DNA of 64,000 nucleotides from Massilia sp. CF038. Lineage in GTDB: Bacteria > Pseudomonadota > Gammaproteobacteria > Burkholderiales > Burkholderiaceae_D. Of the stretch, positions 1 through 64,000 are shown one piece after another; position 1 is the first letter of the stretch, and every line of letters begins with the position of its first letter. The DNA lies in NCBI RefSeq assembly GCF_900129765.1, contig NZ_FQWU01000001.1:1364001-1428000 (forward strand), read 5' to 3'. The position numbers were made by a program, and so were the translations under genes. Below the pieces are notes generated by a model that saw only the letters and a list, made by a program, of their open reading frames with translations, was not told the origin of the DNA and ran no database searches.

Positions 1-269
1 GCACTGTTCAGGCGTTCGCCCGAGGTCCCCGAACTTTGAAAGCGCATCACGTGCGGCGAATTGAGTGTGTAGCCGCGCGCCAGCACGCCGGCCGGGAAAT
101 TGCGCCGGTAGTGGGGCTTGGAAGTGGGCGGAATGCGCCGGAAATCGTCCAGGCTGCGGATCTCGTCCACGGCAATGCCGCTCGCTTCCATGTGCTTGCG
201 GAAGAAGACGGTGTGTTCAAACGCGTAGGTGATTTCCTCGCGTACTGCTTCAAATTGCGCGTTATTCAT
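1..269 (-). CDS. PaaK/CapK-like adenylate-forming enzyme, 5' part only (runs off the left edge)
   Basis: Only the first 89 codons are inside the window. The visible protein starts MNNAQFEAVR and reaches an adenylate-binding P-loop of the form QSSGTSGERL at residues 78-87, the signature of phenylacetate-CoA-ligase/CapK-like AMP-forming enzymes. The start ATG (269-267) overlaps the TGA of the upstream oxygenase gene (268-266) in an ATGA arrangement, so it is translationally coupled to the biosynthetic operon. By family, these proteins activate carboxylic acids as acyl adenylates for thioesterification or amide formation. In this context it could load a starter acid or act late in assembly; which one cannot be told from 89 residues. 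The C-terminal half, catalytic lysine and any following thioesterase lie outside the window. Confidence 0.75.
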   Translation of the reverse strand, partial: MNNAQFEAVREEITYAFEHTVFFRKHMEASGIAVDEIRSLDDFRRIPPTSKPHYRRNFPAGVLARGYTLNSPHVMRFQSSGTSGERLNS

Positions 270-1285
270 GTCATTGCTACCAGAATCGAGCGCGGGCCGG
301 TGTAAGGGCGGCGGCCGTGCGCAAATTGTTCGTTGTCGACGACGACCACGTCGCCGGCCTGCCAGGGCGTCGCGATCTCCTCGGCCTTGTAGGCGGCGCG
401 GATGTCCGCCAGCTCGTGCGCCGTGAACGGCGTGCCGTCGCCATGCATGGCGTTGCGCGGCAGCTCGTCCTCGGCGAAGTCGGCCCGCAGTTCCTGCTCC
501 ACCTCGTGCGGCAGGGAACTGACGTGGAACAGGTGGCCCTGATTGAACCAGACCCGCTCCCCGGTGGCCTGGCACAACAGGCTGGCCTGCACCACATGGC
601 GCGTACGCAATCGTTCGCCGCCCAGCCATTCAGCGGCAATGCCGTGCGCTTTGCAGTAGGCATCGACCTGGCTGCGGTCGCTGGTCTGGAAGACTTCTTG
701 CCAGCTCAGGTCCAGACCCAGTCCGAAATTGCGCACGTACATGACGCCGTCGCGCTCGAAGCGTTCCCGCACGTCCGGCGCAATGCGTGCATACACGCGC
801 GCGCTGTCGGCCAGTGGCGTTTCGCCGCCCGTGACCGAAGGCTGCACGCAGGCCAGGAACAGCAGCGCCGGCCAGGCGTCGGTGTACGACATCTCGTTGT
901 GCATCGGGATGGTCTGGTCGGCCGGGTATTCGGTGGAGGTGAACACGCGCCCGCTTACCTGGGTGCGTGGCGTGGAGCGGTTGTCGTACTCGCGCAGCGC
1001 GCCCGCATGCAGCGTGGCCAGCTCGCCCAGCCCTGCGGCATCGAGCGCGCCAAAGCCGCGCAGCAGCACCGCGCCGCGCTCCTTGAGGAGGCGGCCCAGC
1101 AAGCCATCGGCACGGCGCAGCCAGTCGCGCGCGTCCATCCCGGGAATGGTTGGCGTGCACAAGGCGATGCGTGAGCCCTCCTGCAGTGCGCTCACGCGCA
1201 CCAGCTCCCCGCTGCCAACGGCGATGGCCTGGCGCCGTCCGGCAAACGGGGTGGCGCGTGGGGCGGCGACCGAATCGGCGCTCAT
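266..1285 (-). CDS. TauD/SyrP-like Fe(II)/2-oxoglutarate-dependent oxygenase (probable aspartyl beta-hydroxylase)
   Basis: A 339-residue protein of the TauD/TfdA fold. The metal-binding triad is visible as H129-x-E131 in IPMHNEMSY and the distal H323 in FAHGRRPYTG; R332 nearby is the expected 2-oxoglutarate carboxylate anchor. An HxE rather than HxD motif is typical of the SyrP group, which hydroxylates aspartate while it is tethered to an NRPS carrier protein. The gene follows directly on an NRPS gene whose adenylation pocket reads as an Asp code; the two genes overlap by 4 nt (ATGA at 1285-1282). Inference: it beta-hydroxylates carrier-bound Asp. Its own stop overlaps the start of the CapK-like gene. 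It is cytoplasmic with no signal peptide. The family assignment is firm; the substrate rests on context. Confidence 0.88.
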   Translation of the reverse strand: MSADSVAAPRATPFAGRRQAIAVGSGELVRVSALQEGSRIALCTPTIPGMDARDWLRRADGLLGRLLKERGAVLLRGFGALDAAGLGELATLHAGALREYDNRSTPRTQVSGRVFTSTEYPADQTIPMHNEMSYTDAWPALLFLACVQPSVTGGETPLADSARVYARIAPDVRERFERDGVMYVRNFGLGLDLSWQEVFQTSDRSQVDAYCKAHGIAAEWLGGERLRTRHVVQASLLCQATGERVWFNQGHLFHVSSLPHEVEQELRADFAEDELPRNAMHGDGTPFTAHELADIRAAYKAEEIATPWQAGDVVVVDNEQFAHGRRPYTGPRSILVAMT

Positions 1286-4200
1286 GCTTGCCCCGCTTTC
1301 GCAGCCACGCGCGCGTCAATCAGCTCGGCCAGTTCCGACACGACGGAGCGCTCGAACAGGCTACGCAGCTTCAGATCAATCTGGAAGGCTTTGCGCAGGC
1401 GCGCGATCAGCTGCGTCGCCAGCAGCGAGTGTCCGCCGATATCAAAGAAATCATCCTCGGCGCCCACCCGCTTGAGCAGCAGCAGCTCGGCGATGATGCC
1501 GGCAAGCGCCGTTTCGGTCGGGGTGCGCGGTTCCACATATGGCTGGCCGCTGTCGCCGACGGCACCGGGTTCGGGCAGCATGGCGGCGTCAATTTTGCCT
1601 GCGCTGGTCAGCGGGAAGCGGTCGAGCGCGACAAAATGCGTGGGAATCATGAAGTCCGGCAGATGCTCGGACATGAAGCTGCGCAGCCAGTCTGCATTGC
1701 CGCGCGAGCCTTCCGCGTCCACCAGGTAGCCAACGATGTGGGTGGCGCTGCTTTCGCCAGCTTCAATGGCCAGACTGGCGCTCACGCGCGGATGCAGGCG
1801 CATCACCGCTTCAATCTCGCCCAGTTCCACACGGAAGCCGCGCACCTTGACCTGGCGGTCGATCCGGCCCAGGAATTCGATGCTGCCATCGGGCAGATGA
1901 CGCACCCGGTCGCCCGAGCGGTACATGCGCGCACCGGCTGTCTGACTGAACGGATCGGCGAAGAAGCGCTCGGCCTGGCCTTCGCGCTGACTCAGGTAGC
2001 CATTGGCCACGGTGGCGCCGCCAATCCACAGTTCACCGGGCACGCCGTAGGGCAGTGGGCGCTGCTGCGGGTCGAGCACATAGGCACGCGCATGGCGCAT
2101 CGGCCGGCCCAGCGGCACGGTTGACGCCAGCGCCGCCAGGGCGTTCGAACTGGTTTGGCCGCACAGCACGCCCACCGTGGTTTCGGTAGGGCCGTAGTGA
2201 TTGAAAATCTGGCACTGCCCCGTAAAGCTCTGGAACAGGTTGAACCATCCCCAGCTGAAAGGCTCGCCACCCAGCACCAGGCGCTGGCGCGGCAGGATCT
2301 GCTCCGGTGCATCGGCCACGGCAAACACGGACGCCAGGTGCGACGGCGTGATCTTCATCAGGTCGTAACTGGCCTGCGCCAGTTCCGCGGCCAGGGTCTG
2401 GGCATCGGCCGCCACGTCCGGCGCGATCACCAGCAGTTCGCCGCCACTGGTCAGGGCAGGGAACAGGGCGGTATTGCCCAGGTCCGTGGCCAGGCTGCCC
2501 AGGGCTACCGCATCAATGGCGCCACTCAGGCCCAGTCGCTCGGTGACGTTGTCCAGATAGGCGGCCAGCTGACCGTGGCCCACCACCACGCCTTTTGGCA
2601 CACCCGTGGAACCGGAGGTGAACAGCACGTACGCTGGGCTGTGGGCCAGCGTCTGCACGCGCGGCGCCGATTCGCTGCGCGTGGCGCACACGCTCAGTGC
2701 CGCGTCCAGCACGACCGCATCGACGCCGTCAGGCAGGTCGGATGCCAGCGTGACCACATGGCGCAGTGCTGCTTCGGTGAAAATCTGCGCCTGACGCTTG
2801 GCAGGCAAGGCCGGGTCGACCGGCACGTACGCGGCGCCCGCCTTGGCAATGGCCAGCATCGCGACGATGGCAAGATCCGAGCGTTCCAGATGCAGACCGA
2901 CCAGCGTGCCGGCGCCCACACCGCGCGCGCCCAATTCATGGGCCAGACGGTTGGCCGACTGGTCCAGCTCCCGGTACGTCCAGCGGCGCGTGTTGAAGCG
3001 CACAGCACAAGTCTGCGGCGCGCGTGTGGCCACCTGTTCCACCAGCTGGTGCCAGTGCACCTTGGGTGCGTCCGCACCTGGCGTCGGGTTGGTGGCGGCG
3101 ATCAGCGCCAGACCCGCGGCGTGCGGCAGCATGGCCAGCGTGCCCAGGGCCTGTGCGCTGTCGGCGGCGAACGCGGTCAGCGCAGCCTGCAGGCAGGTCA
3201 TGAGCGCTTCAGGGCCGCCATCGGCCATGCCTGCGGCCTGGTAGCGCAGTGTCAGATGCAGGGCATCGCCACATGCCACCGCCGTCAGGGCAACCTTGCC
3301 GCTGCCGCCAGCGGGCGCTGTTTGCAAAGCTGACAGCGTCAGTGCACCACCGGTCTGCGCCAAGGCCTGCTCAATGAACGCAAAGCCGGGCAACTGGCGC
3401 GCACCGGGCGGCAGCGGTTTAACCAGCGCTTCGTCGGTCTGTTCGAGCACGTCCAGCTCCAGATCGATCATGCGCAGCAGTTCGCGCAAGGTGGTAGTGT
3501 CGCCCAGCGCAGCGATGGCGGGCATCGCTTGCTCAAACGCGCCAATCGCGTGCTGCAGCTCTTCGAACGGGCGGCGTGTTACAACCGTTTCGATGGCGAC
3601 GCGTTCAGGCCGGCCGCAGGCATGCCACAGGGCGGCGTTCCATGCGGCCAGCACGACGCTGCGCAGGCTGCCTTGCTCGCGCAGGCGCGGCGTCAGCGCC
3701 GCAGGCACGGTCCAGTCCAGCGTGTGCGTGTGCAGGTCGGCGCTGTTCAATTCGAGCGGCAAATGCAGGGCAGGCAGTTCGGCCAGCTGGGTGTCGCGCT
3801 CGGCCATCAGCTCTTTCTGGCGCGCGCTTGGGGCACTTTGCTCCGACTGCCATTGTGCAAAGTCGGCATACTGCACGATGTCGTCGCGCTGCCATGGCTG
3901 GTCGGCCAGGCGCGAAGCGTAGGCCTGCTGCAGGTCGCGCAGCAGCACCGGCACCGAGACGGTGTCCACGCTCATGCGCGCGGCCGACAAGATCAGCGTG
4001 TGGCGCCCGTCGTGCGCGAACAGGGCAACCCGCAGCGGCGCGTCCGCGCCCACGTCGGTGGCGCGTTCGCGTTCGGTCTGCATCCAGGCGGCGGCTGCAT
4101 CGGCATCGCCGTTCTGCATGTCGATGGCCAGCGCCTGTGGCTCTTCGATCACCATCAGCAAGCTGCCGTTTTCGCCCAATACTGGGCGGTACACGGTGCG

Positions 4201-4374
4201 CAGGCTTTCATGGGCCTTGATCAGGTCGAACAGGGCGTGACCCAGCAGTACCCGATCGACACTGCCGTCGATGTGCGCAGCCGCCACGGTGCGCGTTGAC
4301 GCGCCCGCGCGCACCTGGACCAGCAGGCGTTCCTGCTGGCGTGAGAGCCGGAAGCCATCCCATGCTTTCGGCAT
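1282..4374 (-). CDS. NRPS module C*-A(Asp)-PCP with degenerate condensation domain
   Basis: About 1030 residues from the chosen ATG at 4374, which overlaps the preceding stop codon by one base (TAATG); an in-frame start 24 nt upstream is possible. Residues 5-420 form a condensation-like domain whose HHxxxDG motif is replaced by A-R-M-S-V-D-T (residues 132-138), losing the catalytic histidine and the glycine. An adenylation domain follows with LFTSGSTGVPKG, GPTETT, RSGDR and the C-terminal lysine in SAGKID. Pocket residues read by eye give DLTKVGHVGK, one change from the classical Asp code DLTKVGHIGK. A PCP follows with the phosphopantetheine serine in FFDIGGHS (S983). There is no epimerase or thioesterase. 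Expected role: activate Asp and present it to the oxygenase encoded next door. The condensation-like domain may be structural or a hydroxylase-docking interface rather than catalytic. Confidence 0.92.
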   Translation of the reverse strand: MPKAWDGFRLSRQQERLLVQVRAGASTRTVAAAHIDGSVDRVLLGHALFDLIKAHESLRTVYRPVLGENGSLLMVIEEPQALAIDMQNGDADAAAAWMQTERERATDVGADAPLRVALFAHDGRHTLILSAARMSVDTVSVPVLLRDLQQAYASRLADQPWQRDDIVQYADFAQWQSEQSAPSARQKELMAERDTQLAELPALHLPLELNSADLHTHTLDWTVPAALTPRLREQGSLRSVVLAAWNAALWHACGRPERVAIETVVTRRPFEELQHAIGAFEQAMPAIAALGDTTTLRELLRMIDLELDVLEQTDEALVKPLPPGARQLPGFAFIEQALAQTGGALTLSALQTAPAGGSGKVALTAVACGDALHLTLRYQAAGMADGGPEALMTCLQAALTAFAADSAQALGTLAMLPHAAGLALIAATNPTPGADAPKVHWHQLVEQVATRAPQTCAVRFNTRRWTYRELDQSANRLAHELGARGVGAGTLVGLHLERSDLAIVAMLAIAKAGAAYVPVDPALPAKRQAQIFTEAALRHVVTLASDLPDGVDAVVLDAALSVCATRSESAPRVQTLAHSPAYVLFTSGSTGVPKGVVVGHGQLAAYLDNVTERLGLSGAIDAVALGSLATDLGNTALFPALTSGGELLVIAPDVAADAQTLAAELAQASYDLMKITPSHLASVFAVADAPEQILPRQRLVLGGEPFSWGWFNLFQSFTGQCQIFNHYGPTETTVGVLCGQTSSNALAALASTVPLGRPMRHARAYVLDPQQRPLPYGVPGELWIGGATVANGYLSQREGQAERFFADPFSQTAGARMYRSGDRVRHLPDGSIEFLGRIDRQVKVRGFRVELGEIEAVMRLHPRVSASLAIEAGESSATHIVGYLVDAEGSRGNADWLRSFMSEHLPDFMIPTHFVALDRFPLTSAGKIDAAMLPEPGAVGDSGQPYVEPRTPTETALAGIIAELLLLKRVGAEDDFFDIGGHSLLATQLIARLRKAFQIDLKLRSLFERSVVSELAELIDARVAAKAGQA

Positions 4375-4964
4375 TACATCTGTTCCATATCGATCCACAG
4401 CGGACCCTCCATAAATTTATTCCAGGTTGCACATGCTTCGGGGCCGAGATACTCAGCGGCGAGTTTCCAGAAGCTGCCGTACTCCGCCGGCAGGTTCAAT
4501 TGCGAGTGGCCGACCTGCGCCGGCAAGTGGGCTAGTACGTCGCCCAGCTTCAGGCGCAGCAGGTCTTCAAATTCGTCGCGCTCCATCGCGATGGGCGCGC
4601 CGGTGCGGCGATCCTTCATTTCCGGGTTGCCCTTGGGGCGCATCAGGTTGCGCAAGCTCTTGCCCATCGACGCGTAATTCATCACCGAGAAGTTGAAGAT
4701 CATCTGTTCGATGCTTGGTCCGACGATGGCCCGCACTTCGATCCGTTTGGCCTCGGGGATAGCCTCGACGTCATCGTTGTGCAAACCCTCGGTGCCGTAC
4801 ACACCGTGAAACAGGCCCGCCAGGCACACGTCAGGCGCGGCCTGCATGTCCTGCAATATCTCGCTGACCCGGATCATGTGTTCGAGCAGCGTCTGGTCCT
4901 GGTGCGCCACTTTGTGGGTACCAAGACGGAGCAGATCGCTCCGGTACTTTTCTGTATCAAGCAT
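4374..4964 (-). CDS. HD-like DUF6817-type protein inside the NRPS operon
   Basis: A 196-residue cytoplasmic protein whose first third reads HQDQTLLEHMIRV...CLAGLFHGVYGTEG, a histidine-spaced helical pattern (H21, H29, H53) like that of HD-type domains and, from memory, of the DUF6817 family. A canonical HD doublet is absent (HG at residues 53-54), so metal-dependent phosphohydrolase activity is uncertain. Its ATG follows the stop of the upstream NRPS with no gap (TGAATG), and its stop overlaps the next NRPS start (TAATG), so it is made in step with the synthetases. That placement suggests a tailoring or accessory role on a carrier-bound intermediate. No function is established. Confidence 0.75.
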   Translation of the reverse strand: MLDTEKYRSDLLRLGTHKVAHQDQTLLEHMIRVSEILQDMQAAPDVCLAGLFHGVYGTEGLHNDDVEAIPEAKRIEVRAIVGPSIEQMIFNFSVMNYASMGKSLRNLMRPKGNPEMKDRRTGAPIAMERDEFEDLLRLKLGDVLAHLPAQVGHSQLNLPAEYGSFWKLAAEYLGPEACATWNKFMEGPLWIDMEQM

Positions 4965-7900
4965 TCAGGTTTCCTTGGTTGTGGATGGGGATCGGGTGCT
5001 TTTGCGCAGCGCGGCGACGCGGGCCAGACCGCCGCCCGCACGCTGGGCCGGCGGCGGCGCGCTGGCCTGGGTCGTCGCGCCCAGCCAGGCGCTCAGGCCG
5101 CGCACGGTGGTGTGGCGGAACAGGTCGACCAGCGGCAGCTTGCGCTGTGCCAGCGATTCAAGCGCGCGGTGGGTGGCGATCAGGCGTGCCGAGTCGCCGC
5201 CGACGTCGAAGAAGTTGTCGTCCGGGCCGATGTCCTGCCGTCCCAGCACTTCCTGCCACACCGCCAGCACGCGTTTATCCATCAGCGTGATGGGCGCGGC
5301 GCTGGTGCTGACCGCTTCGCTCTGGAATTGCGGCTCTGGCAGGCGCGCGCGGTCCACTTTGCCGCTGCTGTTCAAGGGCAGGGCGGCCAGCGGCACAATC
5401 GCGCGCGGCAGCATGTATTCAGGCAGGCGGGCGCGCAGCGCCGCCGCCAGGCGCCGCGCCAGGCCTGGCTCGTCCGGTGTGTCCGTCACCACGTAGGCAC
5501 ACAGCCAGCGCGCCTGCCGCTCGCCGCGGATGGCAACGTGAGCAGCGCGCACCCCAACCTGCGCCGCCAGCGCCGTTTCAATCTCGCTGGTCTCGATGCG
5601 GTAGCCGCGGATCTTGACCTGGTTGTCCAGACGGCCCAGGAACTCCATGCTGCCATCGGCGAAATAGCGCGCGCGGTCGCCCGTGCGGTACAGCCGTTGA
5701 CCGGGCGCGCCGAACGGATCGGCAATGAAACGCTGCGCAGTCAGAGCAGGGTCGCCATAGTAGCCATCGGCCAGTACGTCGCCACCGATGTACAGGTCAC
5801 CAGCCACGCCGACCGGTACTGGTTCCAGCCGGTGGTCCAGGATGTGGTAGCGCGCATTCTGGATCGGGCGGCCGTAGGGAATGCTGGTCTGGCCCGGCTG
5901 CACCTGTTCCACCGGGTGCCAGTTGGACCAGATTACCGCTTCGGTCGCGCCGCCCAGGGCCACCACCTCGGCATCGGCGCAGGCGCGGATGCGGTCGGGC
6001 AGGGTCACGGGCACCCAGTCCCCGGACAGGAACACCAGCCGCAAGGCCCTGGCACGCTGCCCTTCCAGATACGGGACACATTGGTCCAGCGCGATCGGTG
6101 CGGAATCCCAGAACGTGACATCCTCCTCGACCAGGATGCGCGCCAGCGCCTGCGGGTCGCGCACACTGGCCCGCCCGGCGATGCGAATCGTGCCGCCGGC
6201 CGCAAGCATGCCAAACATGTCGTACACCGACAGATCGAACGAGACCGAGGTGACAAACAGCAGGCAGTCACCCGGGCCGACCCGGTGGGTTCGGTTGACC
6301 CAGTCAATCAGGTTGTGGGCAGGACGGTGGCGCACGGCCACCGCCTTCGGCGTTCCAGTCGAACCGGAGGTGAAGATGATGTACGCCAGCCGCTCAACAT
6401 CGTCCGCCGGCAACGCACGCTGCGCATGCGGGGCCACCGGCGCGTCAGCCTGGATGGTCGTCAATACGGTATGGGCGGCCAGCGCCCGCGCGCGTTCTGC
6501 GAACACGGCGTCGGATACCAGCAAGCGCGCACCGGCCACGTCAAGCATGGCCTGGTGCCGCAGCAGCGGGCTGTCCGGATCGAGCGGCACGTAGACGCAG
6601 CCGGCCATCATGATCCCCAGCAGGCTGGCAACCAGGTACGGCTGGCGGTCGCACAGCACGGCCACCCGATTGCCTGGGCGGGCGCCGGCTGCGAGAACGC
6701 ACTGCGCCATCAGTGCGGCCTGCGCTGCCAGTTCGGCATAGCTCAGCTCACCGGCATCGGTACGAATCGCTACCGCATCCGGCTGGCGCTGCGCGCGCTC
6801 GAGGAACATGCCGTGCAGCGTATTAACGCGTGCGTGCGTGACGGCAGTCGCATTCCAGTCATCCAGGATGGTGCGCCGCTCTGTTGGCGTCAGCAGCGGC
6901 AGCATGCCGACGGTTAGCCCGGGATCGGCCAGGGCAGCGCGCGCCAGCGTCATCCAGCCTTCGCCAATGCGCCGTGCGCTGGTGCGGTCGAAGCGCTCGC
7001 CATCGTACTCGACGACCAGTCGGATGCCATCGTCCGACAGTCGGAAGAACATGCTCAGGTCAAAGCGCGATGCCGGCAGCTCGATGTCGACCGGCTCGCC
7101 GTGCGCACTGCCCAGCGTCAGCGCACCCGCTTCCTGCAGAACCGACAGCATCACGTTCGCCACAATGCCGCCATGGCCCATGCGTAGACAGGCGTTGGCA
7201 CCGACCACGCGGTCAATCGGGGCGCGACTGTGTGCCTGGGCGGCCAGCGCGCGTTCGCGGGCATGGCGCAGCAGTGTCGCAATATCGGACTGCAGATTGA
7301 CTTGACCGCGCATCAGCACCGTATTGACGAAGCAGCCAATCGCGTCGCTCAGGCCGGGGTGGGGACGGTCGGTCACGGGCACCGCCACGCAGATGTCGTC
7401 TTGCCCGCACAGGCGTGCCAGATAGGCCCAGCTCAGAGCCAGCAGCGCGTGGAATGGCGTGACGGCATGCTCTGCGCACACCGCGGTCAGGCGCGCGCGC
7501 ATGCCAGCGTCGGCACTGACGATCACCTGGCCGCCTTGTCCGCGCGGCTGCGTGGCAGGGGCGCGGTCGGCAGGCAGGGCCAATGGCTGCGGCGGATCGG
7601 AAAACTCGGCGGCCCACCAGCGCTGGTCGACTGCCACAGCGGCGCCGTGTTCCGCGCCGTGCAGCCAGCCTGCCGCATCGATGCTGCTGGTCCCGGGCGG
7701 CAGCGACTCGCCCCGGTAGGCCGCGGTGACAGCGGCCTGAATCAGTTCGGCCGAGCCATCGGCGGCAATATGATGGGTCACAATCACCAGCAGAGAAGCG
7801 CCGCCCGCAACGTTGATGGCCAGGGCGCGCAGCGGTATTTCCCGCTCGAGCTGGAACGGGCGCGCGGCGAACGCGGCGGCCTCGCGGTGTGCGTCTTCTT

Positions 7901-9938
7901 CGCCATTGAGCGCCAGCGTCTGCAGCACCGTGTCAGGCGCGGCCACCACCTGCTGCGCGATCCCGGCCGGCACCGGCACGCACACCGTGCGCAGCGCAGT
8001 GGCATTGCGCAGCACCGCGCACAGGGCCTGGTCGAGCTGGCGCCAGTCGGGCGCTTCGGCAAAGCGCCAGGCATAGGCGATGTTGTAGCGGCAGCCGCCA
8101 GGCTGGAGCGACTCCAGCGTCCAGTAGCGTTGCTGGGCCGGCGTGGCGGGCGCCGGTCCGCGCTGGTCCTGACGGTGCTGCAGTGCGGCCGTCCTGGCCG
8201 CCGACGGCAGCAGCGCTGCTTGCGCGGCGAGGGTGGGATGGCGCAGCAGCGCCACTGCATCGACCTGGGCGCCGCAGGTGTCGGCAATGCGGCGCGCCAG
8301 ACGCACCGCCAGGATCGAATGGCCGCCCAGGGCAAAGAAGCTATCCTCAGGATGGACCGGACGCACGCCCAGCAGCTCCTGCCACAGCGCTGCCAGCATC
8401 GCCTGTTCGGTGCTCAGCTCTGCGCTCCGCGCATGCGCATGCGACTGGCGCGCCAGCGCACGGATGGCATTGCGGTCAGTCTTGCCGTTCGGTAGCAGCG
8501 GCATCTGCGCAAGGATGTGCCAGTCAGTCGGCACCATGTAAGCTGGCAGACGCGACGCCGACCACGCTGCCAGTGCGGCGGCGTTGACGTCGGCGCTGGC
8601 TTCGATGGCGCAGCGCAGATACGGCCCGGTCAAGTCGCTGTCCATGCCCACCACGGCAGCTGCTGCCACCGCCGAATGGGCGCGCAGCGTCATCTCAATC
8701 TCACCCAGTTCGATGCGAAAGCCGCGCAGCTTGATCTGGTCGTCGCGCCGGCCCAGGAACTCGATACGGCCGTCGGCAAGCTGGCGGCCAAAGTCGCCGG
8801 TGCGGTACATCGCCCGTCCCGGGTACTGCGGGTCGGGCAGGAACACGCTGGCACTCAATGCAGCGCGATTCCAGTAGCCGCGGGTCACGCCCGGGCCGCC
8901 GACATGGATCTCGCCTTCCTCACCCGGAATCACCGGGGCGCCGCTGGCGTCCAGCAGATACAGGTGACGGCCCAGCAAAGGGCGGCCAACGGTCATGCGC
9001 TGTTCATCCGGCGGCACCACGCAGCCGGTCGAGTATGTGGTGTCTTCCGACGGCCCATACAGGTTGTAGACGCGGCAGTCGGGCAGCACGGCATAGATCT
9101 GGCGCACCAGATCCAGCGGCAGCGGCTCGCCCGCCAGATTGATCACCTTCAGCTGTTCTGGCAACGCTTGCTGCGCAAGCAGCTCGCGCAGCACCGAAGG
9201 CACCGTATTGAGCAGCGTGGCCGCATGGCGGCCAGCGCTGGTGGCAAACGCAAGACCGTTGTCGATGATGTCGATTGTGCCGCCCATCGTCAGGGGGGCA
9301 AAAATTTCAAATACCGACAGATCAAAGGTGATGGACGTGGCAGCGACCACACGCGACAGCTCATGCTCGCTGTATTCCGCATGTGCCCACGCCAGCATGC
9401 AGTTGACGTTGCGATGCTCGATCATTACCCCCTTCGGCCGTCCGGTGGAGCCGGAGGTGAAGATGACATAGGCCAGGCCGGCCACATTACTCATCTCCGG
9501 ACCGTCCTCGGTGCTGTAGCCGGCCAGTTCAGCCTCCAGCGCATCGAGACACAATGGGACCGCGTGCCGTAAATCGATCTGCGCGGCCAGCGCCGTGGTC
9601 GTAATCACAAAGGGTGCGGCGATATCGTCGAGAATGAAGTTGATGCGCTCGGCCGGGTGCGCCGGATCGAGCGGCACATAGGCGCCGCCTGCCGCCATGA
9701 CACCCAGCAGGGCCGCTGGCAGATCGATGGTGCGCGGCAGCAGAACGCCGACGGGCGTTTCGCCGCGCACACCCCGCTCGCGCAGCAGGCGTGCCAGGGC
9801 ATTCACGCGCCTGGCCAGTTCGGCGTAGTTGAGGGCCTGTTCGCCGCAGCGCACGGCCACCCGGGCCGGTGTGCGCTCGGCCTGCTGGAACACGCGGCGG
9901 TGCAGGCAAGCCTGTACGATGTCGCTTTCATATGGCAT
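4965..9938 (-). CDS. NRPS, A(Ala)-PCP-C-A(Cys-like)-PCP
   Basis: About 1657 residues from ATG 9938, chosen because AAGGA lies 8 nt upstream; another ATG at 9947 overlaps the previous stop as ATGA. Order: A domain 1 (about 20-495; TSGSTGRPKG, GPSEDT, NGKTD), PCP 1 (S541 in ALGGHS), condensation domain (about 595-1030; intact H722-H723-x3-D727-G728), A domain 2 (about 1045-1530; TSGSTGTPKA, GGATEA, SSGKVD), PCP 2 (S1583 in DVGGDS). By-eye pocket codes are DLFNNALTYK for A1, matching a known Ala code, and DLYDFSLIWK for A2, nearest to the Cys codes DLYNLSLIWK/DLYNMSLIWK but with Asp and Phe at two positions. The protein starts with A, so it must take its upstream C domain from the hybrid protein encoded before it. 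No epimerase, methyltransferase or thioesterase was seen. Confidence 0.95.
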   Translation of the reverse strand: MPYESDIVQACLHRRVFQQAERTPARVAVRCGEQALNYAELARRVNALARLLRERGVRGETPVGVLLPRTIDLPAALLGVMAAGGAYVPLDPAHPAERINFILDDIAAPFVITTTALAAQIDLRHAVPLCLDALEAELAGYSTEDGPEMSNVAGLAYVIFTSGSTGRPKGVMIEHRNVNCMLAWAHAEYSEHELSRVVAATSITFDLSVFEIFAPLTMGGTIDIIDNGLAFATSAGRHAATLLNTVPSVLRELLAQQALPEQLKVINLAGEPLPLDLVRQIYAVLPDCRVYNLYGPSEDTTYSTGCVVPPDEQRMTVGRPLLGRHLYLLDASGAPVIPGEEGEIHVGGPGVTRGYWNRAALSASVFLPDPQYPGRAMYRTGDFGRQLADGRIEFLGRRDDQIKLRGFRIELGEIEMTLRAHSAVAAAAVVGMDSDLTGPYLRCAIEASADVNAAALAAWSASRLPAYMVPTDWHILAQMPLLPNGKTDRNAIRALARQSHAHARSAELSTEQAMLAALWQELLGVRPVHPEDSFFALGGHSILAVRLARRIADTCGAQVDAVALLRHPTLAAQAALLPSAARTAALQHRQDQRGPAPATPAQQRYWTLESLQPGGCRYNIAYAWRFAEAPDWRQLDQALCAVLRNATALRTVCVPVPAGIAQQVVAAPDTVLQTLALNGEEDAHREAAAFAARPFQLEREIPLRALAINVAGGASLLVIVTHHIAADGSAELIQAAVTAAYRGESLPPGTSSIDAAGWLHGAEHGAAVAVDQRWWAAEFSDPPQPLALPADRAPATQPRGQGGQVIVSADAGMRARLTAVCAEHAVTPFHALLALSWAYLARLCGQDDICVAVPVTDRPHPGLSDAIGCFVNTVLMRGQVNLQSDIATLLRHARERALAAQAHSRAPIDRVVGANACLRMGHGGIVANVMLSVLQEAGALTLGSAHGEPVDIELPASRFDLSMFFRLSDDGIRLVVEYDGERFDRTSARRIGEGWMTLARAALADPGLTVGMLPLLTPTERRTILDDWNATAVTHARVNTLHGMFLERAQRQPDAVAIRTDAGELSYAELAAQAALMAQCVLAAGARPGNRVAVLCDRQPYLVASLLGIMMAGCVYVPLDPDSPLLRHQAMLDVAGARLLVSDAVFAERARALAAHTVLTTIQADAPVAPHAQRALPADDVERLAYIIFTSGSTGTPKAVAVRHRPAHNLIDWVNRTHRVGPGDCLLFVTSVSFDLSVYDMFGMLAAGGTIRIAGRASVRDPQALARILVEEDVTFWDSAPIALDQCVPYLEGQRARALRLVFLSGDWVPVTLPDRIRACADAEVVALGGATEAVIWSNWHPVEQVQPGQTSIPYGRPIQNARYHILDHRLEPVPVGVAGDLYIGGDVLADGYYGDPALTAQRFIADPFGAPGQRLYRTGDRARYFADGSMEFLGRLDNQVKIRGYRIETSEIETALAAQVGVRAAHVAIRGERQARWLCAYVVTDTPDEPGLARRLAAALRARLPEYMLPRAIVPLAALPLNSSGKVDRARLPEPQFQSEAVSTSAAPITLMDKRVLAVWQEVLGRQDIGPDDNFFDVGGDSARLIATHRALESLAQRKLPLVDLFRHTTVRGLSAWLGATTQASAPPPAQRAGGGLARVAALRKSTRSPSTTKET

Positions 9939-9943
9939 GTTGA

Positions 9944-12900
9944 TCATCCTTGTTTGACTGCCACGCGCCGGGAACGCACCGCGTTCCAGGCCGGCTTGGC
10001 CGGGGCGGCATCTTTGCCGTCCCATCGGTTTTCGAGAGTGCGATTGAGCGCGTGCAGCGTGAGATCGGGCTGCGCCGCCACCAGGGTCACCAACTGGACC
10101 AGGCAATCGGCCAGGCGCGCAATGGTGGCGCTGGAGAACAGACCGGTGCGGAAGTCAATCCCGCCTTCCATTGCCCCATCCTTGACCACCAGCGAAAGCT
10201 TGATGTCATGCACCGACAGCAGGAAATTCGCTTCCAGCAGTTCCGCCTCGATGCCCGGCAGATCCCAGTCGGGCAGCGGGACGTCGTGCAGCACAAACCA
10301 GGAGCGGAACAGCGGGGCCGACTCGCCCGTGCGGCGCTGCGGATTGACAGCTTCCACCACCTGGTCGAACGGCACATCCTGATGCGCATAGGCTTCGATG
10401 GCGGTGTCACGCACCTGGCTGAGAACCGCGCTGAAGCTCGGGTCGCCCTGGAAGCCGGTGCGGATCGCCAGGCTGTTGACCAGGAAGCCGACCGTGTCAG
10501 CCAGCTGCGGGTAGGCGCGGTGCCCGGCCGGCACACCGACAATGATGTCGTCCTGCCGGCACCACCATTGCAGCAGGACGGTCCATGCCGCCAGATAGCC
10601 CATGAATACGCTGGCGCCTTGCGTGTTGCAGACCTGGCGGAAGCGCGCGGCGGTGCCGGCATCAATGGCGAACGGTACGCGCTCGCCGCTGATCTCGTCG
10701 TCCTCGCTGATTTCGCCCTCGGTTGGCAATGCCAGGACGGGCAATGGCGTGGCAAGCTGGCGCCACCAGTATTCGAGCTGGCCCCTGAACTTGCCGGACG
10801 CCGTCTGCGACTGCTCCCACAGCGCCACGTCGGCATAGCGCACCTGCAGCGGCGGCAGTGCCAGCTGGTTGCCGCCGCGGTAAAGCGCACCGACTTCGCG
10901 CACCATGATCGCGGTCGACCAGCCGTCCCAGACAATGTGATGAACGGCCACGATCAGCGTGTGTTCGCGCGGGCCGAAACGCAGCAGCCGCACGCGCAGA
11001 TGGGGCCCCTGGTCCAGCATGAACGGCGTGTTTGCTTCAAAATCGATCGCGTGGCGGGCTGCCTCGCGTGTGTCGTCGGCATCCATGGTCACCAGCTGGA
11101 AGTCAATCGGTACACTGCCGTTGCGCACCTGGCAGGGCGTCGTTCCCTCGTCGCGGAATGCCATCGACAGGGCATCGTGACGCTGGGCGAAGGTGGCGAA
11201 GGCCTTCTGCAGGGCAGCGGCATCGAGCTCGCCGCGCAGATGGAAGGGCTCGACGATGTTGTAGGTACTGTTTTGCGGCACCATCTGATGATGGAACCAC
11301 AAGCGGGCCTGGGCTGCCATCATCGGCACCAGCGCGTCCGTGCTGGTGCTCGGACCGGGGCCGGGCAGTGCGGCCAGTGCGCTTTTGCCCCGGCTGTCGT
11401 CAATGGCCACGGCCAGTGCCCGCACGTTCGGCGCCAGGAACACGTCGCGCAGCGGGAAGCCCGGCTGCAAGCTGGTGCGAATGCGCGTGACCAGTTCCGT
11501 CAGCTGGCGCGAGTCGCCGCCGGTTTCAAAGAAGGTGTCGGTGACGCCAAAGTCGGTATGACCCAGAATCCCGCCCCATAACGCATGCAGCGCTTGCTCG
11601 GTGGGGGTTGCGGCCAGCTGGCGTGCAGGCGTGACGCGGCAGTCGTTGGCGGCTGGCAGACGCGCGCGGTCGATCTTGCCATTGGCCGACAACGGCAGTT
11701 CGGGCAGCACCAGGATCACTGACGGCACCATGTAGGCCGGCAGCTTGGCCGCCAGTTGCGAGCGGATGGCATCGCCTTCCAGGTCCTTGCCCGGGACAGG
11801 GCAGGCATACGCCACCAGGCGGCGTGCACCGTTTTGATCGGGCGCCATTTGCACCGCGCAGCTGGCCACGTCGGCCAGATCGCACGCGACCTTTTCGATT
11901 TCGCCAATCTCCACGCGGAAGCCGTTGATCTTGACCTGTGAGTCCTGGCGGCCCAGGAACTCGATCTGGCCATCGGCGCGCCAGCGGCCCATGTCACCCG
12001 TGCGGTACAAGCGGCCCTGGCCAGACGGATGCGGCACGAAGCGGTGTGCCGTTTCGTCGGCATTGCCGACGTAGCCGTCCGCCAGCCCGATCCCGCCGAT
12101 GTACAGTTCACCGGCCACCATATCGGGCCGGGGACGCAGATGCGCGTCGAGCACGTCGAAGGTCTGGTTGGCCAGCGCGCTGCCGTAGGGGATGCTGCGC
12201 CAGCCCGGGTCTACCTCGTCAATGACATAGCTGATTGACCAGATCGACGCCTCTGTTGCACCGCCCAGGCTCACCCGCAGCGCACCAGGTGCCACGCGGG
12301 CAATGCGCGCGGGCAGCGTGAGCGGAATCCAGTCGCCGCTCATCATCACGACGCGCAAACCGGCCAGCACCGGCGCGCGGGTCAGTTCAACCTGCGACAC
12401 CAGCAGATCCATTAATGCCGGTACCGAGTTCCACACACTCACGCCTTCCTGGCGCACCAGCTGCTCCCAGCATGCAGGATCGCCCGCCTGGGCTGCGGGC
12501 GGCAGCACCAGCGCGGCGCCGGCGGCGAAGGTGCCGAAGATGTCGTACACCGACAGGTCGAAGGACAGCGATGAAATGCCAAATATGCGGTCCCGCGCGG
12601 TGACGGCAAAGCGGTTGTTGATGTCCTCGACCGTATTGGCTGCGGCCCGGTGCCGCGTCATCACCCCCTTGGGCACGCCGGTGGTGCCGGACGTGAAAAT
12701 GATGTATGCCATGGCGTCAGGGTCGACAGCCGGATCGGTCCAGCTGTCTGCGATGGCACCGGGCTGCAGAGCACTGCGATCGAGCGGCAGCGCCTTGCAG
12801 TCATCAGGCCACATCAGTTCGGCGGTCAGTTCAGGTGAGGTGACGGCGTGTGCGGCATGCGCAATGCCGAACAAGGTATGCGCGCGTTCGCGCGGCAGCG

Positions 12901-15900
12901 CAGGATCGACCGGCACGTAGCACATGCCGGCGCGTAGAATGCCCAGCACGGCCACCACCTGTTCCCAGCCCTTGGGCAGGACCACGGCAATGCGGTCGCC
13001 AGCCTGTGCCCCTTGCGCCGTCAATGAGGCCGCCACCCAGCGCGCGCCCATGTCCAGCTCGGCATAGTGCAGGCGCACGCCGTCGGCCACCAGGGCCAGC
13101 GCGTCTGGTGTGGCCTTGGCCTGGCGCGCAAAGCCTGCATGCAGCAGCACTTCGTCGTGCACACGCCCGGTCTGGTTGGCTGCCTTGCGTGCGCTGCCGA
13201 TCTGGCGGGCCGCGCGTTGATCACGCCAGGATGTTGACGACCAGGCTTCGGGTTCGCTGGCCAGTCGTTCCAGCAAGCCAATGTACTCGGCAAACATCGC
13301 GTCCAGCATGGCAGGATCGAACAGCGCCTGGATCGAGTCCCAGTTGATCATCAGGTCCTGCCCGTCTTCATACAGCTGGCAGTCGAGCCACACTTGCGGG
13401 GTCTGTGAAATCCCTTCCACCAGACGGCCCAGCGTACCGACCACCGAACGGTTGGCGGCGGTGGGGAAAATCAGGCTGGTAAAGACATATGGCATGGCCG
13501 GCTGCGTGCCACGGCTGGCAGCAATCGCGCGCAGCAGCTTCACACCTGAAAACTGCAGGGCCGCGATATCGTCCCACAAGCGCTGCTGAACGGCCTTGGC
13601 GCGCTGCTCGAACGGCAGGTCTGCGCTGCAGTCGACTTCCAGCAGCAGCACCGAGGTGAAGTCGCCCATGACTTCGCCGATCTCTTCGTGCACTGGCAAG
13701 CGGCTGAAGGCGGGCAGATTCAGGCAGAAACGCGGGCTTTCGCTCCACGCGGCCAGTGTGTCGGCATAGGCGGCGCACAGCAGGATCGATGGCGTGGTGC
13801 CACTGTCGGCGGCGCGCTGGCGCAGGCGCTTCCAGAGGTCCGCGCCAATGCGCGCTTCACGCCGCACAAAGTGAACGTCGGTGAGCGTGTCGGGCGCGCA
13901 CAATAGGGGTAGGGAAGGCGCATTCGGGAAGTCGTCCGCGCGCGCCAGCCAGTAGTCACGCGCGCGCTGGAACGAGGGGCCGGATTCGAGTGCGATCTCG
14001 GCCAGCACGTAGTCGCGGAACGAGACCGGCAACGGCGCGGGATCGTAGTCCGGCTCCAGGTAGCGGCGCTCGAGCTCATGCCAAAAGATCGTGATGCTCC
14101 ATGCATCGGTGATCAAGAGGTCGAAGCTGATGTGCAGGCGCGCCTGATTGTCGGCCAGCTGCGAGACGCTCACCTCAAACAATGGCCAGCGCTCGCAATC
14201 CATGACCTGGTGCGATTTGGTCTGGCGCAGTGCGGCCAGGCGCTGCTCGGCTTGTTCGCTGGCGAGATTGGTGAAGTCGTTGACGGCAATGACGTAGTCG
14301 GGCACCTGGGGCAGGATGCGCTGCATGCCTTCCGGCGTAATCACGGCGCGCATCATGGGGTGGCGCGCGATGAGGCCGCGCAGGGCTTTCTGCAGCCGTG
14401 CCACGTCCAGCGCCGGGCAATCGAATTCTTCGTAGGCGTGCGCCGCCACCAGGTTGCCGCCGGTGGCGGTATTGCGGCCTACCCAGTAGGCGTGCTGGAT
14501 GTCGGTCAGCGGGAACGGCTCGAAGGCCTGCTCCCGATGGTGCACAAGTGCCGCTGCAATCGCTGCCTGGCCGGCTTGTTCGGCCGCATCGGCCGCCGCG
14601 CTGTGCTGGCCAGGGCCGGCTGCGTCAAGCGCCGCCATCAGCTGGGCGATGGTCGGATGCGACAGGATCATGCGCGGCTGCAGCGAAATGCCGACGCCGC
14701 GCGCCTGATGCGCAATCTGGATACTGAGGATGGAATCGCCACCGAGCGCGAAGAAGTTGTCGTTCATGCTCACGGCGTCGACCCCGAGTGCATCGCACCA
14801 CAGGCGTGCCAGACGCTGGTCCGTGCTCAGCGCCTGGTCCGGCGCCGTGTCAGCCTGCGTCTGGTCTTCGCCCGCGCGCATCTCGACGGCGACGCCCGGT
14901 TCGATCCAGTGACGTTTGCGCTCGAACGGATAGGCCGGCAAGGCCACGCGGCGCCCGACAGCGGGAACGCCCGCATCCAGATCCGTGCCGAGGCACCAGA
15001 GTTGCGCGCGTACGCGGGCAGCATGCAGTGATGCGTCGAGCGCGACATCTTTCGCGGCCATCAGCGGCACCTGGGCGATATCGGCGCGGCCGCTGGCGAT
15101 GTCACGCACAGCTGCCGACAACGAACGCCCTGGTCCACATTCAAGGAAGATATGGGCGCCGCTGTCGGCGATGTTGCGCACGCCGTCGGCAAAGCGCACC
15201 GTCCCGCGCAGGGAGTCGGCCCAGTATGCGGGCGACGTCGCCTGTTCAGCGCTGATCCATTCGCCCGTGAGGCAGGAGATGAACGGAATCTGCGGTACAC
15301 GCAGCTGCGCCCGGCCGGCTTCGGCCTGGAAGTCGGGACAGCAGGGCGCCATCATGGCCGAATGGAAGGCGTGCGACGTGGCCAGTGGCTGACACTCGAT
15401 GCCGCGCGCCGTCAGGCGTGCCTGTACGTCGGCGATCGCGTCATCCGGGCCTGAGAGCACGCAGACCTGCGGCCGATTGATTGCGGCCAGCGCGACTGCA
15501 TCGCCCAGTTCAGATGCAATATCGGCAAATAAGGCATTCACCGCCAGCATGCTGCCCTTGTCCATTGACTGCATCAGGCGACCGCGCGCGGCGACGAGGC
15601 GCAACGCGTCGTCCAGATCCAGAACCGAAGCCAGGCAAGCAGCCACATACTCGCCGATGCTATGGCCGATCATGGCGTCCGGCTGCAGACCCCACGCCAT
15701 CCATTGGCATGCCAGTGCGTATTCGACCACGAACAAGGCGGGCTGCGTCAGGCGGGTTTCCGCCAGCAGGGCCTGGGCGCGCGGGTAGTCTTCGGCAGTG
15801 TCTGGATACAGCAAGGCCAGCAAATCGAGGTCCAGCAACGGGCGCAGAATATCGCAGCAGTGACGTACCTGAGCCGCGTACACGCTGCCCGCCACGTAGT

Positions 15901-17539
15901 ACTCCGCGCCCATGCCAGGATACTGGGTACCCTGACCCGGGAACATGAAGACCGTGCGGGCATGGCTGATGGCGGCCCCGCGCGCCATGTCCGCCGCGCC
16001 GCCGTGCTGCAGCAGATGCGCGGCGTGCTCGGTGGACGACGCGACCACGGCCAGGCGCTGGGCGAAATCGCGCCGGCCATGGCGCAGCGTGAAGGCCACG
16101 TCGTCCAGCCGCAACTGCGGGGTGCTTGCCAGATGCTCGCCCAGGCGACGGGCGCTTTCCTTGACCGCCGTAGCGTTGAGGGCGGACATGCGCAGCATGA
16201 ATGGGCCGGCGGGCGCTTCCCGGTTGTCGTCCTGGGCCGGCGCTTCTTCCAGCACGGCGTGCACATTCGAGCCACCGATGCCGAACGAGCTGACGGCAGC
16301 GCGTCGCGGCGCCGGGCCGCGTGCCCAATCGATGGCGCGGTTGGCGGGCATGAACCCGGCGCCGCTGAAATCGATGGCCGGATGCGGTGCGTCAAAGTGC
16401 AGGGTGGGCGGGATGGTTTCGTGGTGCAAGGCCAGCGCCGCCTTGATCAGGCCAGCCACGCCGGCCGCCGCATCAAGGTGGCCGATATTCGCCTTGACCG
16501 CGCCCAGCACGCGCGGCGCAGCGCCGACCGGTGCGCCAAACGCTTGCGCCAGCGCCGCCACTTCGACCGGGTCGCCAAGGGCGGTGCCGGTCCCGTGGGC
16601 CTCGACATAGCTCACGCTGTCGGGCGCTGCATTGGCCACTTCCAGGGCGCCGCGGATGACCGCAGCCTGACCGTCGATGCTGGGCGCAGCGTAGCCAACT
16701 TTCGCGGCGCCGTCGTTGTTGGTGGCGCTGCCGCGGATGACAGCATAGATGGCGTCGCCATCGGCCTGCGCGTCGGCCAGGCGTTTTAGCACGACGATGC
16801 CGGCACCATTGCCGCGTACCGTGCCGCCGGCCTGCGCGCTGAACGGGCGGCAGTGGCCGTCGGGCGAGAGGATGCCGCCTTGCTGGTGCACATAACCCTG
16901 GTCCTGCGGGAATTCGAACGAGACGCCACCGGCCAGCGCCATGTCGCACTCGCCGGCAAACAGTGCCATGCCCGCCACGTGCACCGCCAGCAGCGAGGTG
17001 GAGCAGGCCGATTGCACCACCATGCTTGGGCCGCGCAAATCGAGCTTGTACGAGATACGGCTGGCCAGATAATCCTTCTCGTTCCCGATCAGGATTTGCA
17101 GCGGTGTCGCTTCGGCGCGCACCTTCGGATTGGTCAGCACATTGTTGAGCAGGTATGTATTCGGACCGCAACCCATGTAGACACCCACATTTTGCCCCTG
17201 CACGGCGGCGTGGCCGGCGTGTTCAAGCGCTTCGTACGCGCATTCCAGCAGCACGCGATGCTGCGGGTCGGTCAGCGCGGCTTCGCGCGGCGACATGCCG
17301 AAGAACGGCGCATCGAAACAGTCTGCCTGATCAAGCAGGAAGGCTGCCGGCACATGGTGGCTCATGCCGTCCGATGGGGGGGCGCTCACCGGCCTGTCGA
17401 GCCAGGACACCGCCTCATGCCCGCGCAGGATGTTTTCCCAAAAGGCCGCGGCATTCTGCGCCCCGGGAACGCGGCAGGAGAAGCCGATCACGGCGATATC
17501 GATGCCGCCGCTGGCGGCGTTGTCGTCGTAGGAGGTCAT
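9944..17539 (-). CDS. Hybrid PKS-NRPS, KS-AT-ACP-Cy-A(Cys)-PCP-C
   Basis: A 2531-residue megasynthase. Ketosynthase about 12-435 with C179 in QSACSTSL, H315 in EAHGTGTALGD and H354 in NIGH. Acyltransferase about 530-875 with S627 in GHSIGE and HAFH (723-726), the malonyl-CoA signature. Carrier protein S936 (ALGGDS). No KR, DH or ER, so the beta-keto group should stay. Heterocyclisation domain about 1005-1440 with PLTDIQHAYW and the DxxxxDxxS motif (D1140, D1145, S1148). Adenylation domain about 1470-1960 with pocket code DLYNMSLIWK, a Cys code; no oxidase domain is inserted. PCP S2010. Terminal condensation domain with H2200-H2201-x3-D2205-G. Expected chemistry: add one malonate unit, then condense and cyclise Cys to a thiazoline, and pass it to Ala on the next protein. 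The KS needs an upstream acyl donor not seen here. It sits 34 nt after the MFS gene. Confidence 0.96.
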   Translation of the reverse strand: MTSYDDNAASGGIDIAVIGFSCRVPGAQNAAAFWENILRGHEAVSWLDRPVSAPPSDGMSHHVPAAFLLDQADCFDAPFFGMSPREAALTDPQHRVLLECAYEALEHAGHAAVQGQNVGVYMGCGPNTYLLNNVLTNPKVRAEATPLQILIGNEKDYLASRISYKLDLRGPSMVVQSACSTSLLAVHVAGMALFAGECDMALAGGVSFEFPQDQGYVHQQGGILSPDGHCRPFSAQAGGTVRGNGAGIVVLKRLADAQADGDAIYAVIRGSATNNDGAAKVGYAAPSIDGQAAVIRGALEVANAAPDSVSYVEAHGTGTALGDPVEVAALAQAFGAPVGAAPRVLGAVKANIGHLDAAAGVAGLIKAALALHHETIPPTLHFDAPHPAIDFSGAGFMPANRAIDWARGPAPRRAAVSSFGIGGSNVHAVLEEAPAQDDNREAPAGPFMLRMSALNATAVKESARRLGEHLASTPQLRLDDVAFTLRHGRRDFAQRLAVVASSTEHAAHLLQHGGAADMARGAAISHARTVFMFPGQGTQYPGMGAEYYVAGSVYAAQVRHCCDILRPLLDLDLLALLYPDTAEDYPRAQALLAETRLTQPALFVVEYALACQWMAWGLQPDAMIGHSIGEYVAACLASVLDLDDALRLVAARGRLMQSMDKGSMLAVNALFADIASELGDAVALAAINRPQVCVLSGPDDAIADVQARLTARGIECQPLATSHAFHSAMMAPCCPDFQAEAGRAQLRVPQIPFISCLTGEWISAEQATSPAYWADSLRGTVRFADGVRNIADSGAHIFLECGPGRSLSAAVRDIASGRADIAQVPLMAAKDVALDASLHAARVRAQLWCLGTDLDAGVPAVGRRVALPAYPFERKRHWIEPGVAVEMRAGEDQTQADTAPDQALSTDQRLARLWCDALGVDAVSMNDNFFALGGDSILSIQIAHQARGVGISLQPRMILSHPTIAQLMAALDAAGPGQHSAAADAAEQAGQAAIAAALVHHREQAFEPFPLTDIQHAYWVGRNTATGGNLVAAHAYEEFDCPALDVARLQKALRGLIARHPMMRAVITPEGMQRILPQVPDYVIAVNDFTNLASEQAEQRLAALRQTKSHQVMDCERWPLFEVSVSQLADNQARLHISFDLLITDAWSITIFWHELERRYLEPDYDPAPLPVSFRDYVLAEIALESGPSFQRARDYWLARADDFPNAPSLPLLCAPDTLTDVHFVRREARIGADLWKRLRQRAADSGTTPSILLCAAYADTLAAWSESPRFCLNLPAFSRLPVHEEIGEVMGDFTSVLLLEVDCSADLPFEQRAKAVQQRLWDDIAALQFSGVKLLRAIAASRGTQPAMPYVFTSLIFPTAANRSVVGTLGRLVEGISQTPQVWLDCQLYEDGQDLMINWDSIQALFDPAMLDAMFAEYIGLLERLASEPEAWSSTSWRDQRAARQIGSARKAANQTGRVHDEVLLHAGFARQAKATPDALALVADGVRLHYAELDMGARWVAASLTAQGAQAGDRIAVVLPKGWEQVVAVLGILRAGMCYVPVDPALPRERAHTLFGIAHAAHAVTSPELTAELMWPDDCKALPLDRSALQPGAIADSWTDPAVDPDAMAYIIFTSGTTGVPKGVMTRHRAAANTVEDINNRFAVTARDRIFGISSLSFDLSVYDIFGTFAAGAALVLPPAAQAGDPACWEQLVRQEGVSVWNSVPALMDLLVSQVELTRAPVLAGLRVVMMSGDWIPLTLPARIARVAPGALRVSLGGATEASIWSISYVIDEVDPGWRSIPYGSALANQTFDVLDAHLRPRPDMVAGELYIGGIGLADGYVGNADETAHRFVPHPSGQGRLYRTGDMGRWRADGQIEFLGRQDSQVKINGFRVEIGEIEKVACDLADVASCAVQMAPDQNGARRLVAYACPVPGKDLEGDAIRSQLAAKLPAYMVPSVILVLPELPLSANGKIDRARLPAANDCRVTPARQLAATPTEQALHALWGGILGHTDFGVTDTFFETGGDSRQLTELVTRIRTSLQPGFPLRDVFLAPNVRALAVAIDDSRGKSALAALPGPGPSTSTDALVPMMAAQARLWFHHQMVPQNSTYNIVEPFHLRGELDAAALQKAFATFAQRHDALSMAFRDEGTTPCQVRNGSVPIDFQLVTMDADDTREAARHAIDFEANTPFMLDQGPHLRVRLLRFGPREHTLIVAVHHIVWDGWSTAIMVREVGALYRGGNQLALPPLQVRYADVALWEQSQTASGKFRGQLEYWWRQLATPLPVLALPTEGEISEDDEISGERVPFAIDAGTAARFRQVCNTQGASVFMGYLAAWTVLLQWWCRQDDIIVGVPAGHRAYPQLADTVGFLVNSLAIRTGFQGDPSFSAVLSQVRDTAIEAYAHQDVPFDQVVEAVNPQRRTGESAPLFRSWFVLHDVPLPDWDLPGIEAELLEANFLLSVHDIKLSLVVKDGAMEGGIDFRTGLFSSATIARLADCLVQLVTLVAAQPDLTLHALNRTLENRWDGKDAAPAKPAWNAVRSRRVAVKQG

Positions 17540-17572
17540 GGCAATGCTCTCATCAGTGTCAGGTTGTTCAAA

Positions 17573-18805
17573 TCAGCGGCGTGGCGCAGTGACCAGCGCG
17601 ACAACGGCGCCAAAGCAGCACAGCGCCACAATGGCGGTCAGGGGAACCGGCGAGCCGTCGGACAGACGCGCTTCAAGCTGGATCATGGCGGCCGTCAGGG
17701 CGCTGCTGAGGAACATCAGCATGCCCGATGCCTTGCCTTGCATGCCGGGGATCGCGCTCACGGCGCCCGACTGCACCGTCGGCCCGGTAAAACCGACCAC
17801 AAAACTGACCACGGCGGCGGGCAGCACGATCGCCGCCACGGTCCAGACGCCGCCCAGCGCCAGGCCCAGCGCCGCTGCACTGGCCACGCACGCCAGCAGC
17901 GCCGCCTTGACGACTGCGGGAAAGGCGTCGTCCGGCAGGCGTGCCGACGCGTACGCACCCAGCGCGAACATCAGCGCGCCGAGGATGTAGATCACGCCGA
18001 TCACGAAGGAAGTCAGCTTGTACTGCGTGGCCAGCAGCAGCGGCGCGGCGGCCAGAAACACGGTGTTGGCCGCCATGAACAGGGCATTGTTGGCGGTGAA
18101 GCCGAGGTAGGCGCGCGAGCGCAGCAACTGTCCGCAACCGGCAAACAGACCGTCGCCGTGCGCGCTGTTCGCGGTGTGCGCTTTGCGCGTTTCAGGCAAG
18201 TAGCGCAGCGACAGCAGCAGCGTCATGGCGGCCAGCACTGCAGTGGCGACAAAGTTGCCGCGCCAGCCGACCGCATCGCTGATCGCGCCGCCGACTGGCG
18301 TCGCCAGCATTGGTGCGATCATCATGGCCGCGACCAGGCGCGACATCACGCGCGCAATCTCCGAACCATGGTAGACGTCGACCACGATGGCCCGGCTGAC
18401 CACAATGCCGGCCGCGCCGCCAGCTGATTGCAGCACACGCGCCAGCAGCAGCACTTCCATGCTGGGGGCGAACGCGCCAAGCAGGCTGCCGAACGTCAGA
18501 AGCGACATGCCGATCAGGATGGTGGGCCGGCGCCCGAACTTGTCGGCCAGCCCGCCGTAGGTGAGCGCTGCCAGCGCAAAGCTGAGCGTGGCCAGCGAGA
18601 CCGTCAACGCCAGTACGCTCGAACTGGCATGAAAGTCCGCGCTCAAGCCGGGCAGGGCAGGCAGGAAAATCTGAAAGGCGACCGGGCCGATCGCGAACAG
18701 GGTCGTCAACAGGGCCACATGCACGGCCGGCGACGGCGCTTCGTGGTCGTAGGCGGGCGCGCTGCCCAGCGTGTTTGATTTGCTCATTTCCATGTTGGTC
18801 TGCAT
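17573..18805 (-). CDS. MFS exporter of the Bcr/CflA (DHA1) type
   Basis: A 410-residue membrane protein with about 12 hydrophobic segments and the MFS motif A between helices 2 and 3 (GGLADKFGRRPT). The early part (QIFLPALPGLSADF) is typical of Bcr/CflA-type drug efflux carriers of the inner membrane. It lies between cysE and the hybrid PKS-NRPS gene on the same strand with short gaps (67 and 33 nt), so it probably belongs to the operon and exports the product or protects the producer. In-frame ATGs at 18793 and 18787 are alternative starts. Substrate is inferred from position only. Confidence 0.88.
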   Translation of the reverse strand: MQTNMEMSKSNTLGSAPAYDHEAPSPAVHVALLTTLFAIGPVAFQIFLPALPGLSADFHASSSVLALTVSLATLSFALAALTYGGLADKFGRRPTILIGMSLLTFGSLLGAFAPSMEVLLLARVLQSAGGAAGIVVSRAIVVDVYHGSEIARVMSRLVAAMMIAPMLATPVGGAISDAVGWRGNFVATAVLAAMTLLLSLRYLPETRKAHTANSAHGDGLFAGCGQLLRSRAYLGFTANNALFMAANTVFLAAAPLLLATQYKLTSFVIGVIYILGALMFALGAYASARLPDDAFPAVVKAALLACVASAAALGLALGGVWTVAAIVLPAAVVSFVVGFTGPTVQSGAVSAIPGMQGKASGMLMFLSSALTAAMIQLEARLSDGSPVPLTAIVALCCFGAVVALVTAPRR

Positions 18806-18872
18806 CCGGCGCAGGCTAGCGCCAGACTGTCTCCTGGTGGGTTGGGGGAAGTAGGGTCGGAACAGCAGCTTG

Positions 18873-19763
18873 CTATGCGGTCAGGGCCTGATCCATGTCG
18901 AGCGCGGGATGCTGGCCGGCGAAGCCGACCACGCGTGCCGGCACGCCGACCACGGTGGAATGCGCGGGCACCGGGTGCAGCACCACGCTGCCCGCTCCCA
19001 CCTTGGCCCCAGCGCCCACCTCGATGTTGCCGAGGATTTTTACGCCGGCGCACAACAGGGCGCCCTTTCGGACCTTGGGGTGGCGGTCGCCGCGCTCCTT
19101 GCCGGTGCCGCCCAGCGTGACCTCCTGGAGGATCGAAACGTCATCCTCGACCACGCTGGTTTCGCCGATCACCACGCCATTCGCGTGATCGAGAAAAATG
19201 CCGCGGCCCAGGCGGGCAGCCGGGTGGATATCGACGTTGTAGACCATGGAGCAGCGCGCCTGCAGCAGCAAGGCGGACGCGTTCTGCTGGTGCAGCCACA
19301 AGGCGTGCCCAACACGGTGCGCCTGCAGGGCAGCAAATCCTTTGCGGAAAAAGAACACCTCAAGATACCCTTGGCAAGCAGGGTCACGTGTGTAGAAGGC
19401 GTCGAGATCGGCGGCTGCCGCGTCGCCGATCCACGGCGATGCGTACAAAACATTTTGCAACATGGCGGCCATCGACTGTCCGTCACGCATATCGCTGAAC
19501 AGTTGGTGTGAAAGCAAGGCCGACAAGGCGCCCGTGAAACCGTCCGCTGACCCAAGGATTGCGCGCAGATGGGTGTGGACGGCGCCTTCGTTTTCTTTCA
19601 ATGCATCGATTTCTTGTTCAATACGCAACCAAACCTTGCGCTGCACACTGCGCATGTCGCCCCTGGAGGGGGCCGTTTCGCTATGGTCCATCACAATCTC
19701 ATCCCGGTTTTGGCGCAGCCAAAGCAACGTCTTCGCGTTGTCAAAGCTACAAATTTGTGACAT
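18873..19763 (-). CDS. cysE: Serine O-acetyltransferase in the biosynthetic operon
   Basis: About 296 residues from ATG 19763, which has AGGA 9 nt upstream; a GTG at 19796 is a poorer alternative. The protein makes O-acetylserine from serine and acetyl-CoA, the committed step to cysteine. Family marks are clear: the helical SATase domain with GFAALQAHRVGHALW, then a left-handed beta-helix containing DIHPAARLGRGIFLDH, GVVIGET, VTLGGTGKERGDRHPK and GAGSVVL. The region before the conserved core is somewhat longer than in E. coli CysE. As the first gene of a cluster whose synthetase activates Cys (and perhaps a second Cys-like residue), it probably boosts cysteine supply during production. It may also serve housekeeping sulfur metabolism; no neighbouring sulfur genes are seen. 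Confidence 0.93.
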   Translation of the reverse strand: MSQICSFDNAKTLLWLRQNRDEIVMDHSETAPSRGDMRSVQRKVWLRIEQEIDALKENEGAVHTHLRAILGSADGFTGALSALLSHQLFSDMRDGQSMAAMLQNVLYASPWIGDAAAADLDAFYTRDPACQGYLEVFFFRKGFAALQAHRVGHALWLHQQNASALLLQARCSMVYNVDIHPAARLGRGIFLDHANGVVIGETSVVEDDVSILQEVTLGGTGKERGDRHPKVRKGALLCAGVKILGNIEVGAGAKVGAGSVVLHPVPAHSTVVGVPARVVGFAGQHPALDMDQALTA

Positions 19764-19798
19764 CTTCGCGTGTCCTGTTGCACGCTTTATAGGCACAG

Positions 19799-19843
19799 AT
19801 CCTAGCCGCGGATTAAATATTGGTCAATGTCTAATATTGTCAA
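19799..19843 (-). promoter_or_regulatory. Candidate promoter(s) for the cysE-MFS-PKS/NRPS operon
   Basis: On the minus strand a perfect TTGACA (19843-19838) is followed after 17-18 nt by an ATATTTA stretch. An overlapping TTGACC (19827-19822) is followed after exactly 17 nt by TAGGAT (19804-19799). The second pair would start transcription about 30 nt before the cysE ATG at 19763. This is a by-eye sigma-70 match in AT-rich DNA, not a measured start. Confidence 0.45.
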
Positions 19844-19900
19844 CGTTGTAAGCATGCATCGGTTATCGCATAACAATATGCATTTTTCGCATAAGAAATA

Positions 19901-20047
19901 ATGGATGCTGTTTACCTAAAATTGACCGATATTGGATGTTTAATGATGGAAATTGCGAATAGCGATGACGGTATTTACGCGACGTTGCACCCGAGTTCGA
20001 CACAATTTGAGATCAATATGCTAACGGAATATATTGCAAAAAACTAA
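19901..20047 (+). CDS. Possible 48-residue small protein in AT-rich DNA
   Basis: An open frame with ATG at 19901 and TAA at 20045-20047 encodes 48 residues starting MDAVYLKLTD and ending MLTEYIAKN. Its composition is protein-like (mixed acidic, aromatic and aliphatic residues), but the DNA is far more AT-rich than the surrounding genes and there is no clear Shine-Dalgarno sequence (only AAGAAATA before the ATG). It lies divergent from cysE, in the cluster's upstream region. It could be a real small regulator, the remnant of a longer gene, or chance. I do not recognise it. Confidence 0.25.
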   Translation: MDAVYLKLTDIGCLMMEIANSDDGIYATLHPSSTQFEINMLTEYIAKN

Positions 20048-20101
20048 GTTATAGTTATTGCAGGAAAAATAATTTCAGCATTTGGAGCGAAATATCTAGC
20101 T

Positions 20102-20117
20102 CCCCCAAGTTTGGGGG
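20102..20117. promoter_or_regulatory. Inverted repeat CCCCCAA-GT-TTGGGGG, candidate operator
   Basis: A perfect 7-bp inverted repeat around a GT centre, flanked by AT-rich sequence. It stands out because the surrounding 250 nt are nearly free of G/C runs. It is not followed by a T-tract on either strand, which argues against a terminator. Its position about 270 nt upstream of the cysE promoter candidate would suit a regulator-binding site for the biosynthetic operon. Which regulator binds is unknown. Confidence 0.35.
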
Positions 20118-20554
20118 TGGACAAATAAAAAATATAATTTAACAAAACTGTTGGATTCGCAGCAGTGTCGAGAAATTGTGGTGGAAGCAAAATGGATTTT
20201 GGATAGGGGAAAATAGCGCCTTCATCAGCGCGCGTAGCTTAAGGTCACCCACGTCATGGGTTGCCTGACTGGCATTGACGAGAGTTTGGGTAGGCAGCGG
20301 CCCAGGAGACAGGGCTGGGCCTGCCGCAGGCCTTAGGGTTCCCAAGGCAATTGAACTGAACTTAGCGCTTGCGCACCGTGGCAGTCCAAGGATTTCAGTC
20401 GAAATTGTGCCGACGCGCAGGTGCGGCACTCGCCACCGGCAGGGCGCTGCCCACACCGGTTGCGCCCGCGCCCCGGCGCCTCCCGCGTGCAAGCGCTGCT
20501 ACCAACGATGACTGGGAAGCCTCCTGGTCTTGCCTTGCGTGCGGCCTGGATTCA
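20118..20554. other. Intergenic stretch with no supportable gene
   Basis: About 440 nt that change from AT-rich to GC-rich near 20,240. The longest open frame (117 codons, minus strand, 20139-20492) has a low-complexity Ala/Pro/Arg start and no recognisable family. A small palindrome GGCCTGC/GCAGGCC lies near 20,320. I see no gene, RNA or mobile-element end that I can support. Confidence 0.5.
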
Positions 20555-21982
20555 CTAGACCGGGTCCAGTTCGCGCACATAGGCATCGGTGGTGATGAGC
20601 GCCGGGTTCGCGTCAGCGCTGTGCGTCCCTGGCACGTTCTCCATGCCGCCGATTAGCCAGCGCGAACGGTATGGAACGAGTGCGCGCAGCTGGTTGCCGC
20701 GCAAGCCAGACGGCATCGGGATGCGCGTCTGCGTGCCCTTTGCCGTATCCAGACGGAGGAACAAGGGCGCGCTCGTTTCGGAAACGCTTTCGCCATCCGG
20801 GTTCTGCGTATAAGCAGTCGCCCCGGCCAGCAGAAACGTATCGGCACTCAGAGGTAGCACATCGAAGAGCACGTCGCCACGGTCAACGTCAACAACTTGG
20901 ACAGCCAATTGCCGCGAACCTGGGTCGATTCGCGCCAGGTAGCCATCCCATCCGTCGCCACCAGGGGCGCGCGTAGTGCGCACGCGCCCAGCCAGAAGAA
21001 CCGTATTGGCCGACCACTTGATCGCGTGCAGCTCCGATTTGTCACGGTGATCAATTGCCATGGACTGGGCGCGCTTGCCCTGTTCGTCGAACACGGTCAG
21101 CAAGACGCCGTGGATCAGCCCCGCAGGCATGGTCTCCTTAAAATAGTCCGTGTGCGCCGGAAGGAGGTCTGCCCGGTCGCTGAGCAGTACGGCAACGGCC
21201 ATGCGTCCGGGTGCATCCATCGCCATGTGAATCTGCCAGTGGTTATCCACCCCACCGAAAGGATCAAAGCTGCCGCTGGTCGGGCGCACGCCGTCCAGGT
21301 AGATTCCTGGTTCAACCAGTTGACGCCAGCGCTTGGTGAACTGGCCATTGGCGTAGTCGAAGCGGTAGGCCACGACGCTGTTGCTGCCCGAGCGAAGCGC
21401 GATGCCAACCCCGCTTCCCGCGGCAGCAATACGGGCGGCATCCAGCGTTTTCAACGGCGACATTGCGGAGCGATCACGAATTTCATCGGGCCGCCCGTAA
21501 TACGGATCGAGGGTTACCTCCGGATCGACGAAATTTTGCATGGTCAGGGGCGCACCGCTGCTGCTCAGCCGCACCAGCATGATGGCCGTTCCGTTGGCGA
21601 GGATGGCGGAGATTTCCCGGCTCGGGTGCAGGGAGAAATCGACCAGCGTCCAGCCCGACGGTGGCCGCCACGAGGTCGGATTGATTCCAGCATGATCGGC
21701 AATCTGAAGCTGTCGATCCATCACAACAAAGTCCATGAAGCCATGCGGTTTTTCAGTCATGGCGACCCAGCTATTGTCTTGCGCCTGGATCTTCACCATC
21801 GACTGTCCTGCATAGGACAGTGACAGCTTCGGTGGGGGCGCCGGCGCAGGCGGTGGCGGCGGCGGACTGCCCGAGCCGCCGCCACATGCCGCAAGCCAGA
21901 CGCACAGAAGGACGGTCGCCAGGCGCGCCGGGAGTGCAGTCGAGAAAATGCGTTGAAAATTTGAACCAGCGGATAAAGTCAT
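20555..21982 (-). CDS. Secreted lipoprotein of unknown function with Gly/Pro-rich linker
   Basis: About 475 residues from ATG 21982, chosen because AGGAAA lies 7 nt upstream. An N-terminal signal leads to a lipobox of the form WLAAC at the mature Cys, followed by GGGSGS and a proline-rich spacer, so it is a lipid-anchored envelope protein. The rest is a beta-rich, repetitive domain with many Trp/Asp-Gly turns and short repeats of the kind seen in propeller-like folds, but no catalytic motif that I recognise. It is transcribed alone on the minus strand behind the biosynthetic cluster's upstream region. Function unknown; a surface-binding or scaffold role is speculation. Confidence 0.8.
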   Translation of the reverse strand: MTLSAGSNFQRIFSTALPARLATVLLCVWLAACGGGSGSPPPPPPAPAPPPKLSLSYAGQSMVKIQAQDNSWVAMTEKPHGFMDFVVMDRQLQIADHAGINPTSWRPPSGWTLVDFSLHPSREISAILANGTAIMLVRLSSSGAPLTMQNFVDPEVTLDPYYGRPDEIRDRSAMSPLKTLDAARIAAAGSGVGIALRSGSNSVVAYRFDYANGQFTKRWRQLVEPGIYLDGVRPTSGSFDPFGGVDNHWQIHMAMDAPGRMAVAVLLSDRADLLPAHTDYFKETMPAGLIHGVLLTVFDEQGKRAQSMAIDHRDKSELHAIKWSANTVLLAGRVRTTRAPGGDGWDGYLARIDPGSRQLAVQVVDVDRGDVLFDVLPLSADTFLLAGATAYTQNPDGESVSETSAPLFLRLDTAKGTQTRIPMPSGLRGNQLRALVPYRSRWLIGGMENVPGTHSADANPALITTDAYVRELDPV

Positions 21983-22312
21983 ATCATCGTTTCCTGATGG
22001 TTTTCGAACAGACGCGTTGTACGGAGCCGGCAATTATCTGAGAATTTTTCGTTTGTTGCTTGCCGACATACGTCAGCATTTTTCACTTTGGACAGAATAA
22101 ATGCTGTCGCACAGGCCGGTTCTGTCGTTCGTTTCATTCGGCGACATGCCCAGAGAGGGGCCTGCGGGCGACGCATTTTCGCGCTGGCGAAAAGCGCTTT
22201 TCGGGATTTTGTGTTTGCGAAACGATGGGCAGTGCCGACAATGGCGCGATCGCTCTCGGCGACCTGGTCATGTGTACCGGATCAGACTTCCCACTCTTAA
22301 CGAAAGCACTTC

Positions 22313-22759
22313 ATGCGTCCATTTCATTTCGCCAGCATCGTCCTGCTCTGGTTCTTCTTGCCGGCGCAGTTTGCCTGGGCGGGTACGGCAGACGAGCATT
22401 TTTTGCTCAGTTCGGTCCACGTCGAGCGGCTTCACTCTGTCAACGCTGCCTTGAGTCAGATCGATTTCGATGACGGCCCAGAACCGGATCAGAAGGGGAG
22501 GAAAAATGGGAAGTTGCCGGTAGAAGCATATATCCGTTCGATTGAGGGCAAGCCTCAGGTGCTGAAGGCCATCAGCCGGGCCGGCCTGACGCCGCGCGAG
22601 TTCGGACTTGCCTCGTATGCCTTGCTGCATGCTGCATTGCTGCTTCACGTCGAACGCAACAGCGATCAGCGCACCCGCAGCACCCTGCTGGATGGGCTGA
22701 CAAAGGAGCAAAAGGCCAATGTGACGCTGTTGCGCCGGCTCGGCCCGTCTGCCTATTAG
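22313..22759 (+). CDS. Small exported protein of unknown function
   Basis: 148 residues with a clear Sec signal (hydrophobic core IVLLWFFLPAQFAWA, cleavage likely after AWA), so periplasmic or secreted. The mature part is helical and contains LTPREFGLASYALLHAALL and a charged C-terminus. This resembles conserved hypothetical proteins of Proteobacteria, but I cannot name a family. It ends 60 nt before the LysE-type gene on the same strand and may be co-transcribed. Confidence 0.7.
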   Translation: MRPFHFASIVLLWFFLPAQFAWAGTADEHFLLSSVHVERLHSVNAALSQIDFDDGPEPDQKGRKNGKLPVEAYIRSIEGKPQVLKAISRAGLTPREFGLASYALLHAALLLHVERNSDQRTRSTLLDGLTKEQKANVTLLRRLGPSAY

Positions 22760-22819
22760 GAATGGGCATACATATCTGGCCCCGCCCATCGCCTCGCAAC
22801 AATCTTCCAGGAGACTTGA

Positions 22820-23449
22820 TTGATTTCACTATTGACGACGATGGCCATTTTCTCCCTGTCCATGTCTGCCTCGCCCGGTCCGGTTAACATGGCCATCGTC
22901 TCGGCCGGCGCTCATCATGGTGTCCGCAACACGATGCCCTTTGTGAGCGGCGCGGTGATCGGATTCACCTTACTGCTTGTTGCGGTGGGCGTGTCCTTGC
23001 ACGCGCTGTCCGATGTGTTCTCGGCGGCGATGCCCTTTCTGAGTTTGCTTGGGGGCGTTTTTATTGTGCGTACGGGCTGGAGCATCATGACAGCCGACGC
23101 CAGCCTTGGCGCAGTTCGCAATCCGGTGCCGACGTTTTTTCAGGGCTGGCTGCTGCAGTGGACCAACCCGAAAGCATGGATCGCCTGCGCATCCGGCGCG
23201 GCACTGTTTTCAGATCCGCACTCGGCCGTTCCTTTCATGCTGTTTGTGGTGATCTACTTCGCCGTGTGCTTTTTGTCGCTGGCCGCCTGGGCAGTTCTGG
23301 GGCAGCGCGTATCGTACGTGCTGACCAGCGAGCGACGCGTCAAGCTGTTCAACAGTGTGATGGGGATACTGCTGGTCGGGTGCGCGTTCTATCTGGTCGT
23401 TCCCCAGCTGGATGCGCTTTACAAGCTCTCGTCCAGCAGTTGGTGGTGA
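22820..23449 (+). CDS. LysE/RhtB-family amino-acid exporter (TTG start)
   Basis: A 209-residue inner-membrane protein with about six transmembrane segments. The family mark is in the first helix region (SMSASPGPVNMAI), with GWLLQWTNPKAW further on, typical of LysE/RhtB amino-acid or homoserine-lactone efflux carriers. The start is TTG at 22820, selected because AGGAG lies 6 nt upstream; the next ATG (22841) has no such site. It converges with and overlaps by 31 nt the LysR gene on the other strand. By family it exports an amino acid or related small metabolite; substrate unknown. Confidence 0.88.
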   Translation: MISLLTTMAIFSLSMSASPGPVNMAIVSAGAHHGVRNTMPFVSGAVIGFTLLLVAVGVSLHALSDVFSAAMPFLSLLGGVFIVRTGWSIMTADASLGAVRNPVPTFFQGWLLQWTNPKAWIACASGAALFSDPHSAVPFMLFVVIYFAVCFLSLAAWAVLGQRVSYVLTSERRVKLFNSVMGILLVGCAFYLVVPQLDALYKLSSSSWW

Positions 23450-24315
23450 ACATGATTGATGAGCAGATAGGCGAGGCTGGACGCTGACATATTGGCAGGC
23501 CACACCGCATGCACCGTCAGCGGTGTGAGTGTCCAGCCGGGCAGGATCTCGACGATGTCGCCGCGCGACAATGCTTGCGCTGCGCGGAAGGTTGGCGGGG
23601 CCGACAGGCCCACGCCACACAGGCTGAGCTGATAGGCCGCCTCCACGTTATTGACGCACACGCGGGGCAGATAGCGAATCGTGCATGTGTCGCCATTGGC
23701 GTGCGTGAAGGTTCGCAGACTGGGCATCATCGACAAACCAATCCACGGCAAGGTTGCAGCCTGGTCCGGGTGGCGCAGCGAACCTTTGCCCTCGAGCAGC
23801 GCGGGGCTGGCCACCACGGTCCGCGCGAACTGAAACACCGGCTTGGCCTTCAAGGTGCTGTCAGGCAGTTCACCGATGCGGAAGGCGACGTCATAGCCGT
23901 CACCAACAATGTCCTCGCGCGTGTCGCTGAACGTCATGTCCAATGTGGCCGCCTCGAACTTCTGGGAAAACGCGGCCAGCGCTTGCATGAAGGGGCGACA
24001 TCCGGACAGGACGGCTGGCACGGCAACGCGCAGCGTTTGGGCGGTTGATACCGTCCGCTGTTTGAATTCCAGCATGCCCTTTTCATACAGTTCGAGCATG
24101 GCGCTGGCAGTGGCAAGCAGGCTCGCACCCTCGCTGGTCAAGGTCATGCGGCGCGTGTTGCGATAGAAAAGCGCCGTGTTCAGATTGGCCTCCAGCCGGC
24201 TCAAATGGGCGCTGACAGTCGAAACGGACAGATCGAGCGCATTCGCCGCCGCCGTCAGGGAGCCTTGCTCTGCCACTTTGGCAAAGATGATGAGGTAACG
24301 GATGTCGTCAATCAT
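23419..24315 (-). CDS. LysR-family transcriptional regulator
   Basis: 298 residues from ATG 24315. An N-terminal winged helix-turn-helix is clear (FAKVAEQGSLTAAANALDLSVSTVSAHLSRLE, split here only for description), followed by the periplasmic-binding-like co-inducer domain. Of the CrgA/DmlR-like subgroup judging by the RNTRRMTLT wing. Its 3' end overlaps that of the LysE exporter gene (convergent), a layout in which the regulator often controls the neighbouring exporter, though divergent placement is more usual. Target and ligand unknown. Confidence 0.9.
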   Translation of the reverse strand: MIDDIRYLIIFAKVAEQGSLTAAANALDLSVSTVSAHLSRLEANLNTALFYRNTRRMTLTSEGASLLATASAMLELYEKGMLEFKQRTVSTAQTLRVAVPAVLSGCRPFMQALAAFSQKFEAATLDMTFSDTREDIVGDGYDVAFRIGELPDSTLKAKPVFQFARTVVASPALLEGKGSLRHPDQAATLPWIGLSMMPSLRTFTHANGDTCTIRYLPRVCVNNVEAAYQLSLCGVGLSAPPTFRAAQALSRGDIVEILPGWTLTPLTVHAVWPANMSASSLAYLLINHVHHQLLDESL

Positions 24316-24413
24316 TGCAGCACGGGCAGGGGGCAATCAGTCTGTCAAAAAAACATGATACCCCAAGGTCAACGCGGCCGGTTGCAGTCACGACATCAGC
24401 GACAGCACGCAGC

Positions 24414-25433
24414 TTAACTGGCCGGTTTCGACTCCCCCCGTTGGCGCGATTGCCATCGCCAGGTATCAGCGCACATCTGCGCAACGTCACGCGTGGCCCG
24501 CCATCCCAGTTCTTGTTCCGATAGCGATGGGTCGGCATAGCATTCCGCAATATCGCCTGGCCGGCGCGGCGCCAGCGTATAGGGTATGGGCTTGCCGCTC
24601 GCTTGTTCAAAGGCCCGAATCATTTCAAGCACGCTCGACCCGCGTCCGGTACCAAGGTTATACGTATGCAAACCGGCATGTTCTTCCAGGCGCTTCAAGG
24701 TGCGGACGTGCCCCTCGGCCAGATCAACGACGTGAATGTAATCGCGCACGCCGGTGCCATCGACCGTGGGGTAGTCGGCCCCGTAGACCGAGAGTTTTTC
24801 ACGCCGCCCCTCCGCCACCTGGGCAATGTAGGGCATCAAGTTATTCGGAATGCCGCTCGGCTCTTCCCCGATCAAGCCGCTTTCATGCGCGCCGACTGGG
24901 TTGAAATAACGCAGCAGGGCAATGCGCCAGCCTGGGTCGGATGCGAACAGGTCGCGCATGATCTCTTCGATCATCAGCTTGCTGCGGCCGTAAGGATTGG
25001 TGGCGCCCAGCGGGAATGCTTCCGTGATGGGCACCGTGTGCGGATCGCCGTACACGGTTGCCGATGAGCTGAACACCATGGTCTTGACGCCGTTTTGGTG
25101 CATGGCCGAGAGCAGAGAGACCGTCCCCGACACATTGTTATCGTAGTAGCGCAAGGGCTCGGCCACCGATTCGCCGACCGCTTTCAGGCCGGCAAAGTGC
25201 ATCACCGCGCCGATCTCGAATTTTTCGAACACGGTATCGAGCGCATGCGTGTCCCGAATGTCGCCCTCGATGAACTGGAGCTCGTTGCCGGTAATCGCCG
25301 CCACGCGCTCGCGCACATCGAGCTGGCTGTTTGACAGGTTGTCGAGAACGACAGGCGTGTAGCCTGCCTCCACGAGGGCGATACAGGTGTGCGAGCCAAT
25401 ATAGCCCAAGCCGCCGGTAACCAGAATTTGCAT
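24414..25433 (-). CDS. galE: UDP-glucose 4-epimerase
   Basis: 339 residues, the usual length. It interconverts UDP-glucose and UDP-galactose. The NAD-binding motif GGLGYIGSH is at the N-terminus; the catalytic Ser is in FSSSATVYG and the Tyr/Lys pair in NPYGRSK. Late family marks RYFNPVGAHESG and GTGRGSSVLEM are present. It is the last gene of the minus-strand galactose operon, 24 nt after glf, and supplies UDP-galactose to the mutase encoded next to it while closing the Leloir cycle. Confidence 0.96.
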   Translation of the reverse strand: MQILVTGGLGYIGSHTCIALVEAGYTPVVLDNLSNSQLDVRERVAAITGNELQFIEGDIRDTHALDTVFEKFEIGAVMHFAGLKAVGESVAEPLRYYDNNVSGTVSLLSAMHQNGVKTMVFSSSATVYGDPHTVPITEAFPLGATNPYGRSKLMIEEIMRDLFASDPGWRIALLRYFNPVGAHESGLIGEEPSGIPNNLMPYIAQVAEGRREKLSVYGADYPTVDGTGVRDYIHVVDLAEGHVRTLKRLEEHAGLHTYNLGTGRGSSVLEMIRAFEQASGKPIPYTLAPRRPGDIAECYADPSLSEQELGWRATRDVAQMCADTWRWQSRQRGESKPAS

Positions 25434-25457
25434 GCTTTCTCCTGTGTGGAATAGACC

Positions 25458-26678
<1,221 letters not shown>

Positions 26679-26707
26679 TCATTAAATGGCCAGGCAGGCG
26701 TGGCCTG

Positions 26708-27808
26708 TTACGGACCGCCGCCATGCTGGTCGCCCGGCAGACGTGCTGCGCAAGAGAAAACGTACTTCGATTGCGTTGCGTACGTTTGGCCTGGGCGCAA
26801 AATCGTGCTCGGAAACTGCGGCTGATTGGGCGAGTCGGGGAAATGTTGCGGCTCAAGACAGAGTCCACTGCGGTGGCCGTAGCGGCGTCGCTTGCCACCA
26901 AGTGCCCCATCGAGAAAGTTTCCACTGTAAAACTGAACCCCGGGCTCCTGGGTGAAAAGTTCCAGTACCCGGCCGGATGTGGGCTCATGGAGGGTGGCAG
27001 CACAAACGAGCTCGTCCGCACCATGGCGCGTCAGGACGAAGTTGTGATCGTAGCCTTGCCCGTTCTTGAGCTGCGCATGTTCCTGGCCAATTCCTTCCCC
27101 GATGGAACGGGCCGTGCGGAAGTCGAACGGGGTTCCATCCACCGGCATGGCTATGCCAAGCGGAATCGATTCAGCATCGATGGCGGTAACAAAGTGTGCG
27201 TTGATGCGCAACTGGTGCGACAGGATATCGGGCGCACCGGACAAATTGAAGTAGGAGTGCTGCGTCAAATTGATGGGCGTGGGCGCGTCCGTGACCGCAC
27301 TGAAGCCAAACAGGAGCTCGTTCTCGTCGTTCAGCTCGTAGGTCGCGCGAACCTCTACTGTACCCGGGTAACCCTGCTCCATGTTTTTGCTGCGATAGGT
27401 CAGGGCCACGCCCCGGCTGCCTTCGGACGCGAACGGCTCACCCTTCCAGAGGACCTTGTTGAACCCGATGGGCCCGCCGTGCAAATGGTGGGCGCCATCG
27501 TTGGGCGCAAGCGCGACGCTGCGGCCGTCCAGACTGAAGCGCGACTGGCAGATGCGGTTCGCGTAGCGTCCGACCAGCGCGCCGAAGTAAGCCGCGTCTT
27601 GTTCGTATTGCGCCAAATTGTCATAGCCGAGCACGATGTCGCCCAGTTCCCCGGCGCGGTCGGGCGTATGAATTTCGGTGATGATGCCGCCGAAATCAAT
27701 CAGCTTGACGACCAGCCCGCTCCGATTGCGCAAGGTGTAGCGGGTCACCTCCCGCCCGTCGGACAGGGCGCCGAACAATTCAGTCTGAATGGGCAAGACG
27801 GCTGGCAT
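26708..27808 (-). CDS. galM: Aldose 1-epimerase (mutarotase)
   Basis: 366 residues. It converts beta- to alpha-galactose ahead of galactokinase. Family marks: GALVGRYANRI, the substrate-binding LHGGPIGFNK, the catalytic His in TQHSYFNLSG and catalytic Glu in TQEPGVQFYSGN. The C-terminus carries GLCLEPQHFPDSPNQPQFP. It follows the glycosyltransferase gene by 7 nt and is followed by a 95-nt gap before glf, the largest gap in the operon. No signal peptide, so cytoplasmic. Confidence 0.95.
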   Translation of the reverse strand: MPAVLPIQTELFGALSDGREVTRYTLRNRSGLVVKLIDFGGIITEIHTPDRAGELGDIVLGYDNLAQYEQDAAYFGALVGRYANRICQSRFSLDGRSVALAPNDGAHHLHGGPIGFNKVLWKGEPFASEGSRGVALTYRSKNMEQGYPGTVEVRATYELNDENELLFGFSAVTDAPTPINLTQHSYFNLSGAPDILSHQLRINAHFVTAIDAESIPLGIAMPVDGTPFDFRTARSIGEGIGQEHAQLKNGQGYDHNFVLTRHGADELVCAATLHEPTSGRVLELFTQEPGVQFYSGNFLDGALGGKRRRYGHRSGLCLEPQHFPDSPNQPQFPSTILRPGQTYATQSKYVFSCAARLPGDQHGGGP

Positions 27809-27815
27809 GCGTGGA

Positions 27816-29099
27816 TTACTTGCCGACAGCCGTGGTCAGTGCGTCGGCATCGGTATGCTTGGCAATGATCTTGTCCATGGCCATGGTGGGCGCATATCCC
27901 ACGCCACTGGCGGCCGCGCGCGCTTTGCTGGCGGGCACTGCCGATTTTGCCGCCTGACCTTGCTTGATCAGCTGGAACATGCGCTCGGCAGTGCTTTGCC
28001 ACGAGGTGGCCTTGACGACCGCGCGCATCTGCTCGCGCATGCTGGCCTGACGCTGCGCAGGCATGGCAAGTGACGCTTCGCATGCGTTGACGAACTCCTC
28101 AGGCGTGTGGGCAATACTGACGATATGGCCGTAAGGCTTGGTGACGTCAGTGATGTCGGTACTGACGATGGGCAATTCCGCCGCCATGTATTCCAGCACT
28201 TTGGTGGGGCTGATAAATTTGGTTGACTCATTGAGTGCGAACGGCATCAGACACACCTGCCATGCGGCCAGGTAGGCAGGCAATTCCTCGTACTTTGCCT
28301 GGCCCATGTAGTGAATGTTGGGGTTGGTTGGAAGACTGGCCGGATCGATTTTTACGACCGGGCCCACCATTACCAGCTGCCAGTCCGGACGTGCATTGGC
28401 AACGGCGGCCAGCAGATCAACGTCAAAGCGCTCATCAATCACCCCGTAGTAGCCAAGGCGCGGTTGCGCAAGCGATTGTTGCGAGGGATGCCCCTGGGTG
28501 CGGTCAAGCGCCTTGGAGAAATGAGCGACATCGACGCTGCTGGGGAAGCAATGGGTATTGGCGTGGCGCGCGCGCTTGGCTTGATACAGGCTGGGTCCGC
28601 CAGTGAAGGCGATGTCGGCCGTCTTGAGCAAGGCGCTCTCACGCTCCAGCAATTGTTGAGGCGCGTTTTTGAATGCGGACAATTCATCCATGCAGTCGTA
28701 GACGACCAGACTCGGCTGGAACAATTGCAGCAAGGGCAGCGCCATCGGCGTATAGAACCACACGACCGGCTTGGTCGCAGCCGGCACCAGGTCGGCCAGC
28801 AGCGGCGTCAGGGCAGCAAACTGTTCGTCATGAAAGCCGTGCGCGTGCACCGCTGTATGCGGCTGGATCACGGTCAGGTTCGGACAGGGATCATAGGTTT
28901 TCAGGAAACTCTCACCGTCGTGGAAGATCGGCTCTTCCACCACCAGGATGCGGTAGAACTGTGCCAGTCGCGATAGCAGATGCTGGGGACGCTGATACAC
29001 AAAGTCCCAGCGCAGGTGACAGAACACCACCATGATGGGCAGGGCGTTGAAATTACTTGCGATAGCATTGCGCGCGGTTTGTTGTAGTTCTTGATTCAT
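27816..29099 (-). CDS. Glycosyltransferase, GT-B fold
   Basis: 427 residues. The N-terminal part (VFCHLRWDFVYQRPQHLLSRL) and the C-terminal donor-binding segment (ESTKFISPTKVLEYMAAELPIV) are typical of GT-B glycosyltransferases annotated as family 1/4 or TuaH-like. No membrane segment or signal, so probably a cytoplasmic enzyme working at the inner membrane. It is in the galactose/galactofuranose operon, 9 nt after the GH2 gene and 7 nt before galM. It may use UDP-galactose or UDP-galactofuranose, but the donor cannot be read from the sequence. Confidence 0.88.
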   Translation of the reverse strand: MNQELQQTARNAIASNFNALPIMVVFCHLRWDFVYQRPQHLLSRLAQFYRILVVEEPIFHDGESFLKTYDPCPNLTVIQPHTAVHAHGFHDEQFAALTPLLADLVPAATKPVVWFYTPMALPLLQLFQPSLVVYDCMDELSAFKNAPQQLLERESALLKTADIAFTGGPSLYQAKRARHANTHCFPSSVDVAHFSKALDRTQGHPSQQSLAQPRLGYYGVIDERFDVDLLAAVANARPDWQLVMVGPVVKIDPASLPTNPNIHYMGQAKYEELPAYLAAWQVCLMPFALNESTKFISPTKVLEYMAAELPIVSTDITDVTKPYGHIVSIAHTPEEFVNACEASLAMPAQRQASMREQMRAVVKATSWQSTAERMFQLIKQGQAAKSAVPASKARAAASGVGYAPTMAMDKIIAKHTDADALTTAVGK

Positions 29100-29108
29100 G
29101 ATTTTTCC

Positions 29109-30869
29109 TTAGGTTATGTTGCGCGTTGCCGCGTTGATTTCTTCGAGGGAGACCTTGGGCGTGCGGTCCGCCTTCAGCAAGCCATTGGCTTCCTGGAAGG
29201 TGTCAGCGAACTGGGTGTAGCAAAATCCACTGAACAGCACAGTTGTATTCGCCACCTGCAGCAAGCGCCGGTAGTGGTCGATGAATGCGCTCTGGGAGTC
29301 CGCGCGCGAATAGCCCCAGGTGCCCGCTTCCTGGTCGCCGCTGGCGTCATAGGCAATGCCGCCAAACTCCGTGAGCACGATGGGCTGGCCCCGATGGGGA
29401 AAGCCATCGAGCGTCAGAATGCGGCCGGCCGGGCGGCGCTGGTCGAACAGGGTGCGTTGCGGCTCCGTGGTTTCGTAGCGCGAGCGCAGCTTCTCGGGAT
29501 CGGCATCGTAGTCGTGGATGCCCAGAATGTCGGTGGCGGACGCTTCCCAGCCATCGTTGCCAATCACTGGCCGCGTGCTGTCGAGCGTTTTGGTCAGGTG
29601 GTACAGCGCTTCGACGGCATTGCGGTGCGCCTGGGTCGAGGTCAGGTTCGGCACGCCCCAGGACTCGTTGAATGGCACCCACACGATGATGCAGGGATGG
29701 CTGTAATCGCGGTCAATGGCTTCGGTCCATTCGCGCACGATGCGCGTGATTGCTTTCGGACTGAAACGGTACGCCGATGGCATTTCTTCCCATACCAGCA
29801 GGCCCAGCTTGTCAGCCCAGTACAGGTAGCGCGGATCCTCGATTTTCTGATGCTTGCGCACGCCGTTGAAACCCATGGCCTTGGCCAGTTCGACGTCCTT
29901 GCGCAAGGCTTCGTCGGACGGCGCCGACATCAGGGTATCGGGCCAGTAGCCCTGGTCCAGCACCAGGCGCAAAGGGTAGGGGCGGCCGTTGAGCATGAAG
30001 CGGTCACGCGTAATGGCAACCGAGCGCAGCGCCGTATAGGAGCGCACCGTGTCCAGCACCCGGCCCTGGTGGCGCAAGGTCAGTTCGGCGGTCAGCAGGG
30101 TGGGGCGTTCCGGGCTCCATAGCAACTCGTTGCGCGAATCGTCAATGCCCGGGTCGGACAGGGAAATCTTGCGGTTCGCCTCGTGGCCGATCAGCTTGTA
30201 GTGGTCGTCGGCCAGCAAACTTTCGCCATGCCAGATCTTGACTTCGACAAACAGGTCGTCCTTGATCTCGCCTGCCGCAAAAATCTCGCAGCCGATCTCG
30301 AATACTTCGAAAATCGGCGTCCATTTCAGCTTCTGGATATAGGTGGCCGCCACCCGTTCGACCCACACCGTCTGCCAGATGCCGGTGGTACGTGGGTACC
30401 AGATGGAATGCGGGTCGCGCAGCCAGTCCTGCTTGCCGCGCGGCTTGGCCAGGTCATGCGGATCGTCGAGCGCGTGCACCACGATGGTTTGCGGGCCCTG
30501 CGCATTGAGTGTATTCGAGATATCGGCCGAAAACGGGGTGTGACCACCTTCGTGCTCTGCCACCAGGTGGCCGTTCACCCAGACCCTGGCCGCGTAGTCG
30601 ACCGCACCGAGGTGCAGGATCACGCTGCCGTCGCCAGGTGCCACATCGAACTGGCGCCGGTACCAGCAGGCCCGGTGGAACCCCTGGTCGCCAACGCCGC
30701 TGGCCGATGATTCGGGCGCAAACGGCACGGTGATGGTGCGGTCCCAGACAATGTCGTCTTCCGGCGTGCGGTAGCGCAGTTCATCGTCAAAGGCGAAATC
30801 CCATTGACCGTTGAGGCATTGCCAGTTGTCGCGCACCAGTTGTGGGCGAGGATATTCGAATTGACTCAC
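29109..30869 (-). CDS. Glycoside hydrolase family 2 (beta-galactosidase/glucuronidase type), short form
   Basis: 586 residues, GTG start overlapping the galK stop by 4 nt. Domain order is that of GH2: N-terminal jelly-roll sugar-binding domain ([31 protein letters not shown]), immunoglobulin-like domain and TIM barrel. The acid/base Glu is in VPFNESWG and the nucleophile in LTEFGG. It lacks the large C-terminal domains of LacZ, so it is closer to GusA-like and short GH2 enzymes. No signal peptide, so it acts on an imported galactoside or glucuronide; its operon partners favour galactosides. Confidence 0.92.
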
Positions 30870-31951
30870 GTGTTGGCCCCTGTCTGTTCTGTTTGCGGCA
30901 TCAGCAGGCGTCCCCTGCGGCCGTCAGTGTTGTATTTCGAAAGGACGGACGCGCCTGCGGCTGCTGCAGACCCGCTTTCGCACAAGGCGACGCAGGCGCC
31001 GCCAAATCCAGCGCCGGTAAGGCGCGCCCCCAGTACGCCCGGCGCTTCGCGCATGAGCTGGGACAAGACGTCCAGTTCGGGGATGGATACTTCATAGTCG
31101 TCGCGCAGGCTGGCGTGCGATTCGTTCATCAATTGGCCAAACTCGGCGCCGCTGCAGCCCGCAGCGGCACGCGCCGTGCGCGCGTTTTCAAAGTAGACAT
31201 GGCGGGCGCGGCGGCGATACGGCTCGTCGACCTGGTTTAGCAGGTCGGCATGGTGCAGCTCGCGCAGTGACGCCAGGCCCATGGCCCTGGCTGCAGTCTC
31301 GCACTCGGCCCGGCGCTCGTTGTACTTGGAAGCGGCCAGGGTGCGCGCCACGCCACTGTCGATCACCAGCACTTCGCAATCGGACGGCAGTGACAGCACC
31401 TGGCTTTCCAGTGAATGCGTGTCCAGAAACAGCATGTGCGATGCGTCGCACAGGCTGGACGCCATTTGATCCATGATGCCGCACTGCACCCCGGCGTACA
31501 CGATCTCGGCCTTTTGCGCCAGCCTGGCAATGTCGATGTCGTTAAGCGGCAGCTTGAGCAGGGTGCGCAGCGCGCGCAGCGTGGCCACTTCCAGCGCAGC
31601 GCTGGAAGACAGCCCGGCGCCCACCGGCACTGTGGAGCGCACGTAAATGCGCAGTGGCGGCACCGTGTGGCCGCTTTGCTCCAGCATGCGAATGCAGCCT
31701 TCGATATACCGGCCAAATCCGGATGCAAGCCGGCCGCGCTGGCCCAGCACCACGGTGTCGTCCAGGTCTTCCGAGTGGAAATGGAAAGCGTCGTCTCGGC
31801 TGGGCGCCACGGCCACGTGCGTGCGCATGGGCGTGGCGATGGGCAGCACGAAGCCGTCGTTGTAATCGGTATGCTCGCCCAGCAGGTTGACGCGGCCTGG
31901 CGCGGAGGCCTCTACCGGGGTGCATGAATCAAAAAATTTCTCGAAGTTCAT
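30866..31951 (-). CDS. galK: Galactokinase
   Basis: 361 residues, GHMP kinase family. It phosphorylates alpha-galactose at C1. Marks: the N-terminal galactose-binding segment with [16 protein letters not shown], the ATP-binding [14 protein letters not shown], the catalytic Asp region near CGIMDQMAS, and the C-terminal [16 protein letters not shown]. Overlaps galT (ATGA at 31951-31948) and the GH2 gene (GTGA at 30869-30866), so three genes are translationally coupled. Confidence 0.97.
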
Positions 31952-33042
31952 GTTGGTTGATCCAGATCGATTGCGACCATCTGTAGCTCTTTTGCCTTTT
32001 CTTCAGGTAGCACGTCCATGGCAAACATGCCGGCGCCGATCTCCGTACCCGCCAGATACTTCAGGCGGTCGCGGGTACGGTAGGGTGGGTAGAACTGGGC
32101 GTGCAACTGGGTTTCCGGATGGGGCAGGCCATCGGTCGGGGCCTGGTACCACGCCATCAGGTAAGGGAAGGGGCGCTGCCACAGATGCTCATACTTGAGC
32201 AGAACCGCCTGCACTGCCAGCGCCAATCCGGCGCGCTGGGCGTCGCTCAGTGCCGCAAAACTAGCCGCCGGGGTGATCGGCATGACCCACACCTCGTAGG
32301 GGTAGCGCGCGCACGCAGGGACAAATGCGACGGCGTGCTCGTTGCTGTAGACCACACGGCGCCCATCCTCCAGTTCGGTGCGCGCCATGTCGCACAGCAG
32401 GCTGCTGCCATGTTCGGCGAAATAGCGTGCTTCGTTCTGGAGCATGCGCTCTGGCACGGGTGGGACGAAAGGGTAGGCGTAGATCTGGCCATGCGGGTGG
32501 TGCAGGGTGACGCCTACTTCGGCGCCGCGATTTTCAAACGGCAGCACATAACGAATCGCGCCGGTTTCGGCGGCGCGGCGCGTGCGGTCAGCCCACACCT
32601 GCAGCAAAAGGTCAATGCGCGCCGCCCCCAGACTGTGCAGCGCGGCCGTGGGTTGCTGGGTGAAGACGACCACTTCGCAGTGGCCGGTGGCCGGCGCAGT
32701 ATCGATGTGCATTGCAGCAGGCTCGGTCGAGGCGAGCGAGAGTGAAGGAAAACGGTTATCGAACACGGCAACTTCATAATCGCCTTCCGGCAATTCGGTC
32801 GGATTGGCTGGATCCGTCGTCACGGCCAGAGGATTGTATTCAGGCGGTGGCAGGAAGGGCCGGTTCTGCCGGAACGACGCATAGGCCACCCACTCGCCGC
32901 GCAAGGGGTGCCAGCGCAGGTGCGGGTTGGGATTGGTCGGCTGACTGTCGGGACTGGGGGCGCTGGCTGGTGCGCTGATGGGACGCTGGCTATACAGCGT
33001 CAGCTTGCGTCCGTCAGGTTTGGAAAGATCCACGCTATACAT
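31948..33042 (-). CDS. galT: Galactose-1-phosphate uridylyltransferase
   Basis: About 364 residues from ATG 33042, where the conserved protein begins (MYSVDLSKPDGRKL). It exchanges UMP between UDP-glucose and galactose-1-phosphate. Family marks: LRWHPLRGEWVAYAS, FENRGAEVGVTLHHPHGQI with the active-site His-Pro-His, and the late AWYQAPTDG segment. First gene of the galactose operon; no strong Shine-Dalgarno is visible (GAGTCGA at a suitable distance). It is divergent from the GH1-RmlD fusion gene across 241 nt. Confidence 0.96.
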   Translation of the reverse strand: MYSVDLSKPDGRKLTLYSQRPISAPASAPSPDSQPTNPNPHLRWHPLRGEWVAYASFRQNRPFLPPPEYNPLAVTTDPANPTELPEGDYEVAVFDNRFPSLSLASTEPAAMHIDTAPATGHCEVVVFTQQPTAALHSLGAARIDLLLQVWADRTRRAAETGAIRYVLPFENRGAEVGVTLHHPHGQIYAYPFVPPVPERMLQNEARYFAEHGSSLLCDMARTELEDGRRVVYSNEHAVAFVPACARYPYEVWVMPITPAASFAALSDAQRAGLALAVQAVLLKYEHLWQRPFPYLMAWYQAPTDGLPHPETQLHAQFYPPYRTRDRLKYLAGTEIGAGMFAMDVLPEEKAKELQMVAIDLDQPT

Positions 33043-33283
33043 AAAAATCGACTCGACATATTTGGTTACATATGCAAAATCGTAGCATCGAATGGATGAG
33101 GAAATCGTATCGTGCATGTCGGATATCTGCCGAGATGCGGATAGGACATTGCCTACATTATCTCCATACGATATATGGCTTAGTTCCTTAAGTCATCATG
33201 AGATTCCAGAGGCAAACTCGCGCTGCGACCGTGGCAAAATGTGTAAAATCCACCAAGAAATTTTCGACGGAGAGAGTCTATTT
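33043..33283. promoter_or_regulatory. Divergent control region between galT operon and GH1-RmlD gene
   Basis: 241 nt between two divergent starts, more AT-rich than the flanking genes. A TAAAAT box at 33244-33249 could be a -10 element for the rightward gene, but no good -35 is seen. The near-palindrome TTTGGTTACATATGCAAA lies near 33,060, close to galT. These are weak by-eye observations; that the region holds both promoters follows from layout. Confidence 0.4.
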
Positions 33284-35533
33284 ATGGATAGAAAGCGTAG
33301 CGGGGACGAGGGGGCATCAATCGCATTGTGGGGCGGTCTGGAGTGCACTATTAATCGTGTCGGTGACCGCTTCCATTCCCAGGCCGATCTGAATGGACAC
33401 GCACAGCGCGCGGAAGATATCGAATGCTTTGCTGCGCTGGGCATTTCCGCGATTCGCTATCCAGTGCTGTGGGAACAAATCGCGCCTGCGGGCATCGAGG
33501 CTGCCGACTGGGATGTGACCGACCTGCGCTTGCAGGCGCTGCGCGATCATCAGGTCACGCCCATCCTCGGGCTGGTGCACCATGGCAGCGGTCCGCAGCA
33601 CACGAATTTAACCGATCCGGCGTTTGCCACCGGCCTAGCCGAATTTGCAGCTGCGGTGGCACGCCGCTATCCCTGGGCTGAGTATTACACGGTGGTCAAC
33701 GAACCGCTGACCACGGCACGGTTTGCTTGCCTGTACGGGTTTTGGTATCCCCATGCGCGCAGCGATGCGCTGTTTCTGCGCGCGCTACTGGTGCAAAGCA
33801 AGGCAACCATCTTGGCCATGCGCGAAATCCGCGCGGTCAATCCATCCGCCAAACTGGTTCAGACGGATGACCTGGGCAAAACCTACGGTACCCGGGCCAT
33901 GCATGCGACGGTCGAGTTTTATAACGAGCGGCGCTGGCTTGGCTGGGATCTGCTGTGCGGCAGAGTCGACCCATCACACGCGTTGTGGTCTTACTTCATG
34001 AAAAACGGCGTCAGTCCCTCCGAGCTTGCCTGGTTCCAGGAGAACGCCTGCCCGCCGGACATTATTGGCGTCAATTATTATGTGACCAGCGAACGCTGGC
34101 TTGATCACCGGGTGGACAATTATCCGCCCCAGTTTCGGGGCATGGCAGGCGCGACGCCATGCGCCGACATCGAAGCGGCGCGTGCGCTGGCGGTGCCGTC
34201 TGCGGGCATTGGTCCTTTGCTCGACGAAGTGTGGTCGCGCTACGGCATTCCGATCGCGGTCACCGAAGTGCACATCGATGCCACGCGCGAGGACCAGCTG
34301 CGCTGGCTGCACGAGATATGGGCAGCATGTGAACATGCCCAGCGAAGAGGGGTGGACCTGCGCGCCGTGACGGTATGGTCACTGCTTGGTGCATTTGACT
34401 GGAACAGCCTGGTCACGTTACAGAATGGCTACTACGAACCTGGTCCGTTTGACTTGCGCGGCGGTGTGCCCCGGCCGACCGCGCTCGCCGGCATGATGCG
34501 GGACTTGGCCAAGGGCGTGGTGCCCGGCGATCCGGTGTTGCACAGCAAGGGCTGGTGGCGCAGGCCGGAACGCTTCCTGTGCGCGCCTGTGGCCACCTCT
34601 GACGCGGTTGCCTCCATTAGCGCGGACTGTCATGTGGTATCGGGCAAGGCGCCGGCGCCCATCCTTATCTCTGGGGCGTCCGGCACGCTGGGGCGCGCGT
34701 TTGCCCGCATCTGCCAGTTGCGTCACTTGCCGTATCGGGTACTCTGCCGCGACGAAATGGATATCGCCGACCAGTCGTCTGTGGAAGCGGCAATTGCGCG
34801 TTACCAGCCATGGGCGCTGATCAACGCCAGCGGCTATGTGCGGGTCGACGATGCCGAAACTGACGTGGAACGCTGCTTGCGTGAAAACGTGGACGGCCCC
34901 GCTGTTTTGGCTGACGCATGCGCGCGCCACGGCGTGCATTTCACCACGTTCTCCAGCGATCTGGTGTTTGACGGTGAGCAGGGAGCGCCCTATGTCGAGT
35001 CAGACGCGACCGGCCCGCTGAATGTGTACGGGAAAAGCAAGGCGATGGCCGAACAAGCTGTCATGGAACGGCACGCTGGTGCGCTTATCGTGCGTACCAG
35101 CGCCTTTTTTGGACCGTGGGATCAACATAACTTTGTTGCGCATGCGCTTGCCGCGTTGAAGGCTGGCGCGCCGTTTTCCGCGGCTAGCGACGTGATTGTC
35201 TCTCCCACCTATGTGCCCGATCTGGTGCATTGCTGTCTGGATTTGGTGATTGATAAAGAGAGCGGCATCTGGCATCTGACCAACGGCAGCGCAGTCACCT
35301 GGAGCGGTTTCGCAAGACAGGCAGCCCGGTTGGCAGGAATCAGTGCCGACAGCTTGCAGGAACAGTGTTCGTCCGAGACGGAGCTGCCCGCCCAGCGGCC
35401 ACGCTACAGTGTGCTGGGAAGCCAGCGCGGGGTGCTGCTTCCCTCGCTGGAGAACGCGTTGATGCGCTTTTTGGCGGAGCGCGAGTGCGATGACAGTGCA
35501 GCGTTGGAATTGCCTGCGACAGTAGAACGGTAG
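33284..35533 (+). CDS. Fusion of GH1-type glycosidase and RmlD-like dTDP-sugar reductase
   Basis: 749 residues from ATG 33284, chosen because GGAGAG lies 9 nt upstream. Residues about 12-415 form a TIM barrel of GH1 type: acid/base E140 in VVNEPLTT and candidate nucleophile E328 in AVTEVHID (GH1 usually reads TENG). Residues about 458-740 are a short-chain reductase of the RmlD kind: GASGTLGR (464-471) for NAD(P), FSSDLVFDG, and the YxxxK pair Y582/K586 in VYGKSK. There is no signal peptide. The two halves are a sugar hydrolase and a nucleotide-sugar reductase/epimerase, rarely expected in one chain. It is divergent from the galactose/galactofuranose operon and probably co-regulated with it. 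Substrates of both halves are unknown. Confidence 0.88.
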   Translation: MDRKRSGDEGASIALWGGLECTINRVGDRFHSQADLNGHAQRAEDIECFAALGISAIRYPVLWEQIAPAGIEAADWDVTDLRLQALRDHQVTPILGLVHHGSGPQHTNLTDPAFATGLAEFAAAVARRYPWAEYYTVVNEPLTTARFACLYGFWYPHARSDALFLRALLVQSKATILAMREIRAVNPSAKLVQTDDLGKTYGTRAMHATVEFYNERRWLGWDLLCGRVDPSHALWSYFMKNGVSPSELAWFQENACPPDIIGVNYYVTSERWLDHRVDNYPPQFRGMAGATPCADIEAARALAVPSAGIGPLLDEVWSRYGIPIAVTEVHIDATREDQLRWLHEIWAACEHAQRRGVDLRAVTVWSLLGAFDWNSLVTLQNGYYEPGPFDLRGGVPRPTALAGMMRDLAKGVVPGDPVLHSKGWWRRPERFLCAPVATSDAVASISADCHVVSGKAPAPILISGASGTLGRAFARICQLRHLPYRVLCRDEMDIADQSSVEAAIARYQPWALINASGYVRVDDAETDVERCLRENVDGPAVLADACARHGVHFTTFSSDLVFDGEQGAPYVESDATGPLNVYGKSKAMAEQAVMERHAGALIVRTSAFFGPWDQHNFVAHALAALKAGAPFSAASDVIVSPTYVPDLVHCCLDLVIDKESGIWHLTNGSAVTWSGFARQAARLAGISADSLQEQCSSETELPAQRPRYSVLGSQRGVLLPSLENALMRFLAERECDDSAALELPATVER

Positions 35534-35570
35534 GCAAGCCTGCGCACTGGCAGTGGGCGCCTCCGCCTCC

Positions 35571-36627
35571 ATCGTCCTCGCGCAGGCGGGGACCCATACC
35601 ACGCAAGCAGAACCTCAGCGCGAGCGTGCCATGGGTCCCCGCCTTCGCGAGGACGATGTTTTTAAGTCTCCTGTTCAGGGACAGAGTTGGATCGCGCCAC
35701 AGTAAGAGTAGGAGGCCATCTCGATCACTTTGCGATGGACCGCAGAATCAGTCCAGCTACATCGTCCTCGCGCAGGCGGGGACCCATACCACGCAAGCAG
35801 TACCTTACCGCAAGCATGCCATGGGTCCCCGCCTGCGCGAGGACGATGTTGTTAGGTCTCCTAGCTGGATCGAGCTCCAGTGCAGCCTGGAACACTACCT
35901 CGGTCACTTTGCGATGGACCGCAGAATCAGTTCAGCTACATCGTCCTCGCGCAGGCGGGGACCCAATCCACGCAAGCAGTACCTTAGCGCAAGCGTGCCA
36001 TGGGTCCCCGCCTGCGCGAGGACGATGTTGTTAGGTCTCCTAGCTGGATCGAGCTCCAGTGCAGCCTGGAAGACAACCTCGGTCACTTTGCAATGGACCG
36101 CAGAATCAGTTCAGCTACATCGTCCTCGCGCAGGCGGGGACCCATACCACGCAAGCAGTACCTCAGCGCAAGCGTGCCATGGGTCCCCGCCTCCGCGAGG
36201 ACGATGTTTTGTTAGGTCTCCTAGCTGGATCGAACTCCAGGCCAGCCTGGAAGACCACCTCGATCACTTTGCGATGGACCGCAGAATCAGTTCAGCCTAC
36301 ATCGTCCTCGCGCAGGCGGGGACCCATACCATGCAAGCAGTACCTCAGCGCGAGCATGCCATGGGTCCCCGCCTGCGCGAGGACGATGTTGTTAGGTCTC
36401 CTAGCTGGATCGAGCTCAAGGCCAGCCTGGAAGACCACCTCGATCACTTTGCGATGGACCGCAGAATCAGTTCAGCTACATCGTCCTCGCGCAGGCGGGG
36501 ACCCATACCACGCAAGCAGTACCTTACCGCGAGCATCCCATGGGTCCCCGCCTGCGCGAGGACGATGTTTTGTTAGGTCTCCTAGCTGGATCGAGCTCCA
36601 GTGCAGCCTGGAAGACCACCTCGGTCA
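35571..36627. repeat. Tandem array of six ~179-bp units, each with a palindromic REP pair
   Basis: Six REP pairs begin at 35571, 35761, 35940, 36119, 36301 and 36480. Each has an arm ATCGTCCTCGCGCAGGCGGG and, about 45 nt later, its reverse complement ending in GGACGAT. From the second copy on, the linkers are also near-identical (TTAGGTCTCCTAGCTGGATC, then CTCGGTCACTTTGC, then GATGGACCGCAGAATCAG), giving a true tandem repeat of 179-182 bp. The last linker runs into the stop codon of the PQQ dehydrogenase gene. Open frames across the array are repeat artefacts. It lies between two convergent genes and may also act as a bidirectional transcription stop. Confidence 0.92.
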
Positions 36628-38412
36628 CTTTGCACTCTGCTCACGCTGCTGGTACTGCCCCACCAGATGCCCCTGCGCCAGGACGTGTCCGCGCATGGCG
36701 GCGAGCAACTGTGCCTTGTCGGCGCCAAACGGCACATCCAGCAGGCGATCCAGCGCGAATACCTGGAAGTAATAGCGGTGCGGTGCGTCGCCGACCGGCG
36801 GCCGCGGTCCGTAATAAGCAATGGATCCGCGGCTGTTTCTTCCTTGCAGCACGCCAGGTGGCTCGGTCAGCCGCGGCTGCTCTTGCAAGCCTTCCGGCAA
36901 CGCAGTCACGTCCCTGGGAATGTTCCAGGCCAGCCAGTGCACGAAGGGCGTAATGGGTTTGGCGTCCGGGTCTTCGGCAATCACGACGTAGGACTTGGCG
37001 CCCTCCACTTTGTTCCATTGCAGCGGTGGCGAAACGCCGTCAGCGTATTCGCTCGTGCGCTTGGGAATTTGGCCGTCGGCCGGAAACGCGGAAGAGGTGA
37101 CGGCTATTGCCTGACGGGCAGCGTTATCCGGGCGATCTTTAGCCAGCGGCCCGCCGTTTCCTGCCGCAGCCTGCGCTTGCATTGGTCCTGCAGGCGCCGG
37201 TCCCAATGCGGCGCGCCCCTTCGCCTCGTTGCCACTGTAGGCAATGCGATAGAGCACGCCGTTGGCGTCGTCGCTCATCAAAAGTGCGCCGTCCTTTGCT
37301 TGCGCCAGCCCGACTGGCCGGGCGAAGTGCGTGCGCCCACCGTCGGTAAGAAAGCCGGTGACGAATGGCTCGAATCGCTGCGGCTTGCCATCATTAAAGT
37401 GAATGCGCACCAGTTCGTACCCGGAAGGCTTGCTGCGATTCCATGACCCGCGCATGGTCGCGAATGCGTCGCCTTGAAATTGTTGCGGAAAGCCCGTGCC
37501 CGTGTAGAACACGAGCTGCATTGGCGCCGCATGCGCCGTGTAACCCAGCGCCATCGCCACGCTTTGCGCCTTCCATTCGGCCTTGCTGATTTCGCCCGGT
37601 GGCGTTGTCTGTGGATTGATTTCACCTGCACCGAATACATGCGGCCAGCCGTATTGCTTGCCCAGCTCGAGCTTGTTGAGCTCTTCAGCCTGCACGTCAT
37701 CGCCGAAGGTGTCGAGACCGTGATCGAGCCCCCACAATTCGCCTGTCACAGGATGCCAGTCAATCCCAATGGTGTTGCGCAGACCGCTGGCAAAGATGGT
37801 CCGGCTTTTTCCATCCGGGGAGGCGCGCAGAACTGTTGCATTCTCGGGATTGCTTTCGTTGCAGCCATTGCAGGTGGAGCCCACCGTGATATACAGCATG
37901 CCGTCGGGTCCGAAGGCCATTGTGCGGTTGGGATGCTGGCCGGAGTCCGGCAGATCGTCGATGATCATGCTCTGTGGCCCAAGGCGGCCATCGGCCAGAA
38001 TATCGCTGACGAACACTTCCTTCACGGTGGCCAGGTACATTTTATTGTCCTTGATGGCAAGACCGTGCAAGCCAGCCCGGTTCGCGACGGTGACTGGCGG
38101 GCCGTCGGCTTTGCCATCCTGATTGGCATCTTGCAGCAGGATGACGTCGCCCTGATCGCGCCGGCTCACATACACGGTGCCGTTTGGCGCCACGGCAACC
38201 ATGCGGGCGTTTTTCAGATCCTTGGCGAACACCGTGATCTGAAAACCGGCCGCTACACGCAGCGACTTGATGCGGGCATCGCTTGCAGGCACTTTGTCAG
38301 GCTTGACCACCGCGCTCTTGCTCCAGGTTTGGGTGCCATCGCCTTGCTGCGCGAATGCGCCGGATGCCGCGAGGGCGAGGGTCAGAGCCGTCATTTTTTT
38401 GAGAGATGTCAT
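36625..38412 (-). CDS. Exported PQQ-dependent sugar (sorbosone-type) dehydrogenase fused to a PEBP domain
   Basis: 595 residues from ATG 38412 (GAGG 5 nt upstream). A Sec signal (MTSLKKMTALTLALAASGAFA) places it in the periplasm. Residues about 40-420 are a six-bladed propeller of the sorbosone/glucose dehydrogenase kind (GLHGLAIKDNKMYLAT, MAFGPDGMLYITVGS, GLRNTIGIDWHP, GKQYGWPHVFG). Residues about 434-590 are a PEBP/YbhB domain (SPPLQW, AEDPDAKPITPFVHWLAWNI, YYGPRPPVGDAPHRYYFQVFALD). The propeller should bind PQQ and oxidise an aldose or alcohol; the PEBP domain binds small anions or lipids in other proteins and its role here is unknown. The final three codons lie inside the adjoining repeat. 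Confidence 0.9.
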   Translation of the reverse strand: MTSLKKMTALTLALAASGAFAQQGDGTQTWSKSAVVKPDKVPASDARIKSLRVAAGFQITVFAKDLKNARMVAVAPNGTVYVSRRDQGDVILLQDANQDGKADGPPVTVANRAGLHGLAIKDNKMYLATVKEVFVSDILADGRLGPQSMIIDDLPDSGQHPNRTMAFGPDGMLYITVGSTCNGCNESNPENATVLRASPDGKSRTIFASGLRNTIGIDWHPVTGELWGLDHGLDTFGDDVQAEELNKLELGKQYGWPHVFGAGEINPQTTPPGEISKAEWKAQSVAMALGYTAHAAPMQLVFYTGTGFPQQFQGDAFATMRGSWNRSKPSGYELVRIHFNDGKPQRFEPFVTGFLTDGGRTHFARPVGLAQAKDGALLMSDDANGVLYRIAYSGNEAKGRAALGPAPAGPMQAQAAAGNGGPLAKDRPDNAARQAIAVTSSAFPADGQIPKRTSEYADGVSPPLQWNKVEGAKSYVVIAEDPDAKPITPFVHWLAWNIPRDVTALPEGLQEQPRLTEPPGVLQGRNSRGSIAYYGPRPPVGDAPHRYYFQVFALDRLLDVPFGADKAQLLAAMRGHVLAQGHLVGQYQQREQSAK

Positions 38413-38522
38413 GTGGGCCTCGTCGATGAAGAGAGATGGGACCGATCCGGTCAGATGCCACAATTTTGAGCCGCAGCACCGGCCACCTCTGTGCGGGAAC
38501 GAACCGCCAGTCAAACTCGGCG

Positions 38523-39509
38523 CTACCGAGTGCCCGCCACGAAGTCATTCACGTAAGTCAGCGGCACCCAGCGGTAGCCCGCGCCTTCAGCACGCAGTCT
38601 GCCTACGCCGGGAAACGCGATGTGATCGGCGGCGATGACGTATTTTTCGCGCGCAGCCTCGGCGAAGGCGCGCTTGCGCTGCTCGGCAGCGGCTGTGGCA
38701 TCGATGTCGAAAACGATTGTGACCGCCGGGTCCGGCACCTGGACTTCTGCAACGTGCAGCAAGTCTCCCCAGAACAATAGTTTTTCGCCTTCACTTTCCA
38801 GCGCGTAAAGGCTGTGGCCGGGTGTATGGCCAGGGGCAGGCACGGAGCGGATGCCGGGAAACAAGGTCACCGCCCCACTAAAAGGCTGGATCTGGCCGGC
38901 ATCGAGATACGGTTTCACCTTGCTGACGGCGTGATCGAAATTTTTTTGCGCCGCGGCGCTGGCCCTGGCGCGCTTGGCCGGGTCGAGCCAGTAGGCTATT
39001 TCGCGCTGTTCCAGATGCAGGGTGGCGTTGGGGTAGACCATGCGGGTGCCATCCATCAAGCCGCCGGTATGGTCGGTGTGAATATGGGTGATGAGGATGT
39101 CCGTGATCTGTTCTGGTTCAAAACCTGCGGCGCGCAACGCTGCGGGCAGCTTGTCGAGGGTCGGTCCGTACAGTTCGCCGGTGCCGGCATCGACCAGAAT
39201 CAGGCGGCCGGCCGCCTCGATCAGATAGGCATTGACCGAAATGTTCACCAGCGCACTCTGAAAGTTTTCCGCAAGCCGGGCCGCGACCTGGCCTGGCCGC
39301 ACGTTGGTCAGCAGGGCCTGCGGCGACAGCGGCAAGGTCCCGTCCGACAACGCCGTGACCCGCACCTTGCCAATCTTGAAGTGATAAAAACCGGCCTGCG
39401 CCTTGTCCATGCGTACTGGCGCCGGCGCGGGCGCGTCTGCTGCTTGACCGGGCATGGCCACGCCAAGCGTTGCCAGTAGCAGGAGGGAAGGGAGGAACTT
39501 AGTTTTCAT
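38523..39509 (-). CDS. Exported metallo-beta-lactamase-fold hydrolase
   Basis: 328 residues with a Sec signal (LPSLLLLATLGVAMPGQAA). The dinuclear zinc site is complete: THIHTDHTGG (HxHxDH), the His in PGHTPGH, the Asp in LFWGDLLH and the late His in AADHIAFPG. The overall pattern matches lactonase/methyl-parathion-hydrolase-like members rather than true beta-lactamases. Periplasmic. It is divergent from a LysR gene (103-nt gap), a usual layout for a regulated hydrolase. A lactone substrate is plausible, including acyl-homoserine lactone, but this is not shown by the sequence. Confidence 0.9.
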   Translation of the reverse strand: MKTKFLPSLLLLATLGVAMPGQAADAPAPAPVRMDKAQAGFYHFKIGKVRVTALSDGTLPLSPQALLTNVRPGQVAARLAENFQSALVNISVNAYLIEAAGRLILVDAGTGELYGPTLDKLPAALRAAGFEPEQITDILITHIHTDHTGGLMDGTRMVYPNATLHLEQREIAYWLDPAKRARASAAAQKNFDHAVSKVKPYLDAGQIQPFSGAVTLFPGIRSVPAPGHTPGHSLYALESEGEKLLFWGDLLHVAEVQVPDPAVTIVFDIDATAAAEQRKRAFAEAAREKYVIAADHIAFPGVGRLRAEGAGYRWVPLTYVNDFVAGTR

Positions 39510-39612
39510 GTTGGGCCTTTGATTCTGAGTTGGAGTGGGACAAGTCTATTCTCATCAGATCAAGCGATATAGTCGTGCTATATTGAATTGCCCTCTCTAT
39601 TTCGTTGATAAT

Positions 39613-40509
39613 ATGATTGACAATGTGCTGGATTTGGCTGTGTTTGCCCGGGTCGTCAGTGCCGGCAGCATGAGTGCGGCGGCGCGCGAACTCGACCTGT
39701 CGCTGGCCGTCGTCAGCAAGCGCATCGCGCTGCTGGAAGAGCGCGTGGGCGTGCGCCTGATTCACCGCACCACGCGGCGTCAGTCACTGACCCAGGAAGG
39801 GCAGCAATTTCATGCCCATTGCGTGCAGATCCTGGCTCGTGTGAGCGAAGCCGAAGCGGCCATGACGCACAGCCGCACCGAGGTGGCCGGGCTGCTTCGA
39901 CTGAGCGCACCGCGCGCTTTCGGGCGTCACCATCTGGCACCGCTGGTCGCCGCTTTTCGTGAGGCGCATCCCGCAGTCAGTGTGGAAATGATTCTTGATG
40001 ATGAGGTGGTCGACATCGTCGACGCGGGCATCGACGTGGCGCTGCGCTTTGGCGCGCTGGAAGACTCGACCATGATTGCGCGCTACATTGGCCCCAATTA
40101 CCGCCTGCTGACCGCGTCGCCCGACTACGTGCGGCGCCATGGCGCACCCGCCAGCCTCGAGCAGTTGCAGGAGCATGCCTGCATCGTCTACAGCGCCCGT
40201 GCGCCCCGGCATTGGTTATTCCAGCATGAGGGCAAAGCGCATGAAGCGAGGATCAAGCCCGTGTTCATATGCAACGATGGCGATGCAGCCCAGGAACTGG
40301 CGCTGGCGGGAGCGGGCATCCTCTATCGCTCGATCTTTGACGTTGCCGACGCACTCGCGTCCGGCAAACTGGTGAAGCTGCTAGCGCACTACACAACGCC
40401 CACCGAACCGCTGCATCTCGTTTATCCTCACGCGCTGCATCTGGCGCCGCGCGTACGCGCATTTGCCGATTTTGCGGTGGTACGATTACGTACTATCTGG
40501 ACTTGGTAA
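39613..40509 (+). CDS. LysR-family transcriptional regulator, divergent from the MBL-fold hydrolase
   Basis: 298 residues from ATG 39613, where the conserved helix-turn-helix begins (MIDNVLDLAVFARVV...MSAAARELDLSLAVVSKRI). The wing LIHRTTRRQSLTQEG and the effector domain (LRLSAPRAFGRHHLAPL, GIDVALRFGALEDS) place it in the CrgA/DmlR-like group. It probably controls the divergently transcribed periplasmic hydrolase gene. An upstream in-frame start at 39535 would lengthen it by 26 atypical residues and was not chosen. Confidence 0.92.
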   Translation: MIDNVLDLAVFARVVSAGSMSAAARELDLSLAVVSKRIALLEERVGVRLIHRTTRRQSLTQEGQQFHAHCVQILARVSEAEAAMTHSRTEVAGLLRLSAPRAFGRHHLAPLVAAFREAHPAVSVEMILDDEVVDIVDAGIDVALRFGALEDSTMIARYIGPNYRLLTASPDYVRRHGAPASLEQLQEHACIVYSARAPRHWLFQHEGKAHEARIKPVFICNDGDAAQELALAGAGILYRSIFDVADALASGKLVKLLAHYTTPTEPLHLVYPHALHLAPRVRAFADFAVVRLRTIWTW

Positions 40510-40683
40510 GCCGACCCAGCTACTTTTCCTTGCCTACTGCGATTCCATGCGAACCGGGGAATAGGAGTTGGTGTGAGACAATTGTTCAATTGAACCCTGG
40601 CATCGCGATGCTGCCTGCCCGATCGAAGCATATTCGGGCACGGTTCAATCGCTCAGGCCCTCCCGTCAATCTGATTATTGAAC

Positions 40684-42885
40684 ATGCGAATCCGCGCCCG
40701 TCTGCTCACGCTTGCCCTCTCCATCTTGATTCCAGCATTTCTGTCGTGTGCAGTGGCGATCTGGTTTGTCTACAGCCAGCAGCAGCAGGCGCAGGAGAAA
40801 AGCGTCAGGGCTGCGGTCAAGGCCTTTGCACTGCTGGTAGACCGGAATTTCCGCGCCACCGAAGGTTTGCTGGAAACCCTGGCCAAATCCCCGGATTTGG
40901 CCAACGGGCAGATCGACAGCTTCGCCCGGCAGGCCAGGCTGCTGGTACCGGGGAGCGAGCGCGTCATTGTTCTGAGCGAACCCGACGGTCAGCAGCTGGT
41001 AAATACGCGCGCATCGGCCGGCGCGCCTCTGCCGCACTCCAACGAAGCACTGCAACAACTGCGGCGGCAGCACCCGAACGCCAGCTTTGTGTCCGGCTTG
41101 TTCATTGGCCGCGTGGCGAAAAAAAAGGACGTTGCTGTCGACGTGCCCGTGCTGATCAATGGCGCAGTGAAATACCGCCTGTCGATGGGCATGCAGGCTG
41201 CGGAAATGCAGACCTTGATCGCCGAGCAGAACTTTCCCAAGGAATGGCTGATCACCATCGTCGACCAGTATGGCATGGTGGTCGCGCGCAGCGAAAAGGC
41301 GGACCAGTATGTTGGCAAACGCGTCAGCGGACCGCTGCTCGCGCGGCTGACCTCGCTGGAAGGGGAAGGCGTCAACCACGGCACCACACTGGATGGCCGC
41401 GATGTGGCCGCATTCTTTTATCGTGCAACGGCGTCCGGCTGGACCACGATTTTGTCCATCCCGCGTGAAGAAATCCGCCGCCCGGCCCTGTATGGCGCGA
41501 CCATTCTCTCAGTCGTCCTGCTTGTGATGCTGGGTGTGGCCGTCGCCCTTGCCGGGTACTTTGCACGCGAAACTGCGGCCCCGATCGAACGCTTGCGTGA
41601 GGCCGCCGAGCAGCTCGGCACGGGTGCCGTGGTGGTCCTGCCGGCAGCGGGCCTGACCGAAATCGATGCCGTCGGCGCCGCTTTGATCCGTTCCAGCACC
41701 CTGTTACGCGAACACAGCGAGTTGCTGTCGGCCCGCGTGGCAGAGGCGGTGGCTTCGTCGGAAGCGGCCCAGCGCGCACTGCTGCAGTCACAAAAGCTGG
41801 AAGCGCTGGGGCGCCTGACCGGGGGCGTCGCGCATGACTTCAATAACATCTTGCAGACCTTGTCGAGCTGCCTGCAACTGCTGCGCCTGACCGAAGACCG
41901 CACCAGGATGACCGCCTTGATCACGACTGGGGAAAAGGCGATCCGGCGCGCCACCGAGCTGACCGGCCAGATGCGCTCGTTTGCGCGCGTGCAGGACGTG
42001 CGGCTCGAGACGCTGTACGTCGCCGACGCGGTGCACAGCATGGTGCCCTTGTTATCGAGCAGCTTGCAATCGAGCGTCACCTTGCGTGCCGAGGTCAGCG
42101 AGCAGGTGTGGCCGGTGACCGTCGACAAACTGCAGTTCGAACTGGCATTGCTCAATATTGTCATCAACGCACGCGATGCCATGCCGCGCGGCGGCGAGAT
42201 CGTGCTGTCGACCCGCACCCTGCATCTGGCCGCGGCCCAAGGGGAAGTCGGGCCAGGCGACTATGTCGTTGTCAGTATTGCCGATCAAGGCACCGGGATG
42301 CCGCCCGAGGTACTGGCAAGGGCGCTCGACCCCTTCTTTACGACCAAGCCGGTCAATCAGGGTACTGGCCTGGGCCTGGCGCAGGCATACGGTTTTGCAA
42401 AGCAGTCCAACGGCACGCTGCTGCTGCACAGCGTGGAAGGGCAGGGGACGACCATTGAAATCGTCTTGCCGCGTTCAAATGAAGCGCTGACTGCTGCCGC
42501 AGACAGGCCTGCAGCGCAGCCCGTGCGCGCCGCCGGAAATGAGGTGATTTTGTTTGTTGAGGACGACTTGCTGGTGCGCGAGACCGTTGCCACGGGCCTG
42601 CGCCACGCGGGACTGGAAGTCATTTGCGTGGAATCGGGCGAGGCTGCCCTGGCCGCGCTGGCTTCCGGGGTCGTCGTCGATGCGGTGTTTTCCGATGTGG
42701 TCATGCCGGGCGCGGTCAGCGGCGTTGATCTGGCCCGCATTGTCCTGAACACCTATCCAGGCTTGCCGGTGGTGCTGGCTAGCGGCCACACGGACGTGGC
42801 CATTAACTTGCCAGGCGTGAAGTTAATCGGCAAGCCTTATGACGTGATGAGCGTCATCAACTTACTGGCTGGCACGGGTGCCTGA
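40684..42885 (+). CDS. Hybrid sensor histidine kinase with extracytoplasmic Cache-type sensor and C-terminal receiver
   Basis: 733 residues from ATG 40684 (a TTG two codons earlier is the only nearby alternative). Transmembrane segments at about 7-30 and 270-295 flank a periplasmic double-Cache-like region ending in GWTTILSIPREEI. A HAMP-like linker follows, then the H-box with the phospho-accepting His in GGVAHDFNNIL, the N-box INARDAMPRGG, G-boxes DQGTGMPP and GTGLGLAQAYGF, and a receiver domain with Asp in DAVFSDVVMPG and Lys in KLIGKPYDV. It senses an external small molecule and relays phosphate to an internal receiver. No separate response regulator lies beside it. Confidence 0.93.
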   Translation: MRIRARLLTLALSILIPAFLSCAVAIWFVYSQQQQAQEKSVRAAVKAFALLVDRNFRATEGLLETLAKSPDLANGQIDSFARQARLLVPGSERVIVLSEPDGQQLVNTRASAGAPLPHSNEALQQLRRQHPNASFVSGLFIGRVAKKKDVAVDVPVLINGAVKYRLSMGMQAAEMQTLIAEQNFPKEWLITIVDQYGMVVARSEKADQYVGKRVSGPLLARLTSLEGEGVNHGTTLDGRDVAAFFYRATASGWTTILSIPREEIRRPALYGATILSVVLLVMLGVAVALAGYFARETAAPIERLREAAEQLGTGAVVVLPAAGLTEIDAVGAALIRSSTLLREHSELLSARVAEAVASSEAAQRALLQSQKLEALGRLTGGVAHDFNNILQTLSSCLQLLRLTEDRTRMTALITTGEKAIRRATELTGQMRSFARVQDVRLETLYVADAVHSMVPLLSSSLQSSVTLRAEVSEQVWPVTVDKLQFELALLNIVINARDAMPRGGEIVLSTRTLHLAAAQGEVGPGDYVVVSIADQGTGMPPEVLARALDPFFTTKPVNQGTGLGLAQAYGFAKQSNGTLLLHSVEGQGTTIEIVLPRSNEALTAAADRPAAQPVRAAGNEVILFVEDDLLVRETVATGLRHAGLEVICVESGEAALAALASGVVVDAVFSDVVMPGAVSGVDLARIVLNTYPGLPVVLASGHTDVAINLPGVKLIGKPYDVMSVINLLAGTGA

Positions 42886-42948
42886 CTGGCGTACGCGGGG
42901 ACATTGTCGAGTACGCTACAATGTTTGACTTTTCCTATGGATCCCAGC

Positions 42949-43752
42949 ATGGACATCATCAAGCGTAATAATGTATCGGTTCGCGGCAATGGCCCCATGA
43001 CGATGCTGTTTGCGCACGGTTTCGGTTGCGACCAGAATATGTGGCGCCTGCTGGCACCGCACTTCGAGACGCGCTTTCGCACCGTGATGTATGACCTCAC
43101 CGGGAGCGGCAAGTCCGATCTTGGCGCTTACGACCGCAAGCGCCATCATGGGCTCGAGGGCCACGCCGCCGACATGCTGGAAGTGCTCGATGCGGTCGAC
43201 GCCGGTCCGACCATTGTGGTGGGCCATTCCGTCAGCGGCATGATCGGCTTGCTGGCCGCAATCGAGCGTGCCGACCGCTTTGCCGCCCAGGTCATGGTCG
43301 GGCCCTCGCCGTGCTACTTGAACGATGGCGACTATCAGGGTGGCTTTGGCGACGCGGATATCGAAGAGCTGCTTGCCACCATGGACTTGAATTTTCTGGG
43401 CTGGTCCAGCGCCATGGCGCCCACCATCATGGGGGCGCCTGATCAGCCAGCCCTGGCCGAAGAACTGACCAACAGCTTTTGCCGCACCGATCCCGAAATC
43501 GCCAAGCATTTTGCCCGCGTGACCTTCACATCGGACCATCGTCACCGCTTGCCGCACTCGCCAGTGCCCTCGCTGATTTTGCAGTGCAGCGACGATATCA
43601 TCGCGCCGCTCAGTGTCGGGCATTACATGCACAGTCAGATGCCGGGCAGCCAGTTGCGCATTATCGAGAACGTGGGGCATTGCCCCCATCTGAGCGCGCC
43701 GTCGGCCAGTGTCGATGCCATCGAAACCTTCCTTGCCACGCTGGGTCATTAA
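42949..43752 (+). CDS. RsbQ-like alpha/beta hydrolase
   Basis: 267 residues from ATG 42949, whose start MDIIKRNNVSVRGNG lines up with RsbQ of Bacillus (269 residues). The fold and motifs are RsbQ-like throughout: MLFAHGFGCDQNMW, the nucleophile Ser in VVGHSVSGMIG, MVGPSPCYLND, the Asp in LILQCSDDIIAP and the His in NVGHCPH. RsbQ enzymes make or sense a small hydrophobic signal handed to a partner PAS domain. Here the partner is encoded 6 nt downstream (a PAS histidine kinase). An ATG 12 nt upstream is possible. Confidence 0.9.
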   Translation: MDIIKRNNVSVRGNGPMTMLFAHGFGCDQNMWRLLAPHFETRFRTVMYDLTGSGKSDLGAYDRKRHHGLEGHAADMLEVLDAVDAGPTIVVGHSVSGMIGLLAAIERADRFAAQVMVGPSPCYLNDGDYQGGFGDADIEELLATMDLNFLGWSSAMAPTIMGAPDQPALAEELTNSFCRTDPEIAKHFARVTFTSDHRHRLPHSPVPSLILQCSDDIIAPLSVGHYMHSQMPGSQLRIIENVGHCPHLSAPSASVDAIETFLATLGH

Positions 43753-43758
43753 CACACG

Positions 43759-44946
43759 ATGAGCGAGCAGCATGACGCGGGAACGCAGCCGGCAGAGTGG
43801 CCGTGCGGTCTGTTTTCGACCGATGCGCATGGCAATGTGCTCGACGCCAACGCGACCCTGTGCCGCTGGTTGGGCTACACCAGCAGCGAGGTAGCTGACT
43901 TGAAACTGGCGCAACTGCTCACCGTGGGCGGGCGCCTGTTTTTTCAGACCCATCTTGGTCCCTTGCTGGAAATGCAGGGTTCGGTCGCCGAAGTGCAACT
44001 GCAGTTGCGCCACCGAAGTGGCCAGCTGCTGCCGGTCCTGACGGCCATTGTTCGCGGCGCTGATGCCCAAGGTGCGCACGTGCACCGTTATGCCGTCATG
44101 CTCTCGACCGATCGCCGCAAGTATGAGCAGGAGTTGCTCGATGCGCGGCGGCGCGCCGAGTCCGCGCTCGAAGAACGCCGCCTGGCACTGGACGCGCTGC
44201 AGCAGAAGGAAGCCGACCTGCGCAAGGCCAATGCGCACCTGCAGCTGATCGATCAGCGCAAGGATGAGTTTCTTGCTGTACTTGCGCATGAATTGCGCAA
44301 CCCGCTCACGCCGATCCGCAGCGGGCTCGATCTGTTGAACATGCGCGAGACCGATGATCCGCTCCTGCAGCGCGTGCTTGGCGTGTTCAATCGCCAGGTC
44401 ACGCTCATGTCGCGCCTGGTGGACGATTTGATGGATGTGTCGCGCATCGGCAAAGGCAAGCTGCACCTGAAGCTGGAACCGGTCACGGTCAGCATCCTGG
44501 TGCAGCACGCGGTGGAATTGTCGCTGCCCTTGTTTGCCAAGGCCAGGCAAACCTTGCATACCATGCCAGGGCAGCCTTGCATCGTTCAGGGCGACAGCAT
44601 GCGCCTGACGCAGGTGATCGGCAACCTGCTCAACAATGCCTCGAAGTACACGCCTGCCGGGGGCAGCGCCTGGATCAGTTACGAGCAGCGCGATGCGGAG
44701 GTGCTGATCCGCGTGCGCGACACGGGCATTGGTCTGGAAGAAAAGCAGCTGGAAGACGTATTCAAACTGTATTCGCAGGTCGACAGCGCGCTCGAGCGTG
44801 CGCAAGGCGGTGTTGGCATTGGTCTTGGCCTGGTCAAAGGCATTGTCGAACTGCATGGGGGCACAGTCGAGGCGCACAGCGCCGGCCTGGGGCAGGGCAG
44901 CGAGTTTGTGGTCCGGTTGCCGCTCGGTGCCCCCGCCGCGTACTAG
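43759..44946 (+). CDS. PAS-domain histidine kinase partnered with the RsbQ-like hydrolase
   Basis: 395 residues, cytoplasmic. Residues about 12-115 are a PAS domain (CGLFSTDAHGNVLDAN, RWLGYTSSEV), then a coiled coil rich in Arg/Glu/Ala, and a HisKA domain with the His in LAVLAHELRNPLTPIR. The ATPase domain follows (NLLNNASKYTPAGG, RDTGIGLEE, GVGIGLGLVKGIVELHGG). Separated by 6 nt from the hydrolase gene, so the pair forms a bipartite sensor unit. The target regulator is not encoded nearby. By family, the PAS pocket would receive the signal made or bound by the hydrolase. Confidence 0.92.
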   Translation: MSEQHDAGTQPAEWPCGLFSTDAHGNVLDANATLCRWLGYTSSEVADLKLAQLLTVGGRLFFQTHLGPLLEMQGSVAEVQLQLRHRSGQLLPVLTAIVRGADAQGAHVHRYAVMLSTDRRKYEQELLDARRRAESALEERRLALDALQQKEADLRKANAHLQLIDQRKDEFLAVLAHELRNPLTPIRSGLDLLNMRETDDPLLQRVLGVFNRQVTLMSRLVDDLMDVSRIGKGKLHLKLEPVTVSILVQHAVELSLPLFAKARQTLHTMPGQPCIVQGDSMRLTQVIGNLLNNASKYTPAGGSAWISYEQRDAEVLIRVRDTGIGLEEKQLEDVFKLYSQVDSALERAQGGVGIGLGLVKGIVELHGGTVEAHSAGLGQGSEFVVRLPLGAPAAY

Positions 44947-45002
44947 ACCATCTGGCCGTTTAACTGCTCCGGCAGGCTTGCAGCGTTGTAGGAAACCTTT
45001 TA

Positions 45003-45103
45003 CTGCCAGTTTTCCATGCAGCGCTAAATTTCCCATGTACTTCAAAGGCTTGCGTTTTGAAAGCCGACTTGTTAACAATGTTGTCCACAGATTCTGTGGA
45101 TGG
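45003..45103 (+). repeat. 101-bp dispersed intergenic element, copy A
   Basis: Begins CTGCCAGTTTTCC and carries the conserved core GTACTTCAA...CTTGTTAACAATG followed by TTGTCCACAGATTCTGTGG. Same length as the copies at 58523 and 62358. The core has a DnaA-box-like TTGTCCACA and the palindrome CCACAGA-T-TCTGTGG. It lies 56 nt after the PAS kinase gene. Unlike the other copies its 3' end is GGATGGG, so the terminal match to the 5' CTGCC is lost. Confidence 0.8.
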
Positions 45104-45123
45104 GTGCGGACCGTGTCGCAACC

Positions 45124-45211
45124 CACATCGCCCTCGCGAAGGCGGGGGCCTATAGCACTGGTCCGAATTCGGCGCCATGGTTTGGGCCCCCGCCTGCGCG
45201 AGGGCGATGTG
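45124..45211. repeat. Solitary palindromic REP pair
   Basis: The arm CACATCGCCCTCGCG is repeated in inverse orientation as CGCGAGGGCGATGTG about 60 nt later. It is a variant of the arms in the array at 35.6-36.6 kb, differing mainly in the CCTCGCGA/GGGGGCC positions. It lies in the gap before a small lipoprotein gene and may fold into a long hairpin in RNA. Confidence 0.85.
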
Positions 45212-45339
45212 GTTTGCCTGTGAGGTTTTTCTATTTGGAATTTCCGCAGGACTCATCCTACGCCGACAGCACAAGGAGGCCGATGTTCAGGTACTTAATG
45301 AACAGCTACGATACGGACTCAACTTCACTGGAGGGCAAC

Positions 45340-45720
45340 ATGAACATCATCTCAACCGGAAAAACGTGTGGACTCATGCTGGGCGCGCTGCTGGCGCTGA
45401 GCGCTTGCCGTAATCACGAGACGACCGAGCCGACGCAAGCCGGCAGCACCGCGACAGTGGTCCCTTCCAACGGCACCAACTCGACTGCAACAACGACGAC
45501 CATTCCAGCGACACCCGACAATACCACTACTGGCACGACGGGTGCAAACGGCGCGACCGTGAACGGGGCAGTTGGCAGCTCGGGAATGAACGGCGACACC
45601 AATAGCGGTAACGCGGTCACGCCTCCTGCAGGTTCGAACATCGGCGGATCGGGGGCGACCACGGGTGGTACCGGCGACGGCAAAGGCCCTGACGGTCGTA
45701 CCGGCACACCCAATCATTAA
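45340..45720 (+). CDS. Small Thr/Gly/Asn-rich lipoprotein
   Basis: 126 residues from ATG 45340, which has GAGGG 4 nt upstream. The lipobox LLALSAC leads to a mature lipoprotein that is almost wholly Thr, Gly, Asn, Ser and Pro (TTTTIPATPDNTTTGTTG and similar), with no cysteine or aromatic residue after the anchor. It is probably an unfolded, surface-exposed chain. No family recognised. A longer in-frame extension to 45100 reads through the REP element and is not credible. Confidence 0.75.
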   Translation: MNIISTGKTCGLMLGALLALSACRNHETTEPTQAGSTATVVPSNGTNSTATTTTIPATPDNTTTGTTGANGATVNGAVGSSGMNGDTNSGNAVTPPAGSNIGGSGATTGGTGDGKGPDGRTGTPNH

Positions 45721-45776
45721 GGCGGTTTGCGTCGCCAGATTTGCCTGGCGGCGCCAGTCGTGGGCACCGCGCCACT

Positions 45777-45935
45777 TTAGGCAAGCGCGGCCATCACAGA
45801 GCTGGCAGCGGTGAAAGTGATGCAGAAGCCGGCCAGCAGAGTTTTGTCCCGATAATTGCCCAGCCTGTGCTCGCGCCACGCCGCCCACATGAGGGAGGCA
45901 GCCACCGTAGCGAGAATTGCGGCGATTTCGTTCAT
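45777..45935 (-). CDS. 52-residue membrane protein
   Basis: ATG 45935 is preceded by AAAGGAAA with 6 nt spacing, a strong ribosome-binding site. The protein MNEIAAILATVAASLMWAAW...TLLAGFCITFTAASSVMAALA has two hydrophobic segments separated by a charged loop (REHRLGNYRDK), suggesting a hairpin in the inner membrane. It follows the universal stress protein gene on the same strand by 58 nt, so it may be co-transcribed with it. Function unknown. Confidence 0.6.
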   Translation of the reverse strand: MNEIAAILATVAASLMWAAWREHRLGNYRDKTLLAGFCITFTAASSVMAALA

Positions 45936-45993
45936 TGCTTGTTTCCTTTCGTGGGTTTTGCGGTGAATATGCAGCTTTCGATTTGCCGCTTGC

Positions 45994-46962
45994 TTACGCG
46001 GACGCGCTTTCCTCGGCGCGCAAGTGTTGAGCGAGGCCACGCCATGTCGTGGCACCGCGCACTGATGCTGTCGTCAGCGCAGGGCCGATCAGCACATCGC
46101 ATGCGGCGCGCGCGCCGAGCTTGCGCGGGACATCGCCCAATCCGTAACGTCCGTTGCGAGCGCGGCCCTGCCTTCCCACAACGATCAGATCCGCGCCGAT
46201 GCGCCGCGCGTTCGCGTTGATCACGGGCACGGGCAGCCCGGAATGGACTGCGGCGACGTAGGGTTGAACGAGGGGGCCCAGGTTTTCTATCCATTTGTCC
46301 AGCCTTGCCCATGCCGACTCGCAAGCACGTGCCAGATAAGTGCCAACGATGGACGATGGCACTTCCAGCTCACGCATCAAAGCCGCTTCCGGAAAACTGA
46401 ATGCATGCATGAAAGTGAAATGGGCCTCTGGCGCCAGTGCCAGCGCCAGACGCGCGGCAGTGTCGCACTCCGCGGAAAAATCGACCGCGACCAGCACCTT
46501 CCGGTACACGTCGCGTGGTTCGCAATGTACGAATAGAACGCTGTTTTGACTCTGGCGCAAGATGGCTCGGCTGTGGGATGGGGCCAGCAGCGCTAACAGG
46601 GAGTGACGGCGTTGCGGCGCGAGTACCGTCAGTTCGGCACGCTGGGCGCGCGCCGTCTCCGCGACAAGTTCGGCCGCCGTGCTTCGCGCGGTGTGCCATA
46701 TTGGCGCCAGTACGTTCGCATCGTCGAGCACATCAACAGGCGTGCGCTTGCCGTCGATCCATGCTGATACCGCATGGCCGCGCACTTCGATTTGACTGTA
46801 CTCCGTGTTGCCCGCGCAGAGACCGAGCGCAGAGCGCTTGATGTTGAGCATGTCGAAGCCATCAAGCTGTAGATCGCCGCTCAACAGTGCTGCGCGCAAA
46901 GCAGCGCGCTGCGACAAACAGGCTTCGCTTGTAACCAATAACATTTTCTTTGACTGATTCAT
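45994..46962 (-). CDS. Tandem-domain universal stress protein
   Basis: 322 residues from ATG 46962 (GGGAG 6 nt upstream). Two UspA-type domains. The second (about 155-300) is clear: KVLVAVDFSAECDTAARLAL at its first strand and DLIVVGRQGRARNG near the nucleotide-binding loop, where ATP-binding Usps have G-2x-G-9x-G(S/T). That motif is imperfect here. The first domain is divergent and keeps only the fold pattern. Cytoplasmic; by family a stress-survival protein of unknown biochemical role. Confidence 0.85.
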   Translation of the reverse strand: MNQSKKMLLVTSEACLSQRAALRAALLSGDLQLDGFDMLNIKRSALGLCAGNTEYSQIEVRGHAVSAWIDGKRTPVDVLDDANVLAPIWHTARSTAAELVAETARAQRAELTVLAPQRRHSLLALLAPSHSRAILRQSQNSVLFVHCEPRDVYRKVLVAVDFSAECDTAARLALALAPEAHFTFMHAFSFPEAALMRELEVPSSIVGTYLARACESAWARLDKWIENLGPLVQPYVAAVHSGLPVPVINANARRIGADLIVVGRQGRARNGRYGLGDVPRKLGARAACDVLIGPALTTASVRGATTWRGLAQHLRAEESASA

Positions 46963-47140
46963 GGATGACTCCCTAACCGTTGCCCGCCGTGGCGCCAGCA
47001 AGAACTGCGCAGCCAGCGGAAATGGGGCAGCCTGACCGATACGGGCCAACTGCCAATCGCCCAAGTACACGGCCAGCCAGACGTGACGGGGCCTGACGGC
47101 GCAGCTGCTGTGCTGGCGCGTACTTTGGTGCGTTAGTGAG

Positions 47141-47186
47141 GGCTCGGTGAGTGAGTGCGCGAAACGCGCAACGCGCTCACCGAGCC
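47141..47186. other. Nested hairpin GGCTCGGTGAG / CTCACCGAGCC
   Basis: An 11-bp perfect stem (47141-47151 with 47176-47186) encloses a second stem TGCGCG-AAA-CGCGCA. No T-tract follows on either strand, so a simple intrinsic terminator is unlikely. It lies in the gene-free gap between the Usp gene and the chitinase gene. It could be part of an RNA or a protein-binding site. Confidence 0.4.
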
Positions 47187-48009
47187 TGATAGAGGCAGGC
47201 CAGGTCTCTTTTTGCGCTGTTCAATGGCCCAGTACCTCGAGTGGCGTGCATGGTCTAATCCGCCGTGACGAACAAGGATCCCATGCCAACAAAAGCGGCC
47301 AGGAACAGGCTGAATCGGCGTTGCACACGCTTGCGTCGCGCAAGCAGCAGGAGCGTTGCGTGCGCCTTGCTCGAGTAAGGGGCGGGCAGCGCTATGCTGC
47401 TGCGAACAGAGTTAGACAGGATTTTCATAAGCACACCGGGTGTCGTCCTTGGAAAGGACGAAATGACACAATGCCTGCATTGCTGCAGGCGCTATTGAAC
47501 CGTTGTGTTTGCTCGGCTGGCAGTCAAGGCGACTGCCGCCGAGCTCAGGAAAGCCAGGCGAGATTGAATTGGACGAAAAATGCCGTTGTGCCAGGGCGCA
47601 GCGAGGCGGAGCGGAGACGGCAGCATGCACCAGGCACCGATGCACTTGGTGCGGCGGCGTGAACTACTCGATCGAGGCTGAGTATATCGGTTGGCATGAT
47701 GGACGAACTCGCGTTTGGAAAGCATGGATTGACTGGTCAAGTGTACACCAGACGCCCCAAGCGCGCTGTCGGGCGGCTCGCCAATCCGGGAAGACTGCTT
47801 TTAGACCCAAGTCCCTTTTTCGACAGATGTGCATTTTTTCAGTAATACCAGTGCCTTGAGGTATTTAATTGGTATTAATTATTGTGCGCTGCAACGTCTG
47901 GCTATTCTGCGATTTATACAAACAGCATGAGCTGATTGGTCTGGCCATTTTGGCAATTTGGCAAAACCACTTGACTACCAATTTCCCCGCTCGCATCCTG
48001 AACTAAGAG

Positions 48010-48031
48010 CCAGGCGTTGTGCGACGCCTGG
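48010..48031 (+). promoter_or_regulatory. Leader hairpin just before the chitinase start
   Basis: CCAGGCGT (48010-48017) pairs with ACGCCTGG (48024-48031) around a 6-nt loop, ending 34 nt before the proposed TTG start. It would lie in the mRNA leader. It is not followed by a U-run, so it may affect stability or translation rather than terminate. Confidence 0.4.
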
Positions 48032-48065
48032 TGGGTATCCAAATAACTAAAAAATGGAGTCGGCC

Positions 48066-49769
<1,704 letters not shown>

Positions 49770-49812
49770 GCAACATCCGCCTTGCTGGTTGAGGCGGGCC
49801 TTGTAAGTACGC

Positions 49813-49853
49813 AAACGCCGCTGGTTTCGTGAGGAACCAGCGGCGTTTCTTCT
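49813..49853 (+). terminator. Rho-independent terminator after the chitinase gene
   Basis: A 14-bp perfect stem AAACGCCGCTGGTT (49813-49826) with AACCAGCGGCGTTT (49835-49848), 8-nt loop, then TTTCTTCT. It is 43 nt after the chitinase stop. Confidence 0.88.
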
Positions 49854-49983
49854 GATTGGTCAGCTATGTTCGATTGCGAACGGAACTGTTGGACGCCCTG
49901 TGGCACAGTTGACCTTGCCGCCACCAGACGCCATCGTCACCTCATGTAACGATGGAGAAGCGGCCTCTCCACAGGACACAACC

Positions 49984-50220
49984 ATGCAACGAATCACTCT
50001 GCTCATTACTTCCTTCGCAGCGAGGCTGTCGCGGCGTCCCCAAACGGCACCGCTGGCTGCCGTGGCCAAGACTGTCAGTCCGCAAACGACAGCGCAGCTA
50101 CGCACTGGGAGCAAGCGTGGCACCGCCACGGCATTTGTGCCGTTTCGGGTGCGACAGGCGCGCATGAACGGGTTCAGTGCAAGTATTGATCGCATGCAAA
50201 GTCCTTCCAACCTGATGTAA
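49984..50220 (+). CDS. Possible 78-residue basic protein
   Basis: ATG 49984 is preceded by AGGA with 9 nt spacing (AGGACACAACC). The product (MQRITLLITSFAARLSRR to SPSNLM) is basic with an amphipathic start and no recognisable domain. It lies between the chitinase terminator and the diiron-protein gene. Coding status is uncertain. Confidence 0.35.
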   Translation: MQRITLLITSFAARLSRRPQTAPLAAVAKTVSPQTTAQLRTGSKRGTATAFVPFRVRQARMNGFSASIDRMQSPSNLM

Positions 50221-50332
50221 CGCTGGGGGCGTGTAATCGGAGTCTTACGCCAGCAGGGCACGCGTGCCGATGCCAGAAGCAGGCGCTGCCGTTAATAATG
50301 AGGCACGATTCATTATTCATCGGCCATATTCC

Positions 50333-51776
50333 ATGTCGCACACGCTTTCATCTATCAGCCCAGCCGAAAGGCCAACTTTAATTTCGAGCACCAGCACGCC
50401 AGCAAGCGCGAAGTCGCTCTACATGGCGCTGCTGGACAACCCCGCGGCAAGCGCAGATGCGGCGCCAGCCTTCCTGCGCGAGCAGATTCGCGCTGCGTCT
50501 GTGCTGCCAGCCGATCTGCCAGATGACTTCAGCGCGCTCGAGGCATGGAGCCGCGAACATGTTGCAGCCGTCGGCGATGCGTATGCCGCCTATCTTGCCG
50601 AACGAAAGGCAGGTCGGCCGCGCCGCTATTTCGCCACGCGCTCGCATGCCTTGCACTTCATCCGTACCGTCGCGCCGACCAAGCTGGTCGATGGCGCATG
50701 GCTATATGGGGTGCTGCCGCACTGGGATAATCTGGCTTATCGCGGCCTGATTCGCACTTATCTTGAAGAACTCGGCGACGGTGTGCCGGCGCAGAACCAC
50801 GTCGCGCTTTATCAAAAAACTGCTGGCTGCGCATGATTGCGACGAGATCGATAGCCTGGACGAAGAACACTTCGTACAGGGTGCCATCCAACTGGCACTG
50901 GCGCACAACGCCGACGATTTTCTGCCCGAGATCATTGGATACAACCTCGGCTACGAACAGTTGCCCCTGCATTTACTCATCAGCGGCTATGAGCTGAATG
51001 AACTGGGAATCGACCCCTACTATTTCACCTTGCATGTAACGATCGACAATGCCGATAACGGCCATGCGCGCAAAGCCATTGCCGCCATCCCCCAACTGGC
51101 ACCGTCAATTGCGGACAGCGGCGAGTACACCAGGCGCATTCTGGATGGCTACCGTCTCAATGAACTGGGCGCGAGCACCTTGTCGGTGATTGCCGATTTC
51201 GATCTGGAGAGCGAACTTCTGTCGATCCTGGCCGCCAAGAGCGCATTCGGGAAGAATATGCATTCGGATTATTGCCGCGTCGCGGGCAGGTCAATCAATG
51301 ACTGGCTGTCCCAAGCGGCTGACATTCCGGACTTTTTAGCGGCACTGGTAAAGGAAGGCTGGATACGGCGCGGTGAACCTGCAGCCAACAGTCGCTTCTG
51401 GCAACTCATGCAAGGTCCACGCGCCGCCATGTTCGGCGTGTTCAGTGCCTACGAACTGCAGGTGCTCGAAGACTGGATCACGCTCCCGGCAGGGCCGGCT
51501 AGAGTGATGCCACATCGCGCGCAAATGCGCATGCTGGACCGGCTTGCAAACGACGCACCGTCCCGGCCCACCACGCCGCGCAAACTGATCCGGCAGCACG
51601 GCGCGGAGTCGGCTTCCGAGTCCAATGCCTTACGCCTGCTCGAAGAGCGTATTGGCGCAGCGCCAGACAAGACGGCAGCGATGCAAGAGCTGGTACCCTT
51701 GCTGGCGCCCCATCTGCATTTCGCCCCATTGGGATTAATGGCAACGCGCCTTTATTCGCGACTGCTGGATGCTTGA
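50333..51776 (+). pseudogene. Haem-oxygenase-like iron-containing redox enzyme, interrupted by a frameshift
   Basis: Two overlapping frames join into one protein of about 480 residues of the haem-oxygenase-like diiron family (the group annotated as iron-containing redox enzyme). Frame 1, from ATG 50333, carries LPHWDNLAYRGLIRTYLEELGDG and reads to NHVALYQK. Frame 2 continues LLAAHDCDEIDSLDEEHFVQGAIQLAL, then FTLHVTIDNADNGHARKA with metal-ligand-like His/Asp. The break is at a run of six A (50814-50819); five A would restore one frame. Frame 1 alone ends at TGA 50834. It may be a true mutation, slippage or a sequence error. The 3' end overlaps the convergent decarboxylase gene by 25 nt. Confidence 0.8.
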
Positions 51777-53047
51777 ATGTTGCCAGATGGGCGCACGGTC
51801 GCGATGCGCTCATTAATGGGAATATTGGTCGCCTCCAACCCTGGCGTCTGTCCGCGCAAATCGAATTCCAGCATGGCGTCTGGACCAAATACCAGGCAAT
51901 GGGTCGACCCGCCAAAGTGAAACATGCCCAGCTGTTCTCCTTTTTGCAGATGCTGGCCTTCGACCACGGTCACGTCACAGGTGGATACTTCCGCCATGCC
52001 AACGGCAACAAAGCACATTAATCCAATGCCTGGGTGGTCGGCTTGAATAAAAATCAGCGCGCGGGTCGCCACCTGGGTGATGTAAGCCTGTGATTGGCGG
52101 GGCGAGCATGGATCAAAGCCTTCTTCCTGACACTGCGCGTAATAACTGCCGTCAATCACGCGTGTTCGTACGACGCGTCCGGTGACGGGACTATGCCAGC
52201 GGTGATAGCTGAACGAACTCAGAAATGCCTGATATACGGTGCCACCATCAAACCGCTGCGCCAGATCGTCGCCGGCCAGCATGTGGTGCAAGGAATAGGG
52301 CTGCGCTTTGATCCAGAATCGATCGTGAAGCCGTACATCACGCGCCAGACGGAAGGGCGCCGCTTCGCAGGCATTCACGATCACCGTATCGTCGCCCGGT
52401 GCGCTGACCGGTCGCCGCCCGGAACGGAAGCGGCGCGTGAAAAAATCGTCCCATGAACGGAAGCCGCGGTAAGGTTGACCGGGTTCGCATTCGAACTCCT
52501 CGTCAAAGTCGGGCATATGCGCCAGCGCGTCCGTGCCAAACCAGCCTAAGTGCGGATCGTTGCTCAGGGCAGGCAATGACGCTGGCGATTTCAGAAAATC
52601 GCCCCATGCATTCAAGATCCGTTTGAGGTGAACATTCACGGTCAGGTGCAAAAAGAATGCGTGACCGCCTGGCGTGGCCATGGACCAGTCGAAGATGGCG
52701 TTGATCGGCAGACCAGTAATGCCGGTCTGGTTGAACGTCGGCGGCGTGCGCAGTACACGGTCAATCATTTGCAGGGCATGGCCCATATTGCGCAATTGCG
52801 GCTGCCCGGTGGGATCGTGCTCAAAGGCGGGCGTTCGCGGCAGTTGTTCGAACAACTGGTTTGCCAACGCAAACAAGGCAGGATCATCGACGATCGCATT
52901 CTGAAAGTCTTGCAGGAGGGGATGCAGGGGCCTTGGCATGCTAGCGGCGGCATTCAATTGTGCCATCCATGCTGAAAAGTGCGCTTCATCGGTGTCGCCC
53001 CACTCGCCAATACAGAACGGAAGAGGGGCGGTGTCTGGTTTGTTCAA
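51752..53047 (-). CDS. PsiD-like phosphatidylserine-decarboxylase-family protein
   Basis: 431 residues, TTG start at 53047 (the next in-frame ATGs are well inside the conserved region). An N-terminal region (FNQTGITGLPINAIFDWSMATPGGHAFF, described here in part only) is the kind found in PsiD-type members, followed by SWDDFFTRRFRSGRRPV, which opens the decarboxylase domain. The self-cleavage site that makes the pyruvoyl group is visible as MFHFGGSTH (Gly-Ser). Classical Psd makes phosphatidylethanolamine in the membrane; this longer type includes amino-acid decarboxylases such as tryptophan decarboxylase. No membrane anchor is evident. Substrate unknown. Confidence 0.85.
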   Translation of the reverse strand: MNKPDTAPLPFCIGEWGDTDEAHFSAWMAQLNAAASMPRPLHPLLQDFQNAIVDDPALFALANQLFEQLPRTPAFEHDPTGQPQLRNMGHALQMIDRVLRTPPTFNQTGITGLPINAIFDWSMATPGGHAFFLHLTVNVHLKRILNAWGDFLKSPASLPALSNDPHLGWFGTDALAHMPDFDEEFECEPGQPYRGFRSWDDFFTRRFRSGRRPVSAPGDDTVIVNACEAAPFRLARDVRLHDRFWIKAQPYSLHHMLAGDDLAQRFDGGTVYQAFLSSFSYHRWHSPVTGRVVRTRVIDGSYYAQCQEEGFDPCSPRQSQAYITQVATRALIFIQADHPGIGLMCFVAVGMAEVSTCDVTVVEGQHLQKGEQLGMFHFGGSTHCLVFGPDAMLEFDLRGQTPGLEATNIPINERIATVRPSGNIQASSSRE

Positions 53048-53216
53048 TTGCGTCTCGCAAATCTGGTGTGGGGGGATGAACTGAGAGTAGCGGTGCTCAG
53101 CATTTCTATCTGTTCAATATCCTACACAGTGACAATAAAAGTGATGGGGATGGCCCGCCATGCGTTTTACCTAGCCGTGACATAATCCCTTTTTCTTCCA
53201 CTCACGAAGGTAAGGC

Positions 53217-54317
53217 GTGAGCAAACTCTTTTCGTCCTACAAAATCGGACCGCTGGAACTGAGCAACCGCATCATCATTGCGCCCATGTGCCAGTACTCG
53301 GCCGAGGAGGGCAGTGCCACCGATTGGCATCTGATCCACCTTGGCAATCTGGCTCTCTCCGGCGCGGGCCTGCTGATTCTGGAAGCGACTGCCGTCTCGC
53401 CCGAAGCGCGTATTTCACCAGCGGACCTAGGGCTGTATTCCGACGCCAACGAAGAGGCGCTGGCCCGCATGCTTGCCACCATTCGTCGTCATTCAGATAT
53501 CCCGGTCGGCATGCAGATTTCCCACGCAGGGCGCAAGGCGTCGACTGCACCGCCCTGGGATGGTGGGGGGCAGGTGGGGCTGGAATCGGGCGGCTGGCAG
53601 ACCGAGGGGCCCTCGGCGCTGCCGTACGCGGGGACTGACCGGCCTCCCATCCAACTGGACACAGCCGGCCTGGCCCGTGTGCGCGATGCGTTCGCGCACA
53701 CCGCGCGCCGCGCTGCCCGGCTGGGGCTGGACATGCTCGAACTGCATGCCGCGCATGGCTATTTACTGCACCAATTCCTTTCACCGCTGTCGAACCAGCG
53801 CGACGACCAGTACGGCGGTTCGCTGGAAAACCGCATGCGCTTCCCGCTCGAAGTGTTCGATGCCGTGCGCGCTGCATTTCCTTCAGACCGGCCTGTTGGC
53901 GTGCGCATTTCCGCCACCGACTGGGTCGAGGGGGGCTGGGACGTGGACCAGAGCGTTGCGTTCTCCCACGCCTTGGCTGCACGCGGCAGCGCCTACGTGC
54001 ACGTTTCAAGCGGTGGCCTGTCGGCGCAACAGAAAATTGAAGTGGGCCCAGGCTACCAGCTCGCGTTTGCGCGCGAAATCAAACGGCAAGTGGCAGTGCC
54101 AGTCATCGGCGTCGGCATGATCACCACGCCGGAGCAGGCTGAAAGCGCCATCCGCGATGGCAGTGCCGATCTGGTGGCGCTGGCGCGCGGCATCTTGTAC
54201 GATCCGCGCTGGCCATGGCATGCAGCGGCTGCGCTGGGCGCGCAAGTGAAGGCGCCAAAGCAGTATTGGCGGTCGCAGCCCGCGGCATATAAAGGACTGT
54301 TCCAGACCGACAAGTGA
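53217..54317 (+). CDS. Old yellow enzyme family NADPH:flavin oxidoreductase, YqjM-like
   Basis: 366 residues, GTG start at 53217 with AAGG upstream. FMN-dependent TIM barrel: [18 protein letters not shown] at the N-terminus with the Cys of the thermophilic-like (YqjM) class, [10 protein letters not shown], the His pair region [34 protein letters not shown] and the phosphate-binding GVGMI...[15 protein letters not shown]. It reduces activated alkenes such as enones with NAD(P)H. It is transcribed alone; an EAL remnant follows. Confidence 0.94.
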
Positions 54318-54384
54318 CGGACGTCATTTCCGTGAGCGGGCTGGCGAATTGGTCGTTACAAAGCAGTTCAGGCTTGCTTTCGAC

Positions 54385-54712
54385 GCGGAGTGGCGCTGGA
54401 CGACTTTGGGACCGGTTATTCGTCGCTGTCGCAACTGAAGCGCTTCGATATCGATTTTGTGAAGATCGACCAGTCGTTCGTGGCCATCCTGGAGACGATA
54501 CGGGCGATCTGGCGCTGTGCGAAGCAATCATCGTGATGGCGCACAAGCTGGGTTTGAAGGTGGTGGCAAAAGGCGTGGAGACCAAGGTGCAGCGCGCGCT
54601 GCTGGTCGATGCCGGCTGCGATTATGCGCAGGGTTTCATGTTCGCGCGGCCCATGCCGGCGGCGGAATTCGAAGCCATGGCCACGGCGGCCCGGCCGGCC
54701 TTGCCGCATTAA
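54385..54712 (+). pseudogene. Remnant of an EAL-domain protein (c-di-GMP phosphodiesterase), truncated and frameshifted
   Basis: In one frame the sequence reads [19 protein letters not shown] and FVKIDQSFV; after a frame break near 54,495 another frame continues [20 protein letters not shown] and ends [17 protein letters not shown]. Together they are the C-terminal part of an EAL domain. The first half with the EAL signature is missing, so no activity is expected. The remnant begins just after the old-yellow-enzyme gene. Confidence 0.85.
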
Positions 54713-54728
54713 AGCGACGCGTAAAAGC

Positions 54729-54827
54729 ACATCGCCCTCGCGAAGGCGGGCTCGCATGCGAGCCCCCTATACCACGTGACCGAATCCGGACAAGTGGTAT
54801 GGGCCCCCGCCTGCGCGAGGGCGATGT
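54729..54827. repeat. Solitary palindromic REP pair
   Basis: Arms ACATCGCCCTCGCGAAGGCGGG and its reverse counterpart ending CGCGAGGGCGATGT, about 50 nt apart, with a short inner palindrome (GGCTCGCATGCGAGCC). The same family as the element at 45124 and the array at 35.6 kb. It lies between the EAL remnant and the 3' end of the TPR gene. Confidence 0.85.
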
Positions 54828-54838
54828 TGGCGGACGAC

Positions 54839-55828
54839 TCAGGTTTTCATGTCGCGGCGAATGCGTTGCTCGCACTCGTGACCGGCCTTGTACTCTGCAT
54901 ATGCGGTCGCAAAGTCGTTCAAGGCGGCTGCATATTCTGCAGCCGCAAAATGCTGCTGAATCAGCATGTCGGAGAAACCATCCGCAATGGCAATTGCCTG
55001 TGCTTGTTTTACGGTCCGTAAAGCCAGCTCAGTTTTCCCCGTCCGCGCATGCACCTGCGCTTCGGCCGCCAGTAGATGCGCTTCGCACCAGCGGAAGTTG
55101 ACCTGGCGTGCATGCGCCAGTCCCGCGTTCAGGTAGGCCAGCGCGCGCTCGAGCGCATCTTCGCTCAAGGCAATCTTGCCCAGGTAGAGGTTTGATTCCG
55201 CCAGGTAGTCAAACAACTGGTGTTCCGAGCAAATCCTGAAGGCCTCGTGCAGCAGGGCAGAGGCTTCGGCAGTCCGGTCCCGTTCGATCAAACTGACCGC
55301 GATATTGATTTTGACCTTGGCGTCCAGATGCGGATCTCCCACCTCGGCCGTGCGTGCCTGCGCTTGCTCCAGCGTTGCGTCGCAGGCGGCGTAGTCGCCA
55401 GCGTCCTTGAAAGCCTGGGCCAGACCGATCTTGGCCAGGATCCAGGTTTCTGCTTCGCCACCCGTGCGGTCGACGACATCAATGGCGCTGTTCCAGAACT
55501 GAATGGCGCGGCGGTAATCGCCACTGGAGTAGTAACTGCGCGCCAGACGCTCCAGGATCTTGGCTTCGTACAGCGGCAGGCAAGAGCCCTGCGCCGCTTC
55601 CTGGGCGGCAAACAGGGAGTCGCGGGCCTCGGCCGACTTGCCGAGATGATCCATGATCTTGCCGTAACGTTCGGCCGCGCGCACATAGATGGGCGGCTCC
55701 CATAAATAGGACTCGACAAACACTTGCTTGCAAAGCGTCAGTGCCTGTTCCGGGGCGGTATGCATGGTCGCGTCGATTTGGTCGAATACCGCTTCCCAAT
55801 GTAAGGCAAGTTCCTGCCGGGAATTCAT
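54839..55828 (-). CDS. TPR-repeat protein
   Basis: 329 residues, almost wholly helical with repeated tetratricopeptide pairs (LARSYYSSGDYRRAIQFWNSA, GLAQAFKDAGDYAACDATL and LYLGKIALSEDALERALAYLNAG are examples of single repeats). No signal, membrane segment or enzymatic domain. TPR proteins of this size are protein-binding scaffolds or the sensing half of larger regulators; here there is no attached output domain. It is divergent from isocitrate dehydrogenase. Confidence 0.85.
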   Translation of the reverse strand: MNSRQELALHWEAVFDQIDATMHTAPEQALTLCKQVFVESYLWEPPIYVRAAERYGKIMDHLGKSAEARDSLFAAQEAAQGSCLPLYEAKILERLARSYYSSGDYRRAIQFWNSAIDVVDRTGGEAETWILAKIGLAQAFKDAGDYAACDATLEQAQARTAEVGDPHLDAKVKINIAVSLIERDRTAEASALLHEAFRICSEHQLFDYLAESNLYLGKIALSEDALERALAYLNAGLAHARQVNFRWCEAHLLAAEAQVHARTGKTELALRTVKQAQAIAIADGFSDMLIQQHFAAAEYAAALNDFATAYAEYKAGHECEQRIRRDMKT

Positions 55829-56180
55829 GGGCCACTTTCAACAGATGATTACACGGTCGCACAAAGTGCGATGCGCCATTTTACGATGTCCTGATAGCAG
55901 GCGGGACTGAAATCCGTTGCTACTTTGTCACATTGATCGGTATGACAACGATTTCTTTCGCGCCAAAAGGAAAAAGCAGGGCAATCCGCGGGCGCCGATC
56001 CCGGGCATATCGTGCAATGAGTTTTCACGATGTGAATACTTGTGCCTCTTTCTGCGATAAAATATCGATTCAGCGGTCGTTTGACCGGAACAAGAGATGT
56101 CGACCTGAACCGCAAGACGGGCAGGCGTACTTATTTCCACTATCGCGAATTACCCGTTCGCCAGAACCGAGCAAAAGCCC
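55829..56180. other. Divergent intergenic region upstream of isocitrate dehydrogenase
   Basis: 352 nt with no gene seen. GATAAAATA near 56,057 may be a -10 element for the rightward gene, but the -35 is unclear. No strong Shine-Dalgarno is seen before the dehydrogenase ATG (GAG 10 nt upstream). Both divergent promoters are presumed here. Confidence 0.4.
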
Positions 56181-58415
<2,235 letters not shown>

Positions 58416-58455
58416 AAGCTGAACGCGGGTGCTGCTTGCCCGCTGGCCGCATCCG

Positions 58456-58487
58456 AAATAGCCGACGTTACCGTCGGCTATTTTTTT
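58456..58487 (+). terminator. Rho-independent terminator after isocitrate dehydrogenase
   Basis: AAATAGCCGACG (58456-58467) pairs with CGTCGGCTATTT around a TTAC loop, followed by a run of T (58478-58487 includes seven or more). It lies 41 nt after the stop. Confidence 0.92.
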
Positions 58488-58522
58488 GTCCCGCGATGTC
58501 GACCCGCCTGCATCGCAGGGTG

Positions 58523-58623
58523 CTGCCATTTTTCAATGCAGCAATCGTTTTCCTATGTACTTCAAGCACTTGCGTTCGCAAATGAGACTTGTTAACAGTG
58601 TTGTCCACAGAAACTGTGGGCAG
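58523..58623 (+). repeat. 101-bp dispersed intergenic element, copy B
   Basis: Starts CTGCC and ends GGCAG, so the ends are inverted 5-mers. Conserved core with GTACTTCAA, CTTGTTAACAGTG, TTGTCCACAG and the hairpin CCACAG-AAA-CTGTGG. It lies between the isocitrate dehydrogenase terminator and the ABC transporter gene, in the same orientation as copies A and C. Confidence 0.8.
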
Positions 58624-58791
58624 ATTCGGCGAACCTGGGCAGGCTGTTGTTCACCTTGCTTTTTGATAAATAATTACTCCTACTTCATTAAAATTGCTTG
58701 TTTTAGTGCTATGCTATGCGCCCTTGTGACACGCGCGCGCCGCTCGCGGCACACTCGCAGCGCGCGGTCCCGAGTCACCCTTCAGGTCATC

Positions 58792-60960
58792 ATGCAAGAC
58801 ATTCACATCGCCGCAGCCCCGTACTTCTGGGTGCTGCAAGCCGTTTGCGCTCTCCATCGAAAACCGTTCTCCGCTGCGCTGGCGCGCCAGCAGCTGGCCG
58901 CACCGTACAAGATCGCCTCGTTTGCTGTTGCGGCCGAAGCCTATGGCCTGGACGCGAACTTGCGCTCTTGTAAGCCAACGCAGTTGCATCGTGAATCCTT
59001 TCCGCTGGTGGCCTGGCTGGCGCCCAAGCCGGAAACGGCAGCGAACCCCGATGCGCCCAGCGCGGTCCCTGCCTTGATCTTGCAAGCCGAAGGTCCCAGC
59101 GTGCTGGTCGTTGAATCCGACGACAGCGCACCACTGACGCTGACCCTGGAACAATTTTCTCAGCGCTATCTCGGACAGGTCACGCGCGTGGTGCCGCGCC
59201 CCGACCCTGCTGCCGATCCCGACACGGATAGCGCCGCGCATGCCGCGCGCAAGTTCGGCTTTGCCTGGTTCGTGCCAGAACTGCTCAAGCACAAGCGCCT
59301 GTGGCAGGAAATTCTGCTCGCTTCGCTGGTGATCCAGTTAATCGCCCTGGCCACACCACTGTTCACGCAAGCCATTATCGACAAGGTGGTGGTGCACCGC
59401 ACCGAAAGCACCCTGGTCGTGATCGCCATCGGGATGGCGCTGTTCATGCTGTTTTCAGCCGGCCTGTCGTGGCTGCGCCAGTATCTCGTGCTGCACACCG
59501 GCAACCGGGTCGATGCGGTGCTGGGCGCCTCGGTCTTCGAGCGCTTGTTCAAATTACCACCCATGTATTTTCAGCACCGGCCCACCGGCGTCATTGCCGC
59601 CCGCCTGCACGGAGTGGAAACGATTCGCGAATTCATCGCCAGCGCTGCCGTGACGCTGATCCTTGACTTCCCCTTCCTGCTGATATTCGTCGGCATCATG
59701 TTTTATTACAGCGTCACGCTGACGCTGATTGTGCTTGCCATCCTCGGTTTGATCATCGCGCTCAGTTTGCTGGTGGCGCCGTTGTTCCAGGCCCGGCTGC
59801 AAGAGCAATTCATGATGGGGGCGCGCAATCAGGCCTTCCTGACCGAGTACGTGGTGGGCCTGGAAACAGTCAAGTCGCTGCAGCTGGAACCGCAACTGAA
59901 CAGCCGCTACAGTGGCTATCTGGCCAGCTACCTGCAAGCCGGCTTTGCGACCAAGCAGCTGGCCAACACCTACAACACCACGTCGAACCTGCTGGAGCAG
60001 TTGATGAGCCTGCTGATTCTGGGGATCGGCGCCTACACCGTCATGCATGACGCAAGCTTCACCATCGGTATGCTGGTGGCGTTCCAGATGTTTTCGGGAC
60101 GGCTGTCGCAGCCCATGCTGCGCCTGGTGGGCTTGTGGCAGCAGTTTCAGCAAGCCAGCCTGGCGGTGGCGCGCCTGGGCGACCTGATGAATGCGCCGCT
60201 TGAGCCGTACTCGCTCATTCCAGCCCGTGCCACTGCGCGCAAAGGCTTGATGCAAATCGAAGGTCTGGCCTTCAAATACGGGGAACACTTGCCGCTGGTG
60301 TACGAAGATCTGTCGCTGACGATCCAGCCGGGCCAGACCATTGGCATCATGGGCCCCAGCGGCTGCGGCAAAAGTACCTTGGCCAAATTGCTGCAGGGTT
60401 TTTACCAGCCCAATGCAGGACGCATTTTGCTCGATGGGGTCGACATCCGCTATTTGTCCGCCAACGAGCTGCGCAGCTATTTTGGCGTCGTGCCCCAGGA
60501 GACCATGCTGTTTTCGGGCACCATTTACGACAACCTGCAAATGGCCAGCCCCGACGCCAGCTTTGAACAGATCGTCGCGGCGTGCAAGATGGCCGAGATC
60601 CATACCGCGATCGAAGCCCAGCCCAAGGGGTATCAGACTGAAATCGGCGAACGGGGCGCGGGGTTGTCGGGCGGGCAAAAGCAGCGCATTGCGATTGCGC
60701 GCGCACTGCTCAAGCGCCCCAGCATTCTGGTGTTCGACGAAGCCACAAGCGCCCTCGATGGGCCCACGGCTGAACAGTTTGCCCACACCATCAATAGTCT
60801 GAAGGGAAAGGTCACCATGTTGTTCATTACCCATGGCTTGCCCAAAGGCTTGCAGGTCGACGCGGTGTTCCGTTTGACGGCCAAGGGCGCGCAGCAACTG
60901 GCGCAAGCGGGCGCCGCCCGCGTTGCCGCGCCGGGCGTTAGCGCCGAGGGTGGCGCGTGA
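58792..60960 (+). CDS. Type I secretion ABC transporter (HlyB/LapB-like) with inactive C39-like domain
   Basis: 722 residues from ATG 58792. Domain order: an N-terminal C39-peptidase-like domain (about 1-140) lacking the catalytic Cys at the expected early position, six transmembrane helices (about 170-450), and an ATPase domain with Walker A GPSGCGKST, Q-loop GVVPQETMLFSGTI, signature LSGGQKQR, Walker B SILVFDEATSALD and the H-loop FITHGLP. The inactive peptidase-like domain is a feature of exporters of RTX-type proteins, which are not leader-cleaved. GTGA overlap with the HlyD gene shows one operon. No RTX substrate or TolC-type gene is in view. Confidence 0.93.
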   Translation: MQDIHIAAAPYFWVLQAVCALHRKPFSAALARQQLAAPYKIASFAVAAEAYGLDANLRSCKPTQLHRESFPLVAWLAPKPETAANPDAPSAVPALILQAEGPSVLVVESDDSAPLTLTLEQFSQRYLGQVTRVVPRPDPAADPDTDSAAHAARKFGFAWFVPELLKHKRLWQEILLASLVIQLIALATPLFTQAIIDKVVVHRTESTLVVIAIGMALFMLFSAGLSWLRQYLVLHTGNRVDAVLGASVFERLFKLPPMYFQHRPTGVIAARLHGVETIREFIASAAVTLILDFPFLLIFVGIMFYYSVTLTLIVLAILGLIIALSLLVAPLFQARLQEQFMMGARNQAFLTEYVVGLETVKSLQLEPQLNSRYSGYLASYLQAGFATKQLANTYNTTSNLLEQLMSLLILGIGAYTVMHDASFTIGMLVAFQMFSGRLSQPMLRLVGLWQQFQQASLAVARLGDLMNAPLEPYSLIPARATARKGLMQIEGLAFKYGEHLPLVYEDLSLTIQPGQTIGIMGPSGCGKSTLAKLLQGFYQPNAGRILLDGVDIRYLSANELRSYFGVVPQETMLFSGTIYDNLQMASPDASFEQIVAACKMAEIHTAIEAQPKGYQTEIGERGAGLSGGQKQRIAIARALLKRPSILVFDEATSALDGPTAEQFAHTINSLKGKVTMLFITHGLPKGLQVDAVFRLTAKGAQQLAQAGAARVAAPGVSAEGGA

Positions 60961-62339
60961 ACGGCCCCTTGCCCATTGCCGGCGCGCCGGCGCCACTGCG
61001 TCCGCCGAGCCGCTGGCACGATCCGCTTGGCTTGATCCAGACGCAAGCCCCGAGTGTCGTGGGCCGCATTGTCCTGTGGTCGGTGGCCGTGCTGGTGCTG
61101 CTGCTGATCGTCTGGGCCTGGCTCGGACAGCTTGACATCATCGCATCGGCCGAAGGCAAGCTGGTGCCGCGTACTTTGCTCAAGGTGGTGCAGCCGGCGG
61201 AACCGGGCGTGGTCACGCAACTGCTGGTGGACGAAGGGGACCGGGTCAAAGCAGGGCAGGTACTGGCCATGCTGGATACCACCGTCGCCCGTGCTGAACA
61301 GGCAGGCGTGAGCTCCGACCTGGCGTTGCAGCAGCTGCAGGCGCGCCGCATCGAAGCCGAGCTGGCCGGCCGTCCCATGCTGTCGCAGGCAGGCGACGAT
61401 GTGCTGCGCACTGCCCAGGTACAAGGCCAATATCAGGCGCACCGCAAGGCCTTTACCGACAGCCTGGCGCAAGAGCAATCCTTGCTGGCCAAGGCAAGGC
61501 ACGAGCATAAAAGTGCCGCGCAAATCCTGAGCAAGCTCGAACAGACCCTGCCCATCTATGACCGCGCCGCTGCCTCGTACGCCAAGCTGGAAAAGGAAGG
61601 CTTTTACGGTGGCCTGGCCACTGCGGACAAGCAGCGTGAGGCGCTGGAAAAGGCACGCGACCTGGATGCGCAACGCTCGACCCTGGCTGCCCTGAGCGCC
61701 ACCATCAGCGCCCAGGAAATGCGGATCAGCCAGATCCAGAGCAATTACCGATCGGAGCTGGAAAAAGAGCTGGCCGAGGTGCGCCTGCGTATCAGTCAGT
61801 TGCAGCCCACGCTCGACAAGTCCGCCTACAAGACCGGCTTGATGGCGCTGCGGGCACCGCAGGATGGCGTGGTCAAGGATCTGGCGACCACCACGGTGGG
61901 CGCGGTGGTGCAGCCTGGCAGCGTGGTGCTGACGATCGTGCCGGAAGGTGAGCCGCTATATGCCGACGTGGCGCTGAAAAACGAAGACGTGGGCTTTGTG
62001 CATGAAGGCCAGAGCGCACAGGTAAAGTTGATCGCCTATCCTTTCCAGCGTCACGGCATGTTGACTGGCAAGGTCATCCGGATCAGCGCAGACGCGGTCG
62101 AACCTGCGCCGGGCAGCCGCGCAGCTGAGTCCAGTAGCGCCAGCGCGCCGCAGGGCGCCAGCTACAAGGCGCGCGTGCGCCTGGACCAGCAAGTGCTCAA
62201 TGATGCACATGGCAACCGGCTGGCCATCACGCCAGGCATGCAGGTGGTCGCGGAAATCAACCAGGGCCAGCGCAGCGTACTGGAATATTTGCTGTCGCCC
62301 GTCAGAAAAACTGTGCACGAGGCAGCGCGCGAACGCTGA
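60957..62339 (+). CDS. HlyD-family membrane fusion protein
   Basis: 460 residues, GTG start overlapping the ABC stop by 4 nt. One transmembrane helix (about 37-60, IVLWSVAVLVLLLIVWAWL), a first half of the lipoyl domain (VVQPAEPGVVTQLLVDEGDRVKAGQVLA), a long coiled coil (about 100-290), the second lipoyl half (LRAPQDGVVKDLATTTVGAVVQPGSVVLTIVPEGEPL) and a C-terminal beta domain ending AEINQGQRSVLEYLLSPV. It links the inner-membrane ABC protein to an outer-membrane channel. The outer-membrane partner is not in the window. Confidence 0.94.
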   Translation: MNGPLPIAGAPAPLRPPSRWHDPLGLIQTQAPSVVGRIVLWSVAVLVLLLIVWAWLGQLDIIASAEGKLVPRTLLKVVQPAEPGVVTQLLVDEGDRVKAGQVLAMLDTTVARAEQAGVSSDLALQQLQARRIEAELAGRPMLSQAGDDVLRTAQVQGQYQAHRKAFTDSLAQEQSLLAKARHEHKSAAQILSKLEQTLPIYDRAAASYAKLEKEGFYGGLATADKQREALEKARDLDAQRSTLAALSATISAQEMRISQIQSNYRSELEKELAEVRLRISQLQPTLDKSAYKTGLMALRAPQDGVVKDLATTTVGAVVQPGSVVLTIVPEGEPLYADVALKNEDVGFVHEGQSAQVKLIAYPFQRHGMLTGKVIRISADAVEPAPGSRAAESSSASAPQGASYKARVRLDQQVLNDAHGNRLAITPGMQVVAEINQGQRSVLEYLLSPVRKTVHEAARER

Positions 62340-62357
62340 TACGTTCAGGTAGGGCCG

Positions 62358-62458
62358 CTGCCAGTTTTCCGTGCACGGACATTAATCCTTTGTACTTCAA
62401 GGCCTTGCGCGCTGAAACCGGACTTGTTAACAGTGTTGTCCACAGAATCTGTGGGCAG
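62358..62458 (+). repeat. 101-bp dispersed intergenic element, copy C
   Basis: Starts CTGCC and ends GGCAG like copy B. Shares GTACTTCAAGG, CTTGCG, the GGACTTGTTAACAGTG block, TTGTCCACAG and the palindrome CCACAGA-A-TCTGTGG. It begins 18 nt after the HlyD stop codon and precedes the small exported protein gene. Same orientation as copies A and B. Confidence 0.8.
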
Positions 62459-62544
62459 TTTGGCGTCCGCCCCAGCCGGCTTTGATTGCGCGGGGCCGGC
62501 TTTCATGGTCAGATGCTTGTCTGACCCACGTGACAAGGCTAGCC

Positions 62545-63003
62545 ATGCACCGACTGTTTCTTTTGCTCGTTTTCGCCGCGGCGCCACTGCAGGCGCAAAC
62601 TGCCGGCCCCGCCGATCCACCATTGATTGAACGCGCCGTGCGCGACTATATCGAGTCACAGCACTTGGCCGATCCGGCCCGTATGGAACGCGCTCTCGAT
62701 CCCCGGCTGGCCAAGCGCACCTACTGGCGGAAGGCCGATGGGACAGAATTCATCATGCAAACGGACTTTGCGGCCATGCTCAAGGTGGCTGGAACGTACA
62801 ACCAGGACGGCAGCAAATTCCCCGCGCAGCCACGGGTCGACATCCGGATTCTCGATGTGGATCAGCGCGTTGCCACCGTCAAGCTGAGCGCAGACGAGTG
62901 GATCGACTACATGCATCTGTACAAGAATCAGAAAGGCGAGTGGAAGATCATTAACGTGCTGTGGCAGTACCACGATACGGCACGCCAGGCCAGCAAGAAG
63001 TAG
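62545..63003 (+). CDS. Exported NTF2-like (lumazine-binding type) small protein
   Basis: 152 residues from ATG 62545 (AAGG 6 nt upstream). Sec signal MHRLFLLLVFAAAPLQAQ. The mature domain (IERAVRDYIESQHLADPARMERALDP, then KADGTEFIMQTDFAAMLK and VATVKLSADEWIDYMHLYKN) has the cone-shaped NTF2-like pattern of putative lumazine-binding proteins. By family these bind small ligands in the periplasm; function unknown. Confidence 0.8.
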   Translation: MHRLFLLLVFAAAPLQAQTAGPADPPLIERAVRDYIESQHLADPARMERALDPRLAKRTYWRKADGTEFIMQTDFAAMLKVAGTYNQDGSKFPAQPRVDIRILDVDQRVATVKLSADEWIDYMHLYKNQKGEWKIINVLWQYHDTARQASKK

Positions 63004-63012
63004 TGCTCGGGC

Positions 63013-63435
63013 CTAGAAGCCTTCTGCCGCCAGCAACTCAAGCGACCAGTCCCTGGCGCTTTCGTAGTCGAGAAACAGCCCGCGGGGTGGGCTGCCGTCG
63101 TAAATACGTGCGTACATCGGCTCAAACAGGGCGCGGCCTTCCACATCGGCGGCGGCCACCACCGGGTTGCCAATGCAGCGCATGTGGGCCGTGGTGTAGA
63201 CGATGACTTCGGCCAGCCGGTCCAGCGCCTCGGGCGGGCACAGAAGCGAGCCAGTCACAATCGTCATGTGGACGTGCGGACCCGTGGCCGCCAATTGCTT
63301 GACCATCGGATGGGCTGCCTTCATCCATGTATTGACGAGCTCAAGGTTCCACGGGCCGACCAGTTCCGACACCAGGATGCGGCCTTCCAGGCGTAGCTTG
63401 TACTCCCCGTGTGGAATGAACTTCAGTATTGGCAT
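63013..63435 (-). CDS. Conserved hypothetical protein, possibly STAS/SpoIIAA-like fold
   Basis: 140 residues from ATG 63435; longer in-frame extensions run into sequence shared with the neighbouring gene and are Cys/Arg-rich. The segment YKLRLEGRILVSELVGPWN followed by VNTWMKAAHP and VTGSLLCPPEALDRLAEV has the alternating strand/helix pattern of SpoIIAA/STAS-like domains. No catalytic motif. It lies 65 nt after the partial SMP-30-like gene on the same strand. Confidence 0.55.
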   Translation of the reverse strand: MPILKFIPHGEYKLRLEGRILVSELVGPWNLELVNTWMKAAHPMVKQLAATGPHVHMTIVTGSLLCPPEALDRLAEVIVYTTAHMRCIGNPVVAAADVEGRALFEPMYARIYDGSPPRGLFLDYESARDWSLELLAAEGF

Positions 63436-63499
63436 TGGGACGGCAGTTGGTTTGCGAAATTGTTCGTGACAATTATCGCAGGTCTTGGCAACACGCCGT

Positions 63500-64000
63500 T
63501 TACCGTAGCTGCTGCCACTCGTTACCAGGCCGGTCGGCCCGGAATTGCAGCAGTTGGCCTTTTTCCATTTCGGTGACATACACGGTGCGGCCATCGGGCC
63601 CGCCAAAGGCAAGGTTGCTCGGCTTGCTGCCGGGCAGGGCGATTTCGCGCAGCACGCGCCCCTTGGGGGAGAGCTTGACCACCGTGCCTTTGCCATGCCG
63701 GGTCACGTACAGGTTGCCGTCCACGTCGGTGCGCATGCCGTCCAGACCAAAATCGGCAAAGCGCGCAAACACCCGTTTGCCCGACAGGCTGCCATCAGAA
63801 TCAATGGCAAACGCCCAGATGATGCGCTGCACGCTCTCACCCACATACAGGGTGCGCCCGTCAGGGCTCACTTCAATCCCGTTGGCCGTTCCCATGCCGG
63901 TCGCGACCACGCGCGCTTTTCCGGCCGTATCGATGCGCCACACCTGGCCGCCATTGTTCTTCCAGTCGGGGTCACTTGCGTACAGCACGCCGTCGGCGGT
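63500..64000 (-). CDS. SMP-30/gluconolactonase-like propeller protein, 3' part only (start lies beyond the right edge)
   Basis: The visible 166 residues form propeller blades of the SMP-30/gluconolactonase/LRE family: MGTANGIEVSPDGRTLYVGES with the metal-ligand Asn, FGLDGMRTDVDGNLYVTRHG with the catalytic Asp, and SKPSNLAFGGPDGRTVYVTEM. By family a calcium- or zinc-dependent sugar-lactone hydrolase. The N-terminus is outside the window, so export cannot be judged. Confidence 0.85.
   Translation of the reverse strand, partial: TADGVLYASDPDWKNNGGQVWRIDTAGKARVVATGMGTANGIEVSPDGRTLYVGESVQRIIWAFAIDSDGSLSGKRVFARFADFGLDGMRTDVDGNLYVTRHGKGTVVKLSPKGRVLREIALPGSKPSNLAFGGPDGRTVYVTEMEKGQLLQFRADRPGNEWQQLR

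Follow-up and report, generated by a model that had tools for sequence, protein, structure and literature searches.

An intact PKS-NRPS operon in Massilia sp. CF038 with a predicted Ala-first assembly order and a conserved CapK-like/SufS-like gene pair

What does the hybrid PKS-NRPS gene cluster at the left edge of the window (the 64,000-nucleotide stretch of Massilia sp. CF038 DNA analysed here) make, and in what order are its units joined? An earlier note read it as a contiguous minus-strand cluster whose product follows gene order, malonyl-thiazoline-Ala-X-hydroxyAsp, with both ends of the molecule open. The cluster itself stands as described, while the product order is probably different, and the genes beyond the edge bring into view a conserved enzyme pair that may install sulfur.

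An operon that crosses the left edge of the window

The named genes are open, adjoining frames on the minus strand and lie where the earlier note placed them, and Pfam confirms their KS, AT, carrier, condensation and AMP-binding domains as well as TauD, DUF6817, MFS and SATase_N. The genes and the principal domains are as follows (L007 and L008 denote fetched stretches outside the window).

18873..19763, minus: cysE, serine O-acetyltransferase (ATG start at 19763; an alternative GTG start reaches 19796)
17573..18805, minus: MFS exporter (MFS_1, 9.6e-42)
9944..17539, minus: PKS-NRPS, KS-AT-ACP-Cy-A(Cys)-PCP-C, 2531 aa (from domains, motifs and relatives)
16079..17500, minus: KS (PF00109, PF02801, PF16197; active-site Cys in SACSTS, so not a KSQ loading domain)
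15074..15952, minus: AT (PF00698; malonyl-type HAFH motif)
13220..14539, minus: Cy heterocyclisation domain (DxxxxDxxS present)
11675..13132, minus: A domain 1 (code DLYNMSLIW, Cys)
10040..11329, minus: PKS-terminal C domain (HHxxxD retained)
4965..9947, minus: two-module NRPS, A(Ala)-PCP-C-A(Cys-like)-PCP, lacking an N-terminal C domain (from Pfam domains and pocket codes)
5358..6743, minus: A domain 3, A3 (code DLYDFSLIW, Cys type with N278D)
5094..5318, minus: last PCP of the two-module NRPS
4374..4964, minus: DUF6817 protein (PF20680, 3.8e-20)
1282..4398, minus: C*-A(Asp)-PCP protein (from Pfam domains and aligned rows)
266..1285, minus: TauD-type 2-oxoglutarate dioxygenase (PF02668, 4.8e-38; HxE...H)
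1..269, minus: 5' part of the gene for a CapK/PaaK-like adenylating enzyme of 428 aa, the remainder running to L008:2983 left of the window
L008:1781-2986, outside the window, minus: SufS-like gene
L008:998-1732, outside the window, minus: type II thioesterase
L007:15988-17004, outside the window, minus: porin
L007:15158-15991, outside the window, plus: PPTase, convergent with the operon

From cysE to the porin gene these form a single intact minus-strand operon that extends past the window's left edge. The cluster is real and intact, a complete-looking biosynthetic operon, and its arrangement is not due to chance, because the same arrangement is found in other phyla. The observation that no thioesterase is in view is true of the window, because the window ends there; a type II thioesterase is encoded 2.3-3.0 kb left of position 1. 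Extension to the left, as the earlier note proposed, brought in the remainder of the CapK-like gene, the SufS-like gene, the thioesterase, the porin and the convergent PPTase. Within the operon, the ATG of the two-module NRPS gene lies 4 bases inside the end of the PKS gene, overlapping its stop codon. The cysE product matches SATase_N (2e-20) and scores 223.1 bits against TIGR01172, above the cut-off of 210.65; its predicted role is cysteine supply.

KS, AT, ACP, Cy, A, PCP and C domains with their catalytic motifs make the large protein a hybrid type I PKS-NRPS, as had been proposed together with its malonyl-type AT and thiazoline-type Cy motifs. Of eight aligned relatives, six have open frames between 2522 and 2645 aa long and the other two have frames of 2938 and 3453 aa; the HAFH motif is present in the window and in 8/8 relatives listed. 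The four pocket codes, obtained by alignment and reading by eye, are DLYNMSLIW, DLFNNALTY, DLYDFSLIW and DLTKVGHVG, the second of which we take to be an Ala code. PMC12283262 lists DLYNMSLIWK with Cys codes and gives DLTKVGHVGK as common to Asp and Asn domains, with a preference for Asp in most sequences of this kind. The Asp code was taken by eye from aligned rows, since the alignment gave a gap at position 299 in many Asp domains and misread 331. The Cys, Ala and Asp assignments of the earlier note thus hold, and the pocket that it called unclear is in fact of Cys type: the A3 orthologues of Klebsiella and Serratia read DLYNFSLIW, and N278D is the single change from this code in the window and Vibrio. 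The distribution of this change, present in the window and Vibrio and absent from Klebsiella and Serratia, led us to reject A3 as the loader of the block's product. A similar A-domain code, DLYDMSLIW, in Thalassomonas keeps that idea alive, yet the pattern is inconsistent.

Order of assembly

Read in gene order, the assembly line has a KS without a starter and an Asp module without a live C domain. Comparisons of carriers, C domains and tails suggest that the product order probably differs from the gene order, running Ala, Cys-like residue, malonyl unit, thiazoline, hydroxy-Asp. The two-module NRPS would be the initiating protein, loading Ala and then a Cys-type residue and passing the chain to the KS; the AT and ACP would add a single unreduced malonyl unit; Cy-A-PCP would add Cys and close the thiazoline; and the PKS-terminal C domain would condense the chain with the Asp carried by the C*-A-PCP protein. 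That the chain starts on the two-module NRPS and reaches Asp by this route is likely on the sequence comparisons, and with Ala first, a live catalyst is available for every bond and the line needs no further starter.

The proposal draws on three comparisons, of last carriers, of Cy and C domains, and of the tail behind the PKS-terminal C domain. The last carrier of the NRPS resembles carriers that precede a KS, and the PKS-terminal C domain and the Asp block are actinobacterial-like, whereas the Cy domain is proteobacterial-like. In the window and three gammaproteobacteria, the final PCP of this NRPS groups with the last PCP of five actinobacterial NRPSs (99/99), whose genes sit just upstream of the PKS gene and whose last carrier precedes the KS; this group makes up 9/35 rows of a tree of 74 columns with long branches, in which the ACP and Cys-PCP classes are not single clades. 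That tree leaves out the Cys-PCP of Klebsiella, Vibrio and Serratia and the first PCP of the Vibrio and Streptomyces ICBB 8177 NRPSs, because the motif search passed them over or a frame is broken. In the C-domain comparison, the window Cy domain groups with proteobacteria (100/95) and the PKS-terminal C domain with actinobacteria (99/94), the latter at a mean identity of 60% to five actinobacteria against 46% to three gammaproteobacteria. The C-domain tree omits 16/71 C-type domains, which are copies from overlapping loci, and labels one domain, L023_14250, as Cy by default despite the absent motif. In the actinobacterial clusters only the Asp module follows the PKS-terminal C domain, and the tail after this domain carries a W and, seven residues on, an R in 9/9 proteins including the window's. 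These affinities show natural recombination within the PKS-NRPS protein, with a break between PCP and C and the C domain going with the Asp block. Stand-alone C genes of type-2 actinobacterial clusters were considered as orthologues of the PKS-terminal C domain and rejected; the tree puts them outside its clade, and Asp-accepting C domains thus do not make up one clade.

At face value, the order of the genes (PKS, then two-module NRPS) counts against an Ala-first chain and supports colinear assembly, in which the KS would prime itself (for example with acetyl from malonyl) and thiazoline, Ala, the Cys-type residue and hydroxy-Asp would follow. The same gene order recurs in the window, Klebsiella, Vibrio and Serratia, and the PKS protein ends in a C domain while the next protein begins with an A domain, a C|A unit that could be split across proteins. 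Against this, the KS carries an active Cys and is not a KSQ, the bond from the Cys-type residue to Asp would lack a live C domain, since C* is degenerate in 17/17 rows, the stretches fetched around the Klebsiella pC696_1, Vibrio and Serratia clusters yielded no additional KS, A or C domain, and the carrier and C-domain trees favour the other order; we consider colinear assembly unlikely. The Ala-first proposal gives an explicit product order, different from the gene order, that is open to testing.

The Asp block and its relatives

The dioxygenase that adjoins the Asp module, correctly placed in the TauD family by the earlier note, has an iron site of HNE plus a distal H in the 22 rows shown, and an Asp-type code is adjoined by a TauD gene in 17/17 blocks (window and 16 loci). 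The C* domain has lost the HHxxxDG motif in 17/17 rows shown. By analogy with its family, TauD probably hydroxylates PCP-bound Asp at the beta carbon, which would give beta-hydroxy-Asp on the C*-A-PCP protein, with the dead C* as a scaffold; confidence in this step is lowered because the pocket code is common to Asp and Asn. The DUF6817 protein has a predicted HD-superfamily fold, matching both PhnZ-like oxygenase and alarmone hydrolase structures in a fold search. Its HD dyad is changed, H53-G54 being invariant in 11/11 aligned proteins, and the DUF6817 match of one locus (L022) contains one in-frame TAG.

DUF6817, the dead-C/A(Asp)/PCP protein, TauD, CapK-like and SufS-like form a five-gene block, found in 16/44 loci fetched by a scan that finds only genomes matching one of six short peptide patterns. 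Its carriers are actinobacteria, Serratia, two Klebsiella plasmids and one Vibrio plasmid. The clusters of Klebsiella pneumoniae pC696_1, Vibrio coralliilyticus pOCN014 and Nonomuraea gerenzanensis contain the same genes, and their records name no product. In the Klebsiella and Vibrio clusters the genes from PKS through to SufS-like are arranged as in the window, and the block genes are 39-59% identical to the window's; cysE, also found in the Serratia cluster, follows the SufS-like gene in these two, whereas it stands at the operon start in the window. In the type-1 clusters of Nonomuraea and Streptomyces the Ala/Cys NRPS is absent and a different two-module NRPS lies upstream. Streptomyces relatives include S. 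cirratus JCM 4738, S. chattanoogensis NRRL ISP-5002 and Kitasatospora aureofaciens ATCC 10762, from which the products may have been isolated before. A near copy of the Klebsiella cluster occurs on 2/72,556 plasmid records, both typed conjugative, and on 0/20,395 E. coli records. Cysteinyl-tRNA synthetase was considered as a self-resistance target and rejected: cysS adjoins the Vibrio plasmid cluster, yet the remaining 43 fetched stretches contain no match to it. In the genome from which the window comes, CysRS has a single full-length match and two weak partial ones, and actinobacterial genomes have second strong matches of ~270-300 bits, which are presumably MshC-type proteins.

In siderophore NRPSs, beta-hydroxyaspartate modules likewise pair A(Asp) with an adjacent TauD-type dioxygenase, and thiazolines and hydroxy-Asp are known metal ligands. 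The Asp module and TauD here would fit a siderophore or metallophore that binds metal through thiazoline, Cys thiol and beta-hydroxy-Asp, and metal binding is described for photoxenobactins (PMC9396620). However, the window differs from those modules in its separate C*-A-PCP protein, its CapK-like/SufS-like pair and its absence of uptake genes, and no TonB-dependent receptor or siderophore uptake gene occurs among the operon genes or in the annotated Klebsiella and Vibrio clusters. We have set this reading aside as improbable.

The CapK-like/SufS-like pair

The CapK-like gene, which the earlier note recognised from its 5' part, is half of a conserved pair: CapK-like and SufS-like genes adjoin in 44/44 loci (one, L031, incomplete) from Actinomycetota, Pseudomonadota and Myxococcota. 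The CapK-like and SufS-like trees, of 43 rows each, have their main clades in common; L031 is omitted for its short length and L076 because it nearly duplicates L077. A TauD, CmlA or HilA-like hydroxylase lies within the fetched stretch in 34/44 pair loci, and none of these types was found in the other 10/44. In the 28/28 rows shown, the SufS-like protein retains the PLP Lys and the persulfide Cys, and the CapK-like protein retains SSGT and the C-terminal Lys. The best structural relatives of the SufS-like protein are SufS enzymes, although its 391.5 bits against TIGR01979 fall below the curated cut-off of 475.1. The CapK-like protein reached no Pfam family and scores 76.5 bits against TIGR02155 (PaaK), far under the cut-off of 646.3; it matches a PaaK structure at 4.9e-24 as well as PaaK models, with a weak match to F390 synthetase.

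We tentatively suggest, as the least certain step of the scheme, that the pair puts sulfur on the terminal carboxyl of the released chain. The CapK-like enzyme would adenylate the terminal carboxylate after release, and the SufS-like enzyme would take sulfur from cysteine as a persulfide and pass it on; the resulting beta-hydroxy thiocarboxylic acid could close to a beta-thiolactone. In favour are the constant pairing, the invariant residues, the clades common to the two trees and the presence of cysE in the window, Klebsiella, Vibrio and Serratia clusters, and the parts have precedents in the thiocarboxylic ends of photoxenobactins (PMC9396620) and the cysteine desulfurase of thiotetronates (PMC5518548). 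With export by the MFS protein and porin and extra cysteine from CysE, the operon would then make a secreted, sulfur-rich small peptide-polyketide by the steps proposed above, an overall explanation that we hold at slightly under even confidence. More speculatively, the pair, usually beside a beta-hydroxylase, could be a widespread undescribed sulfur-installing cassette that acts on various peptides and converts their C-terminal beta-hydroxy residue to a warhead, either a thiocarboxylic acid or an alpha-amino-beta-thiolactone, and entire assembly lines with this cassette would move on conjugative plasmids. If the pair does transfer sulfur to a carboxyl, thioacids could be made with a simple and portable set of two enzymes.

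Two other readings of the pair are each unlikely, the first somewhat more so. Some members of the PaaK superfamily, F390 synthetase among them, transfer the adenylate to a hydroxyl, and the pair might act at the beta carbon, activating the hydroxyl of hydroxy-Asp for replacement by sulfur to give a beta-mercapto residue; the weak F390 synthetase match, the retained SufS-like Cys and the hydroxylases of 34 loci would agree with this, but PaaK-like enzymes mostly activate carboxylates, the ten loci without the hydroxylases sought are left unexplained by it, and no precedent was found in the open-licence literature. Alternatively, no sulfur would be transferred: the SufS-like protein would use PLP to a different end (beta-elimination, decarboxylation or aldol cleavage of hydroxy-Asp), with a CoA ester or an amide bond made by the CapK-like protein. 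Neither protein reaches the curated cut-off for the named family closest to it, and a protein of the related S. alanosinicus cluster best matches hydroxyaspartate ammonia-lyase (277.2 bits, under the cut-off of 452), whereas the invariant persulfide Cys and PLP Lys, the SufS structural relatives and the presence of cysE in the proteobacterial clusters speak for sulfur transfer.

Searches of the open-licence full-text literature found no description of this cluster or its product, in agreement with the earlier note, nor any account of the pair's chemistry; an account of the cluster in a subscription journal is possible. Several known systems have parts in common with it. The photoxenobactin/piscibactin (pxb) and yersiniabactin systems likewise combine Cy domains, Cys modules, a PKS module and thiazolines, and photoxenobactins bear thiocarboxylic-acid ends; they are salicylate-derived, the part of the source available names no Asp module, TauD, CapK-like or SufS-like genes, and the pxb sulfur ends are proposed to arise from C-S cleavage of a Cys residue, unlike the route proposed here (PMC9396620). 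Thiotetronates (thiolactomycin, Tu 3010) likewise come from a PKS-NRPS that contains Cy-A(Cys)-PCP and obtain their sulfur through a cysteine desulfurase, but the PKS is iterative, the desulfurase and a thiouridylase are encoded at a separate locus, and the available text of PMC5518548 mentions no Asp block. Largimycin and leinamycin also acquire sulfur by PLP chemistry, and a beta-thiolactone is reported in largimycin mutants (PMC13200230), but they use thiocysteine-lyase domains inside the PKS and a different assembly line. One remote CapK-SufS locus (L043) carries an LnmK-type protein.

Gene series and domain content

The window lies at G000:C2:1364001-1428000 in its genome (G000), and its first 19.8 kb hold an intact minus-strand gene series, which bears out the contiguous PKS-NRPS series described in an earlier note. 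The check proposed there, reading left of position 1, was run and supplies the rest of the CapK-like gene and the genes beyond it.

Genes of the series, in order
Window, first 19.8 kb, minus: cysE, first of the series
Window, first 19.8 kb, minus: MFS gene, after cysE
Window, first 19.8 kb, minus: KS-AT-ACP-Cy-A-PCP-C (PKS) protein, 2531 residues
Window, first 19.8 kb, minus: A-PCP-C-A-PCP two-module NRPS, after the PKS gene
Window, first 19.8 kb, minus: DUF6817 protein, after the two-module NRPS
Window, first 19.8 kb, minus: C*-A-PCP protein (C*, degenerate C domain), after the DUF6817 gene
Window, first 19.8 kb, minus: TauD, after the C*-A-PCP gene
Start in window, remainder left of it, minus: CapK-like gene, 428 aa
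Left of window, minus: SufS-like PLP enzyme, 401 aa
Left of window, minus: type II thioesterase, 244 aa
Left of window, minus: porin gene
Left of window, converging on the porin gene: PPTase gene

Neighbours in the part that begins with the PKS gene and ends with the SufS-like gene either abut or overlap by 4 to 25 bases (taking the ATG at 9947), the thioesterase gene shares 7 bases with the porin gene, and other intergenic gaps are 33 to 67 bases; the cysE-to-porin series is therefore likely a single operon. Its G+C content is 66.6% (window 1-19796), against 60.3% for 20001-64000. The right flank (23419-26636) encodes a LysR regulator, an NDP-sugar epimerase-type protein and UDP-galactopyranose mutase, genes of ordinary polysaccharide type and lower G+C. 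Another condensation domain lies elsewhere in the genome (G000:C9:135989-137239), in an open frame of 1325 residues.

The proposed parts of the product (polyketide unit, thiazoline, Ala and an Asp residue) stand: the AT carries HAFH, the Cy domain DxxxxDxxS, and Cys, Ala and Asp pocket codes are present. HHxxxD is kept in two C domains; both it and DxxxxDxxS are missing from C* of the Asp protein. The pocket codes are DLYNMSLIW, DLFNNALTY (an Ala code), DLYDFSLIW and DLTKVGHVG. The third, formerly called unclear, is of Cys type. According to PMC12283262, DLYNMSLIW is a Cys code, and DLTKVGHVG an Asp code shared with Asn domains.

Relatives and mosaic ancestry

When the species-genome collection was scanned for patterns from the CapK-like protein, 40 loci emerged; the plasmid collection added four close ones (59-71% identity). 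The SufS-like gene directly follows the CapK-like gene in these 44 loci; in L044 a TauD gene lies between them. L031 (Streptomyces sp. or43) has a truncated copy of the pair, with matches of 240 (CapK-like) and 52 (SufS-like) residues. A five-gene block (DUF6817, C*-A(Asp)-PCP, TauD, CapK-like, SufS-like) is found in 16 of the 44: eleven actinobacterial genome loci (Streptomyces, Kitasatospora, Actinokineospora, Spongiactinospora), Nonomuraea, Serratia sp. PL17, two Klebsiella pneumoniae plasmids, both typed conjugative, and Vibrio coralliilyticus pOCN014. Besides the window, nine of these loci encode the PKS protein (L016, L017, L019, L021, L026 with its extension L087, and L076-L079), its DLYNMSLIW code being kept in 10/10, and the Ala/Cys-type NRPS occurs only in the window, the two Klebsiella plasmids, Vibrio and Serratia. 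Among 399 genomes of the window's taxonomic order, G000 matches at E 2.1e-295 and the next best at 9.0e-30 (28% identity), and the cluster is therefore sporadic in that order. Full-text searches of open-licence papers found no published description of it.

On Klebsiella plasmid pKPN-8c6e, an ISKpn26 insertion (L076:14323-15303) separates the two-module NRPS from the DUF6817 gene, which is annotated as shorter than in pC696_1. On pOCN014, a cysteine--tRNA ligase gene adjoins the cluster (L078:24148-25518); it was not seen elsewhere in the fetched stretches, and scores 298.7 bits to PF01406, against 420-480 bits for the gammaproteobacterial chromosomal enzymes listed. Self-resistance or adaptation to a cysteine drain is possible.

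The window's five block proteins share 57-75% identity with Streptomyces A1136 and 41-59% with Klebsiella, and in the CapK-like and SufS-like trees (43 rows) the window falls next to the 12 rows from actinobacteria (100/99* and 100/98*). Mean identities to five actinobacterial and three gammaproteobacterial PKS proteins are 44% and 56% for Cy, and 60% and 46% for the terminal C. In a C-type tree of 55 domains, with other C subtypes as outgroup, Cy groups with gammaproteobacteria (100/95*) and the terminal C with actinobacteria (99/94*). For A1, the tree inclines towards gammaproteobacteria (91/89, without a star), while KS (54 and 58%) and AT (43 and 40%) are undecided. The pattern thus changes within the PKS protein, with the break falling close to residue 2050, where PCP gives way to C. 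Since the NRPS gene, of gammaproteobacterial type, sits between the terminal C and the actinobacterial-like block, C and Asp block go together across it.

Order of assembly

The earlier note followed the gene order, PKS before two-module NRPS, to malonyl-thiazoline-Ala-X-(beta-OH)Asp, X being the residue of the unclear pocket. The gene order itself favours this, but it leaves the KS without a starter and Asp without a C domain, and the carrier tree is against it; the order is probably rearranged. A two-module NRPS directly precedes the PKS gene in the five type-1 actinobacterial clusters, and in their fetched stretches the Asp protein has the only A domain downstream of the PKS gene. The last NRPS carrier of the window and three gammaproteobacteria joins the last carriers of these upstream NRPSs (99/99*; a clade of nine of 35 rows) and no other carrier class. 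The alignment is short (74 columns), which counts against an NRPS-first order; so does the fact that stand-alone C genes of type-2 clusters stay outside the terminal-C clade of the C-type tree. In the carrier tree, neither the ACPs nor the Cys-PCPs form a single clade. The PKS protein ends in a short tail with W, then R seven residues on (9/9, including the window).

Were the NRPS to act first, every bond would have a live catalyst, which the gene order does not provide: Ala-Cys would fall to C, the malonyl unit to KS, the thiazoline to Cy and Asp to the terminal C. This favours an Ala-first product, probably Ala, a Cys-type residue, a malonyl unit (a domain search of the window found no KR or DH), thiazoline and beta-hydroxy-Asp.

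The CapK-like/SufS-like pair

All 28 rows shown retain two residues of the SufS-like enzyme, the PLP Lys and the persulfide Cys, and two features of the CapK-like enzyme, the SSGT loop and the C-terminal Lys; the closest solved structures are SufS and PaaK, and both proteins fall below curated family cut-offs. A hydroxylase (TauD, CmlA or HilA-like) is present in the fetched stretch (9 to 41 kb) of 34 of the 44 loci and a P450 in three further loci; the other seven have none of these. Other A-domain codes occur at some loci with the pair, so it seems that the pair can do without Asp. In the simplest reading, the terminal carboxylate would be activated and sulfur moved over from cysteine. As far as the excerpted sources go, the thiocarboxylic ends of photoxenobactin, the desulfurases of thiotetronate and the beta-thiolactone of largimycin mutants, the first in natural products according to its authors (excerpt of PMC13200230), are precedents for the parts, but not for the pair.

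A small cluster of Streptomyces alanosinicus (L049:8938-16318; relatives, L052 and L055) comprises TauD, the pair, an EamA transporter and, as far as seen, one A domain. A protein next to the pair matches hydroxyaspartate ammonia-lyase best (277.2 bits, short of the cut-off) and is nearest to threo-3-hydroxyaspartate ammonia-lyase. This cluster may offer the simplest route to the chemistry of the pair. The pair occurs with a CmlA-type hydroxylase in Pseudoalteromonas, Microbulbifer and Marinibactrum (L028, L029, L030, L054 with L098, L099); L028 further encodes a penicillin-amidase-like protein, an ABC exporter and a sulfotransferase; L098 and L099 have a large NRPS farther out. In L043 (Actinomadura sp. 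7K507), an LnmK-type protein and a HilA-like dioxygenase lie near the pair, hinting at a leinamycin-like relative.
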